A stretch of DNA of 64,000 nt. Source: Nonlabens arenilitoris (GTDB lineage: Bacteria; Bacteroidota; Bacteroidia; Flavobacteriales; Flavobacteriaceae). Below, piece after piece: positions 1 through 64,000 of this stretch (position 1 is the stretch's first letter; each line of letters starts with the position of its first letter). Made by a program: the position numbers and the translations under genes. Under the pieces are notes generated by a model. It saw only the letters and a program-made list of their open reading frames with translations, was not told where the DNA came from and searched no databases. The stretch lies in assembly GCF_002954765.1 (NCBI RefSeq), contig NZ_MTPW01000001.1, forward strand, positions 3,051,501 to 3,115,500, in the 5' to 3' direction.

Positions 1-75
1 TTTCAATTTATCTGTTTGTGCATTTGAGACACTTACATATAATAGTAATAACAATAACTTCACAAACTGATTCAT
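1..75 (-). CDS. N-terminus of an exported protein (partial, runs off the left edge)
   Basis: The first 25 codons are visible, beginning with ATG at 75-73. They read as a signal peptide: MNQFVK, then a Leu-rich core (LLLLLLY), then VSVSNAQTDKLK, with probable cleavage after the Ala of SNA. The start lies 25 bp downstream of the lpxD stop on the same strand, so it is probably co-transcribed with lpxD. The mature protein lies outside the window, so no function can be given. The signal-peptide reading is firm because the frame is open to the edge and its composition is typical of Bacteroidota exported proteins ending in NAQ. Confidence 0.65.
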   Translation of the reverse strand, partial: MNQFVKLLLLLLYVSVSNAQTDKLK

Positions 76-100
76 GGTCAAATAGTAATATTAAAACACA

Positions 101-1093
101 TTATTGTTTAGCAAGCTTGCGCAATGCAACCCATTGTTTAAGCATTTCTCGAGAATCAGTAGCTGGATAACCTAGTACTGTTTTACCAGCAGCCACATTA
201 TTCATTACACCACTACCTGCTCCTACTGTAGCACCAGACTCGATGGTGGTGTGATCTTTAATAGAAGCACTACCACCTATAATAACACCATCACCTAAAG
301 TTACAGAACCTGCAAGACCACTATGTCCAGCCATGATACAACATCTACCTAGTATACAATTGTGTGCAATTTGGACCAGGTTATCTATTTTACAACCGTC
401 ACCTATAATCGTTGAATTAAACTTAGCTCTATCTACACAAGAATTTGCACCTATTTCTACACCATTCCCTATTATCACATTACCTATGTGCGGAATTTTA
501 ACCAGTCCACGACCATCATCTGCTGGACGATAGCCAAAACCGTCTGCACCAATACTTACATTATTGTGAAATATACATTGTGCACCTATTTGTGAGCGTT
601 CTCTTATAACTGTTCCAGACCATGCAACGGTTTGCGGTCCTATAATAGTATCATCAAATACACTTACATTGTGATACAGGACAACACCATCACCTAACTT
701 CACATTTTTACCTATGTAGCAATGTGCACCTATTTGAACTCCTTTACCTATACTTGCTGTTTCATGTATGACAGCGGTAGGGTGAATATCTGTATCAAAA
801 ACAGGTGTAGGCGGTAAAAATGCCTCTAACATATTTGCCATCGCTAGATCTGCGTTTTTTACTTTGATCAAGCATCGATTATCACCAGGTGCTAATTCTA
901 TGTTTTCACTAATTATCGCTATGGATGCCTTAGAATCTGCCCAGAATTTTGCATACTTTTTATTCCCAATAAAGGTCAAATCAGTTTTAGACGCTTTTCT
1001 TATTTCTTCTATTCCTGTAATTTTTTGGGTAGTAGAACCTATAAGGGCTCCTTCTAACACATCACAAATCTGTTGAGCAGTAAATGAATTCAT
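101..1093 (-). CDS. lpxD: UDP-3-O-(3-hydroxyacyl)glucosamine N-acyltransferase (LpxD)
   Basis: LpxD adds the second 3-hydroxyacyl chain, from acyl-ACP, to UDP-3-O-acyl-glucosamine, the third step of lipid A synthesis in the cytoplasm. The 330 residues are close to the family length. An N-terminal uridine-binding-type domain (about residues 1-95) is followed by a long left-handed beta-helix of hexapeptide repeats (for example IGKGVQIGAHCYIGKNVKLGDG). The family motif NLVQIAHN places the catalytic His near residue 244, followed by the usual GHSGLAGSVTLGDGV. The start MNSFTAQQ fits the family. It precedes the truncated exported protein at the left edge. Flavobacteria often carry two lpxD-like genes; which copy this is cannot be told here. 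Confidence 0.93.
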   Translation of the reverse strand: MNSFTAQQICDVLEGALIGSTTQKITGIEEIRKASKTDLTFIGNKKYAKFWADSKASIAIISENIELAPGDNRCLIKVKNADLAMANMLEAFLPPTPVFDTDIHPTAVIHETASIGKGVQIGAHCYIGKNVKLGDGVVLYHNVSVFDDTIIGPQTVAWSGTVIRERSQIGAQCIFHNNVSIGADGFGYRPADDGRGLVKIPHIGNVIIGNGVEIGANSCVDRAKFNSTIIGDGCKIDNLVQIAHNCILGRCCIMAGHSGLAGSVTLGDGVIIGGSASIKDHTTIESGATVGAGSGVMNNVAAGKTVLGYPATDSREMLKQWVALRKLAKQ

Positions 1094-1140
1094 TAATATT
1101 TATATAGTTGATTGGTAAAACTAACCTTTAACAAGCATAA

Positions 1141-1175
1141 AAAAAAACTCAGCACCATAGATGCTGAGTTTTTAA
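1141..1175 (-). terminator. Intrinsic terminator downstream of the alcohol dehydrogenase gene
   Basis: CTCAGCA (1148-1154) pairs with TGCTGAG (1162-1168) around a 7-base loop. An A-run on the left and a T-run on the right make it potentially bidirectional. Read leftward it ends in at least seven U and would stop transcripts coming from the dehydrogenase gene. Confidence 0.8.
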
Positions 1176-1190
1176 AGATTATCGTTAATA

Positions 1191-1206
1191 CGCTTTCGCG
1201 AAAGCG
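1191..1206. repeat. Dispersed palindrome, perfect copy, intergenic
   Basis: CGCTTTCGCGAAAGCG between the terminator and the dehydrogenase stop codon. It is the first of 12 perfect copies of the GCTTTCGCGAAAGC core in the window. Confidence 0.9.
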
Positions 1207-1211
1207 AGAAA

Positions 1212-2255
1212 CTACAATGTCTCCATATCAATAACAAAACGATACTTTACATCGTTTTTCTGAACGCGTTCAAAGGCGTTATTAATATCTTGCATATCAA
1301 TCATTTCTATATCTGATGTGATGTTGTGTTCTCCACAAAAATCTAACATTTCTTGAGTCTCCTTAATTCCTCCTATTAATGATCCTGCTAATTTTTTTCT
1401 TCTCAAAATAAGATTTGCACCATGTACATTTTCCAACGGTTCAATAGCACCTACTAGACACATCGTACAATCTCTTTTTAGCAAGGCTAGATATGGATTA
1501 ACATCATGGCCTACCGGTATGGTGTTAAGAATAAAATCAAAAGAATCATTGTGCTCTTTCATTTGATTTTCATCTTTTGAAATAATTACTTGATTAGCTC
1601 CTAGTCTTTTGGCATCCTTTGCTTTTTCTTCACTCGTGGTAATCATTACTGTTTCTGCTCCCATTGCAGCAGCAAATTTGATTCCCATGTGTCCTAGTCC
1701 ACCTAAACCTACGATTCCTACTTTATCACCTTTCTTTACATTCCAGTGTTTTAATGGCGAGTAAGTTGTTATACCTGCACATAAAAGAGGTGCTACCGCT
1801 TTGGTATCAAGATTAGTAGGTACTTTAAGGACAAACTCTTCTCTCACGACAATTACTTTTGAATATCCACCTAGAGTATGACCACCTAAATGTGGATCTT
1901 TACTGTTATAAGTACTGGTAGAACCATTCTCACACCACATTTCTTGATCTTCTTTACAAGCACTGCACTCTTGACAAGAATCTACCATACAACCTACTCC
2001 TACTAGGTCACCAACTTGATATTTTGATACATTACTACCTATGGCTGTTACCTTACCTATGATCTCGTGACCAGGTACGATAGGATATTTTGCATTTCCC
2101 CAGTCATTAAGTTTTGCATGTATATCACTATGACATACACCGCAATACATAATGTCAATAGATACATCATTGTCTAGTAGATCACGTCTGTTGATATTCA
2201 TTTCTTTTAAAGGCGCATCCTTATCTTGTGCACCATATGCTTTTACTTCTTTCAT
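1212..2255 (-). CDS. Zinc-dependent NAD(P) alcohol dehydrogenase (CAD/YahK type)
   Basis: A medium-chain dehydrogenase that interconverts alcohols and aldehydes using NAD(P)H in the cytosol. The catalytic zinc motif CGVCHSDIH near the N-terminus, GHEIIGKV, the four-Cys structural zinc loop (CQECSACKEDQEMWC), and the Rossmann motif GLGGLGHMGIKFA are all intact. About 347 residues is standard for the cinnamyl-alcohol-dehydrogenase/YahK branch. I chose the start MKEVKAYGAQ at 2255, seven codons inside the longest frame, because family members begin at this lysine/valine-rich stretch. It is monocistronic, with its own terminator. Broad-specificity aldehyde reduction is the likely role; the substrate cannot be read from sequence. 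Confidence 0.9.
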   Translation of the reverse strand: MKEVKAYGAQDKDAPLKEMNINRRDLLDNDVSIDIMYCGVCHSDIHAKLNDWGNAKYPIVPGHEIIGKVTAIGSNVSKYQVGDLVGVGCMVDSCQECSACKEDQEMWCENGSTSTYNSKDPHLGGHTLGGYSKVIVVREEFVLKVPTNLDTKAVAPLLCAGITTYSPLKHWNVKKGDKVGIVGLGGLGHMGIKFAAAMGAETVMITTSEEKAKDAKRLGANQVIISKDENQMKEHNDSFDFILNTIPVGHDVNPYLALLKRDCTMCLVGAIEPLENVHGANLILRRKKLAGSLIGGIKETQEMLDFCGEHNITSDIEMIDMQDINNAFERVQKNDVKYRFVIDMETL

Positions 2256-2406
2256 AGTCTTTATTTGTAGATACAAAATTTAGAAAATTAATTGATTATA
2301 GGTACTAGAGAAATCATAAAGTATCTCAATAATTAATAAAATAGTTAACGGCATTTTAAATGAGTAATAAGTGACAAACAGTATCTTTACTACAAGATTA
2401 TAAATT

Positions 2407-3321
2407 ATGCACAAATTACTTTACATCGCTTTAGCCGTATTAATAACATCCTGTAATTCAAACACATCAACTAAAAGTACAACTACTGATATAAACAGTA
2501 AACGTATGGAATCACTTGAAGACCTGACATTAAATCAAGAGTTTAAAGATTACTGGTATAATGGTAAAGCAGAGATTTCTAGTTATGAATTGTCTCAATC
2601 TAGATATGGGGAAATGCGTGATGGAAAATCAGTGATGATTTTTGTAACAGAACCATTTAATATCATAGACGAAGTTAAAGCAGACAACCCGTCTGAAGAT
2701 AATAGGCCAGTGATGAAACTTAATGTAACTAGAGATTTTAATACAGGCATCTATCCCTACTCTATTATGAGTAGCACCTTTTTACCTTTAGATAAAAAGG
2801 ATAATGCAATTAAAATATCTTCTAGTATTCAAGAATGGTGCGGACATACTTATATGCAATTGAATCAATATGATAAGGTATATGATGTTAGTTTATTTTC
2901 TTATTTTCAGTCTGAGCAGGAAGATTATTTTGAAGTTGAACAGGTTATGACTGAAAATCAAATTCCTATACAACTAAGGATAGATCCCACCGCGATGCCT
3001 ATTGGTGATCTAAAATTAATTCCCAGTCTAGAATATTTAAGGTTAAAACATGTGGAGACTAAAGCTTACGACGCAACCGCTAACTTTAGAGAGATTGAGG
3101 ATGGTTATTTATATAGTGTTAGATATAAAGAGTTAGACCGTATTATAGCTTTTAAAACACAAAAAGAAGCACCATATAAAATTCTATCCTGGATGGAGCG
3201 TTATAATGATAATGGTCAACCAGCAGTTTCTACTGGGACTTTAATTAAAACCTTAAATACTGCTTACTGGTCGCAAAAAGGCAGTGAATATGAGGTGCTA
3301 AGAGATAGTTTACAATTATGA
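2407..3321 (+). CDS. Lipoprotein of unknown function, upstream of an MscS-like gene
   Basis: 304 residues. The signal peptide MHKLLYIALAVLITSC has a clear lipobox (LITSC, Cys16), followed by a Ser/Thr/Asn linker, so this is an envelope lipoprotein. The body is soluble, mixed alpha/beta and rich in aromatics (for example KDYWYNGKAEISSYEL, SIQEWCGHTYMQLNQY). I recognise it as a conserved flavobacterial family but know no function. Its stop overlaps the next gene's start (ATGA at 3318-3321), so it is translationally coupled to the MscS-like channel and may work with it at the envelope. Nothing suggests an enzyme active site. Confidence 0.8.
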   Translation: MHKLLYIALAVLITSCNSNTSTKSTTTDINSKRMESLEDLTLNQEFKDYWYNGKAEISSYELSQSRYGEMRDGKSVMIFVTEPFNIIDEVKADNPSEDNRPVMKLNVTRDFNTGIYPYSIMSSTFLPLDKKDNAIKISSSIQEWCGHTYMQLNQYDKVYDVSLFSYFQSEQEDYFEVEQVMTENQIPIQLRIDPTAMPIGDLKLIPSLEYLRLKHVETKAYDATANFREIEDGYLYSVRYKELDRIIAFKTQKEAPYKILSWMERYNDNGQPAVSTGTLIKTLNTAYWSQKGSEYEVLRDSLQL

Positions 3322-3872
3322 TCGATTTTTTAACGAGAACTGAAGTAATATTTACCATAGTCATTTTAATTCTGACCATAGGTATACATCGGTTTGTAAC
3401 TTGGAGTGCTGCAAAACTTTCTAAAGATCTTAATAGATCAAAATTGAGACGTCAATATATTAATAGATATGTAGGCTATTTACTATGGACCCTATCTACC
3501 ATCACGATTATTTTTGTTTGGGGAATTTCTAAAGATGGTTTTTGGACAGCACTTGCTTCTACATTTGCAGTTATAGGTGTTGCGTTGTTTGCAAACTGGA
3601 GTATTTTAAGTAACCTAACCTCTAGTTTTATACTATATTTTGCCTTTCCTTTTAAAATCGGTGATCGTATTAGAATACATGATAAAGATTTACCGGTAAC
3701 CGCTGTGATAGAAGACATTAAAGGTTTTTATACTGTACTTAAAACTAATGATGGTGAGACTATCACTTACCCTAATAACCTACTAATGCAAAAAGGTGTC
3801 AGCATTTTAGGAAGTAAAAAAGAATCTGTTTTTGATATTAATCATGAAGATGCTGATCCTACAGCAAGATAG
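3318..3872 (+). CDS. Small MscS-family mechanosensitive channel-like membrane protein
   Basis: 184 residues: about three hydrophobic segments (residues 8-28, 53-72 and 75-110), then a short soluble domain. The region ALFANWSILSNLTSSFILYF followed by AFPFKIGDRIRIHD matches the MscS pore helix and beta-domain junction. It is shorter than E. coli MscS (286 residues) and lacks most of the C-terminal alpha/beta vestibule. Family role: a pressure-relief or ion channel in the inner membrane. The start overlaps the preceding lipoprotein stop by 4 bp. The function is inferred from the pore motif only. Confidence 0.82.
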   Translation: MIDFLTRTEVIFTIVILILTIGIHRFVTWSAAKLSKDLNRSKLRRQYINRYVGYLLWTLSTITIIFVWGISKDGFWTALASTFAVIGVALFANWSILSNLTSSFILYFAFPFKIGDRIRIHDKDLPVTAVIEDIKGFYTVLKTNDGETITYPNNLLMQKGVSILGSKKESVFDINHEDADPTAR

Positions 3873-3882
3873 TCAAATTGTG

Positions 3883-4044
3883 ATGGATTATATTTTTAAC
3901 ATTGTAGGTTCTTTAGTAATTGCAAGTGGATTAGCTTATATCCTATATAGCAACTTCATAAAAGATCATTCTAAAAATCAAATGACGTCAAATGAAACCG
4001 TAAGCACATTTGATTTATTAACTCAAATAAAAGAATTAAGATAA
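3883..4044 (+). CDS. Possible small single-pass membrane protein (53 aa)
   Basis: MDYIFNIVGSLVIASG begins a hydrophobic N-terminal helix, followed by a polar tail ending in TQIKELR. I prefer ATG at 3883 because the longer frame (from 3832) would overlap the MscS gene. The frame stays open for 29 more codons after the TAA at 4042-4044 (to TAG at 4132), which could mean that an older, longer gene was cut by a stop mutation. I do not recognise a family. It could be real or the front of a decayed gene. Confidence 0.4.
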   Translation: MDYIFNIVGSLVIASGLAYILYSNFIKDHSKNQMTSNETVSTFDLLTQIKELR

Positions 4045-4173
4045 TACTTTATTCATATATTAGATGAAGATAGTGGTATTAATAGAAGTACGGTAAAAGA
4101 GTTTGGAAAAGATTATGTTCAAAATGCTATATAGTCAAGAAATAATTTGAAGTCACGTCCTATTTATTGTTAG

Positions 4174-4410
4174 GCTTCTAGTAAAGATTTTATCAATAAA
4201 TCAGATGTGAGAAGTATCGAGCCTAATTATTCTCTATTAATTAAAAATGGATTTTTTAAAGACCTAAAATATAAATCCAACTACTCTAAGGAATACAATC
4301 GAAATCAAATTACAACTGATCAAATTGTTGAAGAGCTATTCAGTATCATGGAAAAAGTATATCATACTGATTTTTCTAAATCAATAATTATAGAAGTAAG
4401 ACATTTCTAA
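4174..4410 (+). pseudogene. Open frame in a worn stretch, possibly the 3' end of a lost gene
   Basis: A frame open from 4174 to TAA at 4408-4410 encodes about 78 codons of charged, soluble-looking sequence (for example NGFFKDLKYKSNYSKEYN). It has no ATG until 4348; the only usable starts are a GTG at 4207 or that late ATG. No hydrophobic segment, motif or family is recognisable. It sits directly against the convergent FAD-oxidoreductase stop with no terminator between. A gene remnant is more likely than a functional gene. Confidence 0.3.
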
Positions 4411-5655
4411 TTATACAAAAATGCCATTCTCTATATTACTGATTACCGCTTGCGCTGCAGCCTTACCATTCAACATCGCTGCATTTAACGATCCATTACT
4501 CAATTGATCACCAGCTAAGAAGATGTTTTGAGTAAGTTGAGTTTCTGTAGGGTTCATAGCATATTGAATGCTATCAAAAGTAGGCAATGCCTTTTTAATT
4601 TCCATCATTTTAATCAAGTCGCCAGCCTTAATATTTGCTTGTTCAATAAGCTCTTTACGAACACGTTCCTCAAGTTGATCTTTTGTCAGATTGTGTTTTG
4701 CAACTACACTTACACTTATTACTTTAGGATGATTTTCAAAAACATCATTTAAAAAATGAAAATTGTTACTCAAACAATCCTCGCCAGCTATTAAACCTAT
4801 GATAGGTTGGTCAAAACCATGCTCATCAGTATCATAATATAAAGTTTGTACACTGTGCCACTCTTTACCAGACTCAGGTAGGTTAGGAACTAAAACATCT
4901 GCAGGTGTAGCGATGACCGTATAATCACTATGAAGTATTTCACCATTTTCTAGATAAATCTTATCTGCAATGACCTCTTTAACGGTGGTATTTAATTTAA
5001 TTTGTCCGTCTAGTTGACCAGCCATTTGTTCTGGTATAGCTTTTATTCCTGCGGCAGGAATAGTTGCATTTCCTTCACTGAACATTTTAAACACAAACTC
5101 AAACATTCGACTACTTGTTTGTAATTCAGTTTCTAAGAAAATCCCTGTGTAAAAAGGCTTAAAAAAGCAGTCAATCATCTTTTTAGAAAAACCATAATCA
5201 AGGAGATAATCTAAAGTGGTTTTCTCTGGACTATTAAATATATCTATTAGATTTTTCTGTTTTAGCTTTCGCGAAAGCTTAAAAACTTTCCATTTATCAC
5301 TCACACTACCTACACCAGCGATAAGTGTACTCCATGCAAAGCTCATATCACGCTGTGCGTCACCTATAAGGTGTTTTTTACCATCAATAAAAACAATGGA
5401 TGCAGGAGAGAATTTTACTAGATTTAATGAATCTAGATTTAGAAATTCCTTTGCCGCTGGATACTCATCTAGCAATACTTGAAAACCATGATCTAGCTTC
5501 ATTGAGCCATTCATAGTGGTTTTAACACGACCACCTACTGTAGTAGACTGTTCTAATATGTGAGCATTATATCCAGCTTTTTTTAAAGTAATAGCAGCAG
5601 CTAATCCGCTGACACCAGCACCTATAATATGAATTTTCACGTCTTTACTAGTCAT
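4411..5655 (-). CDS. FAD-dependent amine-oxidase/protoporphyrinogen-oxidase-like oxidoreductase
   Basis: 414 residues. The N-terminal dinucleotide-binding motif IIGAGVSGLAAAITLKKAG is followed by the second FAD contact LEQSTTVGGRVKT and the conserved DHGFQVLLDEYP. The C-terminus has the flavoprotein closing motif FLAGDQLSNGSLNAAMLNGKAAA. This matches the amine oxidase/phytoene desaturase superfamily. The real substrate is unknown, and heme or carotenoid chemistry would both fit. The palindrome copy at 5264-5279 is inside the gene and is read as Leu-Ser-Arg-Lys (FKLSRKLK). A -7 promoter box lies just upstream. Monocistronic. Confidence 0.85.
   Translation of the reverse strand: MTSKDVKIHIIGAGVSGLAAAITLKKAGYNAHILEQSTTVGGRVKTTMNGSMKLDHGFQVLLDEYPAAKEFLNLDSLNLVKFSPASIVFIDGKKHLIGDAQRDMSFAWSTLIAGVGSVSDKWKVFKLSRKLKQKNLIDIFNSPEKTTLDYLLDYGFSKKMIDCFFKPFYTGIFLETELQTSSRMFEFVFKMFSEGNATIPAAGIKAIPEQMAGQLDGQIKLNTTVKEVIADKIYLENGEILHSDYTVIATPADVLVPNLPESGKEWHSVQTLYYDTDEHGFDQPIIGLIAGEDCLSNNFHFLNDVFENHPKVISVSVVAKHNLTKDQLEERVRKELIEQANIKAGDLIKMMEIKKALPTFDSIQYAMNPTETQLTQNIFLAGDQLSNGSLNAAMLNGKAAAQAVISNIENGIFV
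5264..5279. repeat. Dispersed palindrome, perfect core, inside the FAD oxidoreductase gene
   Basis: AGCTTTCGCGAAAGCT; encodes LSRK in the host gene. Confidence 0.9.
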
Positions 5656-5673
5656 TAAATTTTATTGAATTGA

Positions 5674-5681
5674 CAAAGATA
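5674..5681 (-). promoter_or_regulatory. Bacteroidota -7 promoter box for the FAD oxidoreductase gene
   Basis: TATCTTTG on the minus strand (CAAAGATA on plus), 19 bp before the ATG, matches the TAnnTTTG consensus. I see no convincing -33 TTG partner. Confidence 0.55.
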
Positions 5682-5776
5682 ATAGCGCAGCTCCATCTAC
5701 TTCTATTTTAACAAATATTTTACCAACAATACAGGCTTTTAAAATCATAATAAGCAGTATAAAAATTGATAGCGCT

Positions 5777-5784
5777 TATCTTTG
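5777..5784 (+). promoter_or_regulatory. Bacteroidota -7 promoter box for the DUF3817 gene
   Basis: TATCTTTG, 18 bp before the ATG at 5803, matches TAnnTTTG. It forms a divergent pair with the box at 5674-5681. Confidence 0.6.
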
Positions 5785-5802
5785 CATCTATAATTAACTG
5801 CT

Positions 5803-6093
5803 ATGAACAAGTTTTTCAAATACCTAGCCATTACCGAAGGATATTCTTTCTTATTAATCCTTTTTGTTACTATGCCATTGAAATACCTAGCAGAAATGCC
5901 TTTACCTAATAAGATAGTAGGTATGGCGCATGGTGTCCTTTTTCTATCCTATATCGTTGTTGCTATTATAGTTGGACAGTTAAACAAATGGAGTTTTAAA
6001 ACTTTACTCATTGTGCTAGTCATGTCCGTAGTTCCTTTTGGCACTTTCTGGATGGAAGAAAAGTACCTGAATGATGATCATATAAAGGCTTAA
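5803..6093 (+). CDS. DUF3817 family small membrane protein
   Basis: 96 residues with three hydrophobic segments. The motif TEGYSFLLILFVTMPLKY, followed by AHGVLFLSYI and the C-terminal PFGTFWMEEKYL, is the DUF3817 (YdzA-like) pattern of integral membrane proteins of unknown role. The charged end EEKYLNDDHIKA is typical. Its last codons overlap the convergent thioesterase gene by 4 bp, so the two transcripts are antisense at their ends. No function is known to me. Confidence 0.85.
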   Translation: MNKFFKYLAITEGYSFLLILFVTMPLKYLAEMPLPNKIVGMAHGVLFLSYIVVAIIVGQLNKWSFKTLLIVLVMSVVPFGTFWMEEKYLNDDHIKA

Positions 6094-6488
6094 AAGCCTT
6101 TCTTTTTCATCCGGTCAGATTGATATTCAACTTCTGTCTTTCCATGTGCTAGAGGCTTACCTTCTTCATCTAGATTGACTAAAATAATATTTTCGATTGT
6201 AATTATCGTTTCATAAGTCATCTTGTTACGTACCTCGCATTTCAGGTCTATAGATGATGTACCAAATTTATTGACCTCTAATCCTATCTCAACAATGTCA
6301 CCAGGTTTTGCACTGGCTCTAAAGTTGATCTCACTCATATATTTTGTTACAACTTTTTGATTCTCGATTTGGATAATAGCATAGAGTGCGGCTTCTTCAT
6401 CAATCCATTCCAGTAATCGTCCACCAAATAAGGTTCCATTAGGGTTTAAATCTTCAGGTTTAATCCATTTTCTAGTGTGAAAATTCAT
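6090..6488 (-). CDS. Acyl-CoA thioesterase, hotdog fold (YciA/BACH type)
   Basis: 132 residues with a single hotdog domain. The sequence LNPNGTLFGGRLLEWIDEEAA carries the family's Asn-x-x-Gly-Thr-x-Phe-Gly-Gly loop and the catalytic Asp on the central helix. INFRASAKPGDIVEIGLEV is the second conserved segment. These enzymes hydrolyse acyl-CoA to free acid and CoA in the cytosol as hexamers. The short basic tail (RMKKKGF) overlaps the convergent DUF3817 gene by 4 bp. A weak box TATCTTTA lies upstream. Chain-length preference is not readable. Confidence 0.88.
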   Translation of the reverse strand: MNFHTRKWIKPEDLNPNGTLFGGRLLEWIDEEAALYAIIQIENQKVVTKYMSEINFRASAKPGDIVEIGLEVNKFGTSSIDLKCEVRNKMTYETIITIENIILVNLDEEGKPLAHGKTEVEYQSDRMKKKGF

Positions 6489-6647
6489 AGTTTTTAATTT
6501 ACTATAAAGATAGTTTAAACATAGTTTACGAGATTCTATAATAGATATTCAAAATCAATAATTCAATAAGAAAAACTGACTAAAAATTAGCATTCGGTGC
6601 TATTTAAAAGATTCTATTATGGTTTTAAATATCACTTAAAATCCACT

Positions 6648-6655
6648 TACCTTTG
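6648..6655 (+). promoter_or_regulatory. -7 promoter box almost touching the SpoU methyltransferase start
   Basis: TACCTTTG ends 5 bp before ATG 6661. If used, transcription would begin at or within a few bases of the start codon, giving a leaderless or nearly leaderless mRNA. It also rules against the upstream GTG at 6655 as a start. Confidence 0.55.
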
Positions 6656-6660
6656 TGTTA

Positions 6661-7476
6661 ATGAAACATATTACTAGTCCACACAACGCCATTATACGTC
6701 ATGCAGAGTTATTGCAACGTAAGAGTAAAGCACGCAAAAAGGAAGGACTCTTTCTTGTAGAAGGGCAACGCGAGATTATGCTGTGCGATCAAGGTGGTTT
6801 TGAGTTACAACAATTACTAGTTTGTGGATCAATCCTTTTAAATACTGAAGATTTTGAGGCTAATGATATCTATAATAAAATAAATATCAATAGCAAGCCA
6901 GAAGTTATATCAGTTACCCAAGAAGTCTATGAGAAATTAGCTTACAGAACCGGTACTGAAGGCGTTATCGCTTTTGCTAAAGCAAAATCTCAACAACTAC
7001 AAGATTTAAAGCTATCTGAAAATCCTTTAATCTTAATAGCAGAATCACCAGAAAAACCTGGTAACCTAGGTGCCATATTAAGAACTGCAGATGCTGCAAA
7101 AGTGGATGCCGTTATCATCGCAAATCCTGTGGCAGACCTTTTTAATCCTAATGTAGTACGATCTAGTGTAGGTTGTGTATTTACCGTTCCTGTTGCAACA
7201 GGTACAACGAGCGAAGTAGTGGAATTCTTAAAGTCAAAAAACATCAACTTATATGCAGCTACTTTACAAACTAGTGAACGCTATGATGTCATGGATTATA
7301 CTACCGGTAGCGCCATTGCACTGGGTACTGAGGCAACTGGATTATCTCAAGAAATGCGAGATGCTGCCTTGAAAAACATAATTATCCCTATGAGTGGTGC
7401 AATAGACTCTATGAACCTATCAGTGAGTGCAGCCATATTGATATTTGAGGCCAAAAGACAGCGCGATTTTAAATAA
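6661..7476 (+). CDS. SpoU/TrmH-family RNA 2'-O-methyltransferase
   Basis: About 271 residues. An N-terminal substrate-binding domain (HNAIIRHAELLQRKSKARKK, then LFLVEGQREI) precedes the SPOUT knot. All three SpoU motifs are present: motif 1 with EKPGNLGAILRTADA and an Asn/Arg pair, motif 2 IALGTEATGLS, and motif 3 IPMSGAIDSMNLSVSAAI. It methylates a ribose 2'-OH in rRNA or tRNA using S-adenosylmethionine; the target base is unknown. I take ATG 6661 rather than GTG 6655 because the promoter box overlaps the latter and family members begin at the Ser-Pro-x-Asn motif shortly after Met-Lys. It is first in a rightward run. Confidence 0.9.
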   Translation: MKHITSPHNAIIRHAELLQRKSKARKKEGLFLVEGQREIMLCDQGGFELQQLLVCGSILLNTEDFEANDIYNKININSKPEVISVTQEVYEKLAYRTGTEGVIAFAKAKSQQLQDLKLSENPLILIAESPEKPGNLGAILRTADAAKVDAVIIANPVADLFNPNVVRSSVGCVFTVPVATGTTSEVVEFLKSKNINLYAATLQTSERYDVMDYTTGSAIALGTEATGLSQEMRDAALKNIIIPMSGAIDSMNLSVSAAILIFEAKRQRDFK

Positions 7477-7498
7477 TTAAAAGCTTCTTATTTACCAT

Positions 7499-7506
7499 TA
7501 CATTTG
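7499..7506 (+). promoter_or_regulatory. -7 promoter box for the M48 protease gene
   Basis: TACATTTG, 14 bp before the ATG at 7521. Only 22 bp follow the upstream stop codon, so the protease gene probably has its own promoter as well as read-through. Confidence 0.5.
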
Positions 7507-7520
7507 TGAAAAATTAATCC

Positions 7521-8759
7521 ATGGACGCAATTTCATTGTTCTATCTTATTATAGGAATACTTGTTTTTGATTTTATATTAGATCAACTATTAGCTTACCT
7601 TAATTATACCTGGTATTCTAAAGATATACCGCAAGAATTGAATGATGTTTATGATGCTGATGAGTATACTAAATCTCAAGAATATAAAAAGACCAATTAC
7701 AGATTCAGTTTGATTAGCAGTAGTGTTTCATTCACAGCTATTTTGATTTTTTTGTTCTATGATGGATTTGCTATAATAGACAGTTGGGCTCGTACTTTAG
7801 TAAATCACGATATACTAGTTGGCTTATTATTCTTTACTGTAATTGCAGCAGCAGGCGAGATCATCTCGCTACCTTTCTCCTACTATTCTACTTTTGTGAT
7901 TGAAGAAAAATTTGGTTTCAATAAAACGACACTTAAGACTTTTATCATTGATAAGATTAAAGGTTGGTTATTAACAGCAATCTTAGGTGGCGCAATCTTA
8001 TCGCTAGTTATAGTTTGTTATAACTGGGCAGGAGAAAACTTTTGGTGGTATGTATGGATTTTAATATTTGCAATATCGCTATTAATGAATATGTTTTATG
8101 CTAGATGGTTTGTACCATTATTTAATAAACAAACACCACTAGATGAAGGTTCCTTAAAAGCCGCAATTGCAAATTATGCACAAGGAGTAGGCTTTCAACT
8201 CGATAAAATTTTTGTGATTGACGGCAGCAAACGATCTACTAAGGCAAATGCATATTTCAGCGGTTTTGGTAGTGAAAAACGGGTTACACTTTATGATACC
8301 TTAATATCTAAACTAACTGAAGAAGAAATAGTTGCCGTACTCGCACACGAGGTAGGTCATTATAAAAGAAAACACATCATTTATAACCTCATTGCTAGTA
8401 CAGTAACGACAGGATTTACACTATGGCTATTTTCGTTATTTGTAGATAGTATTACTTTATCTCAAGCACTAGGTGTTACAATACCATCATTTCACGTTGG
8501 TCTAGTAGCCTTTGGTCTTCTCTACTCGCCTATCTCTACGATTACTGGAATTGTGATGAGTTCGCTTTCGCGAAAATTTGAATACGAGGCTGATGCATAT
8601 GCACAAAATACCTATTATGGTAAACCACTCATCACTGCCTTAAAAAAATTAAACAAAACCAGTTTAAGTAATCTTACACCGCATCCAGCATATGTGTTTT
8701 TCAATTATTCGCATCCTACTTTATATCAGCGTATGATGGCCATGAAGAATAAGCTTTGA
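7521..8759 (+). CDS. M48 membrane zinc metalloprotease, CAAX protease (Ste24/HtpX-like)
   Basis: 412 residues. Several transmembrane helices precede the zinc motif HEVGH (His276 and His280), and the third ligand lies in EYEADAYA. The N-terminal peptidase_M48_N-like part (TWYSKDIPQELNDVYDADEY) and the segment FSGFGSEKRVTLYDTL are characteristic of Ste24-type CAAX proteases. In bacteria these degrade or process membrane proteins; no prenylated substrate need exist. A degenerate palindrome copy (8563-8576) lies inside, read as Leu-Ser-Arg-Lys just before the third zinc ligand. Confidence 0.92.
   Translation: MDAISLFYLIIGILVFDFILDQLLAYLNYTWYSKDIPQELNDVYDADEYTKSQEYKKTNYRFSLISSSVSFTAILIFLFYDGFAIIDSWARTLVNHDILVGLLFFTVIAAAGEIISLPFSYYSTFVIEEKFGFNKTTLKTFIIDKIKGWLLTAILGGAILSLVIVCYNWAGENFWWYVWILIFAISLLMNMFYARWFVPLFNKQTPLDEGSLKAAIANYAQGVGFQLDKIFVIDGSKRSTKANAYFSGFGSEKRVTLYDTLISKLTEEEIVAVLAHEVGHYKRKHIIYNLIASTVTTGFTLWLFSLFVDSITLSQALGVTIPSFHVGLVAFGLLYSPISTITGIVMSSLSRKFEYEADAYAQNTYYGKPLITALKKLNKTSLSNLTPHPAYVFFNYSHPTLYQRMMAMKNKL
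8563..8576. repeat. Dispersed palindrome, degenerate copy, inside the M48 protease gene
   Basis: GCTTTCGCGAAAAT differs from the core at the last two bases. It encodes LSRK. Confidence 0.65.
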
Positions 8760-8849
8760 TAAATCACTAGATTCAATTAGTCATAATTAAATCAAAAAAT
8801 GAATTGAAGTTCACATTATACTTGGAGTTTAAATTCGAGTTCAAATACC

Positions 8850-8857
8850 TATTTTTG
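8850..8857 (+). promoter_or_regulatory. -7 promoter box for the udk-ftsB-mutAB genes
   Basis: TATTTTTG, 18 bp before ATG 8876, in a 116-bp AT-rich gap. The following four genes are tightly packed and probably form one transcript. Confidence 0.55.
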
Positions 8858-8875
8858 CACAAATAAAAAAATCAA

Positions 8876-9493
8876 ATGCTTATATTAGGAATAGCTGGTG
8901 GTACTGGAAGTGGGAAAACCACAGTTGTAGACCAGATGGTACATACTTATCCAGATCACGATGTAAACGTTATCTCTCAAGACTCCTATTATAAAGACAC
9001 TTCTCATTTAAGTTATGAAGAACGTGTAAAAATCAACTTTGATCATCCTGGCAGTATCGACTTTGAATTACTAGAAAAACACTTACTAGAACTTAAAGAA
9101 GGAAAAACAATTGATCAACCAGTTTATTCTTTTGTTGAGCACAATCGTACTGGTGAGGTTGTTAAAACAGCACCTTCTAAAGTAGTCATCGTTGAAGGTA
9201 TATTAATCCTTACACAACCACGTATAAGAGACCTTTTTGATATTAAAGTCTACATAGACTGTGATAGTGATGAGCGCTTAATACGTAGATTAAAGAGAGA
9301 TATCGCAGATCGTGGACGTGATCTTACAGAAGTTCTAGATCGTTATCAAAATACCTTAAAACCCATGCATCAGCAGTTTATAGAACCTACTAAGGCCTAT
9401 GCAGATGTGATTATACCTACCAATAGATTTAATACAGTAGGTGTTCAAATCTTAAGAGGTATAATCGACCAGCGATTAGCTGAATTTTCTTAA
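8876..9493 (+). CDS. udk: Uridine kinase
   Basis: 205 residues, the normal length. The P-loop IAGGTGSGKTT is at residues 6-16. The substrate segment QDSYYKD, followed by NFDHPGSIDFELL, and the lid residues RRLKRDIADRGRD match uridine/cytidine kinases. The enzyme phosphorylates uridine and cytidine with ATP or GTP in pyrimidine salvage. It is followed 10 bp later by an FtsB-like gene, an order I know from other flavobacteria. Confidence 0.95.
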   Translation: MLILGIAGGTGSGKTTVVDQMVHTYPDHDVNVISQDSYYKDTSHLSYEERVKINFDHPGSIDFELLEKHLLELKEGKTIDQPVYSFVEHNRTGEVVKTAPSKVVIVEGILILTQPRIRDLFDIKVYIDCDSDERLIRRLKRDIADRGRDLTEVLDRYQNTLKPMHQQFIEPTKAYADVIIPTNRFNTVGVQILRGIIDQRLAEFS

Positions 9494-9503
9494 ATTTCAC
9501 ATA

Positions 9504-9839
9504 ATGAAGTGGAATCAATTAAAACAGAATAAATACTGGAAAGTTTTTACTAATAAGTACGTACTTATCAGTATCATATTTGTGATATGGATTCTGTTTT
9601 TAGATGCAAATGCTTGGCTAACCTCGCATAGAGAACTAGATCAACAAATTGCAGAAAAAGAACAAAATGTCGATTTCTATAAACGCGGTATTCAGAAAGA
9701 TCAAAATAGAATTAAAGCATTGAAAGATAGCGCTGGTATTGAAAAATTTGCCCGTGAACGCTATTTAATGAAACGAGAAAATGAAGAAGTGTTTATCATA
9801 CAGCACGCAGATTCCTTAAAAAAAGACACAAATGAGTAA
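9504..9839 (+). CDS. FtsB/DivIC-like septum formation initiator protein
   Basis: 111 residues. A short cytoplasmic N-terminus is followed by one transmembrane helix (ISIIFVIWILFLDAN, about residues 22-38) and a periplasmic coiled coil (RELDQQIAEKEQNVDFYKRG). The closing block GIEKFARERYLMKRENEEVF is the conserved DivIC signature. FtsB-type proteins bridge FtsL and FtsQ in the divisome. The gene overlaps mutA by 8 bp. The family call is firm; the divisome role is by analogy. Confidence 0.9.
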   Translation: MKWNQLKQNKYWKVFTNKYVLISIIFVIWILFLDANAWLTSHRELDQQIAEKEQNVDFYKRGIQKDQNRIKALKDSAGIEKFARERYLMKRENEEVFIIQHADSLKKDTNE

Positions 9840-11214
9840 TCGATTGTTTGAAGATTTTGAACCGGTATCAGAAACGGCCTGGAAACAAAAAATCCAGATG
9901 GACCTTAAAGGTGCTGACTATAACGAGACCTTAGTCACTAAAACTAATAGTGGAATCGATATTAAACCAATATATCACAGTGACAGTGCTCCACAATTAA
10001 ACATTCCTGCTCGCGCTACAGATAACTGGTTTATCTCGCAAAGAATCTATGCTGGTAATGCCACGGCAGCAAACAAAAAAGCAAAAGACGTTTTAAAACG
10101 CGGTAGTGAAGGTGTACTTTTTGTTATACCTAATAAAGAAATTGACCCAACGGTTTTACTTAAAGGATTACCAGAATATGGAATTCAAATCCATCCACAA
10201 TTTATGGATTTGGATTATATAAAACAGGTGCATGGTATCAACCCAAAAGCTTACGTGCACATTGATATAATCAATCAATTAGCAAGTGATGGAAACTGGT
10301 TCAATGATTTAAAAAAGGATCATTACAACTATGCTGAGTTCATTAAATCGTTCTCAGGATACTTTTCTCAGTTCACTGTAAACACGAGTTTGTATCAAAA
10401 CGCAGGAGCTACTACAACTCAAGAATTAGGCTATTATGCCGCGCATTTAAACGAGTATTTAAATCACTATTGCGATACCAGTAAAGAGCATGATGCAGGT
10501 GTTTATGACGCTTACGCGAAAGCAGAAAAAAGGATTAACATTGACACCACCATAGGTAGTAATTACTTTATGGAAATAGCAAAATATAGAGCATATCGGT
10601 TAATAACCAAAGCTATAGGCAACCTCTATAGTATTGACTTAAAATGCTATATTACAGCAAGTCCAAGCCATCGAAATAAATCATTACTTGACTACAATGT
10701 AAACCTATTACGCACCACGACAGAATGTATGAGTGCCGTTTTAGGTGGTGCAGATACCGTATATAATTTACCTTATGATGAGTTCTTTAATAAGGAAAAT
10801 GAGTTTGGAGATCGCATAGCGCGCAATCAACTACGTATCTTAAAAGATGAAGCATATTTAGAAAAAATAAACAATGCTGCAGATGGATCTTACTACATCA
10901 ACACACTAACAAAACAACTCACTGAAAAAGCAATTGAGCTTTTCAAAACGATAGAACGTGGTGGCGGTTTTGTACAATCATTATTTGAAGGCACCATACA
11001 ACGTAAAATTAAAGAAAGTGCCACTCAAGAATTAAATGATATAGATAATCAAAAGAAAATTATGGTAGGCGTAAATAAGTATCCTAACGCTGATATGCCA
11101 CTACAAGATGAGTATGAACTATATCCATTTGTAAAAGCAAATCCTCGTAAAACATTGATAGCACCTATTGTTCCTACCCGATTAGCAGAGTCTATTGAAA
11201 AAGCACAGATGTAA
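9832..11214 (+). CDS. mutA: Methylmalonyl-CoA mutase small subunit
   Basis: 460 residues. This is the catalytically inactive partner of the alpha-beta mutase: it aligns with the mutase TIM barrel (for example [27 protein letters not shown] and [12 protein letters not shown]) but has no C-terminal cobalamin domain. It binds the large subunit encoded immediately downstream, and the two share the A of TAATG. A degenerate palindrome at 10509-10524 encodes DAYAKAEK in a helix. With mutB it interconverts succinyl-CoA and (R)-methylmalonyl-CoA in propionate metabolism. Confidence 0.95.
10509..10524. repeat. Dispersed palindrome, degenerate copy, inside mutA
   Basis: CGCTTACGCGAAAGCA, one mismatch in the left arm. 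It encodes AYAKA. Confidence 0.6.
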
Positions 11215-13340
11215 TGAAAAGAAAAGATATCTCACAAATAACAATCGATTTCGATTTTGCTACGTCTCAAAATGCTGATATACCAGCTTATGAAACATCT
11301 GAAGGAATTGATATTAAAAAATATTATTCTAAAGATGATATTGCTGATTTAGAACATTTAAATTATGTGGCTGGACTAGCACCTAATTTGCGTGGTCCCT
11401 ACTCTACTATGTATGTAAGACGTCCATGGACCGTACGTCAATATGCAGGTTTTTCTAGCGCAACAGAATCTAATGCTTTTTATAGACGTAATCTCGCTGC
11501 TGGACAGAAAGGCTTATCTGTCGCCTTTGATCTGGCAACTCATAGAGGTTATGATTCTGACCATGATCGTGTAGTTGGTGATGTGGGGAAAGCTGGAGTT
11601 GCTATCGATAGTGTTGAGGATATGAAAGTCTTATTTGATGGGATTCCGCTTGATAAGATGTCGGTTTCTATGACTATGAATGGCGCGGTATTACCTATTA
11701 TGGCATTCTACATAGTAGCGGCGATGGAGCAAGGCGTAGATCCTAAATTACTAAGCGGTACGATTCAAAACGACATACTTAAGGAATTTATGGTGAGGAA
11801 TACCTATATCTATCCGCCATCTCCTAGTATGCAAATTATCTCAGATATCTTTGAATACACCAGTAAAAACATGCCTAAGTTCAACTCGATTTCTATATCC
11901 GGTTACCACATGTATGAAGCTGGAGCCACAAGTGACATTGAGCTTGCTTACACACTAGCTGATGGACTTGAATATGTGCGCAAAGGACTCGCTGCCGGAA
12001 TGGACATCGACACTTTTGCTCCTAGACTATCCTTTTTCTGGGCCATAGGAATGAATCACTTTATGGAAATTGCCAAAATGCGTGCGGCACGTATGCTATG
12101 GGCTAAACTTATTAAACAATTCAATCCTAAAAATGCCAAGTCTCTAGCACTAAGAACACATTGCCAGACATCTGGTTGGTCACTTACTGAGCAAGACCCA
12201 TTTAATAATGTGGCGCGTACGACTATCGAGGCTGCTGCAGCTGCTTTTGGTGGTACGCAAAGTTTACACACAAACGCACTTGATGAAGCTATTGCATTAC
12301 CTACAGACTTTAGCGCACGTATAGCACGTAACACGCAACTGTTTTTACAAGAAGAAACTGGAATTACTAAAACAGTAGATCCTTGGGCTGGTTCTTACTA
12401 CGTGGAGTCTTTAACAAATCAAATAGCTCACAAGGCTTGGGAACTCATTGAAGAGGTTGAAGAGCTCGGCGGAATGACCAAAGCGATTGAAGCTGGAATT
12501 CCAAAAATGCGTATTGAAGAAGCTGCCGCAAAAAAGCAGGCACGTATTGATTCTGGAATTGACACCATTGTTGGAGTCAACAAATATCCTAGTCCCGATG
12601 AGGATCTTATTGATACACTTGAGGTGGATAACGCTGCGGTACGTATCGAGCAAGTGAATCGTTTAAAGGACATAAAAGCTACTCGTAATACTGAAAAGGT
12701 TCAGAAAGCGCTTGAGAACCTAACAGATTGTGCTAAAAGCAAAAATGGTAACTTACTCGAACTTGCTGTAATTGCAGCCCAAGAGCGCGCTACTCTCGGT
12801 GAAATATCAGATGCACTGGAATCTGTTTATGGAAGATATCGTGCACAAATTAAAAGTGTTCAAGGAGTTTATAAAAAAGAGATTATGAATGATCCTGCTT
12901 TCGCGAAAGCGCAACAACTAGCCGACCAATTTGCTCAAAACGAAGGTCGTCGTCCTAGAATTATGATTGCTAAAATGGGACAAGACGGACATGATCGTGG
13001 AGCAAAGGTAGTCGCTACTGGTTATGCCGATGTAGGCTTTGACGTAGACATAGGTCCACTTTTCCAAACACCAGCTGAAGCAGCAAAACAAGCTGTAGAA
13101 AATGATGTACATATTTTAGGTGTAAGTTCTTTAGCGGCAGGACATAAAACACTAGTTCCTCAAGTAATGGATGAGCTAAAAAAATACGGCCGTGAAGACA
13201 TTATGATCGTTGTAGGTGGCGTGATTCCACGTAAAGATTACCAGTTTTTATTTGACGCTGGAGTTGCTGCAGTCTTTGGTCCTGGAACTAAAATCAGTGA
13301 AGCGGCGATTGATATTTTAGGGTTATTGATGGATGAGTGA
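11214..13340 (+). CDS. mutB: Methylmalonyl-CoA mutase large (catalytic) subunit
   Basis: 708 residues. The substrate-binding TIM barrel (about residues 60-540, with [18 protein letters not shown] and [16 protein letters not shown]) is followed by a linker and a C-terminal cobalamin domain. That domain has the base-off motif DGHDRG with the cobalt-ligating His593, then [11 protein letters not shown] and VVGGVIP. Adenosylcobalamin-dependent rearrangement of succinyl-CoA and methylmalonyl-CoA. A perfect palindrome copy (12897-12910) lies in the linker between the domains and is read as PAFAKAQQ. The gene ends 1 bp from a convergent gene with no hairpin between. Confidence 0.97.
12897..12910. repeat. 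Dispersed palindrome, perfect copy, in the mutB interdomain linker
   Basis: GCTTTCGCGAAAGC, encoding AFAKA between the barrel and the cobalamin domain. Confidence 0.9.
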
Positions 13341-14054
13341 TTAATTCGTTATTACATCCGTTCCTAAGAACTTATCATCTTTATTGTAATACCAGTTGCG
13401 CACTTTAGGCATATTGATATTGTTGACTTCGTGATTCTTTGATAGCAGAATGTACTCACCACTAGTTCTATCGATATCACCTTTTTGATCACGCTTGAAA
13501 AACTGATATATTTCCATTTTATAGGTCGTAGGGTCAAAGTAAAAGTACCACACATCACTACCTACATTTTCATCATACATCACCTCGAGCACCAGGTATT
13601 CTTTTCCGTTAAAAGTTTTACGCTCGACTTTATCTGTAATAATGGTTCCTGGATCTTCTAGCTTCATAGGTAATCCGTAGAGATAGGTGTAATAATCTTT
13701 CATGAAGACTGCTCGTTCCTCATCTTTAATTGTGGTTTCTAGTTGAGATATAGGCTTCTTCTCATTAATCTTAAGAACAGTGACTTCTCCTTTTTCAACA
13801 ACGTAAGAGGTTGTGATACTATCACGATTTGCAACCAACGCAAAACGTTGCGCTGGTAGATTTATTTCTATATTACTGACGCGATCAGAATTCCTAGGAG
13901 TAGTCATAGTTACTTGAAAATAATCTTGAAACGTTTGCCAGTTTCCATCAGGATCATGATGTTGAATCGCCTTATCTAGCAATTGTTGTCCGGATAATTC
14001 TTGAGCTTGTAAGATAAAAGCGTTTAGAAAAAGTAGTACGAAAAAGAATCGCAT
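13341..14054 (-). CDS. Exported protein, probably of the DUF6503 family
   Basis: 237 residues with a signal peptide (MRFFFVLLFLNAFILQAQ). The mature part starts LLDKAIQHHDPDGNWQTF. It has the beta-rich, LolA-like layout of envelope proteins that bind lipid-like ligands: alternating strands such as YLVLEVMYDENVGSDVWYF followed by DPTTYKMEIYQF. I assign it tentatively to DUF6503, a flavobacterial family of unknown role. A more distant protein of similar design is encoded at 27844-28686. It is convergent with mutB, the two coding ends abutting. Confidence 0.75.
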   Translation of the reverse strand: MRFFFVLLFLNAFILQAQELSGQQLLDKAIQHHDPDGNWQTFQDYFQVTMTTPRNSDRVSNIEINLPAQRFALVANRDSITTSYVVEKGEVTVLKINEKKPISQLETTIKDEERAVFMKDYYTYLYGLPMKLEDPGTIITDKVERKTFNGKEYLVLEVMYDENVGSDVWYFYFDPTTYKMEIYQFFKRDQKGDIDRTSGEYILLSKNHEVNNINMPKVRNWYYNKDDKFLGTDVITN

Positions 14055-14171
14055 AGTATAAATAATTTTAGAAACTTAAATTTAGAATATTAATTCCTTT
14101 AAAAAATTAAAATATGCTACAAATTCATTCACCTGTAGGTCCATTAGCTATTATAATTACTTTACTGTAAT

Positions 14172-14939
14172 TTAGTTCCTTCTTGCTAATCTTCTAGCAA
14201 GACGCTTTTTATAAATCTTCAAACGGATACGCTGTACTCCACCACGTTGATCCTCGGGTATAGCCTCTATCCTAGCGATATCTCTTTTTAATCGGTCGAT
14301 ACTCGCTATATTATCACTAATCCTTATTCCTATGGCAACATTAAAATAATTACCATTATTAAATGTATTACTCAATGCTGGAGCTGTCGCTATTTTATAA
14401 TCTACCATTTCAAAACTAGGACTAGCAAAAACAGATATGGCCGGTGTAAATTCGTATTCAATACTAGTCGTTAACCTGAATAGAGTTCCACTATCCCTAA
14501 ATTTTGCGCCACCTTGAGCTGTTGTTTGACGATTCTTATTTTGGCTATATCCTATTCCTATGTCACCAGTAATATGCCATAAATTAGTAAAACGGTAATC
14601 ATATCCAGCAAACAGGTATGCGTTGAATTTTGTAGCTCTATCATAATTACCAACGACTTCTACATCGTTAACTTTCATAAAATCATTTGATAAGGCTGCA
14701 CCTATATAAAGACCTTTATAAAGATATGCCTGTGTGCGAATACCAAAGCCTAAACCACCACTTAAGCCATTGCCTATATAATTATCACCAATGGGTGCAC
14801 CTCGCTGTATAAATAGATCTGTAACGTTCCTTCTTAACCGACTACTTTCTGGAGCAGAGATAGAATCTGTTTGTGCAAACAGGCTATTAGAAAGCAAAAG
14901 GATTATTGTACAAATAAACAATCTAAAATTGAACGACAT
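14172..14939 (-). CDS. Outer-membrane beta-barrel protein
   Basis: 255 residues from MSFNFRLF at 14939; an ATG five codons earlier (14954) is also possible. A signal peptide ends LLSNSLFAQ. Alternating strands such as GGLGFGIRTQAYLYKGLYIGAAL and YLFAGYDYRFTNLWHITGDIGIGY suggest an eight- to ten-strand barrel. An unusual basic C-terminus (IRLKIYKKRLARRLARRN) follows a predicted helix. The start overlaps the upstream lipoprotein stop, so the two are coupled. No specific function is recognisable; possibly a structural outer-membrane protein working with that lipoprotein. Confidence 0.75.
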   Translation of the reverse strand: MSFNFRLFICTIILLLSNSLFAQTDSISAPESSRLRRNVTDLFIQRGAPIGDNYIGNGLSGGLGFGIRTQAYLYKGLYIGAALSNDFMKVNDVEVVGNYDRATKFNAYLFAGYDYRFTNLWHITGDIGIGYSQNKNRQTTAQGGAKFRDSGTLFRLTTSIEYEFTPAISVFASPSFEMVDYKIATAPALSNTFNNGNYFNVAIGIRISDNIASIDRLKRDIARIEAIPEDQRGGVQRIRLKIYKKRLARRLARRN

Positions 14940-15618
14940 AATTCTCTGTTGCATTAGTGATCATAAATTGCTCTGTAATTATAGCTCCTGTCGCATCTAT
15001 ATATTCTACAGTCATTGCGGACGGATACACCGTTTCAATATCGATAAAGGTATCACTAGCAGATTGATTAAAGGGTAAAAACTCTCGCTCTTCACACACC
15101 ACATCAGTTGTGATCCCATCTTCGGTATATTGCGAGCAATTTAATGATTCAAAAGTAATGATAGCATTGAAAACATCTGTTACACCAGTAGTATTTGAAA
15201 AATTCAGGTTTACGATAGAAGACTGTTTTAAAATTTGTGTAGGTATATTGTATTCTAGTGTGCTCGCATAATTGCCATTACTGATACTAACATTACGTCT
15301 AGGGTAATCTATAGATGTCAGGCTAAAACTAGTCTGCTCATCTGTATTTACTAGCATTAAAAATGAAACCTCTCCATTTGAATCTGTGATGCCACTACCC
15401 AAGATAAAATCTTCGTTACTATCACTAAATTTTGTAAATGAGGCAGATTGAAAATCAAAAGAATAAAATCCGCTATACACAACGACTTCTACATTTTCCA
15501 AAGGATTATTAGATCCATCTAAAACAGTTGTAGAGAATAATGCTCTTTTATTATTATCAATTCTAGCCTCGCAAGAAATTAATAATATAATGAGACTTAA
15601 ATACAAAAGATATTTCAT
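14923..15618 (-). CDS. Lipoprotein with an Ig-like/carboxypeptidase-regulatory-type N-terminal domain
   Basis: 231 residues. The lipobox is LLISC (MKYLLYLSLIILLISCEA). After it, a segment resembling a carboxypeptidase-regulatory-like beta fold (STTVLDGSNNPLENVEVVVYSG, then GITDSNGEVSFLM) suggests a surface or periplasmic beta-sandwich. The C-terminal half is Thr/Ile-rich with four scattered Cys. It is translationally coupled to the beta-barrel gene downstream. Function unknown. Confidence 0.72.
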   Translation of the reverse strand: MKYLLYLSLIILLISCEARIDNNKRALFSTTVLDGSNNPLENVEVVVYSGFYSFDFQSASFTKFSDSNEDFILGSGITDSNGEVSFLMLVNTDEQTSFSLTSIDYPRRNVSISNGNYASTLEYNIPTQILKQSSIVNLNFSNTTGVTDVFNAIITFESLNCSQYTEDGITTDVVCEEREFLPFNQSASDTFIDIETVYPSAMTVEYIDATGAIITEQFMITNATENYVVQF

Positions 15619-15675
15619 GAAGTCGATTTTGCAATAGATGCAATTTACCTATAATAGTTGCGTGGTAGGCATAAA

Positions 15676-15715
15676 AAAAGCCACAAGAACTAAAAAGTAA
15701 AACTTGTGGCTTTAA
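15676..15715 (-). terminator. Intrinsic terminator after the ferredoxin gene
   Basis: AAAGCCACAAG (15678-15688) pairs with CTTGTGGCTTT (15703-15713). Read leftward it is followed by a U-run, so it ends the ferredoxin transcript. Confidence 0.85.
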
Positions 15716-15735
15716 TAATTTAATAGAGTATTGCA

Positions 15736-17221
<1,486 letters not shown>

Positions 17222-17292
17222 TCATTTATTGATTTCCTAATGTCCTTTGGGATGATAATTTGCATTTTTGTAATTATCGTAAACTCTCAATT

Positions 17293-18351
17293 ATGAAAAT
17301 CCATAATTTTTCGGCAGGACCATGTATTCTACCACAAGACGTATTTCAACAAGCATCAAAAGCTGTCTTAGACTTTAATGGTCTCAGTATTTTAGAAATA
17401 TCGCATCGCAGTAAAGACTTTGTTGCGGTTATGGATCGTGCACAAGCATTAGCCTTAGAACATTTGGGACTTACTGATAAAGGTTATAAAGCTCTTTTTT
17501 TAGGTGGTGGTGCTAGTATGCAATTTTTAATGACTGCTTATAATCTATTAGAAAAAAAAGCGGCTTATTTAAACACTGGTACTTGGTCAGATAAAGCCAT
17601 TAAAGAAGCAATAGCTTTTGGAGAAATAATAGAAGTAGCCTCTTCTAAAGATGCTAATTATAATTATATCCCTAAGGATTATGAGGTTCCAATTGATGCA
17701 GATTATTTTCATATCACAAGTAACAATACCATTTTTGGAACACAGTTAAAATCCATACCTCAAGTAGGTATTCCACTAGTTTGTGATATGAGTAGTGATA
17801 TCTTCTCACGTCAGATGGATTTTACACAATTTGATTTAATATATGCAGGAGCTCAAAAAAATATGGGTCCAGCTGGTGCTACATTAGTTGTTGTTAAAGA
17901 AGATCTATTAGGAAAAGTGACACGTCATATTCCTTCTATGCTTAATTATCAAACACATATCAGTAAAGATTCAATGTTTAACACGCCACCTGTATTTCCT
18001 ATATATGTAAGCATGTTAACCTTAGAATGGTTGAAAAATAATGGAGGAATTGAGGCCATAGAAAAAGTAAATAATGATAAAGCAGCTTTAATTTATGGTG
18101 AAATAGATCGTAATGAACTATTCCAAGGATTTGCAGCAGTAGAAGACCGTTCTAATATGAATGCTACTTTCTCTCTAAGAGATGAAACTCATAAAGAGCT
18201 TTTTGATACCATGTGGAAAGACGCAAGCATCAGCGGTTTAAATGGACATAGATCTGTAGGTGGCTATAGGGCAAGTATGTACAACGCACTACCTCTAGAG
18301 AGTGTTCAAATACTGGTAAATGTCATGCAAGAGCTTGAAAAAAAAGCATAG
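17293..18351 (+). CDS. serC: Phosphoserine aminotransferase
   Basis: 352 residues. [19 protein letters not shown] is the family's opening and sets the start at ATG 17293; the longer frame from 17260 has no support. The class-V PLP fold includes GGGASMQF and the lysine segment [12 protein letters not shown] (Schiff-base Lys), and ends [12 protein letters not shown]. It converts 3-phosphohydroxypyruvate and glutamate to phosphoserine and 2-oxoglutarate in serine synthesis. The dehydrogenase supplying its substrate is encoded next. Confidence 0.97.
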
Positions 18352-18480
18352 ATTAAATTGACCACACCTTAACAAAATTGTGAAGGCTTGATAACTTTAT
18401 AATATCAAACTATCAATTTGAAGAAAGCAATAAAAATAAATACAGTTGACAATTAACTGCCAACACCTAATAAAAGTAAG

Positions 18481-19440
18481 ATGAGCAAAAAAGTATTAGC
18501 AAACGATGGAGTTTCACAAAGCGGAATAGAAAAGTTAACTGCAGCAGGTTATGAAGTGATTACCACAAACGTAGCACAAGACCAACTAGAAAACTATATC
18601 AACAAACATGAAATTGCAGTATTACTAGTACGATCAGCAACCACAGCTCGTAAAGAACTGATTGACAACTGTCCTAGCCTTAAAGTGATAGGTCGTGGTG
18701 GTGTAGGAATGGATAATATTGATGTAGAATATGCACGTGAGAAAGGCCTAAAGGTGATTAATACACCAGCCGCTAGTAGCGCCAGTGTGGCTGAGCTGGT
18801 TTTTGCTCACCTATATGGTGGTGTCCGTTTCCTTTACGACAGTAACCGCAATATGCCACTCGAAGGAGATACTAATTTTAAAGGATTGAAAAAGCAATAT
18901 GCAAAAGGATCTGAACTTAGAGGTAAAACCTTAGGAATTATAGGTATAGGTCGCATAGGTCAAGAAGTTGCAAAAATTGCTGCTGGTGTAGGAATGAAAG
19001 TTATGGCACACGATTCTTATGCAGACTCTGCTCCTACCGTTTCTTGGGATTTATTTGATGGACAAACCGTTTCAGTGAAGATTCCATTAGTTAGTAAAGA
19101 AGAATTGCTAGTACAATCAGACTTTGTCACTTTACATGTTCCTGCTCAAAAAGATTATGTAATAAGCGAGCATGAATTCAATCAAATGAAAAAAGGTGCA
19201 GCAATCATTAATGCTGCCCGTGGTGGTGTTATAGATGAAGTTGCTTTAGTAAATGCATTAGAGTCTGAACATATATCATTCGCAGCACTAGATACATTTG
19301 AGAAAGAACCACAACCTGAAATGGTCTTACTTATGAATTCAAATCTATCACTTAGTCCACATATAGGTGCTGCTACTAATGAAGCACAAGACCGTATAGG
19401 AACTGAACTTGCAGATCAGATTATTGAAATTTTAGGATAA
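18481..19440 (+). CDS. serA: D-3-phosphoglycerate dehydrogenase-type 2-hydroxyacid dehydrogenase (short form)
   Basis: 319 residues. The NAD site is TLGIIGIGRIGQEVAKIA. The catalytic Arg is in INAARGGVIDE, the Glu in DTFEKEPQPE and the His in LSPHIGAATNEAQ. This is the short form without the C-terminal regulatory ACT domain, so serine feedback by that route is not expected. An extra loop (WDLFDGQTVSVKIPLV) follows the Rossmann unit. The position 129 bp after serC supports the serine-pathway role. A strong terminator follows. Confidence 0.93.
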   Translation: MSKKVLANDGVSQSGIEKLTAAGYEVITTNVAQDQLENYINKHEIAVLLVRSATTARKELIDNCPSLKVIGRGGVGMDNIDVEYAREKGLKVINTPAASSASVAELVFAHLYGGVRFLYDSNRNMPLEGDTNFKGLKKQYAKGSELRGKTLGIIGIGRIGQEVAKIAAGVGMKVMAHDSYADSAPTVSWDLFDGQTVSVKIPLVSKEELLVQSDFVTLHVPAQKDYVISEHEFNQMKKGAAIINAARGGVIDEVALVNALESEHISFAALDTFEKEPQPEMVLLMNSNLSLSPHIGAATNEAQDRIGTELADQIIEILG

Positions 19441-19460
19441 ATAATCCCATAACTATAACT

Positions 19461-19488
19461 AGCCGAGAGTAACTACTCGGCTTTTTTG
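19461..19488 (+). terminator. Intrinsic terminator after serA
   Basis: AGCCGAG (19461-19467) pairs with CTCGGCT (19476-19482) and is followed by TTTTT. Confidence 0.88.
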
Positions 19489-19500
19489 TGGAGTAATAAT

Positions 19501-19520
19501 TACGCTTTCGCGAAAGCGTA
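19501..19520. repeat. Dispersed palindrome, perfect 20-bp copy, intergenic
   Basis: TACGCTTTCGCGAAAGCGTA between the serA terminator and the DUF1456 gene; one of the two longest copies in the window (with 30938-30957). Confidence 0.92.
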
Positions 19521-19539
19521 ACAAACACAACACTATCCT

Positions 19540-19547
19540 TATCTTTG
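19540..19547 (+). promoter_or_regulatory. -7 promoter box for the DUF1456 gene
   Basis: TATCTTTG, 17 bp before ATG 19565. The palindrome at 19501-19520 lies 20 bp further upstream, about where a -33 element or a regulator would sit. Confidence 0.6.
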
Positions 19548-19564
19548 TCATCCAATACTACTAT

Positions 19565-20062
19565 ATGGATAATAATGACATTTTAAGACGACTGAGATTT
19601 ATACTCAATTTGAGTGATGATGCCATGATCGATACTTATGCAAAAGGTGGAGCACCTGTCACACGTGCCGAAGTAAGCGACTGGCTCAAAAAGGAAGAAG
19701 ATGAGGATTTTAAAGAAGTCGTAGATGTTAATCTAGCTACGTTTTTAAATGGTGTAATTGTTAACTATCGTGGTAAACAAGATGGCGTGACTCCTGAAGC
19801 AGAAATGGTACTAGACAACAACACGATACTACGTAAACTTAAAATTGCTTTCAACTTTAAGTCAGATGAGCTTATTTACATCTGGAAAAAGGCAGACGTT
19901 GAGATTAGTGAAACAGAACTAAGTGCTTTTTTCAGAAAAAAAACACATGCCAAATACAAACATTTAAATGATCAGTATCTACGTAAATTTCTAAAAGGAT
20001 TTCAAATCCAGCGCAAGACACAGCGCGAGAAAGAGGAAAGAAGAAACTCTTTTAAAAAATAA
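19565..20062 (+). CDS. DUF1456 (YehS-like) protein
   Basis: 165 residues made of two related helical repeats, MDNNDILRRLRFILNLSDDAMI and LDNNTILRKLKIAFNFKSDELI, each followed by a block ending in LxxFLxG. This duplication is the DUF1456/YehS signature. The lysine/arginine-rich C-terminus (KTQREKEERRNSFKK) would suit nucleic-acid or acidic-partner binding, but no function is established to my knowledge. Monocistronic, with its own promoter box and terminator. Confidence 0.9.
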   Translation: MDNNDILRRLRFILNLSDDAMIDTYAKGGAPVTRAEVSDWLKKEEDEDFKEVVDVNLATFLNGVIVNYRGKQDGVTPEAEMVLDNNTILRKLKIAFNFKSDELIYIWKKADVEISETELSAFFRKKTHAKYKHLNDQYLRKFLKGFQIQRKTQREKEERRNSFKK

Positions 20063-20093
20063 AAAAGCCTCATAGTAATTATGAGGCTTTTTT
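20061..20093. terminator. Bidirectional terminator between DUF1456 and ccsBA
   Basis: AAAAAAGCCTCATA pairs with TATGAGGCTTTTTT around a 5-base loop. A- and T-tracts on both sides let it serve both convergent genes. It overlaps the DUF1456 stop codon. Confidence 0.88.
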
Positions 20094-20113
20094 AATGTTT
20101 TATGTATTAACCA

Positions 20114-23100
20114 CTATTGTTCGCGGTCTTTCTTTTTGAAAATTTTTCTCTCTTTAATATATGCAGGTATACCTATGGCAGCCACAAAAAGAACAAAGAA
20201 CGCAACGTATTGTAGAGATAGAACTTGATCACCGCTTGCATAACTGTGCAATCCTGATAAGTAAAAGTTTACCCCAAAATATGTCATCAGTATTGATAAA
20301 AATGAAAGTATAGACCACAAATTAAATGTCCATCTACTTTTTAATCCAGGTACTAATCTTAAGTGAAGTACTATGGCATATACAAATATGCTAATCAACG
20401 CCCAAGTTTCTTTAGGATCCCAACCCCAATAACGTCCCCAACTTTCATTTGCCCACATACCACCTAAAAAGTTACCTATGGTTAACATAATAAGACCTAT
20501 GGTAAGTGCTGCTTCATTGATATAAGTAAGTTGCTTGATATTTAAGTCCATGCGCTTTTTATTCTTATCGTTTGAAAAAATCATAAGTATAAAAGTGATA
20601 ATCCCTAAAATCATTCCTAAAGCAAATGGACCATAACTCGCTACAATTACAGCAACGTGTATCATTAACCAGTAACTGTCTAACACTGGCTGTATGTTTG
20701 CCACATCTGGATCTAACCAGTTTAAATGTGCCACCCATAATACAATAGCTACAACAAAGGCTGCAGCGGCCATAGTTAATTCACTTTTACGGCCTAACAA
20801 TAAACCAAATAACATAATAGCCCATGCCACATATAATAATGACTCATATGCATCTGACCAAGGCGCATGACCACTGATATACCATCTAGTAATCAAACCT
20901 GCCATGTGAACGATGAACAACCCTATAATAACTACTTTATGAAATTGAATAGCATAACGTAGTTCTTTCAACGGTTTCTTCATTAAAATTTCAGAAATCA
21001 ATAAAAGGATTAAAAAGACCCCAAACCATGCATACCACATATATAGATTCCTGAAAACATCATATTTATTATATAGTATCTCTGCCTTTATCTTACTCTC
21101 GCTAGGCATTACTTCACCGCCATATGCTTTTTGGAAACGATTGAGACTTGCTAGGACTTGATCTGCCTCGCTGTAATCACCTTTAGCCTTTCCATAACGT
21201 AAAGTTTGTAAATAAGCTGGAATAAATTGTTTAGTTAATACCGAGTCTGTGGATTTAAATCCTGCGTCATTCAACTCTGGATAAGAATACCATTTATTGA
21301 TAGGATCATTAGGTTTAGGGAATATTCTAATCATAGAACTAGAAACAACTTGATCTAATAATCCAAGATTAGAATTCACATCAATAAAATCTTTTTGAAA
21401 AGCATTTTTTCGATCTGATTGATTTGCTTCATCCAGATAAGGTGCCAGTTTAAATGCAATAAACTCGCCGTCTGGTGATCTAAAAAAGTCCATTCCAGCA
21501 GCATATTTTCTAGAACGATCGATACCTAAAATATCTCTAATAGAATCGTTTCCTCTTTTTAATCTAATAAGTGGAACCTCATACCATAGGTTACCGAACT
21601 GCATCATACTTAACAGCGTCTGTTCTGGTGATAAACGCACAATACTATCTCCTACCGTTGCTTCATAATAATCACGCTCTGATATCTTACGTAATAATTC
21701 AGAAGCTAGCGTGCTAATAGGCTTCATTCTACCGTTATCTTGTATAATGACTTCACCAAATTTATCTGCTTGTTCTTGTGGTATCATGTTAGCTACAATG
21801 ATACTATCTAATCTAGAAACAGGTGTTTCTCTTAACTTAGTGCTTGTAGCAGTAACTTCTTGATGCTCGCCAGGTGCATGATCATGACCTTCATGCCCGT
21901 CTTGTGCAAAAGTGAGAGAAGACATGAGTAAAATAAATACAGCTGTAACGTTCATTTTTGCCTTTCTTTTATTAACACGTCTTATCAATCGACCTAATTC
22001 ACCAAAACGAGTATTAGGATCAAAAAGCAATGCTAGTAAACCTATATACAATAGATAATAACCGGCATAAGTTACCGTTTTACCCCAAAAATCGTGATTT
22101 ACAGATAAGTGAGTTCCCAACTCATCTGGGTCAAATCCGGCTTGAAAAAAACGATAACCATCCTTATCAAGCACATTATTCATATATATGCGTTCTGCAG
22201 TACTACCATTATCGTCGTTTACTAAAACTTTACTCTCAAAAGCCGCATATGCTTTTTCAGTACCAGGATGCTTATCTGCTATAAAATCTTCAAGAGTAAT
22301 TGAAAAAGGAAGCTCACGCATGATAGAACCATACTTAATGTAAAGATTCACTCCATTGACTTCAACATCTACATAATCAGACACTATACCTTTACCACCT
22401 AGCATTTCAATCTTCTTACTATCAGTACCAGATGTAACAGTCGCTTTAATTCCATAAGCCTTTGCAGCAGTAGGCTCTGGTGATTTGATAATCCCTACAT
22501 TACCTGCTGTTATGGGTTCTGGAATTACAAACTGCATATTACCTATAGTGTATAATGATCTAAGGTTTAAAGTTTGAATACTATCTTTAAAAACCTCGCC
22601 TTGCATTTGATCTGCCATACGCATAAACTGACCTTCAAAAGGTGTTTGAATCGTATAACCGTTCCAGTTTTCTACTATATTGACTATATCTTCTGCAGCT
22701 GCAAGTTCTGGATCTAAATTAACTCCAAATAGCGTATTATGTATTAAAGCTTTCTCTCCGTCTTTTAATAAGTGATCATGACGCGTTCCCTGTCCAGCTT
22801 CAACTATTTTAAGGTAGCGTTCTTTACCATCTTCACTGGGTATTAAACCTTCAACAGCATCAAATATTAGTGTATCAATGGTAATGCTAATATCTTTATC
22901 ATAAAACTCTTCATTTAACGAGTAACTATAATCATAAGGCGTGATTAACATTTTATCCTTTATTTCTCGCTGCATTTCCTGTCCATCTGGGCTCATACCT
23001 TGCATGATGACACTCATATAAGTCTCGTCTGAGTAAAATGCTTGCTCTGTACTTCCTTCACGTATCAGCATCATTCCTTCAAATGATATATAACGTGTAA

Positions 23101-23386
23101 TTCCTGCGCCTATAATAATAAGAATCCAAGATAAATGTAAGGTAAGCGTTGCCCACTTTTTCCACTGTAACAATTGATAACGTTTGATATTACCTATAAA
23201 ATTAAGTACTAACAAAAACATCATTGCACTAAACCACCATGCATTATAAATCCATTTTTTTGAAGTAGGTGTATCATAAATATGTTCTATCCATGTACCT
23301 ACAGCCATGCTCAACGCAAATGCAAATAATAAAAAAGTCATGGTTCTAGTAGAGAAGAGTAACTTGACAATCCAGTGGTCTTTCAT
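20114..23386 (-). CDS. ccsBA: Fused cytochrome c maturation protein CcsBA (ResB+CcsA)
   Basis: 1090 residues. The N-terminal third is ResB/CcsB-like, with about four transmembrane helices around a large extracytoplasmic domain. A second soluble region follows an internal signal-like helix (VFILLMSSLTFAQ, with a His-rich HEGHDHAPGEH). The C-terminal CcsA part has the heme-handling WWD motif (WGRYWGWDPKETWALI, around residue 980) and flanking His residues. It carries heme across the membrane and attaches it to CXXCH apocytochromes (System II). The ResB-CcsA fusion is known in Bacteroidota and epsilonproteobacteria. A -7 box lies just upstream. Confidence 0.94.
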   Translation of the reverse strand: MKDHWIVKLLFSTRTMTFLLFAFALSMAVGTWIEHIYDTPTSKKWIYNAWWFSAMMFLLVLNFIGNIKRYQLLQWKKWATLTLHLSWILIIIGAGITRYISFEGMMLIREGSTEQAFYSDETYMSVIMQGMSPDGQEMQREIKDKMLITPYDYSYSLNEEFYDKDISITIDTLIFDAVEGLIPSEDGKERYLKIVEAGQGTRHDHLLKDGEKALIHNTLFGVNLDPELAAAEDIVNIVENWNGYTIQTPFEGQFMRMADQMQGEVFKDSIQTLNLRSLYTIGNMQFVIPEPITAGNVGIIKSPEPTAAKAYGIKATVTSGTDSKKIEMLGGKGIVSDYVDVEVNGVNLYIKYGSIMRELPFSITLEDFIADKHPGTEKAYAAFESKVLVNDDNGSTAERIYMNNVLDKDGYRFFQAGFDPDELGTHLSVNHDFWGKTVTYAGYYLLYIGLLALLFDPNTRFGELGRLIRRVNKRKAKMNVTAVFILLMSSLTFAQDGHEGHDHAPGEHQEVTATSTKLRETPVSRLDSIIVANMIPQEQADKFGEVIIQDNGRMKPISTLASELLRKISERDYYEATVGDSIVRLSPEQTLLSMMQFGNLWYEVPLIRLKRGNDSIRDILGIDRSRKYAAGMDFFRSPDGEFIAFKLAPYLDEANQSDRKNAFQKDFIDVNSNLGLLDQVVSSSMIRIFPKPNDPINKWYSYPELNDAGFKSTDSVLTKQFIPAYLQTLRYGKAKGDYSEADQVLASLNRFQKAYGGEVMPSESKIKAEILYNKYDVFRNLYMWYAWFGVFLILLLISEILMKKPLKELRYAIQFHKVVIIGLFIVHMAGLITRWYISGHAPWSDAYESLLYVAWAIMLFGLLLGRKSELTMAAAAFVVAIVLWVAHLNWLDPDVANIQPVLDSYWLMIHVAVIVASYGPFALGMILGIITFILMIFSNDKNKKRMDLNIKQLTYINEAALTIGLIMLTIGNFLGGMWANESWGRYWGWDPKETWALISIFVYAIVLHLRLVPGLKSRWTFNLWSILSFLSILMTYFGVNFYLSGLHSYASGDQVLSLQYVAFFVLFVAAIGIPAYIKERKIFKKKDREQ

Positions 23387-23405
23387 AGCGCTGTTTTACG
23401 GTTTG

Positions 23406-23413
23406 CAAAGATA
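23406..23413 (-). promoter_or_regulatory. -7 promoter box for ccsBA
   Basis: TATCTTTG on minus (CAAAGATA on plus), 20 bp before the ATG at 23386. Confidence 0.6.
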
Positions 23414-23472
23414 CTTTACAAAACCCGTTTCACCTAGCTTGTAGGTCGTTCCACAGTTTGTATTTTTACAAC

Positions 23473-24270
23473 ATGATGGAGATAATTGTAATCGGTACTG
23501 GTAACCTGGGCTTCAACCTATGTAAGGCTATTGAAAATCAGTATGTTATTAAGGATTCCGCTTTCGCGAAAGCGAAATGTAAGAACGTTAAAAATACCCT
23601 AAAATTAATAGGTTACTACAACACTAGTGCTACACGATTAGCTAGCTTACAGGCACCACTACTCGACTCTATCACATCCTTACCTAAAGCAGATCTTATA
23701 ATTATCGCTACACCAGATGATTACATCACTAGTGTTAGTAATTCTCTTAATACTGATGCGATTGTCGCTCACACTAGCGGTAGTGTCGATTTACAGGCGG
23801 TTTCAAATCGTAACAACTATGGAGTATTTTATATTCCCCAAAGCTTTAGTAAGTCTAGAGAAATGAATTTTGAAGAGTTGCCTGTCTGTCTAGAATACAA
23901 TAATGATATAGCACAGAAAGGATTAGAAACATTGGGTAATTGCTTGTCTAGTAAGGTTACTTATCTAGATTCAGAACAGCGTAGACGATTACATATTGCA
24001 GCAGTTTATATGAACAATTTTGTTAATCATTGTTATACTAAAGCTGACGAAATATTAAGTGATGCAAATATTGATGCCTCTTTACTATATCCATTGATGA
24101 ATGAAACTCTTGCTAAAGCTCAAGAACTAAGTCCTTATGAGGCACAAACCGGTCCTGCTAGACGTAATGATGTGCAGACAATCACAAAACACCTCGAGGC
24201 ATTAAAAACTAATGATCGCGCTATGTATGACGCGATAACAAATTCAATAAAAAACACTTATGGCAACTAG
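23473..24270 (+). CDS. DUF2520 Rossmann-fold protein (predicted NADP-dependent oxidoreductase)
   Basis: 265 residues from MMEIIVIGTGNLGFNL; ATG 23476 is equally possible. The N-terminal Rossmann domain carries GTGNLG and the strand end IIIATPDD. DUF2520 follows, with AHTSGSVDLQ, FYIPQSFSKSREM and LHIAAVYMNNFVNH. The family resembles 6-phosphogluconate/F420-type dehydrogenases, but the substrate is unknown. A perfect palindrome copy (23559-23574) inserts DSAFAKAKC into the Rossmann domain, in what looks like a surface loop. The gene overlaps the KdsC-like gene by 11 bp. Confidence 0.88.
   Translation: MMEIIVIGTGNLGFNLCKAIENQYVIKDSAFAKAKCKNVKNTLKLIGYYNTSATRLASLQAPLLDSITSLPKADLIIIATPDDYITSVSNSLNTDAIVAHTSGSVDLQAVSNRNNYGVFYIPQSFSKSREMNFEELPVCLEYNNDIAQKGLETLGNCLSSKVTYLDSEQRRRLHIAAVYMNNFVNHCYTKADEILSDANIDASLLYPLMNETLAKAQELSPYEAQTGPARRNDVQTITKHLEALKTNDRAMYDAITNSIKNTYGN
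23559..23574. repeat. Dispersed palindrome, perfect copy, inside the DUF2520 gene
   Basis: CGCTTTCGCGAAAGCG; encodes AFAKA in the Rossmann domain. Confidence 0.9.
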
Positions 24271-24793
24271 TTATAAAGAATTATTACACGAGATCACTAC
24301 TTTTTTCTTTGATGTAGATGGCGTTCTCACCGATGGCAGAATGTTAATATCAGAAAGTGGCGAGTTATTAAGAACGATGAATGCCAAAGATGGTTATGCC
24401 ATAAAAACTGCTCTACAGCAAGGTTTTAATATTTGTATTATTACTGGTGGCCGTAATAATGGAGTAAAGTCAAGATTAGAAGGACTAGGCGTTAAAGATG
24501 TATTTCTGGATGCGCATGATAAGATGAAGTACCTTCATCAATATGCTGCTGCACATGATTTAAAGCCTGAACAAATGCTTTATATGGGAGATGACATGCC
24601 AGATATTGAGGCTATCGAGTTTGTAGGTCTAGGAACCTGTCCACAAGATGCCATTGCCGAAGTTAAGGCCGTAAGCGATTATATATCACACAAGTATGGT
24701 GGTGATGGTTGTGTGCGTGATGTTATCGAGCAGGTTCTTAAAGTACAAGGTAAATGGAATGTGGCTGGTGGAAAGAATATTCAATCATCTTAA
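24260..24793 (+). CDS. KdsC-like HAD phosphatase (3-deoxy-manno-octulosonate 8-phosphatase type)
   Basis: 177 residues, the size of capless C0 HAD phosphatases. Motif I is FFDVDGVLTDG (Asp18 nucleophile, Asp20 acid/base), motif II the Thr of CIITGGRN, and motif IV MGDDMPDIEA. It most resembles KdsC, which removes phosphate from Kdo-8-phosphate for lipopolysaccharide core synthesis, and works as a tetramer in the cytosol. No kdsA is nearby, so the exact substrate is inferred. It overlaps the DUF2520 gene and precedes the prenyltransferase. Confidence 0.87.
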   Translation: MATSYKELLHEITTFFFDVDGVLTDGRMLISESGELLRTMNAKDGYAIKTALQQGFNICIITGGRNNGVKSRLEGLGVKDVFLDAHDKMKYLHQYAAAHDLKPEQMLYMGDDMPDIEAIEFVGLGTCPQDAIAEVKAVSDYISHKYGGDGCVRDVIEQVLKVQGKWNVAGGKNIQSS

Positions 24794-24826
24794 ATAGATT
24801 ATACACTTTCTACTCTTAAAACGACA

Positions 24827-25738
24827 ATGCTTACATTTTTTAAATTAATTCGCTGGCCTAATGTTTTGATGACCATACTTACACAGTTGGTCATCGTGTA
24901 TGCTATTTTAAATCCATCTGGTGTTGATATCGCGTTAAACTGGTGGCAACTTACATTACTTATTCTATCGACCGCATTATTAACTGCTGGTGGTAATGTT
25001 ATTAATGATATACAAGATGTAGAAATCGACAAAGTCAATAAACCTGAAAAAGTTCTAGTAGGCAAAGTAATTAGCGAGAATAATGCGTTTACCATTTATG
25101 GTGTATTAACGATTATAGCTGTTATTGCCGGTTTTGCTCTTTCAAACAGTCTTGACAAACCTATCATGGCTACTGTCTTTGTATTTGTAGCTTTTATACT
25201 TTATATCTATGCTACCACTTTAAAAAGTATGCTTCTAATAGGAAACCTGATAATTTCCTTACTTGTTGGATTAGTAATTATGATAACTGGAATTTTTGAA
25301 TTGTATCCAGTGATAACACCTGTCAATCAAGGCGCTCAACAGGTGATGTTGAAAATTTTATTTGATTTTGCAATAGGTGCATTTCTTATTAACCTAGCCC
25401 GTGAATGGGTAAAAGATTGCGAGGATATAAATGGAGATCATTCTGGTGGTAGAAATACGCTTGCAATTGCCATAGGCAGGATAAGAGCTGCACGAGTTAC
25501 AAGTATTTTTCTATTAGGCGTTATAGCCTTATTTGTTTGGTACATCTATAATTACCTTTATCAAAATCAAATAGCACTATTCTACTTTGTATTTATCATT
25601 ATCGCACCACTTATGTATGTGATGTTAAGGTTATGGGGTTCTGAAAAAACAGCCCAATTCAAACTGTTGAGTATGATTCTTAAAATCGTATTATTTGCCG
25701 GAATATGTTCCATGGCGGTCATCTCCCTAACTGTATAA
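24827..25738 (+). CDS. UbiA-family prenyltransferase (geranylgeranylglycerol-phosphate type)
   Basis: 303 residues with about eight or nine transmembrane helices. The first Asp-rich motif is NVINDIQDVEIDKVNKPEK and the second is REWVKDCEDINGDHSGGRNT. In Bacteroidota this branch is usually annotated as geranylgeranylglycerol-phosphate geranylgeranyltransferase; quinone or other lipid acceptors are possible. It moves a prenyl group from a diphosphate donor to an acceptor within the membrane, with Mg2+ held by the Asp motifs. Its stop is followed 2 bp later by maf. Confidence 0.88.
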   Translation: MLTFFKLIRWPNVLMTILTQLVIVYAILNPSGVDIALNWWQLTLLILSTALLTAGGNVINDIQDVEIDKVNKPEKVLVGKVISENNAFTIYGVLTIIAVIAGFALSNSLDKPIMATVFVFVAFILYIYATTLKSMLLIGNLIISLLVGLVIMITGIFELYPVITPVNQGAQQVMLKILFDFAIGAFLINLAREWVKDCEDINGDHSGGRNTLAIAIGRIRAARVTSIFLLGVIALFVWYIYNYLYQNQIALFYFVFIIIAPLMYVMLRLWGSEKTAQFKLLSMILKIVLFAGICSMAVISLTV

Positions 25739-25740
25739 CT

Positions 25741-26322
25741 ATGCTTCAAGAAAAATTTAAGAATACCGAAATCATTCTAGCGTCTCAATCACCGCGTAGA
25801 CAAGAGCTATTAAAAGGTCTAAATATTGACTTTAAAATACAAACTAGACCTGTAAATGAAGTATATTCTAATGAATTAAAAGGCGCACAAATAACTGATT
25901 ATCTATCAGTTTTGAAAGCCGACGCCTTCAAAAATGATTTAAAAGATGATCAACTACTAATCACAAGTGATACCATCGTTTGGTTTAATGATGCACCGCT
26001 GGAAAAACCTAAAAATGATCAGCATGCTATCGATATGATTAGCTCAATGAGTGGTCAAGTACATGAAGTATTTACATCAGTTTGCTTTACTTCTACTTCA
26101 AAACAAACCGTGATCAATGATTGTACTAAAGTGCATTTTGCCGAATTGACTTTAGAAGAGATTGAATACTACGTTAAAACATACCAACCTATGGATAAAG
26201 CCGGTGCATATGGTATTCAAGACTGGTTAGGCTATGCAGCGGTTACCAGGCTTGAAGGTTGTTATTATAATGTTATGGGATTGCCGCTGCCTAAGGTATA
26301 TGGGTTTTTAAAGAATTATTAA
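25741..26322 (+). CDS. maf: Maf-family nucleotide pyrophosphatase
   Basis: 193 residues from MLQEKFKNTEIILASQSPRR; the longer frame from 25705 overlaps the prenyltransferase and is not needed. Motifs: ASQSPRRQELL at the N-terminus, SDTIVWFNDAPLEKPKN (catalytic Asp), the YVKTYQPMDKAGAYGIQ block and a final GLPLPKVY. Maf proteins hydrolyse dTTP, UTP or modified nucleotides to monophosphates. The order DUF2520-KdsC-UbiA-Maf is recurrent in flavobacteria. It ends 1 bp before the next ATG. Confidence 0.93.
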   Translation: MLQEKFKNTEIILASQSPRRQELLKGLNIDFKIQTRPVNEVYSNELKGAQITDYLSVLKADAFKNDLKDDQLLITSDTIVWFNDAPLEKPKNDQHAIDMISSMSGQVHEVFTSVCFTSTSKQTVINDCTKVHFAELTLEEIEYYVKTYQPMDKAGAYGIQDWLGYAAVTRLEGCYYNVMGLPLPKVYGFLKNY

Positions 26323-26323
26323 A

Positions 26324-26532
26324 ATGAAAAAATCATTCTATTAATCATCATTCTATCCATTGCATTGGGGACACTTTTTTACTTCTCACGTATTTCCTTT
26401 CAAATAGACGCCTTTAAATTAAAAATATGGGCCAGTGAGGTATTATTTTTTCTAGTAATAGGAGCTATTAGTGGCTTTATCTCGTTAAGGCATAGCAAAC
26501 GATGGAACCAGAAAAAAGATGAAAATCAATAA
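26324..26532 (+). pseudogene. Small two-helix membrane protein gene with a one-base frameshift
   Basis: Starting at ATG 26324 the frame ends after six codons. If the run of six A at 26327-26332 had seven, it would read MKKIILLIIILSIALGTLFYF and continue through a second helix (VLFFLVIGAISGFIS) to a charged tail ending KKDENQ, stop 26530-26532, about 69 residues. The composition and clean stop argue that this is a real gene that lost one A, either in the cell or in the assembly. Ribosomal or polymerase slippage on the A-run could also restore it. The product would be a small inner-membrane protein of unknown role, co-transcribed with maf. Confidence 0.7.
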
Positions 26533-26558
26533 TTATTTACACAAACTTGATGTGATTA

Positions 26559-26573
26559 CGCTTTCGCGAAAGC
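26559..26573. repeat. Dispersed palindrome, perfect core, intergenic
   Basis: CGCTTTCGCGAAAGC, 26 bp after the small membrane gene. Confidence 0.9.
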
Positions 26574-26612
26574 AAACTTAAAATTTCTAAAAAGTTAAAA
26601 TGTTATACGATT

Positions 26613-26630
26613 ACTAAACGATTGTTTAGT
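26613..26630. promoter_or_regulatory. Operator-like inverted repeat upstream of the SDR-DoxX genes
   Basis: ACTAAAC-GATT-GTTTAGT is a perfect 7-bp inverted repeat with a 4-base spacer. Its size and layout resemble operators of TetR-family repressors. It lies 25 bp before the SDR reading frame begins. No regulator gene is adjacent, so the binding protein, if any, is encoded elsewhere. Confidence 0.5.
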
Positions 26631-26655
26631 TTTATAATTCATAAAAACTAGAATT

Positions 26656-27390
26656 ATAAAACTAAAAAAGAAAACCATTATTGTTACCAGTTCTTCCAAA
26701 GGAATAGGTAAAGAAGTTGCTCTTCTACTCGCTAAAAATGGTGCAGAAGTAGTAATCAATTATCATTCAAATGAAGACGCCGCAAATAAAACAGTAGAAG
26801 AAATACATCATCTAGGCAGTAATGCCATAGCAATTCAGGCAGATGTTAGCGTTAAAGCTGATTTCACTAGATTATTTGATACTGCAATAGAGACCTATGG
26901 TAAAGTCGATGTACTTATTAATAATGCTGGTATTATGATCAATAAGCATGTTAAGGATTATACCGAAGATGATTTTCAAGCTATTTTAAATGTCAACCTT
27001 AAAGGAGTTTTTAATGGTCTTCAAGAAGCTGATGAAAATTCAGCAGATAACGGTAATATCATTAATTTCTCTTCTAGCACCGTAAAAATGATGTTACCTA
27101 CTTATGGATTATACTCTGCATCTAAAGCAGCTGTAGAACAATTAACTCGAGTTTTTTCTAAAGAAGTAGGTCGTGGTATTTCAGTTAATTCAATTGCTCC
27201 AGGCCCTACAGAAACAGAATTGTTTTTAGAAGAAAAATCAGAAGACTTTATTGAAAATCTTAAAAGAATGTCTGCCTTTAATCGCATTGCAGTTCCAATA
27301 GATATCGCAAAAGTGGTTTTATTTCTCGCCAGCGACGATTCAAAATGGATATCTGGTCAGGTCGTTTTAGCAAACGGCGCCATCATTTAA
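26656..27390 (+). CDS. Short-chain dehydrogenase/reductase with no standard start codon
   Basis: The frame from 26656 gives a complete 244-residue classical SDR: glycine-rich cofactor motif TSSSKGIGKEVA, NNAG, the catalytic Ser in NFSSST, and YSASK. No ATG, GTG or TTG exists in frame between the upstream stop (26635-26637) and ATG 26935, which would delete the whole cofactor site. Codon 26656 is ATA, followed by AAACTAAAAAAG (K-L-K-K), exactly where a start is expected, so a mutated ATG is likely. The ATG 26935 start (151 residues) would give a non-functional protein. It may be expressed weakly from ATA/ATT or be dead. First in an SDR-DoxX-lipoprotein group. Confidence 0.7.
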   Translation: MKLKKKTIIVTSSSKGIGKEVALLLAKNGAEVVINYHSNEDAANKTVEEIHHLGSNAIAIQADVSVKADFTRLFDTAIETYGKVDVLINNAGIMINKHVKDYTEDDFQAILNVNLKGVFNGLQEADENSADNGNIINFSSSTVKMMLPTYGLYSASKAAVEQLTRVFSKEVGRGISVNSIAPGPTETELFLEEKSEDFIENLKRMSAFNRIAVPIDIAKVVLFLASDDSKWISGQVVLANGAII

Positions 27391-27412
27391 ATAATAAATC
27401 AAACACTTAAAT

Positions 27413-27817
27413 ATGAAAAATAAATATCTTACGTATTTACTAATGCGTCTTATAATAGGAATTAGTATGCTAGGTCACGGATTAGTACGTATTCCTAAAA
27501 TTGAGGCTTTCAGTAATGGAATGGCTGCAAAATTTAGTGAATCTATCATCCCTGCATTTATGGTAGAACCTTTTGGTTATTTTCTAACTATAGCCGAGTT
27601 TCTGTTGGGCTTCTTAATAATCATAGGCTTATTTACTAGACAAGCGTTAACAGGTAGTATTATCACAATGTGTTTATTAGTACTAGGTAGCACCATGATT
27701 GAAAACTGGACCGTGATTAACTCACAGCTTATTCATGCTGCTGTTTTTGCATTTCTATTATGGAATATTGATTATAATAACAATTCTGTAGACCATATCA
27801 TTAAAAGTAAAAACTAA
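27413..27817 (+). CDS. DoxX-family membrane protein
   Basis: 134 residues with four transmembrane helices. The opening YLLMRLIIGISMLGHGLVRIPK and AEFLLGFLIIIGLFTRQ match DoxX-like proteins. These often sit beside oxidoreductases and may act in redox or quinone-linked chemistry in the membrane, but no precise function is known. It starts 22 bp after the SDR stop and ends 26 bp before the lipoprotein gene, consistent with one operon. Confidence 0.87.
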   Translation: MKNKYLTYLLMRLIIGISMLGHGLVRIPKIEAFSNGMAAKFSESIIPAFMVEPFGYFLTIAEFLLGFLIIIGLFTRQALTGSIITMCLLVLGSTMIENWTVINSQLIHAAVFAFLLWNIDYNNNSVDHIIKSKN

Positions 27818-27843
27818 GCATAACTCTATTTATCTATAAAGAC

Positions 27844-28686
27844 ATGAAACAACTACTTACCATAACTTTTATCGCTACTTTACTATTTACAGGTTGTAAA
27901 AAGAAACAAGAATCAGCCGTTTCTAGTAAAAATCTAATAAATATTTCCAATACAGAGCCTATTTTTATGAATGATGCTCATCAATTAGTATACGAGATGG
28001 TTCAAAAAGTTGGTAATCATGATCAACTTCTAAAGAAACAGAATGTTGTCTATAGCTATACCTATGAAACACCTGATGGGAAGATAGACCAGTCCATTGA
28101 AATGTATCAATTTAAAGGCGAACTTTCTCAAGGAACCTATATTAAACATGAACGCACTTTCCCTGATTTAACTGGAACTATTATACAAGGATACGATGGA
28201 ACTAACTACTGGCTCAATCATAATAACAATAATATTATAGATGAACAAAGATTAAAAAGAGTCGCTTTTAATAGACCTACTAATTATTACTGGTTCACAA
28301 TGATGCCTAAATTACTAGATCCAGGTATAAATTATGAATATGTAAAGGAAGAGACTATAAACAATAATACCTACGATATCGTCAAAGTATCATTTGAATC
28401 TGCAGATAATTCACCCAAGGATATTTATCAACTGTATATCAATCGCGATACAAAATTAGTAGACCAATTTTTATTTACTGTTGCAGACTTCAATAAAATG
28501 AAACCTTCCTTAATGCAAATGGAATATGAAAATATTGATGGATTGTTAATACCTACTAAAAGAAAATATAAAGCATCTGACTGGCAAGCAACGATAACAG
28601 ATGCTCCTTGGATTCATGTAAATTGGACAAATATAAAATTCAACAATGATATAAATGACCAAGACTTTCAGAACAAAGCCATATAG
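27844..28686 (+). CDS. Lipoprotein, LolA-like/DUF6503-type
   Basis: 280 residues. Lipobox: ITFIATLLFTGCKKK (Cys19). The mature part (HQLVYEMVQKVGNHDQLLKKQNV onwards) alternates beta strands with conserved aromatic positions (GYDGTNYWLN, NYYWFTMMPKLLDPGI), like outer-membrane lipoprotein-sorting or DUF6503 proteins. It is a distant relative in design of the protein at 13341-14054. Probably a periplasmic or surface lipid-binding protein; substrate unknown. Last gene of the SDR-DoxX group, followed by a strong terminator. Confidence 0.75.
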   Translation: MKQLLTITFIATLLFTGCKKKQESAVSSKNLINISNTEPIFMNDAHQLVYEMVQKVGNHDQLLKKQNVVYSYTYETPDGKIDQSIEMYQFKGELSQGTYIKHERTFPDLTGTIIQGYDGTNYWLNHNNNNIIDEQRLKRVAFNRPTNYYWFTMMPKLLDPGINYEYVKEETINNNTYDIVKVSFESADNSPKDIYQLYINRDTKLVDQFLFTVADFNKMKPSLMQMEYENIDGLLIPTKRKYKASDWQATITDAPWIHVNWTNIKFNNDINDQDFQNKAI

Positions 28687-28704
28687 TTCAAATCTTTACA
28701 TACT

Positions 28705-28735
28705 AAAAAATCCACCTAGCGGTGGATTTTTTTTT
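28705..28735 (+). terminator. Intrinsic terminator after the SDR-DoxX-lipoprotein genes
   Basis: AAAAAATCCACC pairs with GGTGGATTTTTT; the loop is only TAGC, followed by a long T-run. Confidence 0.88.
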
Positions 28736-28775
28736 CCTAGAAACAAGTCTAGGTGATATGATAAATGCTTTCTAA

Positions 28776-29195
28776 TTAAAACATCTCGCGACCAGAGAAA
28801 TGGAATGCTCCTTCTATGGCAGCATTTTCATCACTGTCACTACCGTGTACAGCATTTTCTCCCATACTAGTTGCATATAACTGGCGTATAGTACCTTCAG
28901 CAGCATCTGCTGGGTTCGTAGCACCTATAAGCGTACGGAAATCTGCAACTGCATTTTCTTTTTCAAGAATCGCAGCAACGATAGGTCCACGAGTCATAAA
29001 TTCAACTAACTCACCAAAGAATGGACGCTCATTATGCACAGCATAAAAAGTTTCAGCATCTGCCTTAGTCATTTGAGTTAATTTCATCGCTACGATTCTA
29101 AAACCGCTCGCAGTAATTTTTTCAAGTATAGCACCGATGTGTCCGTTTTCAACGCCATCAGGCTTAATCATTGTAAATGTTCTATTAGTTGCCAT
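28776..29195 (-). CDS. ndk: Nucleoside diphosphate kinase
   Basis: 139 residues. [18 protein letters not shown] is the family opening, and the phospho-accepting His117 lies in ENAVHGSDS. It balances nucleoside triphosphate pools by transferring the gamma-phosphate from ATP to NDPs through phospho-His, as a tetramer or hexamer in the cytosol. Monocistronic, with a -7 box 22 bp upstream. Confidence 0.97.
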
Positions 29196-29217
29196 CTTTA
29201 TTTTTTTAAATAGGCTG

Positions 29218-29225
29218 CAAAAGTA
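29218..29225 (-). promoter_or_regulatory. -7 promoter box for ndk
   Basis: TACTTTTG on minus (CAAAAGTA on plus), 22 bp before the ATG at 29195. Confidence 0.6.
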
Positions 29226-29340
29226 CTATTAAAAGTCGCAGTGGCAATACAATAGCCTTTAGTTTTTTGTGCCGTGATGAATTAAAGTATCATCTATAGC
29301 ATTTACTTCTTGCATCACTCCTATTTTAATGGCTATGGAT

Positions 29341-29348
29341 TACTTTTG
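29341..29348 (+). promoter_or_regulatory. -7 promoter box for nrnA-gldI, very close to the start codon
   Basis: TACTTTTG ends 5 bp before ATG 29354, implying a transcript with almost no leader. Confidence 0.55.
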
Positions 29349-29353
29349 TAATT

Positions 29354-30379
29354 ATGAACGCAGCACAAATTAAAGAGCTCAAAAATTTATTGAGCACTCC
29401 TCAAAAAATAGTAATTGTACCGCATCGCAATCCAGATGGTGACGCAATAGGTTCCACGACAGCTTTGTATAGCTATTTAAAACAACTAGATCATCATTGT
29501 ACTATTATTTCACCTAACGATTATCCAGACTTTCTAAAATGGATGCCTTTCACAAATGAAATAATGATTTATGAAAAAGAAAAAAATGAAGCAGACTCCT
29601 TAATTAAAGAGGCTGATTTCATCTTTATACTAGATCAAAATGCTTTTCATAGAGCTGGTGAAATGGAAACAATACTAGCTGCTACTGATACTACATATAT
29701 AATGATTGATCATCACCAGCAACCAGATGATTTTGCTACCTATATGTATAGCGACACTTCTATGAGTTCTACCTGTGAAATGATTTATCATTTTATAGAT
29801 AAGATGCAACACACAGATATGATTACCGCAGACATGGCTTCATCCATGTATACCGGTATCATTACAGATACCGGTAATTTTAAATACCGCTCAACTACTA
29901 GCGCGACATTAAGAGTAGCGGCTCAATTAAAAGATAAAGGAGCTGACAGCGAGGCTATTAATCGTAATATCTATGATGTAAACACACCATCTCGTATGAA
30001 ATTACTAGGTGTTGCTTTAAACAATTTACAGATATTGCCAGAGTTTAAAACGGCCTACATAACACTTACCCAGCAAGAGCTTAACGATAATAATTTCAAA
30101 AAAGGCGATACAGAAGGATTTGTAAACTATGGATTAAGTCTAAAAGGTATCGTATTTGCCCTTATTTTTATAGAGAATAAAGACGACGGAATTATTAAAA
30201 TCTCCTTAAGATCTAAAGGTGACTTTGACGTAAATTTATTAGCAAGAGAACACTTTAACGGTGGCGGCCATAAAAACGCCGCAGGTGGACGCTCAGACCT
30301 AGATATGAAAGCTACAGAGCAAAAATTAATTAGTATATTGCCTTCTTATGAAAAAGCACTTAGCGACACCATTATTTAA
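29354..30379 (+). CDS. nrnA: DHH/DHHA1 phosphoesterase, NrnA-type oligoribonuclease/pAp phosphatase
   Basis: 341 residues. DHH domain: HRNPDGDAIGS, LDQNAF, IDHHQQPDDF and GIITDTGNFKYRST, all metal-binding. The DHHA1 domain ends in GGGHKNAAGG. NrnA-type enzymes degrade 2-5-mer RNA and dephosphorylate 3'-phosphoadenosine 5'-phosphate, using Mn2+. It overlaps gldI by 32 bp, so the pair is co-translated. I remember this phosphoesterase-gldI neighbourhood from other gliding flavobacteria. Confidence 0.92.
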   Translation: MNAAQIKELKNLLSTPQKIVIVPHRNPDGDAIGSTTALYSYLKQLDHHCTIISPNDYPDFLKWMPFTNEIMIYEKEKNEADSLIKEADFIFILDQNAFHRAGEMETILAATDTTYIMIDHHQQPDDFATYMYSDTSMSSTCEMIYHFIDKMQHTDMITADMASSMYTGIITDTGNFKYRSTTSATLRVAAQLKDKGADSEAINRNIYDVNTPSRMKLLGVALNNLQILPEFKTAYITLTQQELNDNNFKKGDTEGFVNYGLSLKGIVFALIFIENKDDGIIKISLRSKGDFDVNLLAREHFNGGGHKNAAGGRSDLDMKATEQKLISILPSYEKALSDTII

Positions 30380-30908
30380 AGTTTTACTGGCACTATTAAT
30401 ACTAATTACCTATAGTTGTAAAACACCAGAGCCTCGTAAACCTATAAGTCGCACGACCAGTTCTACAACAGAACTGTCTATAGAAAACAATAAACAAATC
30501 TATGCTGCTGAAGAAGCAGCAATTGAAAAAATCATCGCTGGATTAGATAAAAAGTTTGAGCGATCAACTCATGGCTTTTACTATGCTTTTACACAAAAAG
30601 ATAGTATTGAAGGTAAGACGCCCGTTTTTGGTGATCGTGTAACCTTTGAATACAATGTTATTGCACTTAATGGAGACACAATCTATCATAAAGAAGAACT
30701 ATCTCCTATCACTAAAAGTATGGAGCAAGAATATGGAATCTTTCGCGGTATGCGAGACGCTTTAAAACTAATGCAAACCGGTGAAGAGGCTACTTTTTAT
30801 TTTCCATCCTATACAGGTTATGGATATTATGGAGACCAGGACCGCATCGGGACTAACGTTCCCTTTAAAAGTGATGTCAAATTACTGGGTATTAATATAG
30901 AAGAATAA
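30348..30908 (+). CDS. gldI: Gliding motility lipoprotein GldI, FKBP-type peptidyl-prolyl isomerase
   Basis: 186 residues. The signal peptide ends in the lipobox LITYSC (Cys24). The FKBP domain follows: VFGDRVTFEYNVIALNGDTIY, the flap GIFRGMRDALKLMQTGEEATF and the final YYGDQDRIGTNVPFKSDVKL. GldI is a periplasm-facing folding catalyst needed for gliding and type IX secretion in Flavobacterium johnsoniae. Its presence suggests a gliding or type IX system elsewhere in the genome; no other gld or spr gene is in the window. It overlaps nrnA. Confidence 0.88.
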   Translation: MKKHLATPLFKVLLALLILITYSCKTPEPRKPISRTTSSTTELSIENNKQIYAAEEAAIEKIIAGLDKKFERSTHGFYYAFTQKDSIEGKTPVFGDRVTFEYNVIALNGDTIYHKEELSPITKSMEQEYGIFRGMRDALKLMQTGEEATFYFPSYTGYGYYGDQDRIGTNVPFKSDVKLLGINIEE

Positions 30909-30937
30909 TTCTTATAATTGCGTTGGATTTGTGTTTT

Positions 30938-30957
30938 ACGCTTTCGCGAAAGCGTAC
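30938..30957. repeat. Dispersed palindrome, perfect 20-bp copy, intergenic
   Basis: TACGCTTTCGCGAAAGCGTA between gldI and the next isomerase gene, identical over 20 bp to the copy at 19501. Confidence 0.92.
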
Positions 30958-31027
30958 TAATTCATGCCATATGTATCATTTACAATTAAATTAAAACAAC
31001 AACTCAAATAATTAAAAAATTAAAATA

Positions 31028-32185
31028 ATGAAAAAAGTACACGGATTACTTTTATTACTAGCTGTGATTCTTACAGCAGCATCTTGCGAAGATAAATATG
31101 GAGATGCACCAGACGGAATCTATGCAGAAATTGTTACCGATAAAGGAACAATGCTGGCCGAATTATACTATGAAGCCGCACCATTAACCGTTGCAAATTA
31201 TGTAGCGCTTGCAGAAGGTAATCATCCACAATTGGGCGTGGATAGTTTAAAAGGAAAACCATATTATGATGGTTTACTATTTCATAGAGTTATGAAAGAT
31301 TTTATGATTCAAGGTGGTGACTATACTGGTACTGGATCTGGTAATGTAGGTTACAAATTTGATCAAGAAATTGTAGATACTTTAAATCATAATGCAAAGG
31401 GAATTTTATCAATGGCAAATGCTGGTCCTAATACTAATGGGACACAGTTCTTTATTATGCATAAAGAGACACCTTTCTTAAACGGAAAGTATAATGTATT
31501 TGGTAAAGTGGTAGAAGGTCTATCTGTTATTGACTCAATTGCTGCCGTACCAGTAAATGCACAAGCAAACAACAGACCTATTGAAGATGTAAAGATGCAA
31601 ACGATACGCATTATCAGAAAAGGAAAGGCAGCAAAAAAATGGGACGCTGTAGAGGTTTTTAATACTGTTCAAGAGGAAAAAGCAATTGCCGCACAAGAAG
31701 CTGCAGAGCGTTTACAAAAAAGAATGGCGCAAGCGCCAGAAATGCAAGCAAAAAAAGCTGCACAGCTTAAAGAATGGAAATCAAAAGCTACTAAATTAAA
31801 AGATAGCGATGTGTTAGTTTATAAAATATCTGAAGGTAGTGGTGTACAACCAGCTATGGGTTCTGAGGTTAAAATAGACTACAGTGGCTTCTTTATGGAT
31901 GGTAAACTTTTTGATACTAGTGATGTAGAAATTGCGCAAACCTATGGTAATTATAATGAGCGCAAGGATCAAGCTGGTGCTTACCAAGCAATACCTGTAA
32001 AATATGATCCAGCAACACCTATGGGTGCGGTAGGCTTTAAATATGCATATTTAACAATGAACTATGGTGATAAGATTGTTGCTTTTGTTCCATCTGACCT
32101 AGGTTATGGTGAGCGTGGTGCTGGAAATGTTATACCACCTAATACAGAACTTATTTTTGAAATGGAAATCTTACCACAAGATTAA
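31028..32185 (+). CDS. Double-domain peptidyl-prolyl isomerase lipoprotein (cyclophilin + FKBP)
   Basis: 385 residues. Lipobox: ILTAASCED. Cyclophilin domain at about residues 35-200: APLTVANYVALAEG, FHRVMKDFMIQGGD and NTNGTQFFIMH. A helical, Ala/Lys/Gln-rich linker follows (about 215-255). FKBP domain at about 260-385: GSEVKIDYSGFFMDGKLFDTS, and LGYGERGAGNVIPPNTELIF. Both folds catalyse prolyl cis-trans isomerisation of exported proteins in the periplasm. It lies 120 bp after gldI, forming a local cluster of envelope folding factors, and ends at a strong terminator. Confidence 0.92.
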   Translation: MKKVHGLLLLLAVILTAASCEDKYGDAPDGIYAEIVTDKGTMLAELYYEAAPLTVANYVALAEGNHPQLGVDSLKGKPYYDGLLFHRVMKDFMIQGGDYTGTGSGNVGYKFDQEIVDTLNHNAKGILSMANAGPNTNGTQFFIMHKETPFLNGKYNVFGKVVEGLSVIDSIAAVPVNAQANNRPIEDVKMQTIRIIRKGKAAKKWDAVEVFNTVQEEKAIAAQEAAERLQKRMAQAPEMQAKKAAQLKEWKSKATKLKDSDVLVYKISEGSGVQPAMGSEVKIDYSGFFMDGKLFDTSDVEIAQTYGNYNERKDQAGAYQAIPVKYDPATPMGAVGFKYAYLTMNYGDKIVAFVPSDLGYGERGAGNVIPPNTELIFEMEILPQD

Positions 32186-32210
32186 TTTCTTAAATACTTA
32201 GAATAAAATA

Positions 32211-32231
32211 AGCGCCCTTCGGGCGCTTTTT
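32211..32231 (+). terminator. Intrinsic terminator after the double-domain isomerase
   Basis: AGCGCCC-TTC-GGGCGCT followed by TTTTTT: a perfect 7-bp GC-rich stem with a three-base loop. The flanking A/T tracts are weaker on the left, so it works mainly rightward. Confidence 0.92.
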
Positions 32232-32247
32232 TTATATCTATTATTAT

Positions 32248-33618
32248 CTATTTCAATTGATCAATTACCGCTTCAGGTTTTAATAATTCCTGTTCACCTG
32301 TTTTCATATTTTTTAAAAGCAAAGCTCCAGCAGCTATTTCATCTTCACCTAATAAAATGACATATGGTATTTCATTACGATCTGCATACTTCATTTGTTT
32401 ATTAGTTTTAGCAGCTTCAGGATATAACTCTGTTTTAATACCACTTTCACGGAAACGGCATACTAGATTCATAGCATGAGCAGCTTCTATATCACCAAAG
32501 TTTATAAATAAAACATCTACTCCAGCTCTAACTGAATCTGGGAATAAACCTAACTCTTCAATAACTAAGTAAATACGGTCCAGACCAAAACTAATCCCTA
32601 CACCACTTACATCCTTTAATCCAAACATACTGGTTAGATCATCATAACGTCCACCACCACCTATGCTACCCATCTTCAATCCTTCTGGCGCAGCTACTTC
32701 AAAAATACAACCGGTATAATAATTAAGTCCACGCGCAAGAGTGATATCTAAATCTAGATTAGCAGACTTTAATCCTAGAGCAACAATTTGATTATTTATA
32801 AACTCAAGCTCTTCAATACCTTTTAGTCCAGTTTCAGACTCTGATAATAAAGATCTCATTACATCAAGCTTTGAAGCAAAATCACCTTGAAGACTAAAAA
32901 CAGGATTAAGTTTTTCAATGGCACTTTTAGAAATGCCTTTATTTATCATTTCATCTTTAACCTTTTCTGCTCCTATTTTATCAAGTTTATCTAATGCAAC
33001 AGTAAAATCAATGAGTTGATCTTCAGCACCTATCATTTGAGCGATACCAGCTAGAATTTTTCTATTATTAATTTTAATAGTACAACCATTTAATTTCAAA
33101 TCTGTGAATACAGCATCATATAGCTTTACTAATTCTACTTCTTGTAATAAAGAATTACTTCCTACCACATCTGCATCACACTGATAGAACTCTTGAAAGC
33201 GACCATGCTGTGGTCGATCTGCACGCCATACAGGCTGAATTTGATAACGTTTAAAAGGAAAAGCTATATCATTTTGATGTTGTACAACATATCTAGCAAA
33301 TGGTACTGTTAAATCATATCTTAAAGCTCGTTTACTGATTTGTGGAGAAACTTTATACTCATTTTTAGATTGTAAATCTTCTTCATTTACCTTATTTAAG
33401 TACTGACCATTATTCAAAATTTTAAAAATCAGACGATCTCCTTCTTCACCGTATTTACCTAGTAAAGTATCACTATTCTCAAAACTAGGTGTTTCAATAG
33501 GCATAAAACCATAATGCTCAAAATGATGCTTAATGGTATTCATTACATATTGACGTCGCTGTACTTCAACAGGACTGAAATCTCTAGTTCCTTTAGGTAT
33601 AGAAGGTTTTTGTGCCAT
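32248..33618 (-). CDS. hisS: Histidyl-tRNA synthetase
   Basis: 456 residues. Class II motif 2 is present (VWRADRPQHGRFQEFYQCD), and the histidine-binding block ARGLNYYTGCIFEV and GGGRYDDLTSMFG identify HisRS. The C-terminal anticodon-binding domain runs from about residue 365 (VDVLFINFGD). It charges tRNA-His with histidine using ATP. A -7 box lies 17 bp before the ATG. The terminator at 32211-32231 sits 17 bp past its stop. Confidence 0.97.
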   Translation of the reverse strand: MAQKPSIPKGTRDFSPVEVQRRQYVMNTIKHHFEHYGFMPIETPSFENSDTLLGKYGEEGDRLIFKILNNGQYLNKVNEEDLQSKNEYKVSPQISKRALRYDLTVPFARYVVQHQNDIAFPFKRYQIQPVWRADRPQHGRFQEFYQCDADVVGSNSLLQEVELVKLYDAVFTDLKLNGCTIKINNRKILAGIAQMIGAEDQLIDFTVALDKLDKIGAEKVKDEMINKGISKSAIEKLNPVFSLQGDFASKLDVMRSLLSESETGLKGIEELEFINNQIVALGLKSANLDLDITLARGLNYYTGCIFEVAAPEGLKMGSIGGGGRYDDLTSMFGLKDVSGVGISFGLDRIYLVIEELGLFPDSVRAGVDVLFINFGDIEAAHAMNLVCRFRESGIKTELYPEAAKTNKQMKYADRNEIPYVILLGEDEIAAGALLLKNMKTGEQELLKPEAVIDQLK

Positions 33619-33635
33619 AACTTAAATTAAAGATG

Positions 33636-33643
33636 CAAATATA
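33636..33643 (-). promoter_or_regulatory. -7 promoter box for hisS
   Basis: TATATTTG on minus (CAAATATA on plus), 17 bp before the ATG at 33618. Confidence 0.55.
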
Positions 33644-33743
33644 AACACATCATTAAGGCTAGGCTTCATAATTATATTTTAAAGTAATATGATTTACTTA
33701 ATAGAACTTGTAACATTGTATAGAAAATTGAGTCTAACCACGT

Positions 33744-34985
33744 ATGGCAGGATTATTAAGGCAAAACATCAACATTGCACAACAAAGTATTAAGGGACAA
33801 TTCTTAAGAACAGCACTAACCGTCATTATTATTGCGATAGGAATTACGGCTCTAGTTGGTATTCTTAGTTCAGTACGCGCGCTAGAAAGCACGATAGGTG
33901 GTGGTTTTTCTGGAATAGGCGCAAATACCTTCAGTATGCAGCGTTATCCTTTTACCATGCAAAGACGTGGTGGTGGTGAACGTGTAAAAGTAAATCCTAT
34001 CATTAGCTACCGCGAGGTTAAAGACTTTGAAAATCAATGGGATTATCCTTTTTCTCAAGTAGGTGTGTCTTTTCAGGCCACGTCGCAAGCCGAAGTGAAG
34101 AGTGAAGATCGTAAAACTAAACCTAAAGTCATCATATCTGGAGTTAATGCAAACTATGTTGAGAATGCAGGGTTAACCATTAATGAAGGACGTGGATTTT
34201 CAAGTTTTGACATTAAAAATAATGCTCGTGTCTGTATTATAGGTAGTGATATGGAAGATGAACTTTTTCAAGGACTTAACCCTATAGGTCAAGTTTTAAG
34301 TATAAGAGGTAACAAGTTTACTGTTGTAGGTTTACTAGAAGAAAAGGGTTCCACATTTGGAAATAATATTGACTTAAGAGTATTAATCCCTATTGATGTG
34401 GCACGCAGTATTTACACTAGTCCTAATATTAATTATGACTTAAGTGTAAAGGTTAAAGATGATCAATTTATGGAAGGAGCAAAAGATCGTGCTGTTGTAC
34501 TTTTCCGTAATATAAGAGGTCTTGCCCCAGTAGAGGAAAATAACTTTGGTGTGATTCAAAGTGATCAATTACTTGGTGCCGCAAATGAGATAAAAGTAGC
34601 TCTCTATGCCGCAGGTTTTATAATTAGTATTATCACCATTTTTGGTAGTTCCATCGCGTTGATGAATATCATGCTAGTATCTGTTACAGAACGTACTCGA
34701 GAAATAGGCGTACGTAAAGCCTTAGGCGCTAAGCGATCAACGATATCTTGGCAGTTTTTTATAGAAACCATGCTTATCAGTCAATATGGTAGCATTTTAG
34801 GAATACTTTTTGGAATTCTAATAGGCTATGCTGTTTCAAATTATCTCGAAGTAGAATTTCTAATGCCATGGACACCTGTGATTTGGGCGACTATTATTTC
34901 TATAATCATAGCTATATTCTCTGGTGTCATTCCAGCGATAAAGGCTGCAAGACTAGACCCTATTGAAGCCTTAAGACATGAGTAA
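33744..34985 (+). CDS. FtsX/MacB-type ABC transporter permease
   Basis: 413 residues. One N-terminal transmembrane helix (about 22-44) precedes a large extracytoplasmic MacB-like core domain (about 45-280, with VGLLEEKGSTFGNNID). Three C-terminal helices make up the FtsX domain, including IMLVSVTERTREIGVRKALGA, the conserved coupling segment. It would act with an ATPase and possibly an adaptor to move substrates or transmit force at the inner membrane. No ATPase gene is adjacent, so its partner is elsewhere. It overlaps ogt by 8 bp. Confidence 0.9.
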   Translation: MAGLLRQNINIAQQSIKGQFLRTALTVIIIAIGITALVGILSSVRALESTIGGGFSGIGANTFSMQRYPFTMQRRGGGERVKVNPIISYREVKDFENQWDYPFSQVGVSFQATSQAEVKSEDRKTKPKVIISGVNANYVENAGLTINEGRGFSSFDIKNNARVCIIGSDMEDELFQGLNPIGQVLSIRGNKFTVVGLLEEKGSTFGNNIDLRVLIPIDVARSIYTSPNINYDLSVKVKDDQFMEGAKDRAVVLFRNIRGLAPVEENNFGVIQSDQLLGAANEIKVALYAAGFIISIITIFGSSIALMNIMLVSVTERTREIGVRKALGAKRSTISWQFFIETMLISQYGSILGILFGILIGYAVSNYLEVEFLMPWTPVIWATIISIIIAIFSGVIPAIKAARLDPIEALRHE

Positions 34986-35508
34986 AATATATATCAAGTA
35001 TTACAAATTTGCCGTAGGCGATGTAATCATTGGTATTTATGAAAATCAACTTTGTTTATTAGACTGGCAATACCGCAAACAACGTGAAGCCATTGATCAC
35101 CGTATTGCAAATGATCTAAACGCTATCTACACGGTTGAAGATCATCAACTTCATCATAAGGTTATCGTTCAAATACAAGAATATTTTAATAAGAAACGTA
35201 ATGAATTTGACATTCCTCTATTATTAACAGGAACTACATTTCAAAAAGCAGTTTGGAATGAATTATTAAAGATTCCTTATGGACAAACGATTTCTTATCT
35301 ATCGCTTTCGCGAAAGCTTTATAAAGAAAAAGCGATAAGAGCAGTAGCCAATGCAAATGGTGCAAATGCCTTATCAATAGTTATACCTTGCCACAGAGTG
35401 ATAGGAAGTAATGGTGATTTAATAGGATATGCCGGTGGATTACTAGCAAAGAAAAAGCTCCTACAAATTGAAGGAGCTTTACAGAGTAATCAATTGGGAT
35501 TATTTTAA
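34978..35508 (+). CDS. ogt: Methylated-DNA-protein-cysteine methyltransferase
   Basis: 176 residues. The active-site motif IPCHRVIG contains the acceptor Cys138, and the helix-turn-helix with Arg finger (AIRAVANANGANALS) precedes it. FQKAVWNELLKIPYGQT is the conserved C-terminal-domain entry. It repairs O6-methylguanine by suicidal transfer of the methyl group to its own Cys. A perfect palindrome copy (35304-35317) is read as SLSRKLYK, in the loop before the recognition helix. It shares a transcript with the permease and overlaps the convergent gene by 4 bp. Confidence 0.94.
   Translation: MSKIYIKYYKFAVGDVIIGIYENQLCLLDWQYRKQREAIDHRIANDLNAIYTVEDHQLHHKVIVQIQEYFNKKRNEFDIPLLLTGTTFQKAVWNELLKIPYGQTISYLSLSRKLYKEKAIRAVANANGANALSIVIPCHRVIGSNGDLIGYAGGLLAKKKLLQIEGALQSNQLGLF
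35304..35317. repeat. Dispersed palindrome, perfect copy, inside ogt
   Basis: GCTTTCGCGAAAGC; encodes LSRK next to the DNA-recognition helix. Confidence 0.9.
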
Positions 35509-35999
35509 AATCCGTTTTTTTCTTTTCCTAGTTCCATTAAATCATCAAAATAATTAAAAAGATCTCCTTTTGTAATTATTGCTCCTTGTTCAATAAGTTT
35601 AAACTTATCACCGTTAGGATCATCACTATATTTTTTTACAGCTGTAAATAATTTCACCGTATCATCCATCAAATTCTTTTGTAACCAGGCATATCCTTCT
35701 TTAGTGGTAATATCGATTAGCTCATCACCTACCATTACAGATATTAAGGATATTTCTTTTTCTTGTAAATGAAATAAATTCATGGTCTGTGGTGAGATGT
35801 GCTCAAGATACTTTGCTTTTGTGAGTACGCCTTCCCATACTAGATCAGAGAAGACATCGATTTCTTGCTCTGCCACCTCTGGTTTATTTGCCTTTATATC
35901 ATCCCATTCTGCAGCCGTTATGGTTTGAGTTGCTAGAAAATTGATGAATTCTGGATGTAATTCTTCTAATTGTTCTTTAGTTAACCTTCTATATTTCAT
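35505..35999 (-). CDS. Conserved cytosolic protein, probably DUF6495
   Basis: 164 residues, soluble, acidic and mainly helical (MKYRRLTKEQLEELHPEFI, then ITAAEWDDIKANKPE). I believe it is the flavobacterial DUF6495 family, often found beside the rpsF-rpsR-rplI operon, as here. No catalytic motif is visible and no function is known to me. It lies downstream of the ribosomal genes behind a hairpin, so it may get some read-through. Its end overlaps ogt by 4 bp. Confidence 0.75.
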   Translation of the reverse strand: MKYRRLTKEQLEELHPEFINFLATQTITAAEWDDIKANKPEVAEQEIDVFSDLVWEGVLTKAKYLEHISPQTMNLFHLQEKEISLISVMVGDELIDITTKEGYAWLQKNLMDDTVKLFTAVKKYSDDPNGDKFKLIEQGAIITKGDLFNYFDDLMELGKEKNGF

Positions 36000-36010
36000 G
36001 ACATGATGTA

Positions 36011-36036
36011 AAAAAGCCGCTCCAGTAAGGAACGGC
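36011..36036 (-). terminator. Probable terminator after rplI
   Basis: AAGCCGCTCC and GGAACGGCTT form a 10-bp stem with one mismatch. Read leftward it is followed by a U-run. It separates the ribosomal operon from the DUF6495 gene. Confidence 0.7.
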
Positions 36037-36062
36037 TTAGTTATTATTCTAATTTGAAATGA

Positions 36063-36515
36063 CTAGTTCTTAGCACCTACCACGTCAAAAGTAAAAGCAG
36101 TAGTTACTTCTCTGTGGAAACGTAACGTTGCTTCATATTGACCTAGACGCTTGATGTTTCCACCAGCTACAGTAATAAATTTCTTGTCTAATTCAACTCC
36201 TTGCTTAGCAAGTGCATCAGCAAGATCTTGTGTAGTTACAGATCCAAAAAGCTTATCACCATCACCAGTTTTGGCAGCGATTTTAACTTCAAGACCGTTT
36301 AACTTATCAGATTGCTCTTGAGCAAGTTTGATATTGTTTGCTTCTTTATGAGCACGTTGCTTGATAGTTTCAGCTAGTTGTTTCTTAGCACCTGGTGTAG
36401 CCATTATAGCCATACCATTAGGGATTAAGAAGTTACGACCATACCCAGGCTTAACAGTTACTACATCGTCAGTAAAACCTAAATGTTCTACGTCTTTCTT
36501 TAATATAAGTTCCAT
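36063..36515 (-). CDS. rplI: Ribosomal protein bL9
   Basis: 150 residues. MELILKKDVEHLGFTDDVVTVKPGYGRNFLIPNG is the diagnostic N-terminal L9 signature, split here as the opening MELILKKD and then GYGRNFLIP. A long connecting helix (QLAETIKQRAHKEANNI) leads to the C-terminal domain. bL9 binds 23S rRNA and bridges neighbouring ribosomes. It lies 15 bp after rpsR in the rpsF-rpsR-rplI operon. Confidence 0.97.
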   Translation of the reverse strand: MELILKKDVEHLGFTDDVVTVKPGYGRNFLIPNGMAIMATPGAKKQLAETIKQRAHKEANNIKLAQEQSDKLNGLEVKIAAKTGDGDKLFGSVTTQDLADALAKQGVELDKKFITVAGGNIKRLGQYEATLRFHREVTTAFTFDVVGAKN

Positions 36516-36530
36516 ATCGTTAATCTGGTT

Positions 36531-36827
36531 TTATTTTAATAAATCACCTACGTAAGGCATGATAGCGATGTGACGCGCACGCTTAACAGCTACAGCCACT
36601 TTACGTTGATATTTTAATGAAGTACCTGTTAAACGACGTGGTAACAATTTACCTTGTTCGTTTACAAAGCCCATTAAGAAATCAGGATCCTTATAATCTA
36701 TGTATTTAATACCACTACGTTTGAAACGGCAGTATTTTTTTCTTTGTTGAGTTTCAATTTTTAAAGGAGATAAGTAACGGATGTCACCATCTTTTTTTCC
36801 TTTAGCTTGTTGTTGTAAAGTTGCCAT
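36531..36827 (-). CDS. rpsR: Ribosomal protein bS18
   Basis: 98 residues. The S18 core is visible: [22 protein letters not shown], then [19 protein letters not shown] and [14 protein letters not shown]. It binds 16S rRNA next to bS6, whose gene lies 3 bp upstream. The short N-terminal extension ([18 protein letters not shown]) is usual in Bacteroidota. Confidence 0.97.
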
Positions 36828-36830
36828 GGA

Positions 36831-37175
36831 TTACGCTTTAGCTTTGTTAGACATTCTATCTCTTCTCTTTGCAGCCCACTCGATAGCATACTTATCAAGT
36901 TTTACGGTAAGGTAACGCATTACACGCTCATCACGACGGAATTCTACTTCAAAATCGTTAATTACCTCACCAGGTACTTCAAATTGAAAAAGTGTATAAA
37001 AACCACTTTTCTTGTTTTCGATTGTGTAAGCTAGTTTTTTCAAGCCCCAATCTTCTTTGGCTATCATCTTTGCACCACGTGTAGTAAGGAAATTTTCAAA
37101 CTTCTTTACTGCTTCCTTTACCTGATCATCAGATAAAACGGGATTCAAAATGAAAACAGTTTCGTATTGATTCAT
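36831..37175 (-). CDS. rpsF: Ribosomal protein bS6
   Basis: 114 residues from MNQYETVFILNPVLSDDQV, the standard S6 start; the frame extends 17 codons further (to 37226), but the promoter box sits in that extension. LEDWGLKKLAYTI-like residues (KEDWGLKKLAYTIENKKSG) and RRDERVMRYLTVKL complete the ferredoxin-like fold. bS6 pairs with bS18 on the 30S platform. First gene of the rpsF-rpsR-rplI operon. The single-strand-binding protein gene often found in this operon elsewhere is absent. Confidence 0.97.
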   Translation of the reverse strand: MNQYETVFILNPVLSDDQVKEAVKKFENFLTTRGAKMIAKEDWGLKKLAYTIENKKSGFYTLFQFEVPGEVINDFEVEFRRDERVMRYLTVKLDKYAIEWAAKRRDRMSNKAKA

Positions 37176-37197
37176 AATATATTGTTTAAAACGGTTG

Positions 37198-37205
37198 CAA
37201 AAATA
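37198..37205 (-). promoter_or_regulatory. -7 promoter box for the rpsF-rpsR-rplI operon
   Basis: TATTTTTG on minus (CAAAAATA on plus), 22 bp before the rpsF ATG at 37175. It fixes the shorter rpsF start. Confidence 0.6.
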
Positions 37206-37379
37206 CTTCTTTTCTTTTGTTCTCACAACACTTTCAAGGCATAGAGATAAAATAATTCAGCACCACATATTTGTAAACAAATTCGATGAAAAACAAAATA
37301 AAATCGTTTAAACAACAGATTTATTTGCATTACATCAGTTAAAGTGTTAACATTGTCACGGTAATATAACACTTAAACG

Positions 37380-38084
37380 ATGAACAACACTATTTTAAAT
37401 TGTTACGTAGTTGATGATTCAAGTATTCAACGCCTTGCTATAGTGAAAATGATTGAGAATCATCCCAATTTAAAACTAGTAGGTGAATTTAGTAATGCTA
37501 TCGAAACTAAAGCAGCAATAAAGGATCAAAAAGTAGATCTTATCTTTCTAGATGTAGAGATGCCTATTCTTACTGGATTTGATTTATTAGATGATATTAC
37601 AGAAAAACCAGGCGTAATTTTTGTGACAGGTCAAACTAAATATGCGTTTAAAGCATTTGATTATGCGGCCATTGATTATTTACAAAAACCTATTAAGAAA
37701 GATAGATTTTTATATGCCGTTGAAAGAGCTTTACTTGCTCATAAGTTACGTACAGAAATGATTGAAGATCGCGGTGAGTTCATTTTTGTAAAAAGTAACC
37801 TTAAGAAACGTAAAGTCTACCTAAAAGAATTAAAATATATTCAAGCGTTGGGTGATTATGTAAAACTAATAACCGAGGATGATAGTTTAATTGTATTATC
37901 TACAATGAAAAGTTTTGAGAATGAGCTTCCATCAGACGAGTTTTTGCGTATTCATAAATCCTACATTGTTAACTTACGTAAAATAGAAAAGTTTAATTCT
38001 AAAGCTGTAGAACTAGGAAGTGAAGTATTACCATTAAGTAGAAATCGCAAATCAGAATTAATTGATGCTCTATCACAATTTTAA
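37380..38084 (+). CDS. LytTR-family response regulator
   Basis: 234 residues. Receiver domain at about 7-125: acidic pair VVDDSS, phospho-acceptor Asp58 in IFLDVEMPILTG, Thr/Lys switch residues in FVTGQTK and YLQKPIKK. LytTR DNA-binding domain at about 140-232, with FLRIHKSYIVNLRKIEKF. It regulates transcription after phosphorylation by a partner kinase. No histidine kinase is adjacent, so it is an orphan here. A terminator separates it from the Ser/Arg-rich protein gene downstream, which could be a target; that is speculation. Confidence 0.94.
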   Translation: MNNTILNCYVVDDSSIQRLAIVKMIENHPNLKLVGEFSNAIETKAAIKDQKVDLIFLDVEMPILTGFDLLDDITEKPGVIFVTGQTKYAFKAFDYAAIDYLQKPIKKDRFLYAVERALLAHKLRTEMIEDRGEFIFVKSNLKKRKVYLKELKYIQALGDYVKLITEDDSLIVLSTMKSFENELPSDEFLRIHKSYIVNLRKIEKFNSKAVELGSEVLPLSRNRKSELIDALSQF

Positions 38085-38118
38085 AATAAATAGAACCCTA
38101 AATATCCCCTAATTAAGC

Positions 38119-38147
38119 AAGGTCACTAGAAATAGTGACCTTTTTTA
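38119..38147 (+). terminator. Intrinsic terminator after the LytTR regulator
   Basis: AAGGTCACTA-GAAA-TAGTGACCTT followed by TTTT: a perfect 10-bp stem. Confidence 0.92.
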
Positions 38148-38264
38148 TTACCATATAGTGTGGTTGTAATAAGGTGGAACTACAAAGTTTGCGTTTTTTG
38201 GCACGCTGATTGTATTTACTATATCGAGTACGACATTGAAGTCTGCTTATAATACCTAGTAATT

Positions 38265-39521
38265 ATGAAAAAGCTATCTACCCTACTGTTAGTATTCTTG
38301 ATGGGAATCGGGATAAGCTATGCAACTACAATTGAAGATGACCGTTATCGAGGATATGACAACAGTTTTATTTTTAATGAAGGAGGAATTGAATTTGCAG
38401 TTTTTCCTGATGGTCAATTTGATTTCAACTATTTAAATGATGGTCCTCAATTTGGTACTGTGATTAATACTCCTAATTTAAGTATCTCTTTTAATACTGG
38501 TTATAATTATGATGCTTATGTGCAATATGATTCATATGGTGCAGTAATTCAAATTGAAAATACGCCTATTTATTATGACAGCTATGGTCGAATCATACAA
38601 GCAGGCGATGTATTTATTAACTATCGCAACGGTTATGTTAATCGTGTCGGAAATTTGCGTGTATTTTACAACAGGCCTGGTGTTATTTTAAGAACCACGG
38701 GATTTATTAATAGATTTAATAGATACTATGTTTATCAGCCTTGGCATGCATATTATGGTGTACCTTTAGTAAATAACTGTATTGTATGGAATAATCCTTA
38801 TCGTTTATATTACAATCCTTACAGGTATGCATGGAACTATCATAGAGTAAACTGGAATAGACCTAACTATTATAACGGTTGTTATGCTAGAGCAAATGTA
38901 AGACGCACATTTTACAGACCTAATGACAGAGTAAATTATCGTAGTTTTGAAAGAGGTCGTAGAGATAACAATGGTCGTGCAATTGCTACTAGAGATGCTA
39001 GAAGAGATCGCGAAGCTATCACTAGAGGACGCAGGACTGTTTCAAGAAGTGATAACCGCATAGCTAGCAATAGTCGTAGCACACAAGCTAGAACAGCTAG
39101 ACGCAGTGATAATAACGTAACAACTAGTAGAAATAGTAGAAGCTCAAGAGCTACTGGTACAACAACTAGAGCACCTCAAGCTACTACAACTAGTAGATCT
39201 TCTAGAAGAGCAACAAGTACAGCAACAACACGTAGTACTAGAACAAGCAATCCTGCAATTTCAAATCGCTCTAGTAGATCAACACCTGCAATTTCAAACT
39301 CTAGAACGACTAGAAGAGCTTCAAGCACTGTTAGCAATTCACCTAGAACTAATAGAAATACTAATACAGTAGCGCGTTCTTCAAGAAGTTCAAGAACGAG
39401 TAACGCTACCGCTAGAAATAGTTCTGAAAGAACAAATACAAGAGCAATATCTTCTAGCAACCGTAAAGCTGCTGCTGCAAGCAAACGCTCTACTTCTAAT
39501 AGAAGATCGGGAAGAAATTAA
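38265..39521 (+). CDS. Exported protein with a long Ser/Arg/Thr-rich basic tail
   Basis: 418 residues. Signal peptide MKKLSTLLLVFLMGIGISYA. The N-terminal half (about 21-225) is a Tyr/Asn-rich repeated-strand region (YDSYGAVIQIENTPIYYDSY, then GRIIQAGDVFINYRNGYVNR), conserved in flavobacteria. From about residue 225 to the end it is almost only Ser, Arg, Thr, Asn and Ala (for example SRSSRRATSTATTRSTRTS), very basic and surely disordered. Such a tail could bind polyanions such as DNA, lipopolysaccharide or acidic exopolysaccharide outside the inner membrane. Function unknown. It has its own terminator. Confidence 0.82.
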   Translation: MKKLSTLLLVFLMGIGISYATTIEDDRYRGYDNSFIFNEGGIEFAVFPDGQFDFNYLNDGPQFGTVINTPNLSISFNTGYNYDAYVQYDSYGAVIQIENTPIYYDSYGRIIQAGDVFINYRNGYVNRVGNLRVFYNRPGVILRTTGFINRFNRYYVYQPWHAYYGVPLVNNCIVWNNPYRLYYNPYRYAWNYHRVNWNRPNYYNGCYARANVRRTFYRPNDRVNYRSFERGRRDNNGRAIATRDARRDREAITRGRRTVSRSDNRIASNSRSTQARTARRSDNNVTTSRNSRSSRATGTTTRAPQATTTSRSSRRATSTATTRSTRTSNPAISNRSSRSTPAISNSRTTRRASSTVSNSPRTNRNTNTVARSSRSSRTSNATARNSSERTNTRAISSSNRKAAAASKRSTSNRRSGRN

Positions 39522-39543
39522 TACATAAATTGAATGACCATTA

Positions 39544-39575
39544 AAGCCTACTCACAACTGAGTGGGCTTTTTTTA
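39544..39575. terminator. Terminator between the Ser/Arg-rich protein gene and the flippase gene
   Basis: AAGCCTACTCA and TGAGTGGGCTT (39559-39569) form an 11-bp stem with one G-T wobble, followed by a T-run. It mainly serves the rightward gene; the T-run reaches the flippase stop codon. Confidence 0.82.
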
Positions 39576-41024
39576 TGGCATATACTTACGCAGCAATTCA
39601 TTTATCTCTATAGATAATTTCAACTTTCTAATAATTAATACATAAATTATTGTAAGCAATACACTTTTCAGAAAGATATTTAATACAGGATGCCAGTTAA
39701 AATCCCAAAAGTAAAAAACCGCAATAAAGGTCAGTATTAATAGAATAGAAAGACTAGTTCTAGCAGTCCATGGATGTATATGTAATTTGTGATATACATA
39801 AAACGCTTTCGCGAAAGCGTATAAAACATAAGCAATGCATGTCGATATTGCAGCACCCATTAAACCATAAATGGGTATTAACCACATATTGAGTAAAATA
39901 GCCAAGACCGCTAGCAACAAACCTAACCACAATGTCACCCGATATAAGTCTGAATTGTATAATATAGCATTATTACTACCCAGAAGACTTTCTGCATATT
40001 TAACTACCGCAATTAACATTACCACTGGGATTCCCACTCGATATTCTGGACGCATTAATTGATAAAATTCATTGACATTACAAATGATAATAATTACTAA
40101 AAAACCAGCAATAATACTGAGATTAAGAGAGCTGCGTTTATAGAGATGCTCTACCTCTTTTATCTCACCTCTATTAAAATGACCTGCCGTTAATGGATGC
40201 ATTATTTGCGCCATACCACGTGCTGGCACGGCTATAACCGTTGCAATAAAGACAGCGACATTATACCATGAGATGTTATCAATAATTAAATAATCATTAA
40301 TCATAAACTTATCCAGGTCTAGCAATGCAGTGCCCACTGATCCAGCAACTATCATCAATAAAGAATAATTGATTAAATCTTTACTCGCTTTAATCTTCCC
40401 TAGCTGGTATTGAGGTGTATATGTTTTAAAAGCTACTAACTTCATTATAAAAGCTCTTAAGCCATAAATAAGGACTAGACTGTAAATAAATTGCACTTGT
40501 GTTATCCAGTCCAACGCTAGAAATATTAACATTATAGTCGCTGCTAATCTGTAAAAAACTTCCTTTAAAAAGTTACCTCCTATGGTTTTCATATGGACTT
40601 TAGTCCAAGCATAAAAAATTTCAAAGTAAGCTTGGAAAACCGCTATAATTGCGATGGACCATACAAAATCGCTAGTAATTTGATTACGATTTGCGATATA
40701 TAGCCGTATAGGGTCATAGAATATATAAATGAGAATGAAAACTGGTATAATAATAACTAGTGGCCATAACAGCATTTGTGTTAAAAACGAATCACGCTCA
40801 TTTTTATGGTCATACCTAGAGTAAAATTTCACAATAGTATTGTGAATCCCAAAGGACATTAAAGGAAATAATAGAAAAGCTGTCGATAAAATATAACCCC
40901 ATAAACCATAGTATTCATCATCTAGATAGGTGGTCGCTAGCAACAACACATTAAGTGCACCCAGTACAAATCCAGCAGCTGTAATTGCAAGATTCCATCC
41001 AGATTGTTTAATAACTATTCCCAT
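39573..41024 (-). CDS. Polysaccharide flippase-like (Wzx/MOP) membrane protein
   Basis: 483 residues with about 12-14 transmembrane helices. The opening KQSGWNLAITAAGFVLGALNVLLL and internal YSLLMIVAGSVGTALLDLDKFMI are typical of oligosaccharide flippases of the MOP superfamily. It would move lipid-linked glycan units across the inner membrane. A perfect palindrome (39803-39820) lies in a loop-helix junction and is read as YAFAKAFY. It overlaps the glycosyltransferase gene by 10 bp, the last gene of a four-gene leftward operon. Confidence 0.88.
   Translation of the reverse strand: MGIVIKQSGWNLAITAAGFVLGALNVLLLATTYLDDEYYGLWGYILSTAFLLFPLMSFGIHNTIVKFYSRYDHKNERDSFLTQMLLWPLVIIIPVFILIYIFYDPIRLYIANRNQITSDFVWSIAIIAVFQAYFEIFYAWTKVHMKTIGGNFLKEVFYRLAATIMLIFLALDWITQVQFIYSLVLIYGLRAFIMKLVAFKTYTPQYQLGKIKASKDLINYSLLMIVAGSVGTALLDLDKFMINDYLIIDNISWYNVAVFIATVIAVPARGMAQIMHPLTAGHFNRGEIKEVEHLYKRSSLNLSIIAGFLVIIIICNVNEFYQLMRPEYRVGIPVVMLIAVVKYAESLLGSNNAILYNSDLYRVTLWLGLLLAVLAILLNMWLIPIYGLMGAAISTCIAYVLYAFAKAFYVYHKLHIHPWTARTSLSILLILTFIAVFYFWDFNWHPVLNIFLKSVLLTIIYVLIIRKLKLSIEINELLRKYMP
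39803..39820. repeat. Dispersed palindrome, perfect copy, inside the flippase gene
   Basis: ACGCTTTCGCGAAAGCGT; encodes AFAKA between two transmembrane helices. Confidence 0.9.
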
Positions 41025-42310
41025 GTGTAAGCTATTGTTTTAGCTAGTGTTTTAGTAAGGTTTTCTCTTTTGTAACTATTAATATGATCATTTAATTGAC
41101 CTTCATTATTACCATTTTTAAATAGCGCATATTTTTCTAAAACATGTTCTTTAAGTTTCTGCTTTTCAAGATAATTAAAATATTGACCAGAATGTGTATG
41201 TTTTATCAAGTTCTCAATATCTGCATCTTTAGGACCTATGGCTATAATAGGTCTTGCACTGGCAAAATATTCAAATAGTTTTCCTGGTATAATGGCCTTA
41301 GTATCTATACTATCAATTTCAATAAGTAATAAACACTGGGAATGAAACATTAGGTCTACAGCATCTTTATGAGAAAGGTAACCTAATAGGTTTAGATTCG
41401 AGTCAAGATCATATCTATGAATAGAATCTAAGATTTCACTACTCACATTACCAGCAAGTTGTAATTTAAAAGCCGCTTTAAAATCAGTGCTTTCACTACA
41501 TAATTCTGCTAGTACTTCCCATAAAACTTGAGGATTACGATCAGATAACAGCGTTCCTACATGCGACATGGTAAAGGCACCTACTGGTTGTCGTGTTGTA
41601 GTATTTACATTGATGTCAAATCCATTTGTAATTACTTGTATAGGTGTATTGGATTTAGACGCAAATTCTTTTCCTGTATGAGGACTAGTAACTATAAGTA
41701 AATCTGCATTATTTAAAACATCTTGTTCTAATTGTTCATGCTTTTTTTGTGCTCTAGCTCCTATTTTTAAATGCTTATGATAACCTATAGTTGTCCATGG
41801 ATCTCTAAAATCTGCCAGCCATTTAAAACCTGTATATTTATTCTTAAGCTCTAGACCGATTAAATGTATAGAATGTGGTGGTCCCGTAGTAATTATAGTC
41901 GGGTTTTTATGCTCCAGTAAATAAGGATGTATTGCTTTAATTACTCTCGATTTCCATCCTACTCTAGCATCTGGTACAAATAAATTACCACGCATCCATA
42001 TCATGGCGCGCTGTAATGGTCCAGCATTCTTAGGTATAATTCCCTTTTGAAGATTTTTAGTACGCTTACGCGAAAGCGAACTGGCCCAACGACTAGGTTC
42101 ATTGATAGGAACTTTAATGAATTGAATTCCTTTAGGTACTTCTTCTATAAGCGATGCATCAACTATAGGATAGTCAGGATGATCTGGTATAACCACCGTT
42201 ACTTCAAAGTTGTACTGATCTAAGTATGTAGCAAATTTTAACCAGCGTTGTACACCTGGACCACCAGCAGGTGGCCAGTAGTAAGTAATGATGAGAACAG
42301 GATTTTTCAT
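41015..42310 (-). CDS. Glycosyltransferase (GT-B fold, GT4-like)
   Basis: 431 residues. The N-terminus VLIITYYWPPAGGPGVQRWLKF is the glycine-rich nucleotide-sugar loop of GT-B enzymes acting on capsule or O-antigen. The C-terminal domain has a donor-binding region around LLIEIDSIDTKAIIPGKLFEYFASARPIIAIG, cut here as KLFEYFASARP with its conserved Glu. It transfers a sugar to a lipid-linked acceptor. A degenerate palindrome copy is read as SLSRKRTK. It sits between YfhO and the flippase, so a role in a surface glycan is likely; donor and acceptor are unknown. Confidence 0.88.
   Translation of the reverse strand: MKNPVLIITYYWPPAGGPGVQRWLKFATYLDQYNFEVTVVIPDHPDYPIVDASLIEEVPKGIQFIKVPINEPSRWASSLSRKRTKNLQKGIIPKNAGPLQRAMIWMRGNLFVPDARVGWKSRVIKAIHPYLLEHKNPTIITTGPPHSIHLIGLELKNKYTGFKWLADFRDPWTTIGYHKHLKIGARAQKKHEQLEQDVLNNADLLIVTSPHTGKEFASKSNTPIQVITNGFDINVNTTTRQPVGAFTMSHVGTLLSDRNPQVLWEVLAELCSESTDFKAAFKLQLAGNVSSEILDSIHRYDLDSNLNLLGYLSHKDAVDLMFHSQCLLLIEIDSIDTKAIIPGKLFEYFASARPIIAIGPKDADIENLIKHTHSGQYFNYLEKQKLKEHVLEKYALFKNGNNEGQLNDHINSYKRENLTKTLAKTIAYTWE
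42063..42078. repeat. Dispersed palindrome, degenerate copy, inside the glycosyltransferase gene
   Basis: CGCTTACGCGAAAGCG, one mismatch (T to A) in the left arm. It encodes LSRK. Confidence 0.65.
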
Positions 42311-44779
42311 TTAAGATCTTTTCTTAAATGAGTAAAATAAACCGCCTAAGACAATCATAAACAACAAAATATTACTACCTAACATGATATTGCTTCCTGT
42401 TTTAACCACCTGAGGTTCAAAACTCATAACAATTTCATGTGATCCAGCAGGAACCTTAACACCTCTTAAGGTGTAATTTACTCTAGCGATAGGTGTCTGA
42501 ATACCGTCGATAGTTGCCTTCCAACCATGTGGATAATACATCTCACTAAATACAGCCAAAGCCTCTTGAGTATTACTAGTTCTATATACTAATCTTTGTG
42601 TATCATAATCTATTAACTGAATACTAGATGTTGAGTCAGCATGTGTGGCTGTAAGATTCAATAACTCTTTCTGATTTTTTTGAATGACTGCAAGTTGACT
42701 TCCATTAAGCTCAGATAGACTTGTAATTTCTTCATTATCACTAGCCACTGTCTTTAAGGAATCTACAAACCATGCATTACCCATAGCCATAGGATTTTCT
42801 TTGGCAACATAACCGGTTTCTTCAGCATCAATAATATATCGCACGTTAAACATGCTCAAGATTTCAATGTTTTCTCTACCTACAGGAGCTATTCCATTTT
42901 CATTAAATAGATAAAACTCAGACAATTCTTGAATACGTCTAGGCTTTGCACCATGATATCCACCTATTGATTTGTGAAAATAAGGTGCTCTTCCAGAGTT
43001 GAATGGGTTGAGTAATAAGTCATAAACTCTATAATGATCACCTGCTTGTGCGTCTTTCATAGCGATATCATCTGCAGGAGTTTTGCGATGAGCATTATCA
43101 TATTCACTAGCGGTTACATAATCATCACTGTTAACATAATTCATGTCAAAACTTACTAAGTCGAATAAAATGACCACACCAGCAATCACTAGTACAAGAT
43201 TTTCTGACAGCTTCTTTTTGAGTAATAAAAACAAAGCACCAGCAATAATACCTGTAATTAATAAGGACCTTAAAGCATCTGCTCGCATGATTTCAAAACG
43301 GTCATCTCTTAAGGCATCTACAAAACCAATTCCTAATTGATCACTGTCCATATAATATTGATCCATAGGACTAGCAAAATCAAATAATTGACCACCTAAA
43401 CCTATCAAGATTAATAGAAAACCACCAACTACAATACCTGTATATTTTAAGGCATTGGCTTTAGTCTCAACAGAATTTCTTTCATTAAAAAACTGCCATA
43501 AACCTATCACTGCAAGGATAGGAACGCATAATTCAATTAAAACCTGTATAGAGGTTACCGCCCGGAATTTATTATATAATGGAACTACGTCTATAAAGAA
43601 ACGAGTTATCCAGTCTGCATTTTTACCATAAGATAATAAGAGAGCGAGCACTATTACAGCACTAGTCCACCATCTTAATCTACCTTTAATTAAAAATAAT
43701 CCTAGAACTGCGAGAAACACAACACCTATACCTAAGTATGGTGGCGCCTCTACAATAATTTGATCACCCCAATATAACGGCACATTTTCATTGACAAAAC
43801 GCACCACATCTGCTTTAGGTAAACCTTGATCTGTAAGATACTTTACTGTATTAGAGTCTTCATCTGGTCTAGCGCTACTACCACCACCAGCAAATCTAGG
43901 AACTAATAAATTCAAGCTTTCACTTAATCCATAACTGTATTGTGTGATATAGTCATAATCTAAACCTGTTTGTGGAACTACTTCTTGGCCTTGAGCATTA
44001 ATGGAAAGATCAGATTTACCACGAGTACTCTCTTTAGAATACTCACTAGTAGCTAACAAATTACCTGCATTAGTTCCTAATGCTAATAGTACAGCCGCGG
44101 TCATAATACCTATAGACTTAAAGTAATGAGGCACCATCTTTTTACATATGGCATCAATAAGATATGCAATTCCTAAAATGATTACAGCCAATAATAGATA
44201 ATAAGTCATTTGTGGATGATTAGCCTGTAATTCTAGTGCCATGGCCAGTGATGTGACTATGAATCCCAATAAATATCGTTTCTGAAAAACTAATATAATT
44301 CCACTGAGAACTAGAGGAAAATATGCAATAGCATGAGCTTTTGCATTATGCCCTACTCCTAATATAATGATTAGATAAGTTGAAAACCCAAAGGCTAATG
44401 CGCCTAGTAATCCAATTTTCCAATTTACTCGCATGACAAGCATGAGAATATAAAAGGAAATAAAATATAAGAATAAATAGTCTGCCGGACGAGGTAAAAA
44501 TCTTAATGCACGATCTAATCCATCTATAAAGTCGTAAGGATATCTTGCTCCTAATTGGTAAGTAGGCATACCTCCAAAGACGGAATCTGTCCAATATAAT
44601 TCATCACCCGTGGCGGCGCGATGTTCTATAAGCTGTCTAGCATTACCTTTATATTGTACAATATCGTTTTGGTAAAGTTTCTTACCGCTTAACACTGGAT
44701 TAAAATATGCCAACGCAGCAATAATAAATACGGCTATAACAGCCAGATGTGGTAGTAATTTCTTGAAATTAAAAGTCAT
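42311..44779 (-). CDS. YfhO-family large membrane protein
   Basis: 822 residues with more than ten transmembrane helices and two extracytoplasmic regions. Opening KLLPHLAVIAVFIIAALAYF, then the family motif DIVQYKGNARQLIEHRAATG and TDSVFGGMPTYQLGARYPY. A C-terminal periplasmic domain (about 540-790) precedes the last helix. In Bacillus, YfhO-type proteins are linked to glycosylation of teichoic acid or flotation of a lipid-linked sugar, suggesting a GT-C-like enzyme. It lies between DUF4834 and the glycosyltransferase in one operon. Confidence 0.87.
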   Translation of the reverse strand: MTFNFKKLLPHLAVIAVFIIAALAYFNPVLSGKKLYQNDIVQYKGNARQLIEHRAATGDELYWTDSVFGGMPTYQLGARYPYDFIDGLDRALRFLPRPADYLFLYFISFYILMLVMRVNWKIGLLGALAFGFSTYLIIILGVGHNAKAHAIAYFPLVLSGIILVFQKRYLLGFIVTSLAMALELQANHPQMTYYLLLAVIILGIAYLIDAICKKMVPHYFKSIGIMTAAVLLALGTNAGNLLATSEYSKESTRGKSDLSINAQGQEVVPQTGLDYDYITQYSYGLSESLNLLVPRFAGGGSSARPDEDSNTVKYLTDQGLPKADVVRFVNENVPLYWGDQIIVEAPPYLGIGVVFLAVLGLFLIKGRLRWWTSAVIVLALLLSYGKNADWITRFFIDVVPLYNKFRAVTSIQVLIELCVPILAVIGLWQFFNERNSVETKANALKYTGIVVGGFLLILIGLGGQLFDFASPMDQYYMDSDQLGIGFVDALRDDRFEIMRADALRSLLITGIIAGALFLLLKKKLSENLVLVIAGVVILFDLVSFDMNYVNSDDYVTASEYDNAHRKTPADDIAMKDAQAGDHYRVYDLLLNPFNSGRAPYFHKSIGGYHGAKPRRIQELSEFYLFNENGIAPVGRENIEILSMFNVRYIIDAEETGYVAKENPMAMGNAWFVDSLKTVASDNEEITSLSELNGSQLAVIQKNQKELLNLTATHADSTSSIQLIDYDTQRLVYRTSNTQEALAVFSEMYYPHGWKATIDGIQTPIARVNYTLRGVKVPAGSHEIVMSFEPQVVKTGSNIMLGSNILLFMIVLGGLFYSFKKRS

Positions 44780-44809
44780 GAATTTATTTCAGTCGATGAA
44801 AGTTGAAAA

Positions 44810-45076
44810 TTAATCAATTTCCTCAAAGTCCACATACTCACCTACGGTTTTATTTTCCTTAGGTTTATTAACTTTTTTCTGGCTAGATCGTGGACCTTGT
44901 GACTGGTTGAATAAATCATCTGTATTCATACCGCTGCGCTTCTCAAAGCTGCGTGACATGCGTTGCATGGCTTTTTTACCTAGCCATTTTAAAATACTAG
45001 CACCATAATATTTAAGTATTAATCGTACGGAAACGTAGATCACTAAAACAATAAGAATGACTTGTAGAAGTTTCAA
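44810..45076 (-). CDS. DUF4834 small membrane protein
   Basis: 88 residues. One N-terminal transmembrane helix (LLQVILIVLVIYVSVRLIL), then a basic, then acidic cytoplasmic tail ending TVGEYVDFEEID, a conserved Bacteroidota pattern. First gene of the leftward operon with yfhO 30 bp downstream. Its role is unknown; possibly an accessory of the glycan machinery. Confidence 0.85.
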   Translation of the reverse strand: MKLLQVILIVLVIYVSVRLILKYYGASILKWLGKKAMQRMSRSFEKRSGMNTDDLFNQSQGPRSSQKKVNKPKENKTVGEYVDFEEID

Positions 45077-45134
45077 TAGAAGTAATTTTAAGTAAAATTA
45101 AAAAGTCATTTTATTATTACTCTTTAATATATCT

Positions 45135-45142
45135 TAAATTTG
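45135..45142 (+). promoter_or_regulatory. -7 promoter box for the outer-membrane protein gene
   Basis: TAAATTTG, 20 bp before ATG 45163, in the 86-bp divergent gap. Confidence 0.5.
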
Positions 45143-45162
45143 AACTTTTAAGGAATCATTTT

Positions 45163-46131
45163 ATGACTGCTTTTACGCAAAAAATATTATTTGTGTCTGT
45201 TTGTTTAATAAGTTTTATAACATCAGCACAATACACAGAAACTATTAATACTAATAATCCCGGCTTATCCCAAGGCGCTTTTGCGGTAGGGAAAGGTGTT
45301 GCTCAAATAGAAGGTAATCTATTTTATAGAACAGAGCAGCATGACCTGCAGCGTTATGAGAGAGACTATACTGGTTTAAGCATGCAATTGCGATATGGTG
45401 CGTTTATGGAACGTCTAGAGTTTTCTTTTATAGGGAATTTTGCTTCTGTAAATCAAATGGATAATAGAGGTTTTGGAAATGTAGAAAGTAGTTTTTCTAA
45501 CTTCTCTAGAAGTACAATAGGTGTTAAGTATCTTGTTTTTGATCCACTTAAATTCTTTGGAGAGAAGAAAGTAAATCTTTTAAGTTGGAAAGCAAATAAT
45601 CGATTGAACTGGAGAGATTTTGTACCAGCCATTTCAGTATATGCAGGTGCAAATATTAATTTTTCAGAAAACAATCTATTAACGCCGCCCAATGATCCTA
45701 CCTTCTCACCTCGATTTGAACTAATCACTCAAAACAACTGGGGACAATGGGTTTTTGTCACTAACTTTATAGTAGATCGCGTGACAACAGATTACCCTTC
45801 TTATGAATGGATTTTAACCATGACCCATAGTATTAATGGAAAATGGGCCGTTTTTGGAGAGTATCAAGGATTTAAATCAGACTTTTATAGTGATGATTTA
45901 GGTCGTGGTGGACTAGCTTATTTGATCTCTAAAGACTGGCAAGTGGACGCCAGTGCAACTTTTAATTTTAAAGATACACCATCTGTTTTTCAAGTTAATG
46001 TAGGAATGTCTTACCGTTTTGACTTTCATAAAGATGATGAAACCATAAGCCAGAAAAAGAATTTACAAGGCACTGGTGATGATAGCGGTAGAAAAGCCAA
46101 AAAAGAAAAAAAGAAAAAAATCGATTTCTAG
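45163..46131 (+). CDS. Outer-membrane beta-barrel 'transporter' (Phenol_MetA_deg-like)
   Basis: 322 residues. Signal peptide ends FITSAQ. The mature part shows the pattern NNPGLSQGAFAVGKGVAQIEG and regular amphipathic strands (GLSMQLRYGAFMERLEFSFIG), ending MSYRFDF plus a charged tail (KKEKKKKIDF). This matches the outer-membrane MetA-pathway/transporter-like family. Its function is not established; it may be a porin or a solute channel. It lies 9 bp before the acetyltransferase-like gene, suggesting one transcript. Confidence 0.8.
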   Translation: MTAFTQKILFVSVCLISFITSAQYTETINTNNPGLSQGAFAVGKGVAQIEGNLFYRTEQHDLQRYERDYTGLSMQLRYGAFMERLEFSFIGNFASVNQMDNRGFGNVESSFSNFSRSTIGVKYLVFDPLKFFGEKKVNLLSWKANNRLNWRDFVPAISVYAGANINFSENNLLTPPNDPTFSPRFELITQNNWGQWVFVTNFIVDRVTTDYPSYEWILTMTHSINGKWAVFGEYQGFKSDFYSDDLGRGGLAYLISKDWQVDASATFNFKDTPSVFQVNVGMSYRFDFHKDDETISQKKNLQGTGDDSGRKAKKEKKKKIDF

Positions 46132-46140
46132 GAATCTACT

Positions 46141-47262
46141 ATGATTGAAATCAAGAGAATTACAGCAAAAGCTGATATCAAAAAATTTGTCAAATTCCAG
46201 CAAGAGCTGTACCAAGGCAATGATTATTATGTTCCACCTATCGTCAATGACGAGATGTCCAACTTTGATCCTGAAAAAAATCAAGTTTTCAAAAACGCAG
46301 ATTGTTGGCTTTTTCTCGCCTATAGAGGTAAAGAAATTGTGGGACGTATTGCAGCCATTATCAACTATGTAGAAGTCAAAGAACAGCATAAATCAAAAAT
46401 GCGTTTTGGATGGCTGGACATGATTGATGATATAGAGGTCACAAAAGCCTTGCTCAATGAAGTTCATCGTATAGGTAAAGAGAAAGAACTAGAATATGTA
46501 GAAGGACCAGTAGGTTTTTCTAATATGGACAAAGCAGGATTATTAATAAAAGGTTATGAAGAATTGAGTACTATGATAACCTGGTACAATGCTCCATATT
46601 ATAAAGAGCATTTAGAACAGCTAGGATATGAAAAAGCTGCAGAATGGGTTGAGTTTAAATTTCAGCCACCTAATCCTATACCTGAGAAAATAAATAAATT
46701 TGCTGACATCATAGGTAGACGTTATAAGTTAAAAACACTTCAGTTCAAATCAACTAAAGAGATTTTACCTTATGTAGATGACATGTTTGATTTACTAAAC
46801 AAAACCTACAGTAAACTAGTCACCTTTGTCCCTATACAGCAATATCAAATAGACCTTTATAAAGAAAAGTACTTACCGTTTATAAATCCAGATTTTCTTG
46901 AATTAGTAGTGGATGATAATGGTAAACTCATCGGTTTTGCGATAACTATGCCTTCATTTTCTAAAGCTTTACAAAAAGCTAAAGGCAAATTATTTCCTTT
47001 TGGGTTCTTACACTTATTAAAAGCTAAAAAGAAAAATAATAGAGCTGCCTTTTACTTAATAGGTATTGATCCAGAATATCAAGGGAAAGGTGTAACCGCT
47101 ATGATGTTTAGAAACGTCACGCAAAACTTTATAGACTATGGCATTACACTATGTGAGACTAATCCAGAACTAGAAGATAATCTAGCGGTACAAGCATCGT
47201 GGAAAAACTATGATCCTATATTGCACAAACGCAGGCGTACTTATAGAAAAGATATTTCATAA
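46141..47262 (+). CDS. GNAT-like N-acyltransferase, two-domain
   Basis: 373 residues. The C-terminal half has a GNAT core: ELVVDDNGKLIGFAITMPS, then IDPEYQGKGVTAMMF, the pyrophosphate-binding loop (Q/RxxGxG/A). The N-terminal half (FQQELYQGNDYYVPPIVNDE and GRIAAIINYVE) resembles a second, degenerate GNAT fold. Database entries for this flavobacterial family sometimes carry the misleading label GTP cyclohydrolase; I see nothing supporting that. The acyl donor and acceptor are unknown. Confidence 0.78.
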   Translation: MIEIKRITAKADIKKFVKFQQELYQGNDYYVPPIVNDEMSNFDPEKNQVFKNADCWLFLAYRGKEIVGRIAAIINYVEVKEQHKSKMRFGWLDMIDDIEVTKALLNEVHRIGKEKELEYVEGPVGFSNMDKAGLLIKGYEELSTMITWYNAPYYKEHLEQLGYEKAAEWVEFKFQPPNPIPEKINKFADIIGRRYKLKTLQFKSTKEILPYVDDMFDLLNKTYSKLVTFVPIQQYQIDLYKEKYLPFINPDFLELVVDDNGKLIGFAITMPSFSKALQKAKGKLFPFGFLHLLKAKKKNNRAAFYLIGIDPEYQGKGVTAMMFRNVTQNFIDYGITLCETNPELEDNLAVQASWKNYDPILHKRRRTYRKDIS

Positions 47263-47313
47263 TTCTAATTGTGTAATGATTCATCTTGCTAACGGACTTA
47301 CACAAAAAAGATT

Positions 47314-47697
47314 ATGAAACTTACCTTACAACTAGCCGCAATCTATAACCTTATTTGGGGTACATGGGTAATCCTTATGCCCAATCATTTTTTTGAACTT
47401 GTAGGTATGGAACCTTTAAACCATCCCATGGTGTGGCAAGGAATGGGAATGGTTATAGGTGTTTATGGATTAGGTTATTGGTGGGCTAGTTATACTCCCA
47501 TGCGCCACTGGCCTATAGTTGCAGTAGGTTTTTTTGGAAAAATATTTGGCCCATTAGGTTTTATCTTTAATTATTTACAAGATGTAGTACCTTTTGAATT
47601 TAGTTATACCTTAATAACTAATGATTTTATCTGGTGGATACCATTCTTCTTAATTTTGAAAAAAGTCCATACGGACTATAAATGGAGACTAACATGA
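47314..47697 (+). CDS. Four-helix membrane protein
   Basis: 127 residues, about four transmembrane helices with many Trp/Tyr residues (YNLIWGTWVILMPNHFFEL, MGMVIGVYGLGYWWASY). I recognise no named family; homologues are sometimes labelled alkyl-hydroperoxide-reductase-like without reason. The stop overlaps the next gene's ATG (ATGA at 47694-47697), so the two membrane proteins are made together. Confidence 0.78.
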   Translation: MKLTLQLAAIYNLIWGTWVILMPNHFFELVGMEPLNHPMVWQGMGMVIGVYGLGYWWASYTPMRHWPIVAVGFFGKIFGPLGFIFNYLQDVVPFEFSYTLITNDFIWWIPFFLILKKVHTDYKWRLT

Positions 47698-48062
47698 TCC
47701 ATAAACTACTACTCTATTCCTTTATCTTATTATATGGCATCGCTGGTATTTTACATTTTGTTCAACCAGATTTATATCTAGAAGTTATACCTGAATGGCT
47801 GGGTAATAAAGTAATCATTAACTACCTCGCTGGTGTCTTAGAATTAATCGTAGCGTTACTAGCCTGTTTTAAACAATCTAGAAGCACCACGGCATACACA
47901 ACAATAGCTATGTTGCTAGCTTTTACTATATCACATATTTATTTTATACAAAACGATAGCTGTGCAGGCTCTTTTTGTATAGCAGCGTGGATTGCATGGG
48001 TAAGACTAGTAGTAATCCATCCATTGTTAATTTGGTGGGCATGGTCTATTAAAAAGATGTAA
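47694..48062 (+). CDS. DoxX/MauE-like membrane protein
   Basis: 122 residues from ATG 47694; the frame opens four codons earlier, but the ATGA overlap with the upstream gene is the likely start. Four transmembrane helices, with HFVQPDLYLEVIPEWLGNK and AGVLELIVALLACF as in DoxX-like proteins. Two Cys (NDSCAGSFC, spaced by four) face one side of the membrane and could form a disulfide. Function unknown; possibly redox-related. Confidence 0.75.
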   Translation: MIHKLLLYSFILLYGIAGILHFVQPDLYLEVIPEWLGNKVIINYLAGVLELIVALLACFKQSRSTTAYTTIAMLLAFTISHIYFIQNDSCAGSFCIAAWIAWVRLVVIHPLLIWWAWSIKKM

Positions 48063-48125
48063 CACTTTATAAAACGATAAACAAGACAAATGATTATTGC
48101 TTACTCGCACGGCGTCTTTTCCGCT

Positions 48126-48920
48126 CTAATTTTTTGCGTTTCTTCTCGTTTTCTTTGGCTTTTTTTCCAAATATTCTTTCCTTATTCTAGCACGTTCTGC
48201 TAGTTGAATGGAATCATAATCTGCTGGAAGATTATCTTCATATTCATTCCAGGCAGTACGGCCTTTAAAATAATCATAGTCTATTGCAGGTTCTTGTTCT
48301 TCTAGAGTTTCTCTCTTAAATTCATTGAGCAAGACATCTTCTATATAAAAATCTTCAATATTTGTTTCTGGGCTATACTCTGCTTTTAAATCAATATCAA
48401 AAATACTCGCTGCATTTTTAAACCAGAAAGCACTCCATCCACTACGCAATTGTTTTAAAAGTTCAAAAGTGGTCATACCAGTTTGACGATGTAATAGCTT
48501 AATTAATATCTGACCTTCTGTTGTGGTTAATTTTTTAAGCTCGGCTGTAAACTCTTCTTCTACATAGCGTTGGACTATTTTTGTGTACTTCTTTTTATCG
48601 CTTTCATACTCTAGCGATGCAAGCCTTCGATCTAGCTCAGTTAATCGTTCTGCAGCTAGCTTTGCATAAGGCCACACTTTTTTAACCTTACGTTTAATAA
48701 TTTGATAACGTATGTTTTCATATCTACTATCAAATTTTAAGGACTGCAATAACATAACACGATCTAGTTCTATGGCACTTAAAGAGTCACCATCTATAAA
48801 GAAGTACTGCGGTGTTTGTACTGTATCTGTTTTTACTGGCAATATGGTAGGTGTTGTTTGCGCTTTCGCGAAAGCGGAACCCAACAAAACTATTATTAAT
48901 ATAAATATCTTATTGATCAT
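48126..48920 (-). CDS. DUF4294 exported protein
   Basis: 264 residues. The signal peptide ends LLGSAFAKAQTTP, and the AFAKA is encoded by a perfect palindrome copy (48861-48876), so the repeat supplies the Ala-x-Ala cleavage site. The mature protein is highly charged and helical: YQIIKRKVKKVWPYAKLAAERL, then KIVQRYVEEEFTAELKKLT and GWSAFWFKNAASIFDIDL, the DUF4294 signature. Very basic C-terminus (KPKKTRRNAKN). Function unknown. A -7 box lies 25 bp upstream of the ATG. Confidence 0.87.
   Translation of the reverse strand: MINKIFILIIVLLGSAFAKAQTTPTILPVKTDTVQTPQYFFIDGDSLSAIELDRVMLLQSLKFDSRYENIRYQIIKRKVKKVWPYAKLAAERLTELDRRLASLEYESDKKKYTKIVQRYVEEEFTAELKKLTTTEGQILIKLLHRQTGMTTFELLKQLRSGWSAFWFKNAASIFDIDLKAEYSPETNIEDFYIEDVLLNEFKRETLEEQEPAIDYDYFKGRTAWNEYEDNLPADYDSIQLAERARIRKEYLEKKPKKTRRNAKN
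48861..48876. repeat. Dispersed palindrome, perfect copy, at the DUF4294 signal-peptide cleavage site
   Basis: CGCTTTCGCGAAAGCG; encodes AFAKA, forming the signal peptidase motif. Confidence 0.9.
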
Positions 48921-48945
48921 AAAACGGTAATTGCCAAAAGCATTC

Positions 48946-48953
48946 CAAAAATA
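48946..48953 (-). promoter_or_regulatory. -7 promoter box for the DUF4294 gene
   Basis: TATTTTTG on minus (CAAAAATA on plus), 25 bp before the ATG at 48920. Confidence 0.5.
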
Positions 48954-49019
48954 AGAAAGCTGTCTATTAATAGCGATTTATGTAGGTGTTTATTATCTTC
49001 ACAAACTAAATTTTATCAC

Positions 49020-50129
49020 ATGTCTCAAGAAAGCATATTAAATAAAAAGTCTCTAGATTTTCTAGAAAAATACCTGAATACCGCATCGCCTACAGGATAT
49101 GAATGGAATGGTCAGAAAGTATGGATGGACTATCTAAAACCGTATGTAGATGAGTTTATCACAGATAATTATGGTACAGCTGTAGGCGTGATTAACCCAG
49201 ATGCTAAGTTTAAAGTTGTCATAGAAGGACATGCAGACGAGATATCGTGGTATGTTAATTATATTACAGATGATGGTTTAATTTATGTCGTGCGCAATGG
49301 TGGATCAGATCACCAAATTGCACCTTCTAAAAAGGTTAATATTCATACTAAAAAAGGAATTGTGACTGGTGTTTTTGGCTGGCCTGCAATTCACACGCGA
49401 TCGCGTGCGAAAGAGCAACCGCCTAAACCGGATAATATCTTTATAGATACAGGTTGTGAGACTAAAGAAGAGGTCCTAGCGCTAGGTGTTGATGTAGGTT
49501 GTGTCATTACATACCCAGATGAGTTTTTTGTATTGAATGGAAACAAATTTGTATGTCGTGCCTTAGATAACCGCATGGGTGGTTTTATGATTGCTGAGGT
49601 AGCACGCCTGTTAAAAGAAAATAAACAAGAATTAGATTTTGGCCTTTATGTAACAAACTCTGTTCAAGAAGAAATAGGATTGCGTGGTGCAGAAATGATT
49701 ACACAAACGATCAAGCCTAATGTAGCTATCGTGACAGATGTAACGCACGACACGACAACACCTATGATTGATAAGAAATCAAATGGAGAGGCAGCGATAG
49801 GTAAAGGTCCAGTCCTTGCCTATGCTCCAGCTATACAAAATAATCTGCGCAACCTGATTATGGATGCTGCAGATGCAAATGAGATCCCATACCAGCGTCG
49901 TGCAACATCACGTTCTACCGGAACTGACACTGATGCGTTTGCTTATTCTAATGGTGGTGTCCCTAGCGCGCTTATCTCACTACCTCTACGTTATATGCAT
50001 ACTACAGTTGAAATGGTACATAGAGATGATGTAGAAAACGTGATTAAAATGATTTATCAGTCTTTATTAAAAATTGAAAATAATCACGATTTTAATTACT
50101 TTAATAATAAGAATGAAGGTTTATTCTAG
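49020..50129 (+). CDS. M42-family aminopeptidase (glutamyl aminopeptidase/FrvX-like)
   Basis: 369 residues. Metal ligands and catalytic residues fit M42: EGHADEISW (His, and Asp two residues on), ALDNRMGGF (bridging Asp), VQEEIGLRG (catalytic and ligand Glu), TDVTHDTTTP (Asp) and MHTTVEMVHRDD (last His). M42 enzymes are dodecameric tetrahedral cytosolic aminopeptidases that trim peptides from the N-terminus using two Zn or Co ions. Monocistronic, with a strong terminator. Confidence 0.94.
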   Translation: MSQESILNKKSLDFLEKYLNTASPTGYEWNGQKVWMDYLKPYVDEFITDNYGTAVGVINPDAKFKVVIEGHADEISWYVNYITDDGLIYVVRNGGSDHQIAPSKKVNIHTKKGIVTGVFGWPAIHTRSRAKEQPPKPDNIFIDTGCETKEEVLALGVDVGCVITYPDEFFVLNGNKFVCRALDNRMGGFMIAEVARLLKENKQELDFGLYVTNSVQEEIGLRGAEMITQTIKPNVAIVTDVTHDTTTPMIDKKSNGEAAIGKGPVLAYAPAIQNNLRNLIMDAADANEIPYQRRATSRSTGTDTDAFAYSNGGVPSALISLPLRYMHTTVEMVHRDDVENVIKMIYQSLLKIENNHDFNYFNNKNEGLF

Positions 50130-50172
50130 TAGTGGTCCACTACTCAAGTACAATATTCATTTTAAAGTATTT

Positions 50173-50210
50173 AAAACCCTACTGGCATGTACTAGTAGGG
50201 TTTTGTTTTT
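50173..50210 (+). terminator. Intrinsic terminator after the M42 peptidase gene
   Basis: AAAACCCTACT pairs with AGTAGGGTTTT (50194-50204), followed by GTTTTT. Confidence 0.85.
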
Positions 50211-50291
50211 ATAATAGTTACTCAACAATAGCTATAATAAATTTTAAACTAAATCATTATGGCTAAGTTTTAAATAAATATAATCAACCTT

Positions 50292-51476
50292 ATGAAGTCT
50301 TATATCTATTTGTATATTCTATTATTAATTTTACTTTCTTGTAAATCAAATCAAGAACAAAGCCATACTAACTTACCTAAAGATAATAAACCATCAGCAA
50401 CACAATTGATTACAGAAATGGATCGTGATAACAATGGTCGATTATCTAAAGAAGAAACTCAAGGACCGATATCTAGTAATTTTAAAAATATAGATAAAGA
50501 TCAAGATGGCTTTTTAACCCTAAAAGAATTAAATACTGTAGAGAATAGTCCTGGTAATAGACCTCCTAGACTAACCAATAATGATAAGGATTTATCAAAA
50601 GAAGTTAATTATGATATCAAAGCGGTTTCTGTAAATACAGATTATTTTATTTCAGAAAATATAATTGATGGTATTCAAAAAAAGTTGATCGTTATTAATG
50701 GTATAGAAACACTTTGTTATGTTTTTAAAACCAACTCGCAAGCAACAGAACATCAGATGGGTCCATGGTGCCCGAATCTGATTACTGATACCAAGGATAA
50801 AGCTGGAATATGGTTTGACGGTGGTAAAGTCTATGATGTGTCAGGTCATTTTATAGCCAGTCTAGATGATTTTTATAATGATGATAATTGGAAAGTTTAC
50901 CGTGAAAATGGAACCGTGAAATATACAGATACCAAAGAAGGATGTTTAGCTGCTGCAAAACCAGATGTTGAAGAAGCTTATCAAAATTATTGTGTAGAAT
51001 GTTTACCAGATTATTTTAAAGATCAAGTGACAACATATGTTATACCAGTAACACCTATTTATTTTAATGAATCTCAAAGCTTTGGAAGAAATGCTATAGG
51101 AGTTGCTTTTAATGGTGTTAATTATGATCCGCCAGCTCCTACAGATGCTATTCTAGCAGCACATACGATAGCACCATTAGATGATCATGGTGGACATGTA
51201 AATCCAAATGGCGGCTATCATTATCATGCCGCTACAGGTTCGACAAAAGAGGTTACACAAACAGATTTACATTCGGCGATTATCGGGTATGCTATTGATG
51301 GATTTGGTATTTATTCTTTGTTAGATAAGTAAGGCTATCAATCCACAGATTTAGATGAGTGTGGTGGCCATACTGATGAAATTAGAGAATATCACTAGCA
51401 CGTAGGTGAGCCGGGAAGCAACCAAATAATAAAATGCCTACACGGAATAGCAGGATATACAGAAGTTGTAGAGTAA
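50292..51476 (+). pseudogene. EF-hand + YHYH-domain lipoprotein gene broken by two in-frame stops
   Basis: The 346-residue frame has a lipobox (ILLSCKSN), two EF-hand loops (DRDNNGRLSKEE and DKDQDGFLTLKE) and most of a YHYH domain with GGYHYHAATG, and stops at TAA 51330-51332. The same frame then continues as GYQSTDLDECGGHTDEIREYH, TAG (51396-51398), then HVGEPGSNQIIKCLHGIAG to TAA 51474. TDLDECGGHT is standard YHYH-domain sequence, and the TAG replaces the Tyr of the second YHYH-like motif. Two substitutions have therefore ended the gene. The truncated lipoprotein may still be made; calcium binding by its EF-hands is plausible. Confidence 0.85.
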
Positions 51477-51513
51477 TTTCAAAAATTATTTAGTTTTAAG
51501 AAAATTATTTTCC

Positions 51514-51933
51514 ATGTCACAATTCTTTTTTAATCATATTGCGTTATCTGTTAAGGATGTCGATAAATCTGTACTCTTTTATCAAAAAGTATTTGATTTT
51601 AAAGAAATTGAGAACACAGCTTCTAACTCTTCAACTAGATGGCTTTCTATAGGGAATGGAAAGCAACTCCATTTAATACCCAGACCAGATGCTATAATTA
51701 AAACGAATAAAGCTGTTCATTTTGCTTTGTCAACACTAGAATTTGATGCATTTGTGTTGAGATTAAAAATAATGAATATTGAATTTTCAGATTGGCCTGG
51801 TACAACGCTTAAAAATTATATTCGGAAAGATGGAATCCAACAAGTGTATTTTAAAGATCCAGATCATTACTGGATAGAAATTAACGACGACTATAAAAAA
51901 TTACTAAATATTATCATAGAACAAATAAATTAA
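51514..51933 (+). CDS. VOC-superfamily (glyoxalase/dioxygenase-like) protein
   Basis: 139 residues with two beta-alpha-beta-beta-beta modules: FNHIALSVKDVDKSVLFYQKVF and VHFALSTLEFDAFVLRLK. Metal ligand candidates are the N-terminal His in NHIALS, His in AVHFAL and Glu in YWIEIND. Members bind a metal and act on small electrophiles or aromatic substrates. It could be a lactoylglutathione-lyase relative; the substrate is unknown. Monocistronic, just downstream of the broken YHYH gene. Confidence 0.85.
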   Translation: MSQFFFNHIALSVKDVDKSVLFYQKVFDFKEIENTASNSSTRWLSIGNGKQLHLIPRPDAIIKTNKAVHFALSTLEFDAFVLRLKIMNIEFSDWPGTTLKNYIRKDGIQQVYFKDPDHYWIEINDDYKKLLNIIIEQIN

Positions 51934-52003
51934 TTTTTCTTTTGTATTGATATTTATAAATCAAATAGATTTCTTGAGTCTTTAAATAAAGATTAAAATC
52001 ATA

Positions 52004-52378
52004 GTGAAAGCGATTCATCATATATTTTGTTATATATTCTTTACTTTTCTATTTGTAGGATCAGTAAACGCTCATGATTTATCGTTTTCAGACACTTCTA
52101 TATTTACATCTTTCCAATCAGAATCTTCAATACAGCAAAAAGCTAGGTTCAATAAGATTTTTGCAGTTGATTCTAAAATAGAACTAGTTCCTACTAGCAC
52201 CTTAATTGATGGATACTCCTACTCTGTAAGTAAACATCTATTATCATTACATGGTCTTTTGACTAGCAGCGAATACTTATGTCAATTAGGCAAAACTCGC
52301 TTATTAACATTTGATCATTTATCTATTAAGAACTCCTTTAAAAAGGTGTTATTATTCCCTTTTCATTCTTTTTGGTAA
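52004..52378 (+). CDS. Small exported protein, GTG start, unknown
   Basis: 124 residues from a GTG at 52004. A signal peptide (HHIFCYIFFTFLFVGSVNA) is followed by a Ser/Thr/Phe-rich mature part (HDLSFSDTSIFTSFQSESS). The C-terminus (LLFPFHSFW) ends in aromatic residues. Its layout recalls short hypothetical proteins placed before metal-efflux operons in this family, but no efflux genes follow, so I do not assign that role. It may be a leftover of a lost operon. Confidence 0.55.
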   Translation: MKAIHHIFCYIFFTFLFVGSVNAHDLSFSDTSIFTSFQSESSIQQKARFNKIFAVDSKIELVPTSTLIDGYSYSVSKHLLSLHGLLTSSEYLCQLGKTRLLTFDHLSIKNSFKKVLLFPFHSFW

Positions 52379-52470
52379 TTAAATAGTCATTTTTCTAACA
52401 CTTAAGCAAGCTTCTTGATTTGAATCATGATAGCTAGCTGATTATTTATAATATCAAAACATTTCAAATC

Positions 52471-53010
52471 ATGGAAACATCAATGGTGATTATTTCAATC
52501 ACACTAATAATTATATGCATTTTACCATTTTTAATTATAAACGGGAAAACCAAAAAAAGAGCCCAATATTTAAAAACAATTTTTAACAATAAAATACAAG
52601 AAGATAAAAAAGTTTTAGGAGAATATGAGATTCATAACCAATTTGCCATAGGTATAGACAGTAATCAAGGTCAAATTTGTTTTCTTTTCAAAAATGATGA
52701 ATGTGAACTATTTAAAAAAGTGAAATTAAATGATATTAGTTCTTGTGAAGTCTTAAAAGAATCTAAGCAAATAACAAATGGTAAATCGAGTTATGAGTTG
52801 ATTCAAAGAGTTAAATTAATATTTTACAACTCCTATCATATAGCTATAGATCATTTTGAACTATATAATGATGAAAATAGCTTACAGGTGGATGGAGAAA
52901 TTGCGCTGGCTTATAGCTGGCAACAGAAAATAGAACATATATTAACTGAAAGAAAAGCTAATAATACAAGAACCGAAGTAGTAATAGAGTCTAATAATAT
53001 ATTTGTTTAA
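52471..53010 (+). CDS. Single-pass membrane protein with a soluble beta-rich domain, unknown
   Basis: 179 residues. N-terminal transmembrane helix (IISITLIIICILPFLII), then a basic stop-transfer (NGKTKKRAQYL) and a soluble domain with regular strands (FAIGIDSNQGQICFLF, SSYELIQRVKLIFYNS) that resembles a PH-like fold. I know no family. It lies 92 bp after the small exported protein and ends shortly before a strong hairpin, so both may form one unit. Confidence 0.65.
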   Translation: METSMVIISITLIIICILPFLIINGKTKKRAQYLKTIFNNKIQEDKKVLGEYEIHNQFAIGIDSNQGQICFLFKNDECELFKKVKLNDISSCEVLKESKQITNGKSSYELIQRVKLIFYNSYHIAIDHFELYNDENSLQVDGEIALAYSWQQKIEHILTERKANNTRTEVVIESNNIFV

Positions 53011-53022
53011 TCATCCCAATAC

Positions 53023-53063
53023 AAGATTCAAAAGATTGACGACTCGTTAATCTTTTGAATCTT
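53023..53063. repeat. Perfect 15-bp inverted repeat, terminator-like but without a T-run
   Basis: AAGATTCAAAAGATT pairs with AATCTTTTGAATCTT around 11 bases. There is no T-tract on either side, so intrinsic termination would be weak. It could be a factor-dependent stop, an RNA-stabilising hairpin or a protein-binding site between 53010 and 53192. Confidence 0.6.
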
Positions 53064-53191
53064 AACAATCCATTTATAAAACGATATTTCTTTAATTATT
53101 TTTTCATGTATTAACATAATACTCACGATAAACTATATCTTAATCTTTACTTTTATGAAATAACCATCAATCATTCACATAAAAATATCAT

Positions 53192-53716
53192 ATGGACTGG
53201 ATTTACCAATCAGACGACCCAATACTTACAACACTAGCAGCAAGCTTTTTAATATTTATCGCCATTATTATAATTACACGTCTTGTTGGGTTAAGATCAT
53301 TTGCAAAATTTACCGCATATGACTTTGCATTTACTATAGCTATAGGTAGCATCATATCTGCTACGCTCACATCTAGTACAACAGTAGTACATGGAGTAAC
53401 CGCTATTGCCGCTCTATTATTTTTGACATTTATTTTCTCGTTTTTGCAAAGAGTATTACCTAGTATTAAAAAGCTCACCTCAAATAAGCCATTGTTATTA
53501 ATGGATGGTAACCAAATTTTAAATGAAAATTTGAAACACGCACGCATAGAAAAAGAACAATTGATAGCCAAGTTAAGAGAGGCTAACGTCATGAGTTTTG
53601 ATCAAGTAGAAGCTGTCGTTTTAGAATCTACTGGTGACATTTCAGTTTTACATCGTACAGAAGATGAAGATTCTTTACATCAAGATATATTAGAAGGTGT
53701 ACGTAAAAAACCTTAG
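53192..53716 (+). CDS. DUF421 (YetF-like) membrane protein
   Basis: 174 residues. Three N-terminal transmembrane helices with the family motif IITRLVGLRSFAKFTAYDFAF and IAIGSIISATLTSS. The cytoplasmic DUF421 domain follows (KPLLLMDGNQILNENLKHARIEKEQLIAKLRE), ending VLESTGDISVLHR. YetF-like proteins are envelope-stress or spore-germination related in Bacillus; in flavobacteria the role is unknown. Monocistronic. Confidence 0.9.
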   Translation: MDWIYQSDDPILTTLAASFLIFIAIIIITRLVGLRSFAKFTAYDFAFTIAIGSIISATLTSSTTVVHGVTAIAALLFLTFIFSFLQRVLPSIKKLTSNKPLLLMDGNQILNENLKHARIEKEQLIAKLREANVMSFDQVEAVVLESTGDISVLHRTEDEDSLHQDILEGVRKKP

Positions 53717-53756
53717 TCTATAATCATCAAAATATATAACGAAACCACTTTTACTA

Positions 53757-55085
53757 CTAATCTAATATTGAAGTTTTAATTTTAGGAACTCTTAATAGCA
53801 AGACTACTCCTATTGCAAAAAACACCACTAGAAATAATATACTACCTCTCATAGATCCACTCCATTGTGTTACTAGAGTAAAAATAGTCATCCCTATCAC
53901 GATACCTATCTTCTCGGCCACATCATAGAAACTAAAATAAGAAGCAGTATCTGGATTACCTTCTGGTATCATTTTAGAAAACGTACTTCGCGAAAGCGAT
54001 TGTATAGAACCCATAACAAATCCCACAGCTGCGGCTGTTAGATAAAATTCCATCGGTGAATAAACAAAATATCCATAAATACATATACCAACCCATATAA
54101 TATTGATACCTATTAAAACATTGATATTGCCATAATAATTAGAAAGTTTACTTGCTATAAAAGCACCTGCAATAGCTACTATCTGTATAAGTAAAATAGA
54201 AACTATTAAACCCATAGTAGCTCCACCTTCTTCCCATTCAACTTCTTCTGTACCAAAATAAGTAGCAACAAGCATAACCGTTTGCACAGCCATACTGTAG
54301 ACAAAAAATGCTGCGAGATAACGTTTCATTTGTTTGTTATCGCCTAGTTGATGCCAGATTTTCTCCAATTCTTTAAAACCATTTGTAAAAATATTCTTTA
54401 CAGCACTGGTGTCTTTTTTATTCCCTAGTGGCAAGTAAGCATAAGTATATTGAGCAAATCCCATCCACCACAATCCTACGAGAATAAACGACATTTGTAC
54501 CGCATCTATACCTAGTAATTTACCACTAGCTGGGTAAAGGCCAAACTCATTCATTGCCAAACAAAAAACAAGTAATATCACACTACCTACATAACCTAAA
54601 GAGAATCCTCTAGCACTAGTTGCATCTTGCTGATGTGGTAAAGCTACATCTGGCAAATAACTATTATAAAACACTAAGCTACCCCAGAAACCTATCAATG
54701 CTAGAAAGTACATCGCAAGACTGAACCATAAATAATCAAAACTAAAGAACGCTAAACCAATACAACAAGACGCTCCCAAATAGCAAAAGAACTGCATAAA
54801 TCGTTTCTTTTGTCCAGAGTAATCTGCGATACCTGATAAGATAGGAGATAAAATACTGACCACTAAAAAAGCAATCGCAGTGGTGACAAATATGATATTT
54901 TCATTGTTTACTTCTTTAAGAAACTCTGGTACATTACCGTCTTCATAAGCTTTCTTACTAATAGCAGAATAGAATATGGGAAATATAGCACTGGTGATCA
55001 CCAGTGAGTAAACCGAGTTTGCCCAATCATAAAATGCCCAAGCTTGTAATAGTTTTTTGTGACCTCTAGGTAATGTATTTTTCAT
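53757..55085 (-). CDS. MFS transporter, UMF1/Atg22-like
   Basis: 442 residues, about 12 transmembrane helices. Opening KKLLQAWAFYDWANSVYSLVI is the UMF1 family signature. The later SRSTFSKMIPEG and FSFYDVAEKIGIVIGM are also diagnostic; related eukaryotic proteins export amino acids from vacuoles. The substrate here is unknown. A degenerate palindrome (53985-53998) is read as SLSRS. The start codon directly follows the U-run of the upstream terminator, a point treated under findings. Confidence 0.88.
   Translation of the reverse strand: MKNTLPRGHKKLLQAWAFYDWANSVYSLVITSAIFPIFYSAISKKAYEDGNVPEFLKEVNNENIIFVTTAIAFLVVSILSPILSGIADYSGQKKRFMQFFCYLGASCCIGLAFFSFDYLWFSLAMYFLALIGFWGSLVFYNSYLPDVALPHQQDATSARGFSLGYVGSVILLVFCLAMNEFGLYPASGKLLGIDAVQMSFILVGLWWMGFAQYTYAYLPLGNKKDTSAVKNIFTNGFKELEKIWHQLGDNKQMKRYLAAFFVYSMAVQTVMLVATYFGTEEVEWEEGGATMGLIVSILLIQIVAIAGAFIASKLSNYYGNINVLIGINIIWVGICIYGYFVYSPMEFYLTAAAVGFVMGSIQSLSRSTFSKMIPEGNPDTASYFSFYDVAEKIGIVIGMTIFTLVTQWSGSMRGSILFLVVFFAIGVVLLLRVPKIKTSILD
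53985..53998. repeat. Dispersed palindrome, degenerate copy, inside the MFS gene
   Basis: ACTTCGCGAAAGCG: right arm intact, left arm changed; encodes LSRS. Confidence 0.5.
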
Positions 55086-55086
55086 A

Positions 55087-55113
55087 AAAAAAGGGTTCTA
55101 ATAAGAACCCTTT
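55087..55113 (-). terminator. Terminator or attenuator flush with the MFS start codon
   Basis: AAAGGGTTCT (55090-55099) and AGAACCCTTT (55104-55113) form a 10-bp stem with a 4-base loop. Read leftward it is followed by U-residues and then at once by the MFS ATG at 55085. It should end the M48/YtxJ transcript, but it also occupies the ribosome-binding region of the MFS gene. Confidence 0.8.
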
Positions 55114-55135
55114 AAAAGTATATAAAAACAAGCGT

Positions 55136-55960
55136 TTATTTAAAGCTTGTAACACCATATTTACGAGCTTCAATTTTTGCTTGAGGTGCTAGTTCTTTCA
55201 AAAACGCAATACGACTATCGTTAGATGGGTGCGTACTCATAAATTCTGGTGGAGCTTCGCCTCCACTATTTGCTTTCATGCGTTCCCATAGTTCTGCTCC
55301 AGCATCAGGATTATAACCAGCAATTGCTGCTAGATATAAACCTATTTTATCAGCCTCAGTTTCATGTGATCTAGAAAAAGGTAACATTCCACCTACTTGT
55401 GAACCTATACCATAAGCTTGATTTAATATCTGTTGGGTACCTTCATTTAATCCTCCTAATTGACCACCTACAGCAACACCTACAGCACCTAAGGCTTGTA
55501 CTTGGCTAGCACTCATGCGTTGTGCCCCATGATCAGCTAGTGCGTGTGCCACCTCGTGCCCCATTACAATAGCTACTCCAGTTTCATCTTGACAAATAGG
55601 TAAAATACCAGTATAAAATACAATTTTCCCACCAGGCATACACCAGGCATTAACTGTTGGGTCTTCAACTAGGTTATATTCCCAGGCATAGTCCTTTAAA
55701 TACTGCTCTTCACCTAATGCATTTAACCATCGTTGTGCAGCAACTTTTATTTTACTACCTACTCGATTAATCATTTCAGAGTCTGCTGTACCTGTGACCA
55801 CCTTATTGGTATTAAGAAATTCTCCATACTGACTAAAAGCCATTGGAAACAACTGACTATTAGACATAAAATTAAGCGTCTTCTTCCCAGTAAATACATT
55901 TGTCTTACAAGAAAACAAAGTTACCGCGATTGTAAGAATCAGTAATTTATTAAACCTCAT
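55136..55960 (-). CDS. M48-family metalloprotease lipoprotein (joined in frame to YtxJ in this sequence)
   Basis: 274 residues from MRFNKLLILTIAVTLFSCK, a proper lipoprotein signal with lipobox LFSC. The zinc motif is MGHEVAHALADHGAQRM, the third ligand is in SHETEADKIGLYL, and the C-terminal STHPSNDSRIAFLKEL is typical of BepA/Oma1-like periplasmic M48 proteases. In this sequence the frame continues upstream without stop into YtxJ, giving a 411-residue frame; a lipobox in the middle of a polypeptide makes no sense, so I start the protein at ATG 55960. Likely role: outer-membrane protein quality control. Confidence 0.85.
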   Translation of the reverse strand: MRFNKLLILTIAVTLFSCKTNVFTGKKTLNFMSNSQLFPMAFSQYGEFLNTNKVVTGTADSEMINRVGSKIKVAAQRWLNALGEEQYLKDYAWEYNLVEDPTVNAWCMPGGKIVFYTGILPICQDETGVAIVMGHEVAHALADHGAQRMSASQVQALGAVGVAVGGQLGGLNEGTQQILNQAYGIGSQVGGMLPFSRSHETEADKIGLYLAAIAGYNPDAGAELWERMKANSGGEAPPEFMSTHPSNDSRIAFLKELAPQAKIEARKYGVTSFK

Positions 55961-55961
55961 A

Positions 55962-56371
55962 TTAACTCTCTTTTTTATTAATTGTTCAACTCTTTTAATA
56001 TCGATTCCGTGATGGGAATCTGTGTGTATAATCTCCTCATTATCAATAACAATAATTTGCGGTGATTGATGCATCACATTTAATTTACTTGCAATCGTAT
56101 TGCTTAATTCCCTATGATTCAATAAATCTAGTAGGTAAAAACTAGCATCTTCATCTTTTAGAGAATATCCTGCCTCAAAATTTTTGAGTACCATTCTAGA
56201 AATCCCACATCTTGTACTATGTTTAAAAATTACCTTAGGAACTCTTTTTGAATTGGCGATCAAGTTATTTAACTGATCTTCAGACTCAAGCATTTGCCAT
56301 GGCAATCCTTCTTGAATTTCATCTTTTGCAATATCGCGTTGTGATTTAAACAACTTATTAAACAATCCCAT
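55962..56371 (-). CDS. ytxJ: YtxJ/BrxC-like bacillithiol-system redox protein (3' end altered by a one-base loss)
   Basis: About 136 residues of a thioredoxin-like fold. The single-Cys motif STRCGISRMVLKNFEAG (Cys55) and the cis-Pro region HQSPQIIVID, then DSHHGID, fit YtxJ/BrxC, which removes bacillithiol from proteins in Bacillus and some Bacteroidota. The normal stop is missing: with seven instead of six A at 55971-55976 (plus-strand T-run), the frame would end KKES-stop one base before the M48 ATG. A -7 box and a palindrome lie upstream. Confidence 0.82.
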
Positions 56372-56393
56372 GTTGTATATTTATTAATTATCT

Positions 56394-56409
56394 CGCTTTC
56401 GCGAAAGCG
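56394..56409. repeat. Dispersed palindrome, perfect copy, intergenic
   Basis: CGCTTTCGCGAAAGCG, 22 bp before the ytxJ ATG and between the gene and its -7 box. Confidence 0.9.
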
Positions 56410-56437
56410 GAATCTAACTCATCCCAATACTAAATTA

Positions 56438-56445
56438 CAAAGATA
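56438..56445 (-). promoter_or_regulatory. -7 promoter box for ytxJ-M48
   Basis: TATCTTTG on minus (CAAAGATA on plus), 66 bp before the ytxJ ATG. The palindrome at 56394-56409 would lie in the transcript leader. Confidence 0.55.
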
Positions 56446-56581
56446 AGGGATGTAACAATTAAATCTCGCTAATGATTTACTAACAGACAGTTTGTCGTAT
56501 TTATTTGCGTTTTATATGTCTTTTTGGCAATTTTCAATAGAGGTATAAGATTTGACTCTTAAAAGAAAACAAAAAAAAGAC

Positions 56582-59188
56582 ATGAACATGAATCAACTTA
56601 CAATAAAATCGCAAGAAGCGCTCCAGGCAGCGCAACAACTTGCACAAGCGTCAGGTCATCAATTTATAGAAAACCTGCACCTTTTGAAAGGAATGATACA
56701 GATAGATGAAAATGTATTACCATTCATTTTTAAGAAACTTAATGTTAATCTATCACTGGTTATTCAACTTATAGACAGTAGTCTTAATGCACTTCCTAAA
56801 GTAGAAGGTGGCGACATTCAATTATCTAGAGATGCATCTAAAACCGTTAATGGCGCTATGAGTATAGCTACTAAGATGGAAGATGAATATGTAAGCTTAG
56901 AACATTTATTAATATCGCTATTTGATGGTAAATCAACAGCAGCTCGCATACTTAAAGATCAAGGGATTACTAAAAATCAATTAGAAAAGGCCATAGAAGA
57001 ATTAAGGCAAGGTAGTCGTGTTACAAGTGCTAGCGCTGAAGAAACCTATAACAGTCTTAATAAATATGCTAAAAATCTTAATCAGCTCGCTGACCAAGGT
57101 AAACTAGATCCTGTAATAGGTAGAGACGAAGAAATACGACGTATTTTACAAATTCTATCTAGACGCACAAAAAACAACCCTATGTTAGTTGGAGAACCTG
57201 GTGTAGGTAAAACAGCTATCGCAGAAGGGCTTGCTCATAGAATTGTGGCTGGTGATGTCCCAGAAAACCTTAAGAATAAACAAATATTTTCACTAGATAT
57301 GGGTGCTCTAATTGCCGGTGCAAAATATAAAGGTGAATTTGAGGAACGATTAAAAGCGGTGATTAAAGAAGTCACAGAAAGTTCTGGAGATATTGTCCTA
57401 TTTATCGATGAAATCCATACACTAGTAGGTGCTGGTGGTGGGCAAGGCGCCATGGATGCCGCAAACATTTTAAAACCAGCACTGGCACGTGGTGAACTGC
57501 GTGCTATAGGAGCCACTACCCTAGATGAATATCAAAAATATTTTGAAAAGGATAAGGCACTAGAACGACGTTTTCAACGTGTATTAGTTGATGAACCAGA
57601 TACAGAAAGTGCTATATCTATTTTACGAGGTATAAAGGATAAATATGAGACACATCATAAAGTTCGTATAATGGATGAAGCGATTATAGGGGCTGTAGAA
57701 TTGTCGCAACGTTATATTACTAATCGCTTTTTACCAGATAAGGCCATTGATTTAATGGATGAAGCTGCTGCAAAATTGCGTATGGAAATTAACTCAAAAC
57801 CAGAAGAACTAGATGTATTAGATCGTAAGATCATGCAATTAGAAATTGAAATTGAGGCCATCAAACGTGAAAAAGATGAAACTAAACTTAAGGCTTTGCG
57901 CAGCGAACTTGCTAATTTTAAAGAATCTCGCAATGAGATCAATGCACAATGGGTGAATGAGAAAGATATTGTAGAAGCCATACAAGCAGCAAAAAGTGAT
58001 ATTGAAAATTACAAACAACTGGCAGAACGTGCAGAACGTGATGGCGACTATGGTCAAGTAGCAGAACTGCGTTATGGAAAAATTAAAGAAGCTCAAGAAG
58101 AACTAGAGAAACTTCAAAAGGAAGTCTCCCTTAATGACACTGGTAAATCCTTAATACAAGAAGAAGTTACCTATGATGACATCGCAGAAGTGATTGCAAA
58201 ATGGACCGGTATACCGGTTACTAAGATGCTACAAAGTGAGCGCGATAAATTATTAAAATTAGAAGATGAATTACACAAGCGCGTGGTAGGCCAGCAAGAG
58301 GCAATTATCGCTGTGAGTGATGCTGTGCGACGCAGTCGTGCCGGTTTACAAGATCAAAAAAAGCCTGTTGGATCGTTTCTATTTTTAGGTACTACAGGAG
58401 TAGGTAAAACAGAACTTGCAAAAGCTCTAGCAGATTATCTGTTTAATGATGAGAACTCTATGACACGTATAGACATGAGTGAGTATCAAGAACGTCATAG
58501 TGTGAGTAGATTAGTAGGTGCTCCACCAGGATATGTAGGATATGATGAAGGTGGACAACTTACAGAAGCTGTTAGAAGAAAACCTTACAGTGTTGTCTTG
58601 TTAGATGAGATTGAAAAGGCTCATCCAGATACTTTTAATATTTTATTACAAGTTCTAGATGAAGGACGATTAACGGATAACAAAGGTCGTGTTGCAGATT
58701 TCAAAAACACGATTATTATTATGACTTCTAACATGGGAGCAGACTTAATACAGGATCGTTTTGAGAATGCTAGTTCTGTGACAGAATCTCTACTAGAAGA
58801 AACAAAGAAAGAGGTTTTGGTAGCGTTAAAACAACGGGTAAGACCAGAGTTTATCAACCGTATTGATGATATTGTAATGTTTACACCATTGACTAAAAAT
58901 GAAATTCAGCAAATCGTGAGTTTACAGTTGAAAGGTGTTACTAAGATGTTATCTCTACAGGGAATTACTATAGATGCTACACCAGCAGCGATTGAACTAC
59001 TTGCTATACAAGGTTATGATCCACAATATGGAGCTAGACCTGTAAAACGAGTCATACAGAAAAGTGTGCTCAATGAATTATCTAAACAGATTTTATCAGG
59101 TGAGATTTCTACTGAGAGTATCGTCTTGATTGATGCTTTTGAAAATCAAATCGTTTTTAGGAATGAAACGGATGCTGTAGAAGTGTAA
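56582..59188 (+). CDS. clpB: ClpB disaggregase
   Basis: About 868 residues from ATG 56582 (or 56588). N-terminal Clp repeats ([17 protein letters not shown]) are followed by AAA1 with Walker A GEPGVGKT (from residue 204) and Walker [10 protein letters not shown]. The long middle coiled coil (about residues 395-515) distinguishes ClpB from ClpA and ClpC. AAA2 has Walker A GTTGVGKT (from residue 603) and [16 protein letters not shown] Walker B ([13 protein letters not shown]). It extracts proteins from aggregates with DnaK in the cytosol. The 56552 TTG start is rejected because family members begin at MN-x-x-T/L. A strong terminator follows. Confidence 0.97.
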
Positions 59189-59212
59189 ACTAAAAATGAA
59201 ATTCAAATTATT

Positions 59213-59250
59213 GCAACTTATTCTTAAGTAAAGAATAAGTTGCTTTTTTG
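59213..59250 (+). terminator. Intrinsic terminator after clpB
   Basis: GCAACTTATTCTT (59213-59225) pairs with AAGAATAAGTTGC (59231-59243) around 5 bases, followed by TTTTTTG. Confidence 0.92.
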
Positions 59251-59267
59251 TTTACTTATTTTTTATA

Positions 59268-59283
59268 CGCTTTCGTGAAAGCG
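59268..59283. repeat. Dispersed palindrome, degenerate copy, intergenic
   Basis: CGCTTTCGTGAAAGCG, one change at the centre (CG to TG), the signature expected of decay at a CpG-like site. The rest of the 59284-59479 gap is AT-rich with no gene or clear promoter. Confidence 0.65.
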
Positions 59284-59479
59284 ACATTAAATATAAATTC
59301 AGTATATAATTATGTTCAATTATAATACATAATTGCATTTAACATTAGTTCAATAATGTGAAAAACACAGTATTATAGCGATTAAAAAAGTAGTTAATCC
59401 AAAAAAATAGGATGTTGTCCTTTAGTATTACCAGTTCTATATTATATATATGACATTTGATAAATGTTAATTTTTTACT

Positions 59480-62400
59480 ATGAAATTATTATTGAATATA
59501 TTTTGTGTTTTGTTTCTCACAACGACTGCAATATCTACTGCACAAGTTAAGATAGGAAACAACCCCAATACGATTGATCCTTTTTCTATTTTGGAATTAG
59601 AAAGTACTGAAACTGTTTTAGTAGTTACTCGTATTACAGATGCAGAAATGACAGCTATACTACCACTTAACGGTGCGATTGTATACAATACTTCTCAAAA
59701 CTGTTTATTTCAATATCGTAATAACAACTGGCAAAGCCTTTGTAACGGAGGTACTCTAGTAGATAACAACAATGGTACTTACACATTCACAAACGATAAC
59801 GGTGGTGTTGTCACGGTAAATACTAATGCAGTTACAAATCCATACAACAATGCCACATCAGGTTTGGCCGCTATGAATGTACAAGACGCTATCGATGAGC
59901 TAATTGGACTAGCTAATAATATAACTTTAATTGATAATACAGACGGTACTTATACTTTTACTGATGCTGCTGGTAATATTGTTACTATTGCAGACACGAG
60001 TATTTCAACTCTAGTTGACAATGCAAATGGTACATACACTTATACAGATGAATTAGGCAATCAAACCGTGATTGATACTACATTTATAGAATCACTTACT
60101 TCGCTAGGTATAAATGCTTCACAAACGTCTCTAGAATATACTGATGAAGACGGTATAACAACCACCTTAGACCTTACAAATATTGTTCAGAATCTAGAAA
60201 CGATCACTACTCTAGTTGATAATACGGATGGTACTTTTACCTATACTAACGAAGCTGGAACGCCGGTGATTATTGATACCAATGCGGCAGAAACACTTAC
60301 GACTTTAGTATTGAATGCTGATGATACCAATCTGGATTATACCGATGAAGATGGTGTAACGACTCAGCTAGATTTTACTGCTTTGGTTCAGAATCTAGAA
60401 ACGATCACTACGCTAGTTGATAATACGGATGGTACTTTTACCTATACTAACGAAGCTGGAACACCAGTAACAATTGATACCAATGCGGCAGAGACACTTA
60501 CGACTTTAGTATTGAATGCAGATGATACCAATCTGGATTATACTGATGAAGATGGTGTAACGACTCAGCTAGATTTTACTGCTTTGGTTCAGAATCTAGA
60601 AACGATCACTACTCTAGTTGATAATACGGATGGTACTTTTACCTATACTAACGAAGCTGGAACACCAGTAACGATTGATACCAATGCTGCTGAGACACTT
60701 ACGACTTTAGTATTGAATGCTGATGATACCAATCTGGATTATACCGATGAAGATGGTGTAACGACTCAGCTAGATTTTACTGCTTTGGTTCAGAATCTAG
60801 AAACGATCACTACGCTAGTTGATAATACGGATGGTACTTTTACCTATACCAACGAAGCTGGAACACCAGTAACGATTGATACCAATGCTGCTGAGACACT
60901 TACGGCTTTAGTATTGAATGCTGATGATACCAATCTGGATTATACCGATGAAGATGGTGTAACGACTCAGCTAGATTTTACAACGCTAGTTCAGAATCTA
61001 GAAACGATCACTACCCTAGTTGATAATACGGATGGTACCTTTACCTATACTAACGAAGCTGGAACGCCAGTAACGATTGATACCAATGCGGCAGAAACAC
61101 TTACGACTTTAGTATTGAATGCTGATGACACCAATCTGGATTATACCGATGAAGATGGTGTAACGACTCAATTAGATTTTACAGCGCTAGTTCAGAATCT
61201 AGAAACTCTTACTACTCTAGTTGATAATACGGATGGTACTTTTACCTATACGAATGAAGCTGGAACGCCAGTAACAATTGATACCAATGCTGCTGAGACA
61301 CTTACAACTTTAGTATTGAATGCTGATGATACCAATCTGGATTATACCGATGAAGATGGTGTAACGACTCAGCTAGATTTTACAACGCTAGTTCAGAATC
61401 TAGAAACGATAACTACTCTAGTTGATAATACGGATGGTACTTTTACCTATACTAACGAAGCTGGAACGCCAGTAACGATTGATACCAATGCTGCTGAGAC
61501 ACTTACGACTTTAGTATTGAATGCTGACGATACCAATCTGGATTATACCGATGAAGATGGTGTAACAACTCAACTAGATTTTACTGATTTGGTTCAGAAT
61601 CTAGAAACGATCACTACCCTAGTTGATAATACGGATGGTACCTTTACCTATACTAACGAAGCTGGAACGCCAGTAACGATTGATACCAATGCGGCAGAAA
61701 CACTTACGACTTTAGTATTGAATGCTGATGATACCAATCTGGATTATACCGATGAAGATGGTGTAACGACTCAGCTAGATTTTACTGCTTTGGTTCAGAA
61801 TCTAGAAACGATCACTACGCTAGTTGATAATACGGATGGTACTTTTACCTATACCAACGAAGCTGGAACACCAGTAACAATTGATACCAATGCTGCTGAG
61901 ACACTTACGACTTTAGTATTGAATGCTGACGATACCAATCTGGATTATACCGATGAAGATGGTGTAACAACTCAACTAGATTTTACTGATTTGGTTCAGA
62001 ACCTAGAAACAATCACTACGCTAGTTGATAATACGGATGGTACCTTTACCTATACTAACGAAGCTGGAACGCCAGTAACGATTGATACCAATGCGGCAGA
62101 AACACTTACGACTTTAGTATTGAATGCTGATGATACCAATCTGGATTATACCGATGAAGATGGTGTGACAACTCAGCTAGATTTTACTGATTTGGTTCAG
62201 AACCTAGAAACAATCACTACGCTAGTTGATAATACGGATGGTACCTTTACCTATACTAACGAAGCTGGAACGCCAGTAACGATTGATACCAATGCGGCAG
62301 AAACACTTACGACTTTAGTATTGAATGCTGATGATACCAATCTGGATTATACCGATGAAGATGGTGTAACGACTCAGCTAGATTTTACTGCTTTGGTTCA

Positions 62401-63451
62401 GAATCTAGAAACGATCACTACTCTAGTTGATAATACGGATGGTACCTTTACCTATACTAACGAAACTGGAACGCCAGTAACGATTGATACCAATGCGGCA
62501 GAAACACTTACGACTTTAGTATTGAATGCTGATGATACCAATCTGGATTATACCGATGAAGATGGTGTAACGACTCAGCTAAATTTTACTGCTTTAGTAC
62601 AAAACTTAGAGGGTCAAGATATTAGTACTGATGGTAATCCAGGTAATATTTCAATATCTAATGGTTCAACAATAAATTTAAATGTTGATGATGCTGATTC
62701 AGATTCTGCTAACGAGGTCAACACGGCTTTTGCTGTTAATGGTGCTAATCTAGAAATCACCGATTCTAATGGTACACTTTCTGTACCTTTAGCTTCAATC
62801 GGTTCAGACGATCAAACCATTACTGATTTCTCATACGATGATGCTACAAACGTATTGACCATTACACTCGAAGATGGTAACACTTCTACAGTGAACCTTG
62901 CTGAGCTTTCTGAAACAGTTGTCGCTGGTACTGGTGCGATTACAGTAAACGATGATGGTAATGGTAACTACACCGTGAACTCTACCGATCCTGATGAATC
63001 TATTACTAACGAGGTCAACACGGCTTTTGCTGTTAATGGTGCTAATCTAGAAATCACCGATTCTAATGGTACACTTTCTGTACCTTTAGCTTCAATCGGT
63101 TCAGACGATCAAACCATTACTGATTTCTCATACGATGATGCTACAAACGTATTGACCATTACACTCGAAGATGGTAACACTTCTACAGTGAACCTTGCTG
63201 AGCTTTCTGAAACAGTTGTCGCTGGTACTGGTGCGATTACAGTAAACGATGATGGTAATGGTAACTACACCGTGAACTCTACCGATCCTGATGAATCTAT
63301 TACTAACGAGGTCAACACGGCTTTTGCTGTTAATGGTGCTAATCTAGAAATCACCGATTCTAATGGTACACTTTCTGTGCCTTTAGCTTCAATCGGTTCA
63401 GACGATCAAACATTACTGATTTCTCATACGATGATGCTACAAACGTATTGA
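59480..63451 (+). CDS. Giant secreted repeat protein (frame breaks at 63411)
   Basis: 1323 codons to the first stop, with more downstream. Signal peptide MKLLLNIFCVLFLTTTAISTAQ. An N-terminal module (VKIGNNPNTIDPFSILELES, then GAIVYNTSQNCLFQYRNNNW) is common in Bacteroidota surface proteins. After degenerate copies comes an array of twelve 67-residue repeats (60200-62611), then 99-residue repeats (from 62711). Repeats are acidic and Thr/Asp/Asn-rich, without Cys or Trp, and likely form beta structure. Probably a surface adhesin or spacer; secretion by the type IX system is inferred from gldI only. The frame is lost by a one-base deletion at 63411. Confidence 0.85.
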   Translation: MKLLLNIFCVLFLTTTAISTAQVKIGNNPNTIDPFSILELESTETVLVVTRITDAEMTAILPLNGAIVYNTSQNCLFQYRNNNWQSLCNGGTLVDNNNGTYTFTNDNGGVVTVNTNAVTNPYNNATSGLAAMNVQDAIDELIGLANNITLIDNTDGTYTFTDAAGNIVTIADTSISTLVDNANGTYTYTDELGNQTVIDTTFIESLTSLGINASQTSLEYTDEDGITTTLDLTNIVQNLETITTLVDNTDGTFTYTNEAGTPVIIDTNAAETLTTLVLNADDTNLDYTDEDGVTTQLDFTALVQNLETITTLVDNTDGTFTYTNEAGTPVTIDTNAAETLTTLVLNADDTNLDYTDEDGVTTQLDFTALVQNLETITTLVDNTDGTFTYTNEAGTPVTIDTNAAETLTTLVLNADDTNLDYTDEDGVTTQLDFTALVQNLETITTLVDNTDGTFTYTNEAGTPVTIDTNAAETLTALVLNADDTNLDYTDEDGVTTQLDFTTLVQNLETITTLVDNTDGTFTYTNEAGTPVTIDTNAAETLTTLVLNADDTNLDYTDEDGVTTQLDFTALVQNLETLTTLVDNTDGTFTYTNEAGTPVTIDTNAAETLTTLVLNADDTNLDYTDEDGVTTQLDFTTLVQNLETITTLVDNTDGTFTYTNEAGTPVTIDTNAAETLTTLVLNADDTNLDYTDEDGVTTQLDFTDLVQNLETITTLVDNTDGTFTYTNEAGTPVTIDTNAAETLTTLVLNADDTNLDYTDEDGVTTQLDFTALVQNLETITTLVDNTDGTFTYTNEAGTPVTIDTNAAETLTTLVLNADDTNLDYTDEDGVTTQLDFTDLVQNLETITTLVDNTDGTFTYTNEAGTPVTIDTNAAETLTTLVLNADDTNLDYTDEDGVTTQLDFTDLVQNLETITTLVDNTDGTFTYTNEAGTPVTIDTNAAETLTTLVLNADDTNLDYTDEDGVTTQLDFTALVQNLETITTLVDNTDGTFTYTNETGTPVTIDTNAAETLTTLVLNADDTNLDYTDEDGVTTQLNFTALVQNLEGQDISTDGNPGNISISNGSTINLNVDDADSDSANEVNTAFAVNGANLEITDSNGTLSVPLASIGSDDQTITDFSYDDATNVLTITLEDGNTSTVNLAELSETVVAGTGAITVNDDGNGNYTVNSTDPDESITNEVNTAFAVNGANLEITDSNGTLSVPLASIGSDDQTITDFSYDDATNVLTITLEDGNTSTVNLAELSETVVAGTGAITVNDDGNGNYTVNSTDPDESITNEVNTAFAVNGANLEITDSNGTLSVPLASIGSDDQTLLISHTMMLQTY
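60200..62611 (+). repeat. Twelve tandem 201-bp repeats
   Basis: Starts at 60200, then every 201 bp to 62411, twelve in-frame copies. Each encodes TLVDNTDGTFTYTNEAGTP, then a second sub-unit with TTLVLNADDTNLDYTDEDGV and FT[A/T/D]LVQNLETI. Copies differ at only a few positions, mostly synonymous, which indicates recent expansion or gene conversion. Residue variation is concentrated at FT[A/T/D]LVQ. Confidence 0.95.
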
Positions 63452-64000
63452 CCATTACACTCGAAGATGGTAACACTTCTACAGTGAACCTTGCTGAGCT
63501 TCTGAAACAGTTGTCGCTGGTACTGGTGCGATTACAGTAAACGATGATGGTAATGGTAACTACACCGTGAACTCTACCGATCCTGATGAATCTATTACTA
63601 ACGAGGTCAACACGGCTTTTGCTGTTAATGGTGCTAATCTAGAAATCACCGATTCTAATGGTACACTTTCTGTGCCTTTAGCTTCAATCGGTTCAGACGA
63701 TCAAACCATTACTGATTTCTCATACGATGATGCTACAAACGTATTGACCATTACTCTTGAAGATGGTAACACTTCTACAGTGAACCTTGCTGAGCTTTCT
63801 GAAACAGTTGTCGCTGGTACTGGTGCGATTACAGTAACCGATGATGGTAATGGTAACTACACCGTGAACTCTACCGATCCTGATGAATCTATTACTAACG
63901 AGGTCAACACGGCTTTTGCTGTTAATGGTGCTAATCTAGAAATCACCGATTCTAATGGTACACTTTCTGTACCTTTAGCTTCAATCGGTTCAGACGATCA
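62711..64000 (+). repeat. Tandem 297-bp repeats, at least five, running off the edge
   Basis: Copies begin at 62711, 63008, 63305, 63600 and 63897. Spacing is 297, 297, 295 and 297 bp; the third copy is two bases short. Each encodes NEVNTAFAVNGANLEITDSN, then a Gly/Asp-rich block (DDGNGNYTVNSTDPDESIT). Copies 1 and 2 are nearly identical. Confidence 0.93.
63501..64000 (+). pseudogene. Continuation of the repeat protein in another frame
   Basis: From 63501 (Ser-Glu-Thr) to the edge, the frame shifted by two bases relative to the front is open and gives normal 99-residue repeats. This shows the rest of the gene is intact after the second deletion. If both deletions are artefacts, the protein is one continuous chain. 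Confidence 0.7.

Follow-up and report, generated by a model that had tools for sequence, protein, structure and literature searches.

A 14-bp palindrome dispersed along Nonlabens and Dokdonia chromosomes, with a soft exclusion zone around its copies

What keeps the 14-bp palindrome GCTTTCGCGAAAGC dispersed at near-even intervals along a flavobacterial chromosome, and what might read it? In the window, that is, the whole 64-kb stretch of DNA analyzed here, a motif scan recovered all 12 perfect copies listed in an earlier sequence-only reading, each within 0–3 bases of the position reported there. Sites with at most two mismatches number 17, compared with 0.09 expected from 100 dinucleotide-preserving shuffles, of which 0/100 reached 17. 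The sequence-only reading had also proposed five degenerate copies. Those at 10510, 42064 and 59269 carry one mismatch and that at 8564 carries two, whereas the one near 53985 carries three. Its count of six intergenic copies agrees with the 5 or 6 of 12 perfect copies found outside ORFs of at least 150 aa, the copy at 23560 hinging on a TTG start. The copies are as follows.

1192..1205, perfect copy flanked by ORFs 101-1093(-) and 1212-2276(-); G012 and G003 keep the ortholog, which has lost 1 bp in G001
5265..5278, perfect copy within ORF 4411-5655(-); unchanged in G001 and G012, with a single mismatch in G003
6970, degenerate copy with two mismatches, absent from the sequence-only reading
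8564..8577, degenerate copy with two mismatches, in HtpX-like ORF 7521-8759(+)
10510..10523, one-mismatch copy in ORF 9832-11214(+), which resembles the methylmalonyl-CoA mutase small subunit; perfect in G001, G012, G003 and several other members of the genus
12897..12910, perfect copy; it falls within the gene for the large subunit of methylmalonyl-CoA mutase, 11214-13340(+), at the linker that joins the mutase and B12 domains, where it reads AFAKA
16169..16182, perfect copy close to where ferredoxin-like ORF 15736-16239(-) begins; intact in 9/9 further genomes with covering alignment
19504..19517, perfect copy flanked by ORFs 18481-19440(+) and 19565-20062(+)
23560..23573, perfect copy 174 bp past ORF 20114-23386(-); within ORF 23458-24270(+) only if the TTG start is real
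26560..26573, perfect copy with no overlapping ORF of at least 150 aa
30940..30953, perfect copy separating two ORFs for peptidyl-prolyl isomerases, 30348-30908(+) and 31028-32185(+)
35304..35317, perfect copy in ogt-like ORF 34978-35508(+)
39805..39818, perfect copy in ORF 39573-41024(-)
42064..42077, one-mismatch copy in ORF 41015-42310(-); perfect in G001, G012 and G003
48862..48875, perfect copy close to the beginning of ORF 48126-48920(-)
56395..56408, perfect copy flanked by ORFs 55136-56371(-) and 56552-59188(+, ClpB-like domains); preserved in G012, altered in G001 and G003
59269..59282, one-mismatch copy between ORFs 56552-59188(+) and 59480-63451(+); aligned perfect copy in G001 and G003

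The genome of the window (G000, a Nonlabens-type member of Flavobacteriaceae) holds 550 perfect copies, compared with 0 for the reversed-pattern control. The motif is thus neither near its chance frequency nor confined to the window, the two outcomes that the sequence-only reading had named as refuting it, and the observation is confirmed and stronger than first claimed. Perfect copies number 288–857 in 23/23 genomes searched in the genus and 570–905 in each of eight named Dokdonia genomes, and GCTTTCGCGAAAGC is the strongest palindrome in the carrier samples. The density amounts to about one copy per 4–8 kb of chromosome, with copies seldom close together. In the family sample, 389/395 Flavobacteriaceae genomes have 0–19 copies. 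Leeuwenhoekiella, a relative, does without the motif (7 and 13 copies), and some relatives may have lost it. Resolution of the mutase gene tree is poor: its four carrier rows require three changes, and an equally low number was reached in 98/500 shuffles, so that the tree does not show a single origin. No dialect of the motif was seen in nine non-carrier genomes, sampled at about 40 kb each. The candidate dialect GTAAAACGTTTTAC of G170 was rejected, having 4 copies there, 3 in G324, 1 in G112 and none in the remaining 27 of the 30 genomes searched. Viral contigs also carry the motif, some with 2–4 copies and carrier-like flanks, and it is therefore not confined to host genes. A pair of closely related phage isolates from a Nonlabens-type host (35.7 kb each) has 0 copies within two mismatches, and a consensus-like query of named plasmids and phages returned chance-level matches only (Rhizobium, Nostoc and Mycobacterium records). 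A search of the open-licence literature found no account of the motif in Nonlabens or Dokdonia.

The near-even spacing noted in the window holds beyond it, although it is weaker in some samples. Across 464 contiguous kb, the gaps have a CV of 0.485, compared with 0.98±0.11 for random placement, and 0/77 gaps are shorter than 2 kb, compared with 22.0 expected. When placement was weighted 3.5-fold in favor of sequence outside called genes, the CV was 1.01 and the evenness was not reproduced. One-mismatch copies likewise avoid perfect ones, only 8/66 lying within 1.8 kb as compared with 38.5 expected. The exclusion around the copies is soft and reaches about 2 kb. Evenness is weaker in the origin and mid samples of G000 (CV 0.65 and 0.72) and in G206 and G005, where the CV is not significant, and the one-mismatch copies of G206 show no avoidance (3/6 near, 3.2 expected). 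Gaps of about 20 kb also exist, one of which spans the genes for SecY, RpoA and RpsE, the others having no evident explanation. With the origin of G000 positioned from its parS pair, three samples near the origin, in mid-arm and opposite the origin gave one copy per 6.5, 5.3 and 5.9 kb, respectively.

Orthologous copies are retained far beyond their surroundings, 31/36 being intact at 84–86% identity, compared with 13–18% of random 14-mers; the copies are conserved at the DNA level. For instance, the copy at 12897..12910 is intact in 15/18 further genus genomes with covering alignment and in Dokdonia sinensis (G220), and is changed in G001. Differences in presence or absence among orthologs are mostly substitutions. 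Nearly all 14 bp are kept, rather than a core of 4–6 bp, and only 2 of 66 one-mismatch copies have the mismatch at half-site positions 2–3 and only 2 at the center. Within 864 kb of G000 there are 148 instances of the arrangement GCTTTC-N2-GAAAGC, compared with zero for spacers of 0, 1 and 3–8. Over 466 copies, the 5' flank is rich in T and the 3' flank in A; this symmetric preference reaches about 10 bp outward, and it is present in coding and non-coding copies alike. By a crude rule, 262 copies lie in long open frames and 133 outside. The fixed half-site spacing and the symmetric flanks together indicate that a rigid protein dimer probably reads the motif. The sequence-only reading had left both the exclusion zone and the symmetric flanks undescribed.

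These features suggest a putative protein that reads the palindrome as a chromosome-wide mark. The reading that we favor, tentatively, is that the palindrome could be the binding site of a putative rigid, dimeric, sequence-specific protein with a reach of a few kb, which would most likely organize the chromosome. One dimeric protein would read all copies; a site would help only DNA without another site nearby, and a new copy arising by point mutation would be kept only inside a gap. The benefit would be organization of the chromosome, with the nucleoid anchored, looped or segregated. Such a site-and-reader system might possibly, at lower confidence, constitute a built-in ruler, with one protein anchor per 4–8 kb and an exclusion zone of about 2 kb. 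To our knowledge, a sequence-encoded regular chromosome architecture of this kind is known in no other bacterium. The reader protein was not found, and ParB, the one chromosome-wide candidate tested, is disfavored. Also counting against the favored reading are the gaps of about 20 kb, the weaker evenness in some samples, the copies on viral contigs and the fact that Leeuwenhoekiella manages without the motif.

The main rival, which we regard as somewhat unlikely, is an uptake-like self tag, in which the cell prefers to take up or recombine motif-bearing fragments and biased conversion, through molecular drive or selection, spreads copies to one per typical fragment. Uptake sequences are the closest match in behavior, and even spacing and conservation would be expected of them as well. 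Molecular drive is expected to space them relatively evenly and constrained genes hold few of them (PMC7811141), which the gap over SecY, RpoA and RpsE resembles; neisserial DUS are highly conserved, with permissive core positions and a spacing that matches conversion-fragment length (PMC2397512); and, tested in competition, Riemerella columbina favored its own DNA (PMC7965970). ComEC is present in 30/30 genomes, 10 of them carriers, and competence of Nonlabens and Dokdonia is putative. Known uptake sequences are read through type IV pilus-type machines, whereas the type IV pilus/type II ATPase PF00437 gave no match over the cut-off in 8/10 carriers, G000 included. Its absence weakens this rival, pilus-type uptake being disfavored by the tests, and the perfect, rigid palindromic core is also unlike DUS and USS. 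We consider improbable a Chi-like or self-recognition mark that shields the cell's own DNA from a nuclease or defense system: the density is similar to that of E. coli Chi and the viral contigs with carrier-like flanks count in its favor, but Chi is short and directional, and the two motif-free phages count against it.

The interpretation offered in the sequence-only reading is partly supported. Of the roles it raised, a chromosome-organizing site and a DNA-uptake sequence are the two likeliest here, a methylation- or repair-linked role loses ground, and its comparison of the motif with HIP1, likewise an abundant and dispersed palindrome, is apt. If the motif arose, like HIP1, as a by-product of methylation-directed repair together with an orphan DNA methyltransferase, this would account for an abundant, clade-limited palindrome, and in Elhai's model sites saturate at about the repair reach (PMC4390886), which would limit close copies as well. 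This role is weakened by several observations, and we rate it as quite improbable. The C5 DNA methyltransferase PF00145, which covers the C5 class only, was not found in 5/11 carriers (G000, G010, G016, G020 and G206); 14 bases, with mismatches so rare in half-site positions 2–3 and the center, exceed what a methylase by itself would call for; and most CGCG occurrences (302/380 in 464 kb) lie outside the motif. A ParB/Noc-type system is suggested by the dispersed palindromic TTTC...GAAA sites, which resemble parS and the Noc site, but is very improbable. ParB is present once in 9/10 carriers and twice in G019, as well as once in 13/20 non-carriers; 10/10 carriers keep two perfect parS sites, separated by about 1.9 kb; and the recognition helix KNRST of carriers G206 and G220 is the same in several non-carriers (helix read in 17/19 non-carrier rows, two giving none). 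By these indirect tests, with no extra paralog in 9/10 carriers, parS kept and a helix that is not carrier-specific, ParB was rejected as the reader. A REP element or other mobile palindrome is hardly credible, as is a bidirectional terminator. The motif is a hairpin-capable dispersed palindrome with many copies between genes, and pairing between the flanks is slightly above that of shuffles at positions 1, 2 and 4 outside the motif (p 0.001, below 0.0005 and 0.0055; 466 copies) and weakly so at 7 and 10; pairing 2 bases out holds in both coding and non-coding copies (p 0.0075 and 0.029), with mixed results elsewhere. The effect is small, at most 39% versus 31% paired, and selection for a hairpin was not adopted. 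The mostly substitutional differences among orthologs and the many copies in coding frames count against a REP/BIME identity, and the flank polarity is the reverse of that of a terminator, there being no T run after the hairpin.

HIP1-like abundant genomic palindromes are still without an agreed function, and the present motif has a measurably strong spacing rule. The carrier genera Dokdonia and Nonlabens include cultured members, so that both the reader and the even spacing are open to direct experiment. The motif, where found elsewhere, for example in metal-resistance islands, may tag DNA shaped in the carrier genera.

Comparison with known systems places the motif among several dispersed sites. 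In Noc/NBS, ParB/parS, SlmA/SBS and MatP/matS, too, a dimer reads palindromic sites dispersed over the chromosome; the present motif differs in having many more copies and no ori/ter bias (three samples), and its reader is not ParB by the tests made. The AT-rich flanks of USS resemble those of the motif. Furthermore, DUS of Neisseriaceae and USS of Pasteurellaceae share with it a large number of nearly invariant copies that are spaced relatively evenly, sit in permissive positions and are highly conserved. By comparison, the motif is palindromic with rigid half-sites, its carriers mostly lack the PF00437 ATPase (8/10), and it is several times sparser than USS (about one per 1 kb; PMC7811141) and DUS (about one per 1.1–1.5 kb; PMC2397512). 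HIP1 of cyanobacteria (GCGATCGC) is also an abundant, dispersed, clade-limited palindrome of unsettled function (PMC4390886), and, according to the title of a separate work, it spread by substitution, as did the motif. The motif is distinct from HIP1 in its sequence, which is not GCGATCGC, in its length (14 bp versus 8), in lacking the C5 methylase in 5/11 carriers, and in its symmetric flanks and even spacing with an exclusion zone.

The abundance of the 14-bp palindrome GCTTTCGCGAAAGC in the window, with 12 perfect copies and 17 places at up to two mismatches against 0.09 expected, extends to the whole genome and its relatives. The source genome (G000, 3.32 Mb), in which the window occupies positions 3051501–3115500 of C1, contains 550 copies and each of the 23 congeneric genomes searched (genus g1) contains 288–857, with no occurrence of the reversed motif, counted alike as a control, in any of them. 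In a draw of 395 Flavobacteriaceae genomes, incomplete in that its sole recognisable Dokdonia is D. sinensis, six carry at least 408 copies (four of g1, G206 with 408 and D. sinensis with 857) and the remaining 389 carry 0–19. Among 30 named genomes, eight Dokdonia contain 570–905 copies, eight Nonlabens-type genomes, bacterium BBFL7 among them, 478–701, the MAG SAT149 369, and 12 others, including two Leeuwenhoekiella, 1–13. Among the matches listed in a scan of 84,980 species are 111 stretches, of which, by hand count, 74 bear the name Nonlabens, Dokdonia or BBFL7. Because these 30 genomes and 111 stretches were chosen via the motif, they indicate where it abounds and do not measure its rarity. 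Among named motif-bearing stretches, the longest match of the window is to Nonlabens MAG-97 (77–79% identity), and Dokdonia stretches match at 73–74%; genus g1 is accordingly taken to be Nonlabens-type. The MAG SAT51, also one of the 30 named genomes, has 89 copies in 5.0 Mb, intermediate between genomes rich in copies (carriers) and non-carriers, which could reflect decay or mixed binning.

The near-even spacing proposed by the sequence-only reading is borne out in 464 contiguous kb of the source genome (the window plus 400 kb). The 77 gaps between its 78 perfect copies average 5,684 bp (range 2,322–14,187) with a CV of 0.485, compared with 0.98 ± 0.11 at random placement, and none of 5,000 random sets was equally even; no gap is shorter than 2 kb, against 22.0 expected. 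Placement weighted 3.5-fold towards DNA outside called genes, the calls being crude, gave a CV of 1.01 and a minimum of 0.70 over 2,000 sets. The samples of G002 (CV 0.475; 2 gaps below 2 kb against 14.2 expected), BBFL7 (0.471; 0 against 5.0), D. sinensis (0.694; 12 against 18.6), G005 (0.755, p = 0.10; 0 against 5.3) and G206 (0.821, p = 0.14; 5 against 11.6) complete a set of six, in all of which the short-gap deficit is significant and in four of which the CV is. From listed positions, the CV is 0.54 and 0.64 in Dokdonia pacifica, 0.40 and 0.19 in G018, and 0.68 in G004, where four gaps fall below 1.5 kb against 20.4 expected. Within the source genome, evenness is lower near the origin (CV 0.65) and mid-arm (CV 0.72, one 772-bp gap).

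Imperfect copies also keep their distance. Of 66 one-mismatch copies in seven samples, 8 have a perfect copy within 1.8 kb (38.5 expected), and of 47 two-mismatch copies 19 have a better one no farther away than that (31.8 expected); G206 alone shows no avoidance by one-mismatch copies (3 of 6 near, 3.2 expected). Degenerate copies are thus to be counted among the sites, and the exclusion is soft rather than absolute. Four gaps of about 14–21 kb were inspected in the source genome. The three proteins tested from one of them proved to be SecY, RpoA and RpsE, so protein constraint may explain it. Another, of about 20 kb at approximately 1335679–1355811 of G000:C1, spans the parS pair near the origin. 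No explanation was found for the rest; when seven proteins from the origin-proximal gap and one further gap were tested, five had no family at E 1e-20.

The check for conservation at orthologous loci, which the sequence-only reading had suggested, found 31 of 36 copies intact in three relatives (84–86% identity), compared with 13–18% of random 14-mers; differences are mainly substitutions, with two indels, both in G001. Among further genomes at 69–85% identity, 15 of the 18 aligned over the copy at 12897 keep it intact, and all 9 aligned over the copy at 16169 keep that one. In a mutase gene, GCT TTC GCG AAA GC is identical in the source genome, G002 and D. sinensis, is missing from the carrier G206, and occurs in none of 18 non-carriers, 14 of which encode SFxKA; the non-carrier G170 encodes AFAKA by GCT TTT GCT AAA GC. 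Gene calls spanning only 78% of the 464-kb sample contain 34 copies, and 44 lie outside them. An open-frame rule, leaving out copies between its two thresholds or near stretch ends, placed 262 copies in coding and 133 in non-coding DNA, and the favoured frame reads AFAKA in 149 of the 262.

The half-sites GCTTTC/GAAAGC occur 148 times with a 2-bp spacer in 864 kb of the source genome and never at spacers of 0, 1 or 3–8, a restriction repeated in three other sample sets. Among the 66 one-mismatch copies, most deviations affect positions 4 and 5 or the outer two positions of a half-site; positions 2–3 account for two and the centre for two. The flanks of 466 copies, including copies on 37 stretches from other organisms, carry an adjoining C (5') or G (3') in about 81–82% and are A/T-rich beyond, with T favoured 5' at 3, 4, 7 and 10 bases out and A mirrored 3'; preferences are similar for coding and non-coding copies. 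We read these symmetric flanks as a putative protein footprint of about 34 bp.

Near-matches at up to two mismatches, counts that take in perfect and island copies, exceed the reversed control in the genera g145 (86, 74 and 58 against 20, 10 and 14 in its three genomes), g59 (69, 108 and 20 against 8, 11 and 6) and g87 (41, 38 and 17 against 5, 15 and 8), and by two- to fourfold in G094 (29 against 9), G413 (33 against 9) and G306 (24 against 8), with no excess in G242, G232, G178, G061 or G256. At up to three mismatches in 40-kb samples, G390 has 7 against 1 and G170 no excess (1 against 2). We read the excess as possible decay after motif loss.

Non-carriers have few copies, and many of these are clustered in islands common to several Flavobacteriaceae genera, about 66–97% identical over the stretches compared (L132–L146, with L134 from Altibacter lentus, and L041 from Aquimarina). 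A motif pair 933 bp apart recurs among them, and comparison with carrier stretches gave one short match. The island read gene by gene (L133) encodes, by eye, a P-type ATPase, a multicopper oxidase and an RND pump, and looks like a copper-resistance island. In addition, 42 of 120 motif-bearing viral stretches have a GC below 0.45, several with 2–3 copies and carrier-like flanks; three viral stretches resemble one phage. Carrier-like flanks surround the motif on the contigs L287, L308, L311, L254, L236, L253 and L314, from public collections, several of which have 2–3 copies. Capsid, tail, integrase or primase families occur on some motif-bearing contigs, and PHROGs assigned proteins of some to portal, major head, tape measure, endolysin or integrase families, leaving 6 of the 20 proteins queried without a match. 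Two isolated phages with a Nonlabens-type host, so closely related as to count as about one case, have no copy at up to two mismatches.

Candidate readers of the motif were surveyed as well. Nine of 10 carriers have a single ParB, as do 13 of the 20 non-carriers; its recognition helix is not carrier-specific, and all 10 carriers are listed with two perfect parS sites some 1.9 kb apart. In eight g1 genomes this helix has the sequence KSRSA, compared with K(K/N/D)RST in the remaining rows read; most of the g1 parS sites listed are GTTTCACGTGAAAC. No C5 methylase was detected in 5 of the 11 carriers, among them the source genome. ComEC is present in 30 of 30 genomes, and 2 of the 10 carriers have a PF00437 ATPase scoring above the cut-off. 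A second palindrome, GCCTGCCGGCAGGC, was seen three times in each 240-kb sample of D. sinensis and G206, and GTAAAACGTTTTAC four times in G170 and three times in G324, perhaps a small regulon.

The motif forms a system of evenly spaced, dyad-symmetric sites that is strongly maintained and whose function we infer. Dyad symmetry, the invariant spacer length and the missing pilus ATPase incline us towards a putative reader that is a dimer in the cytoplasm and acts chromosome-wide. An uptake-like drive would account about equally well for the spacing, the permissive positions and the clade-wise loss (PMC2397512, PMC7811141).
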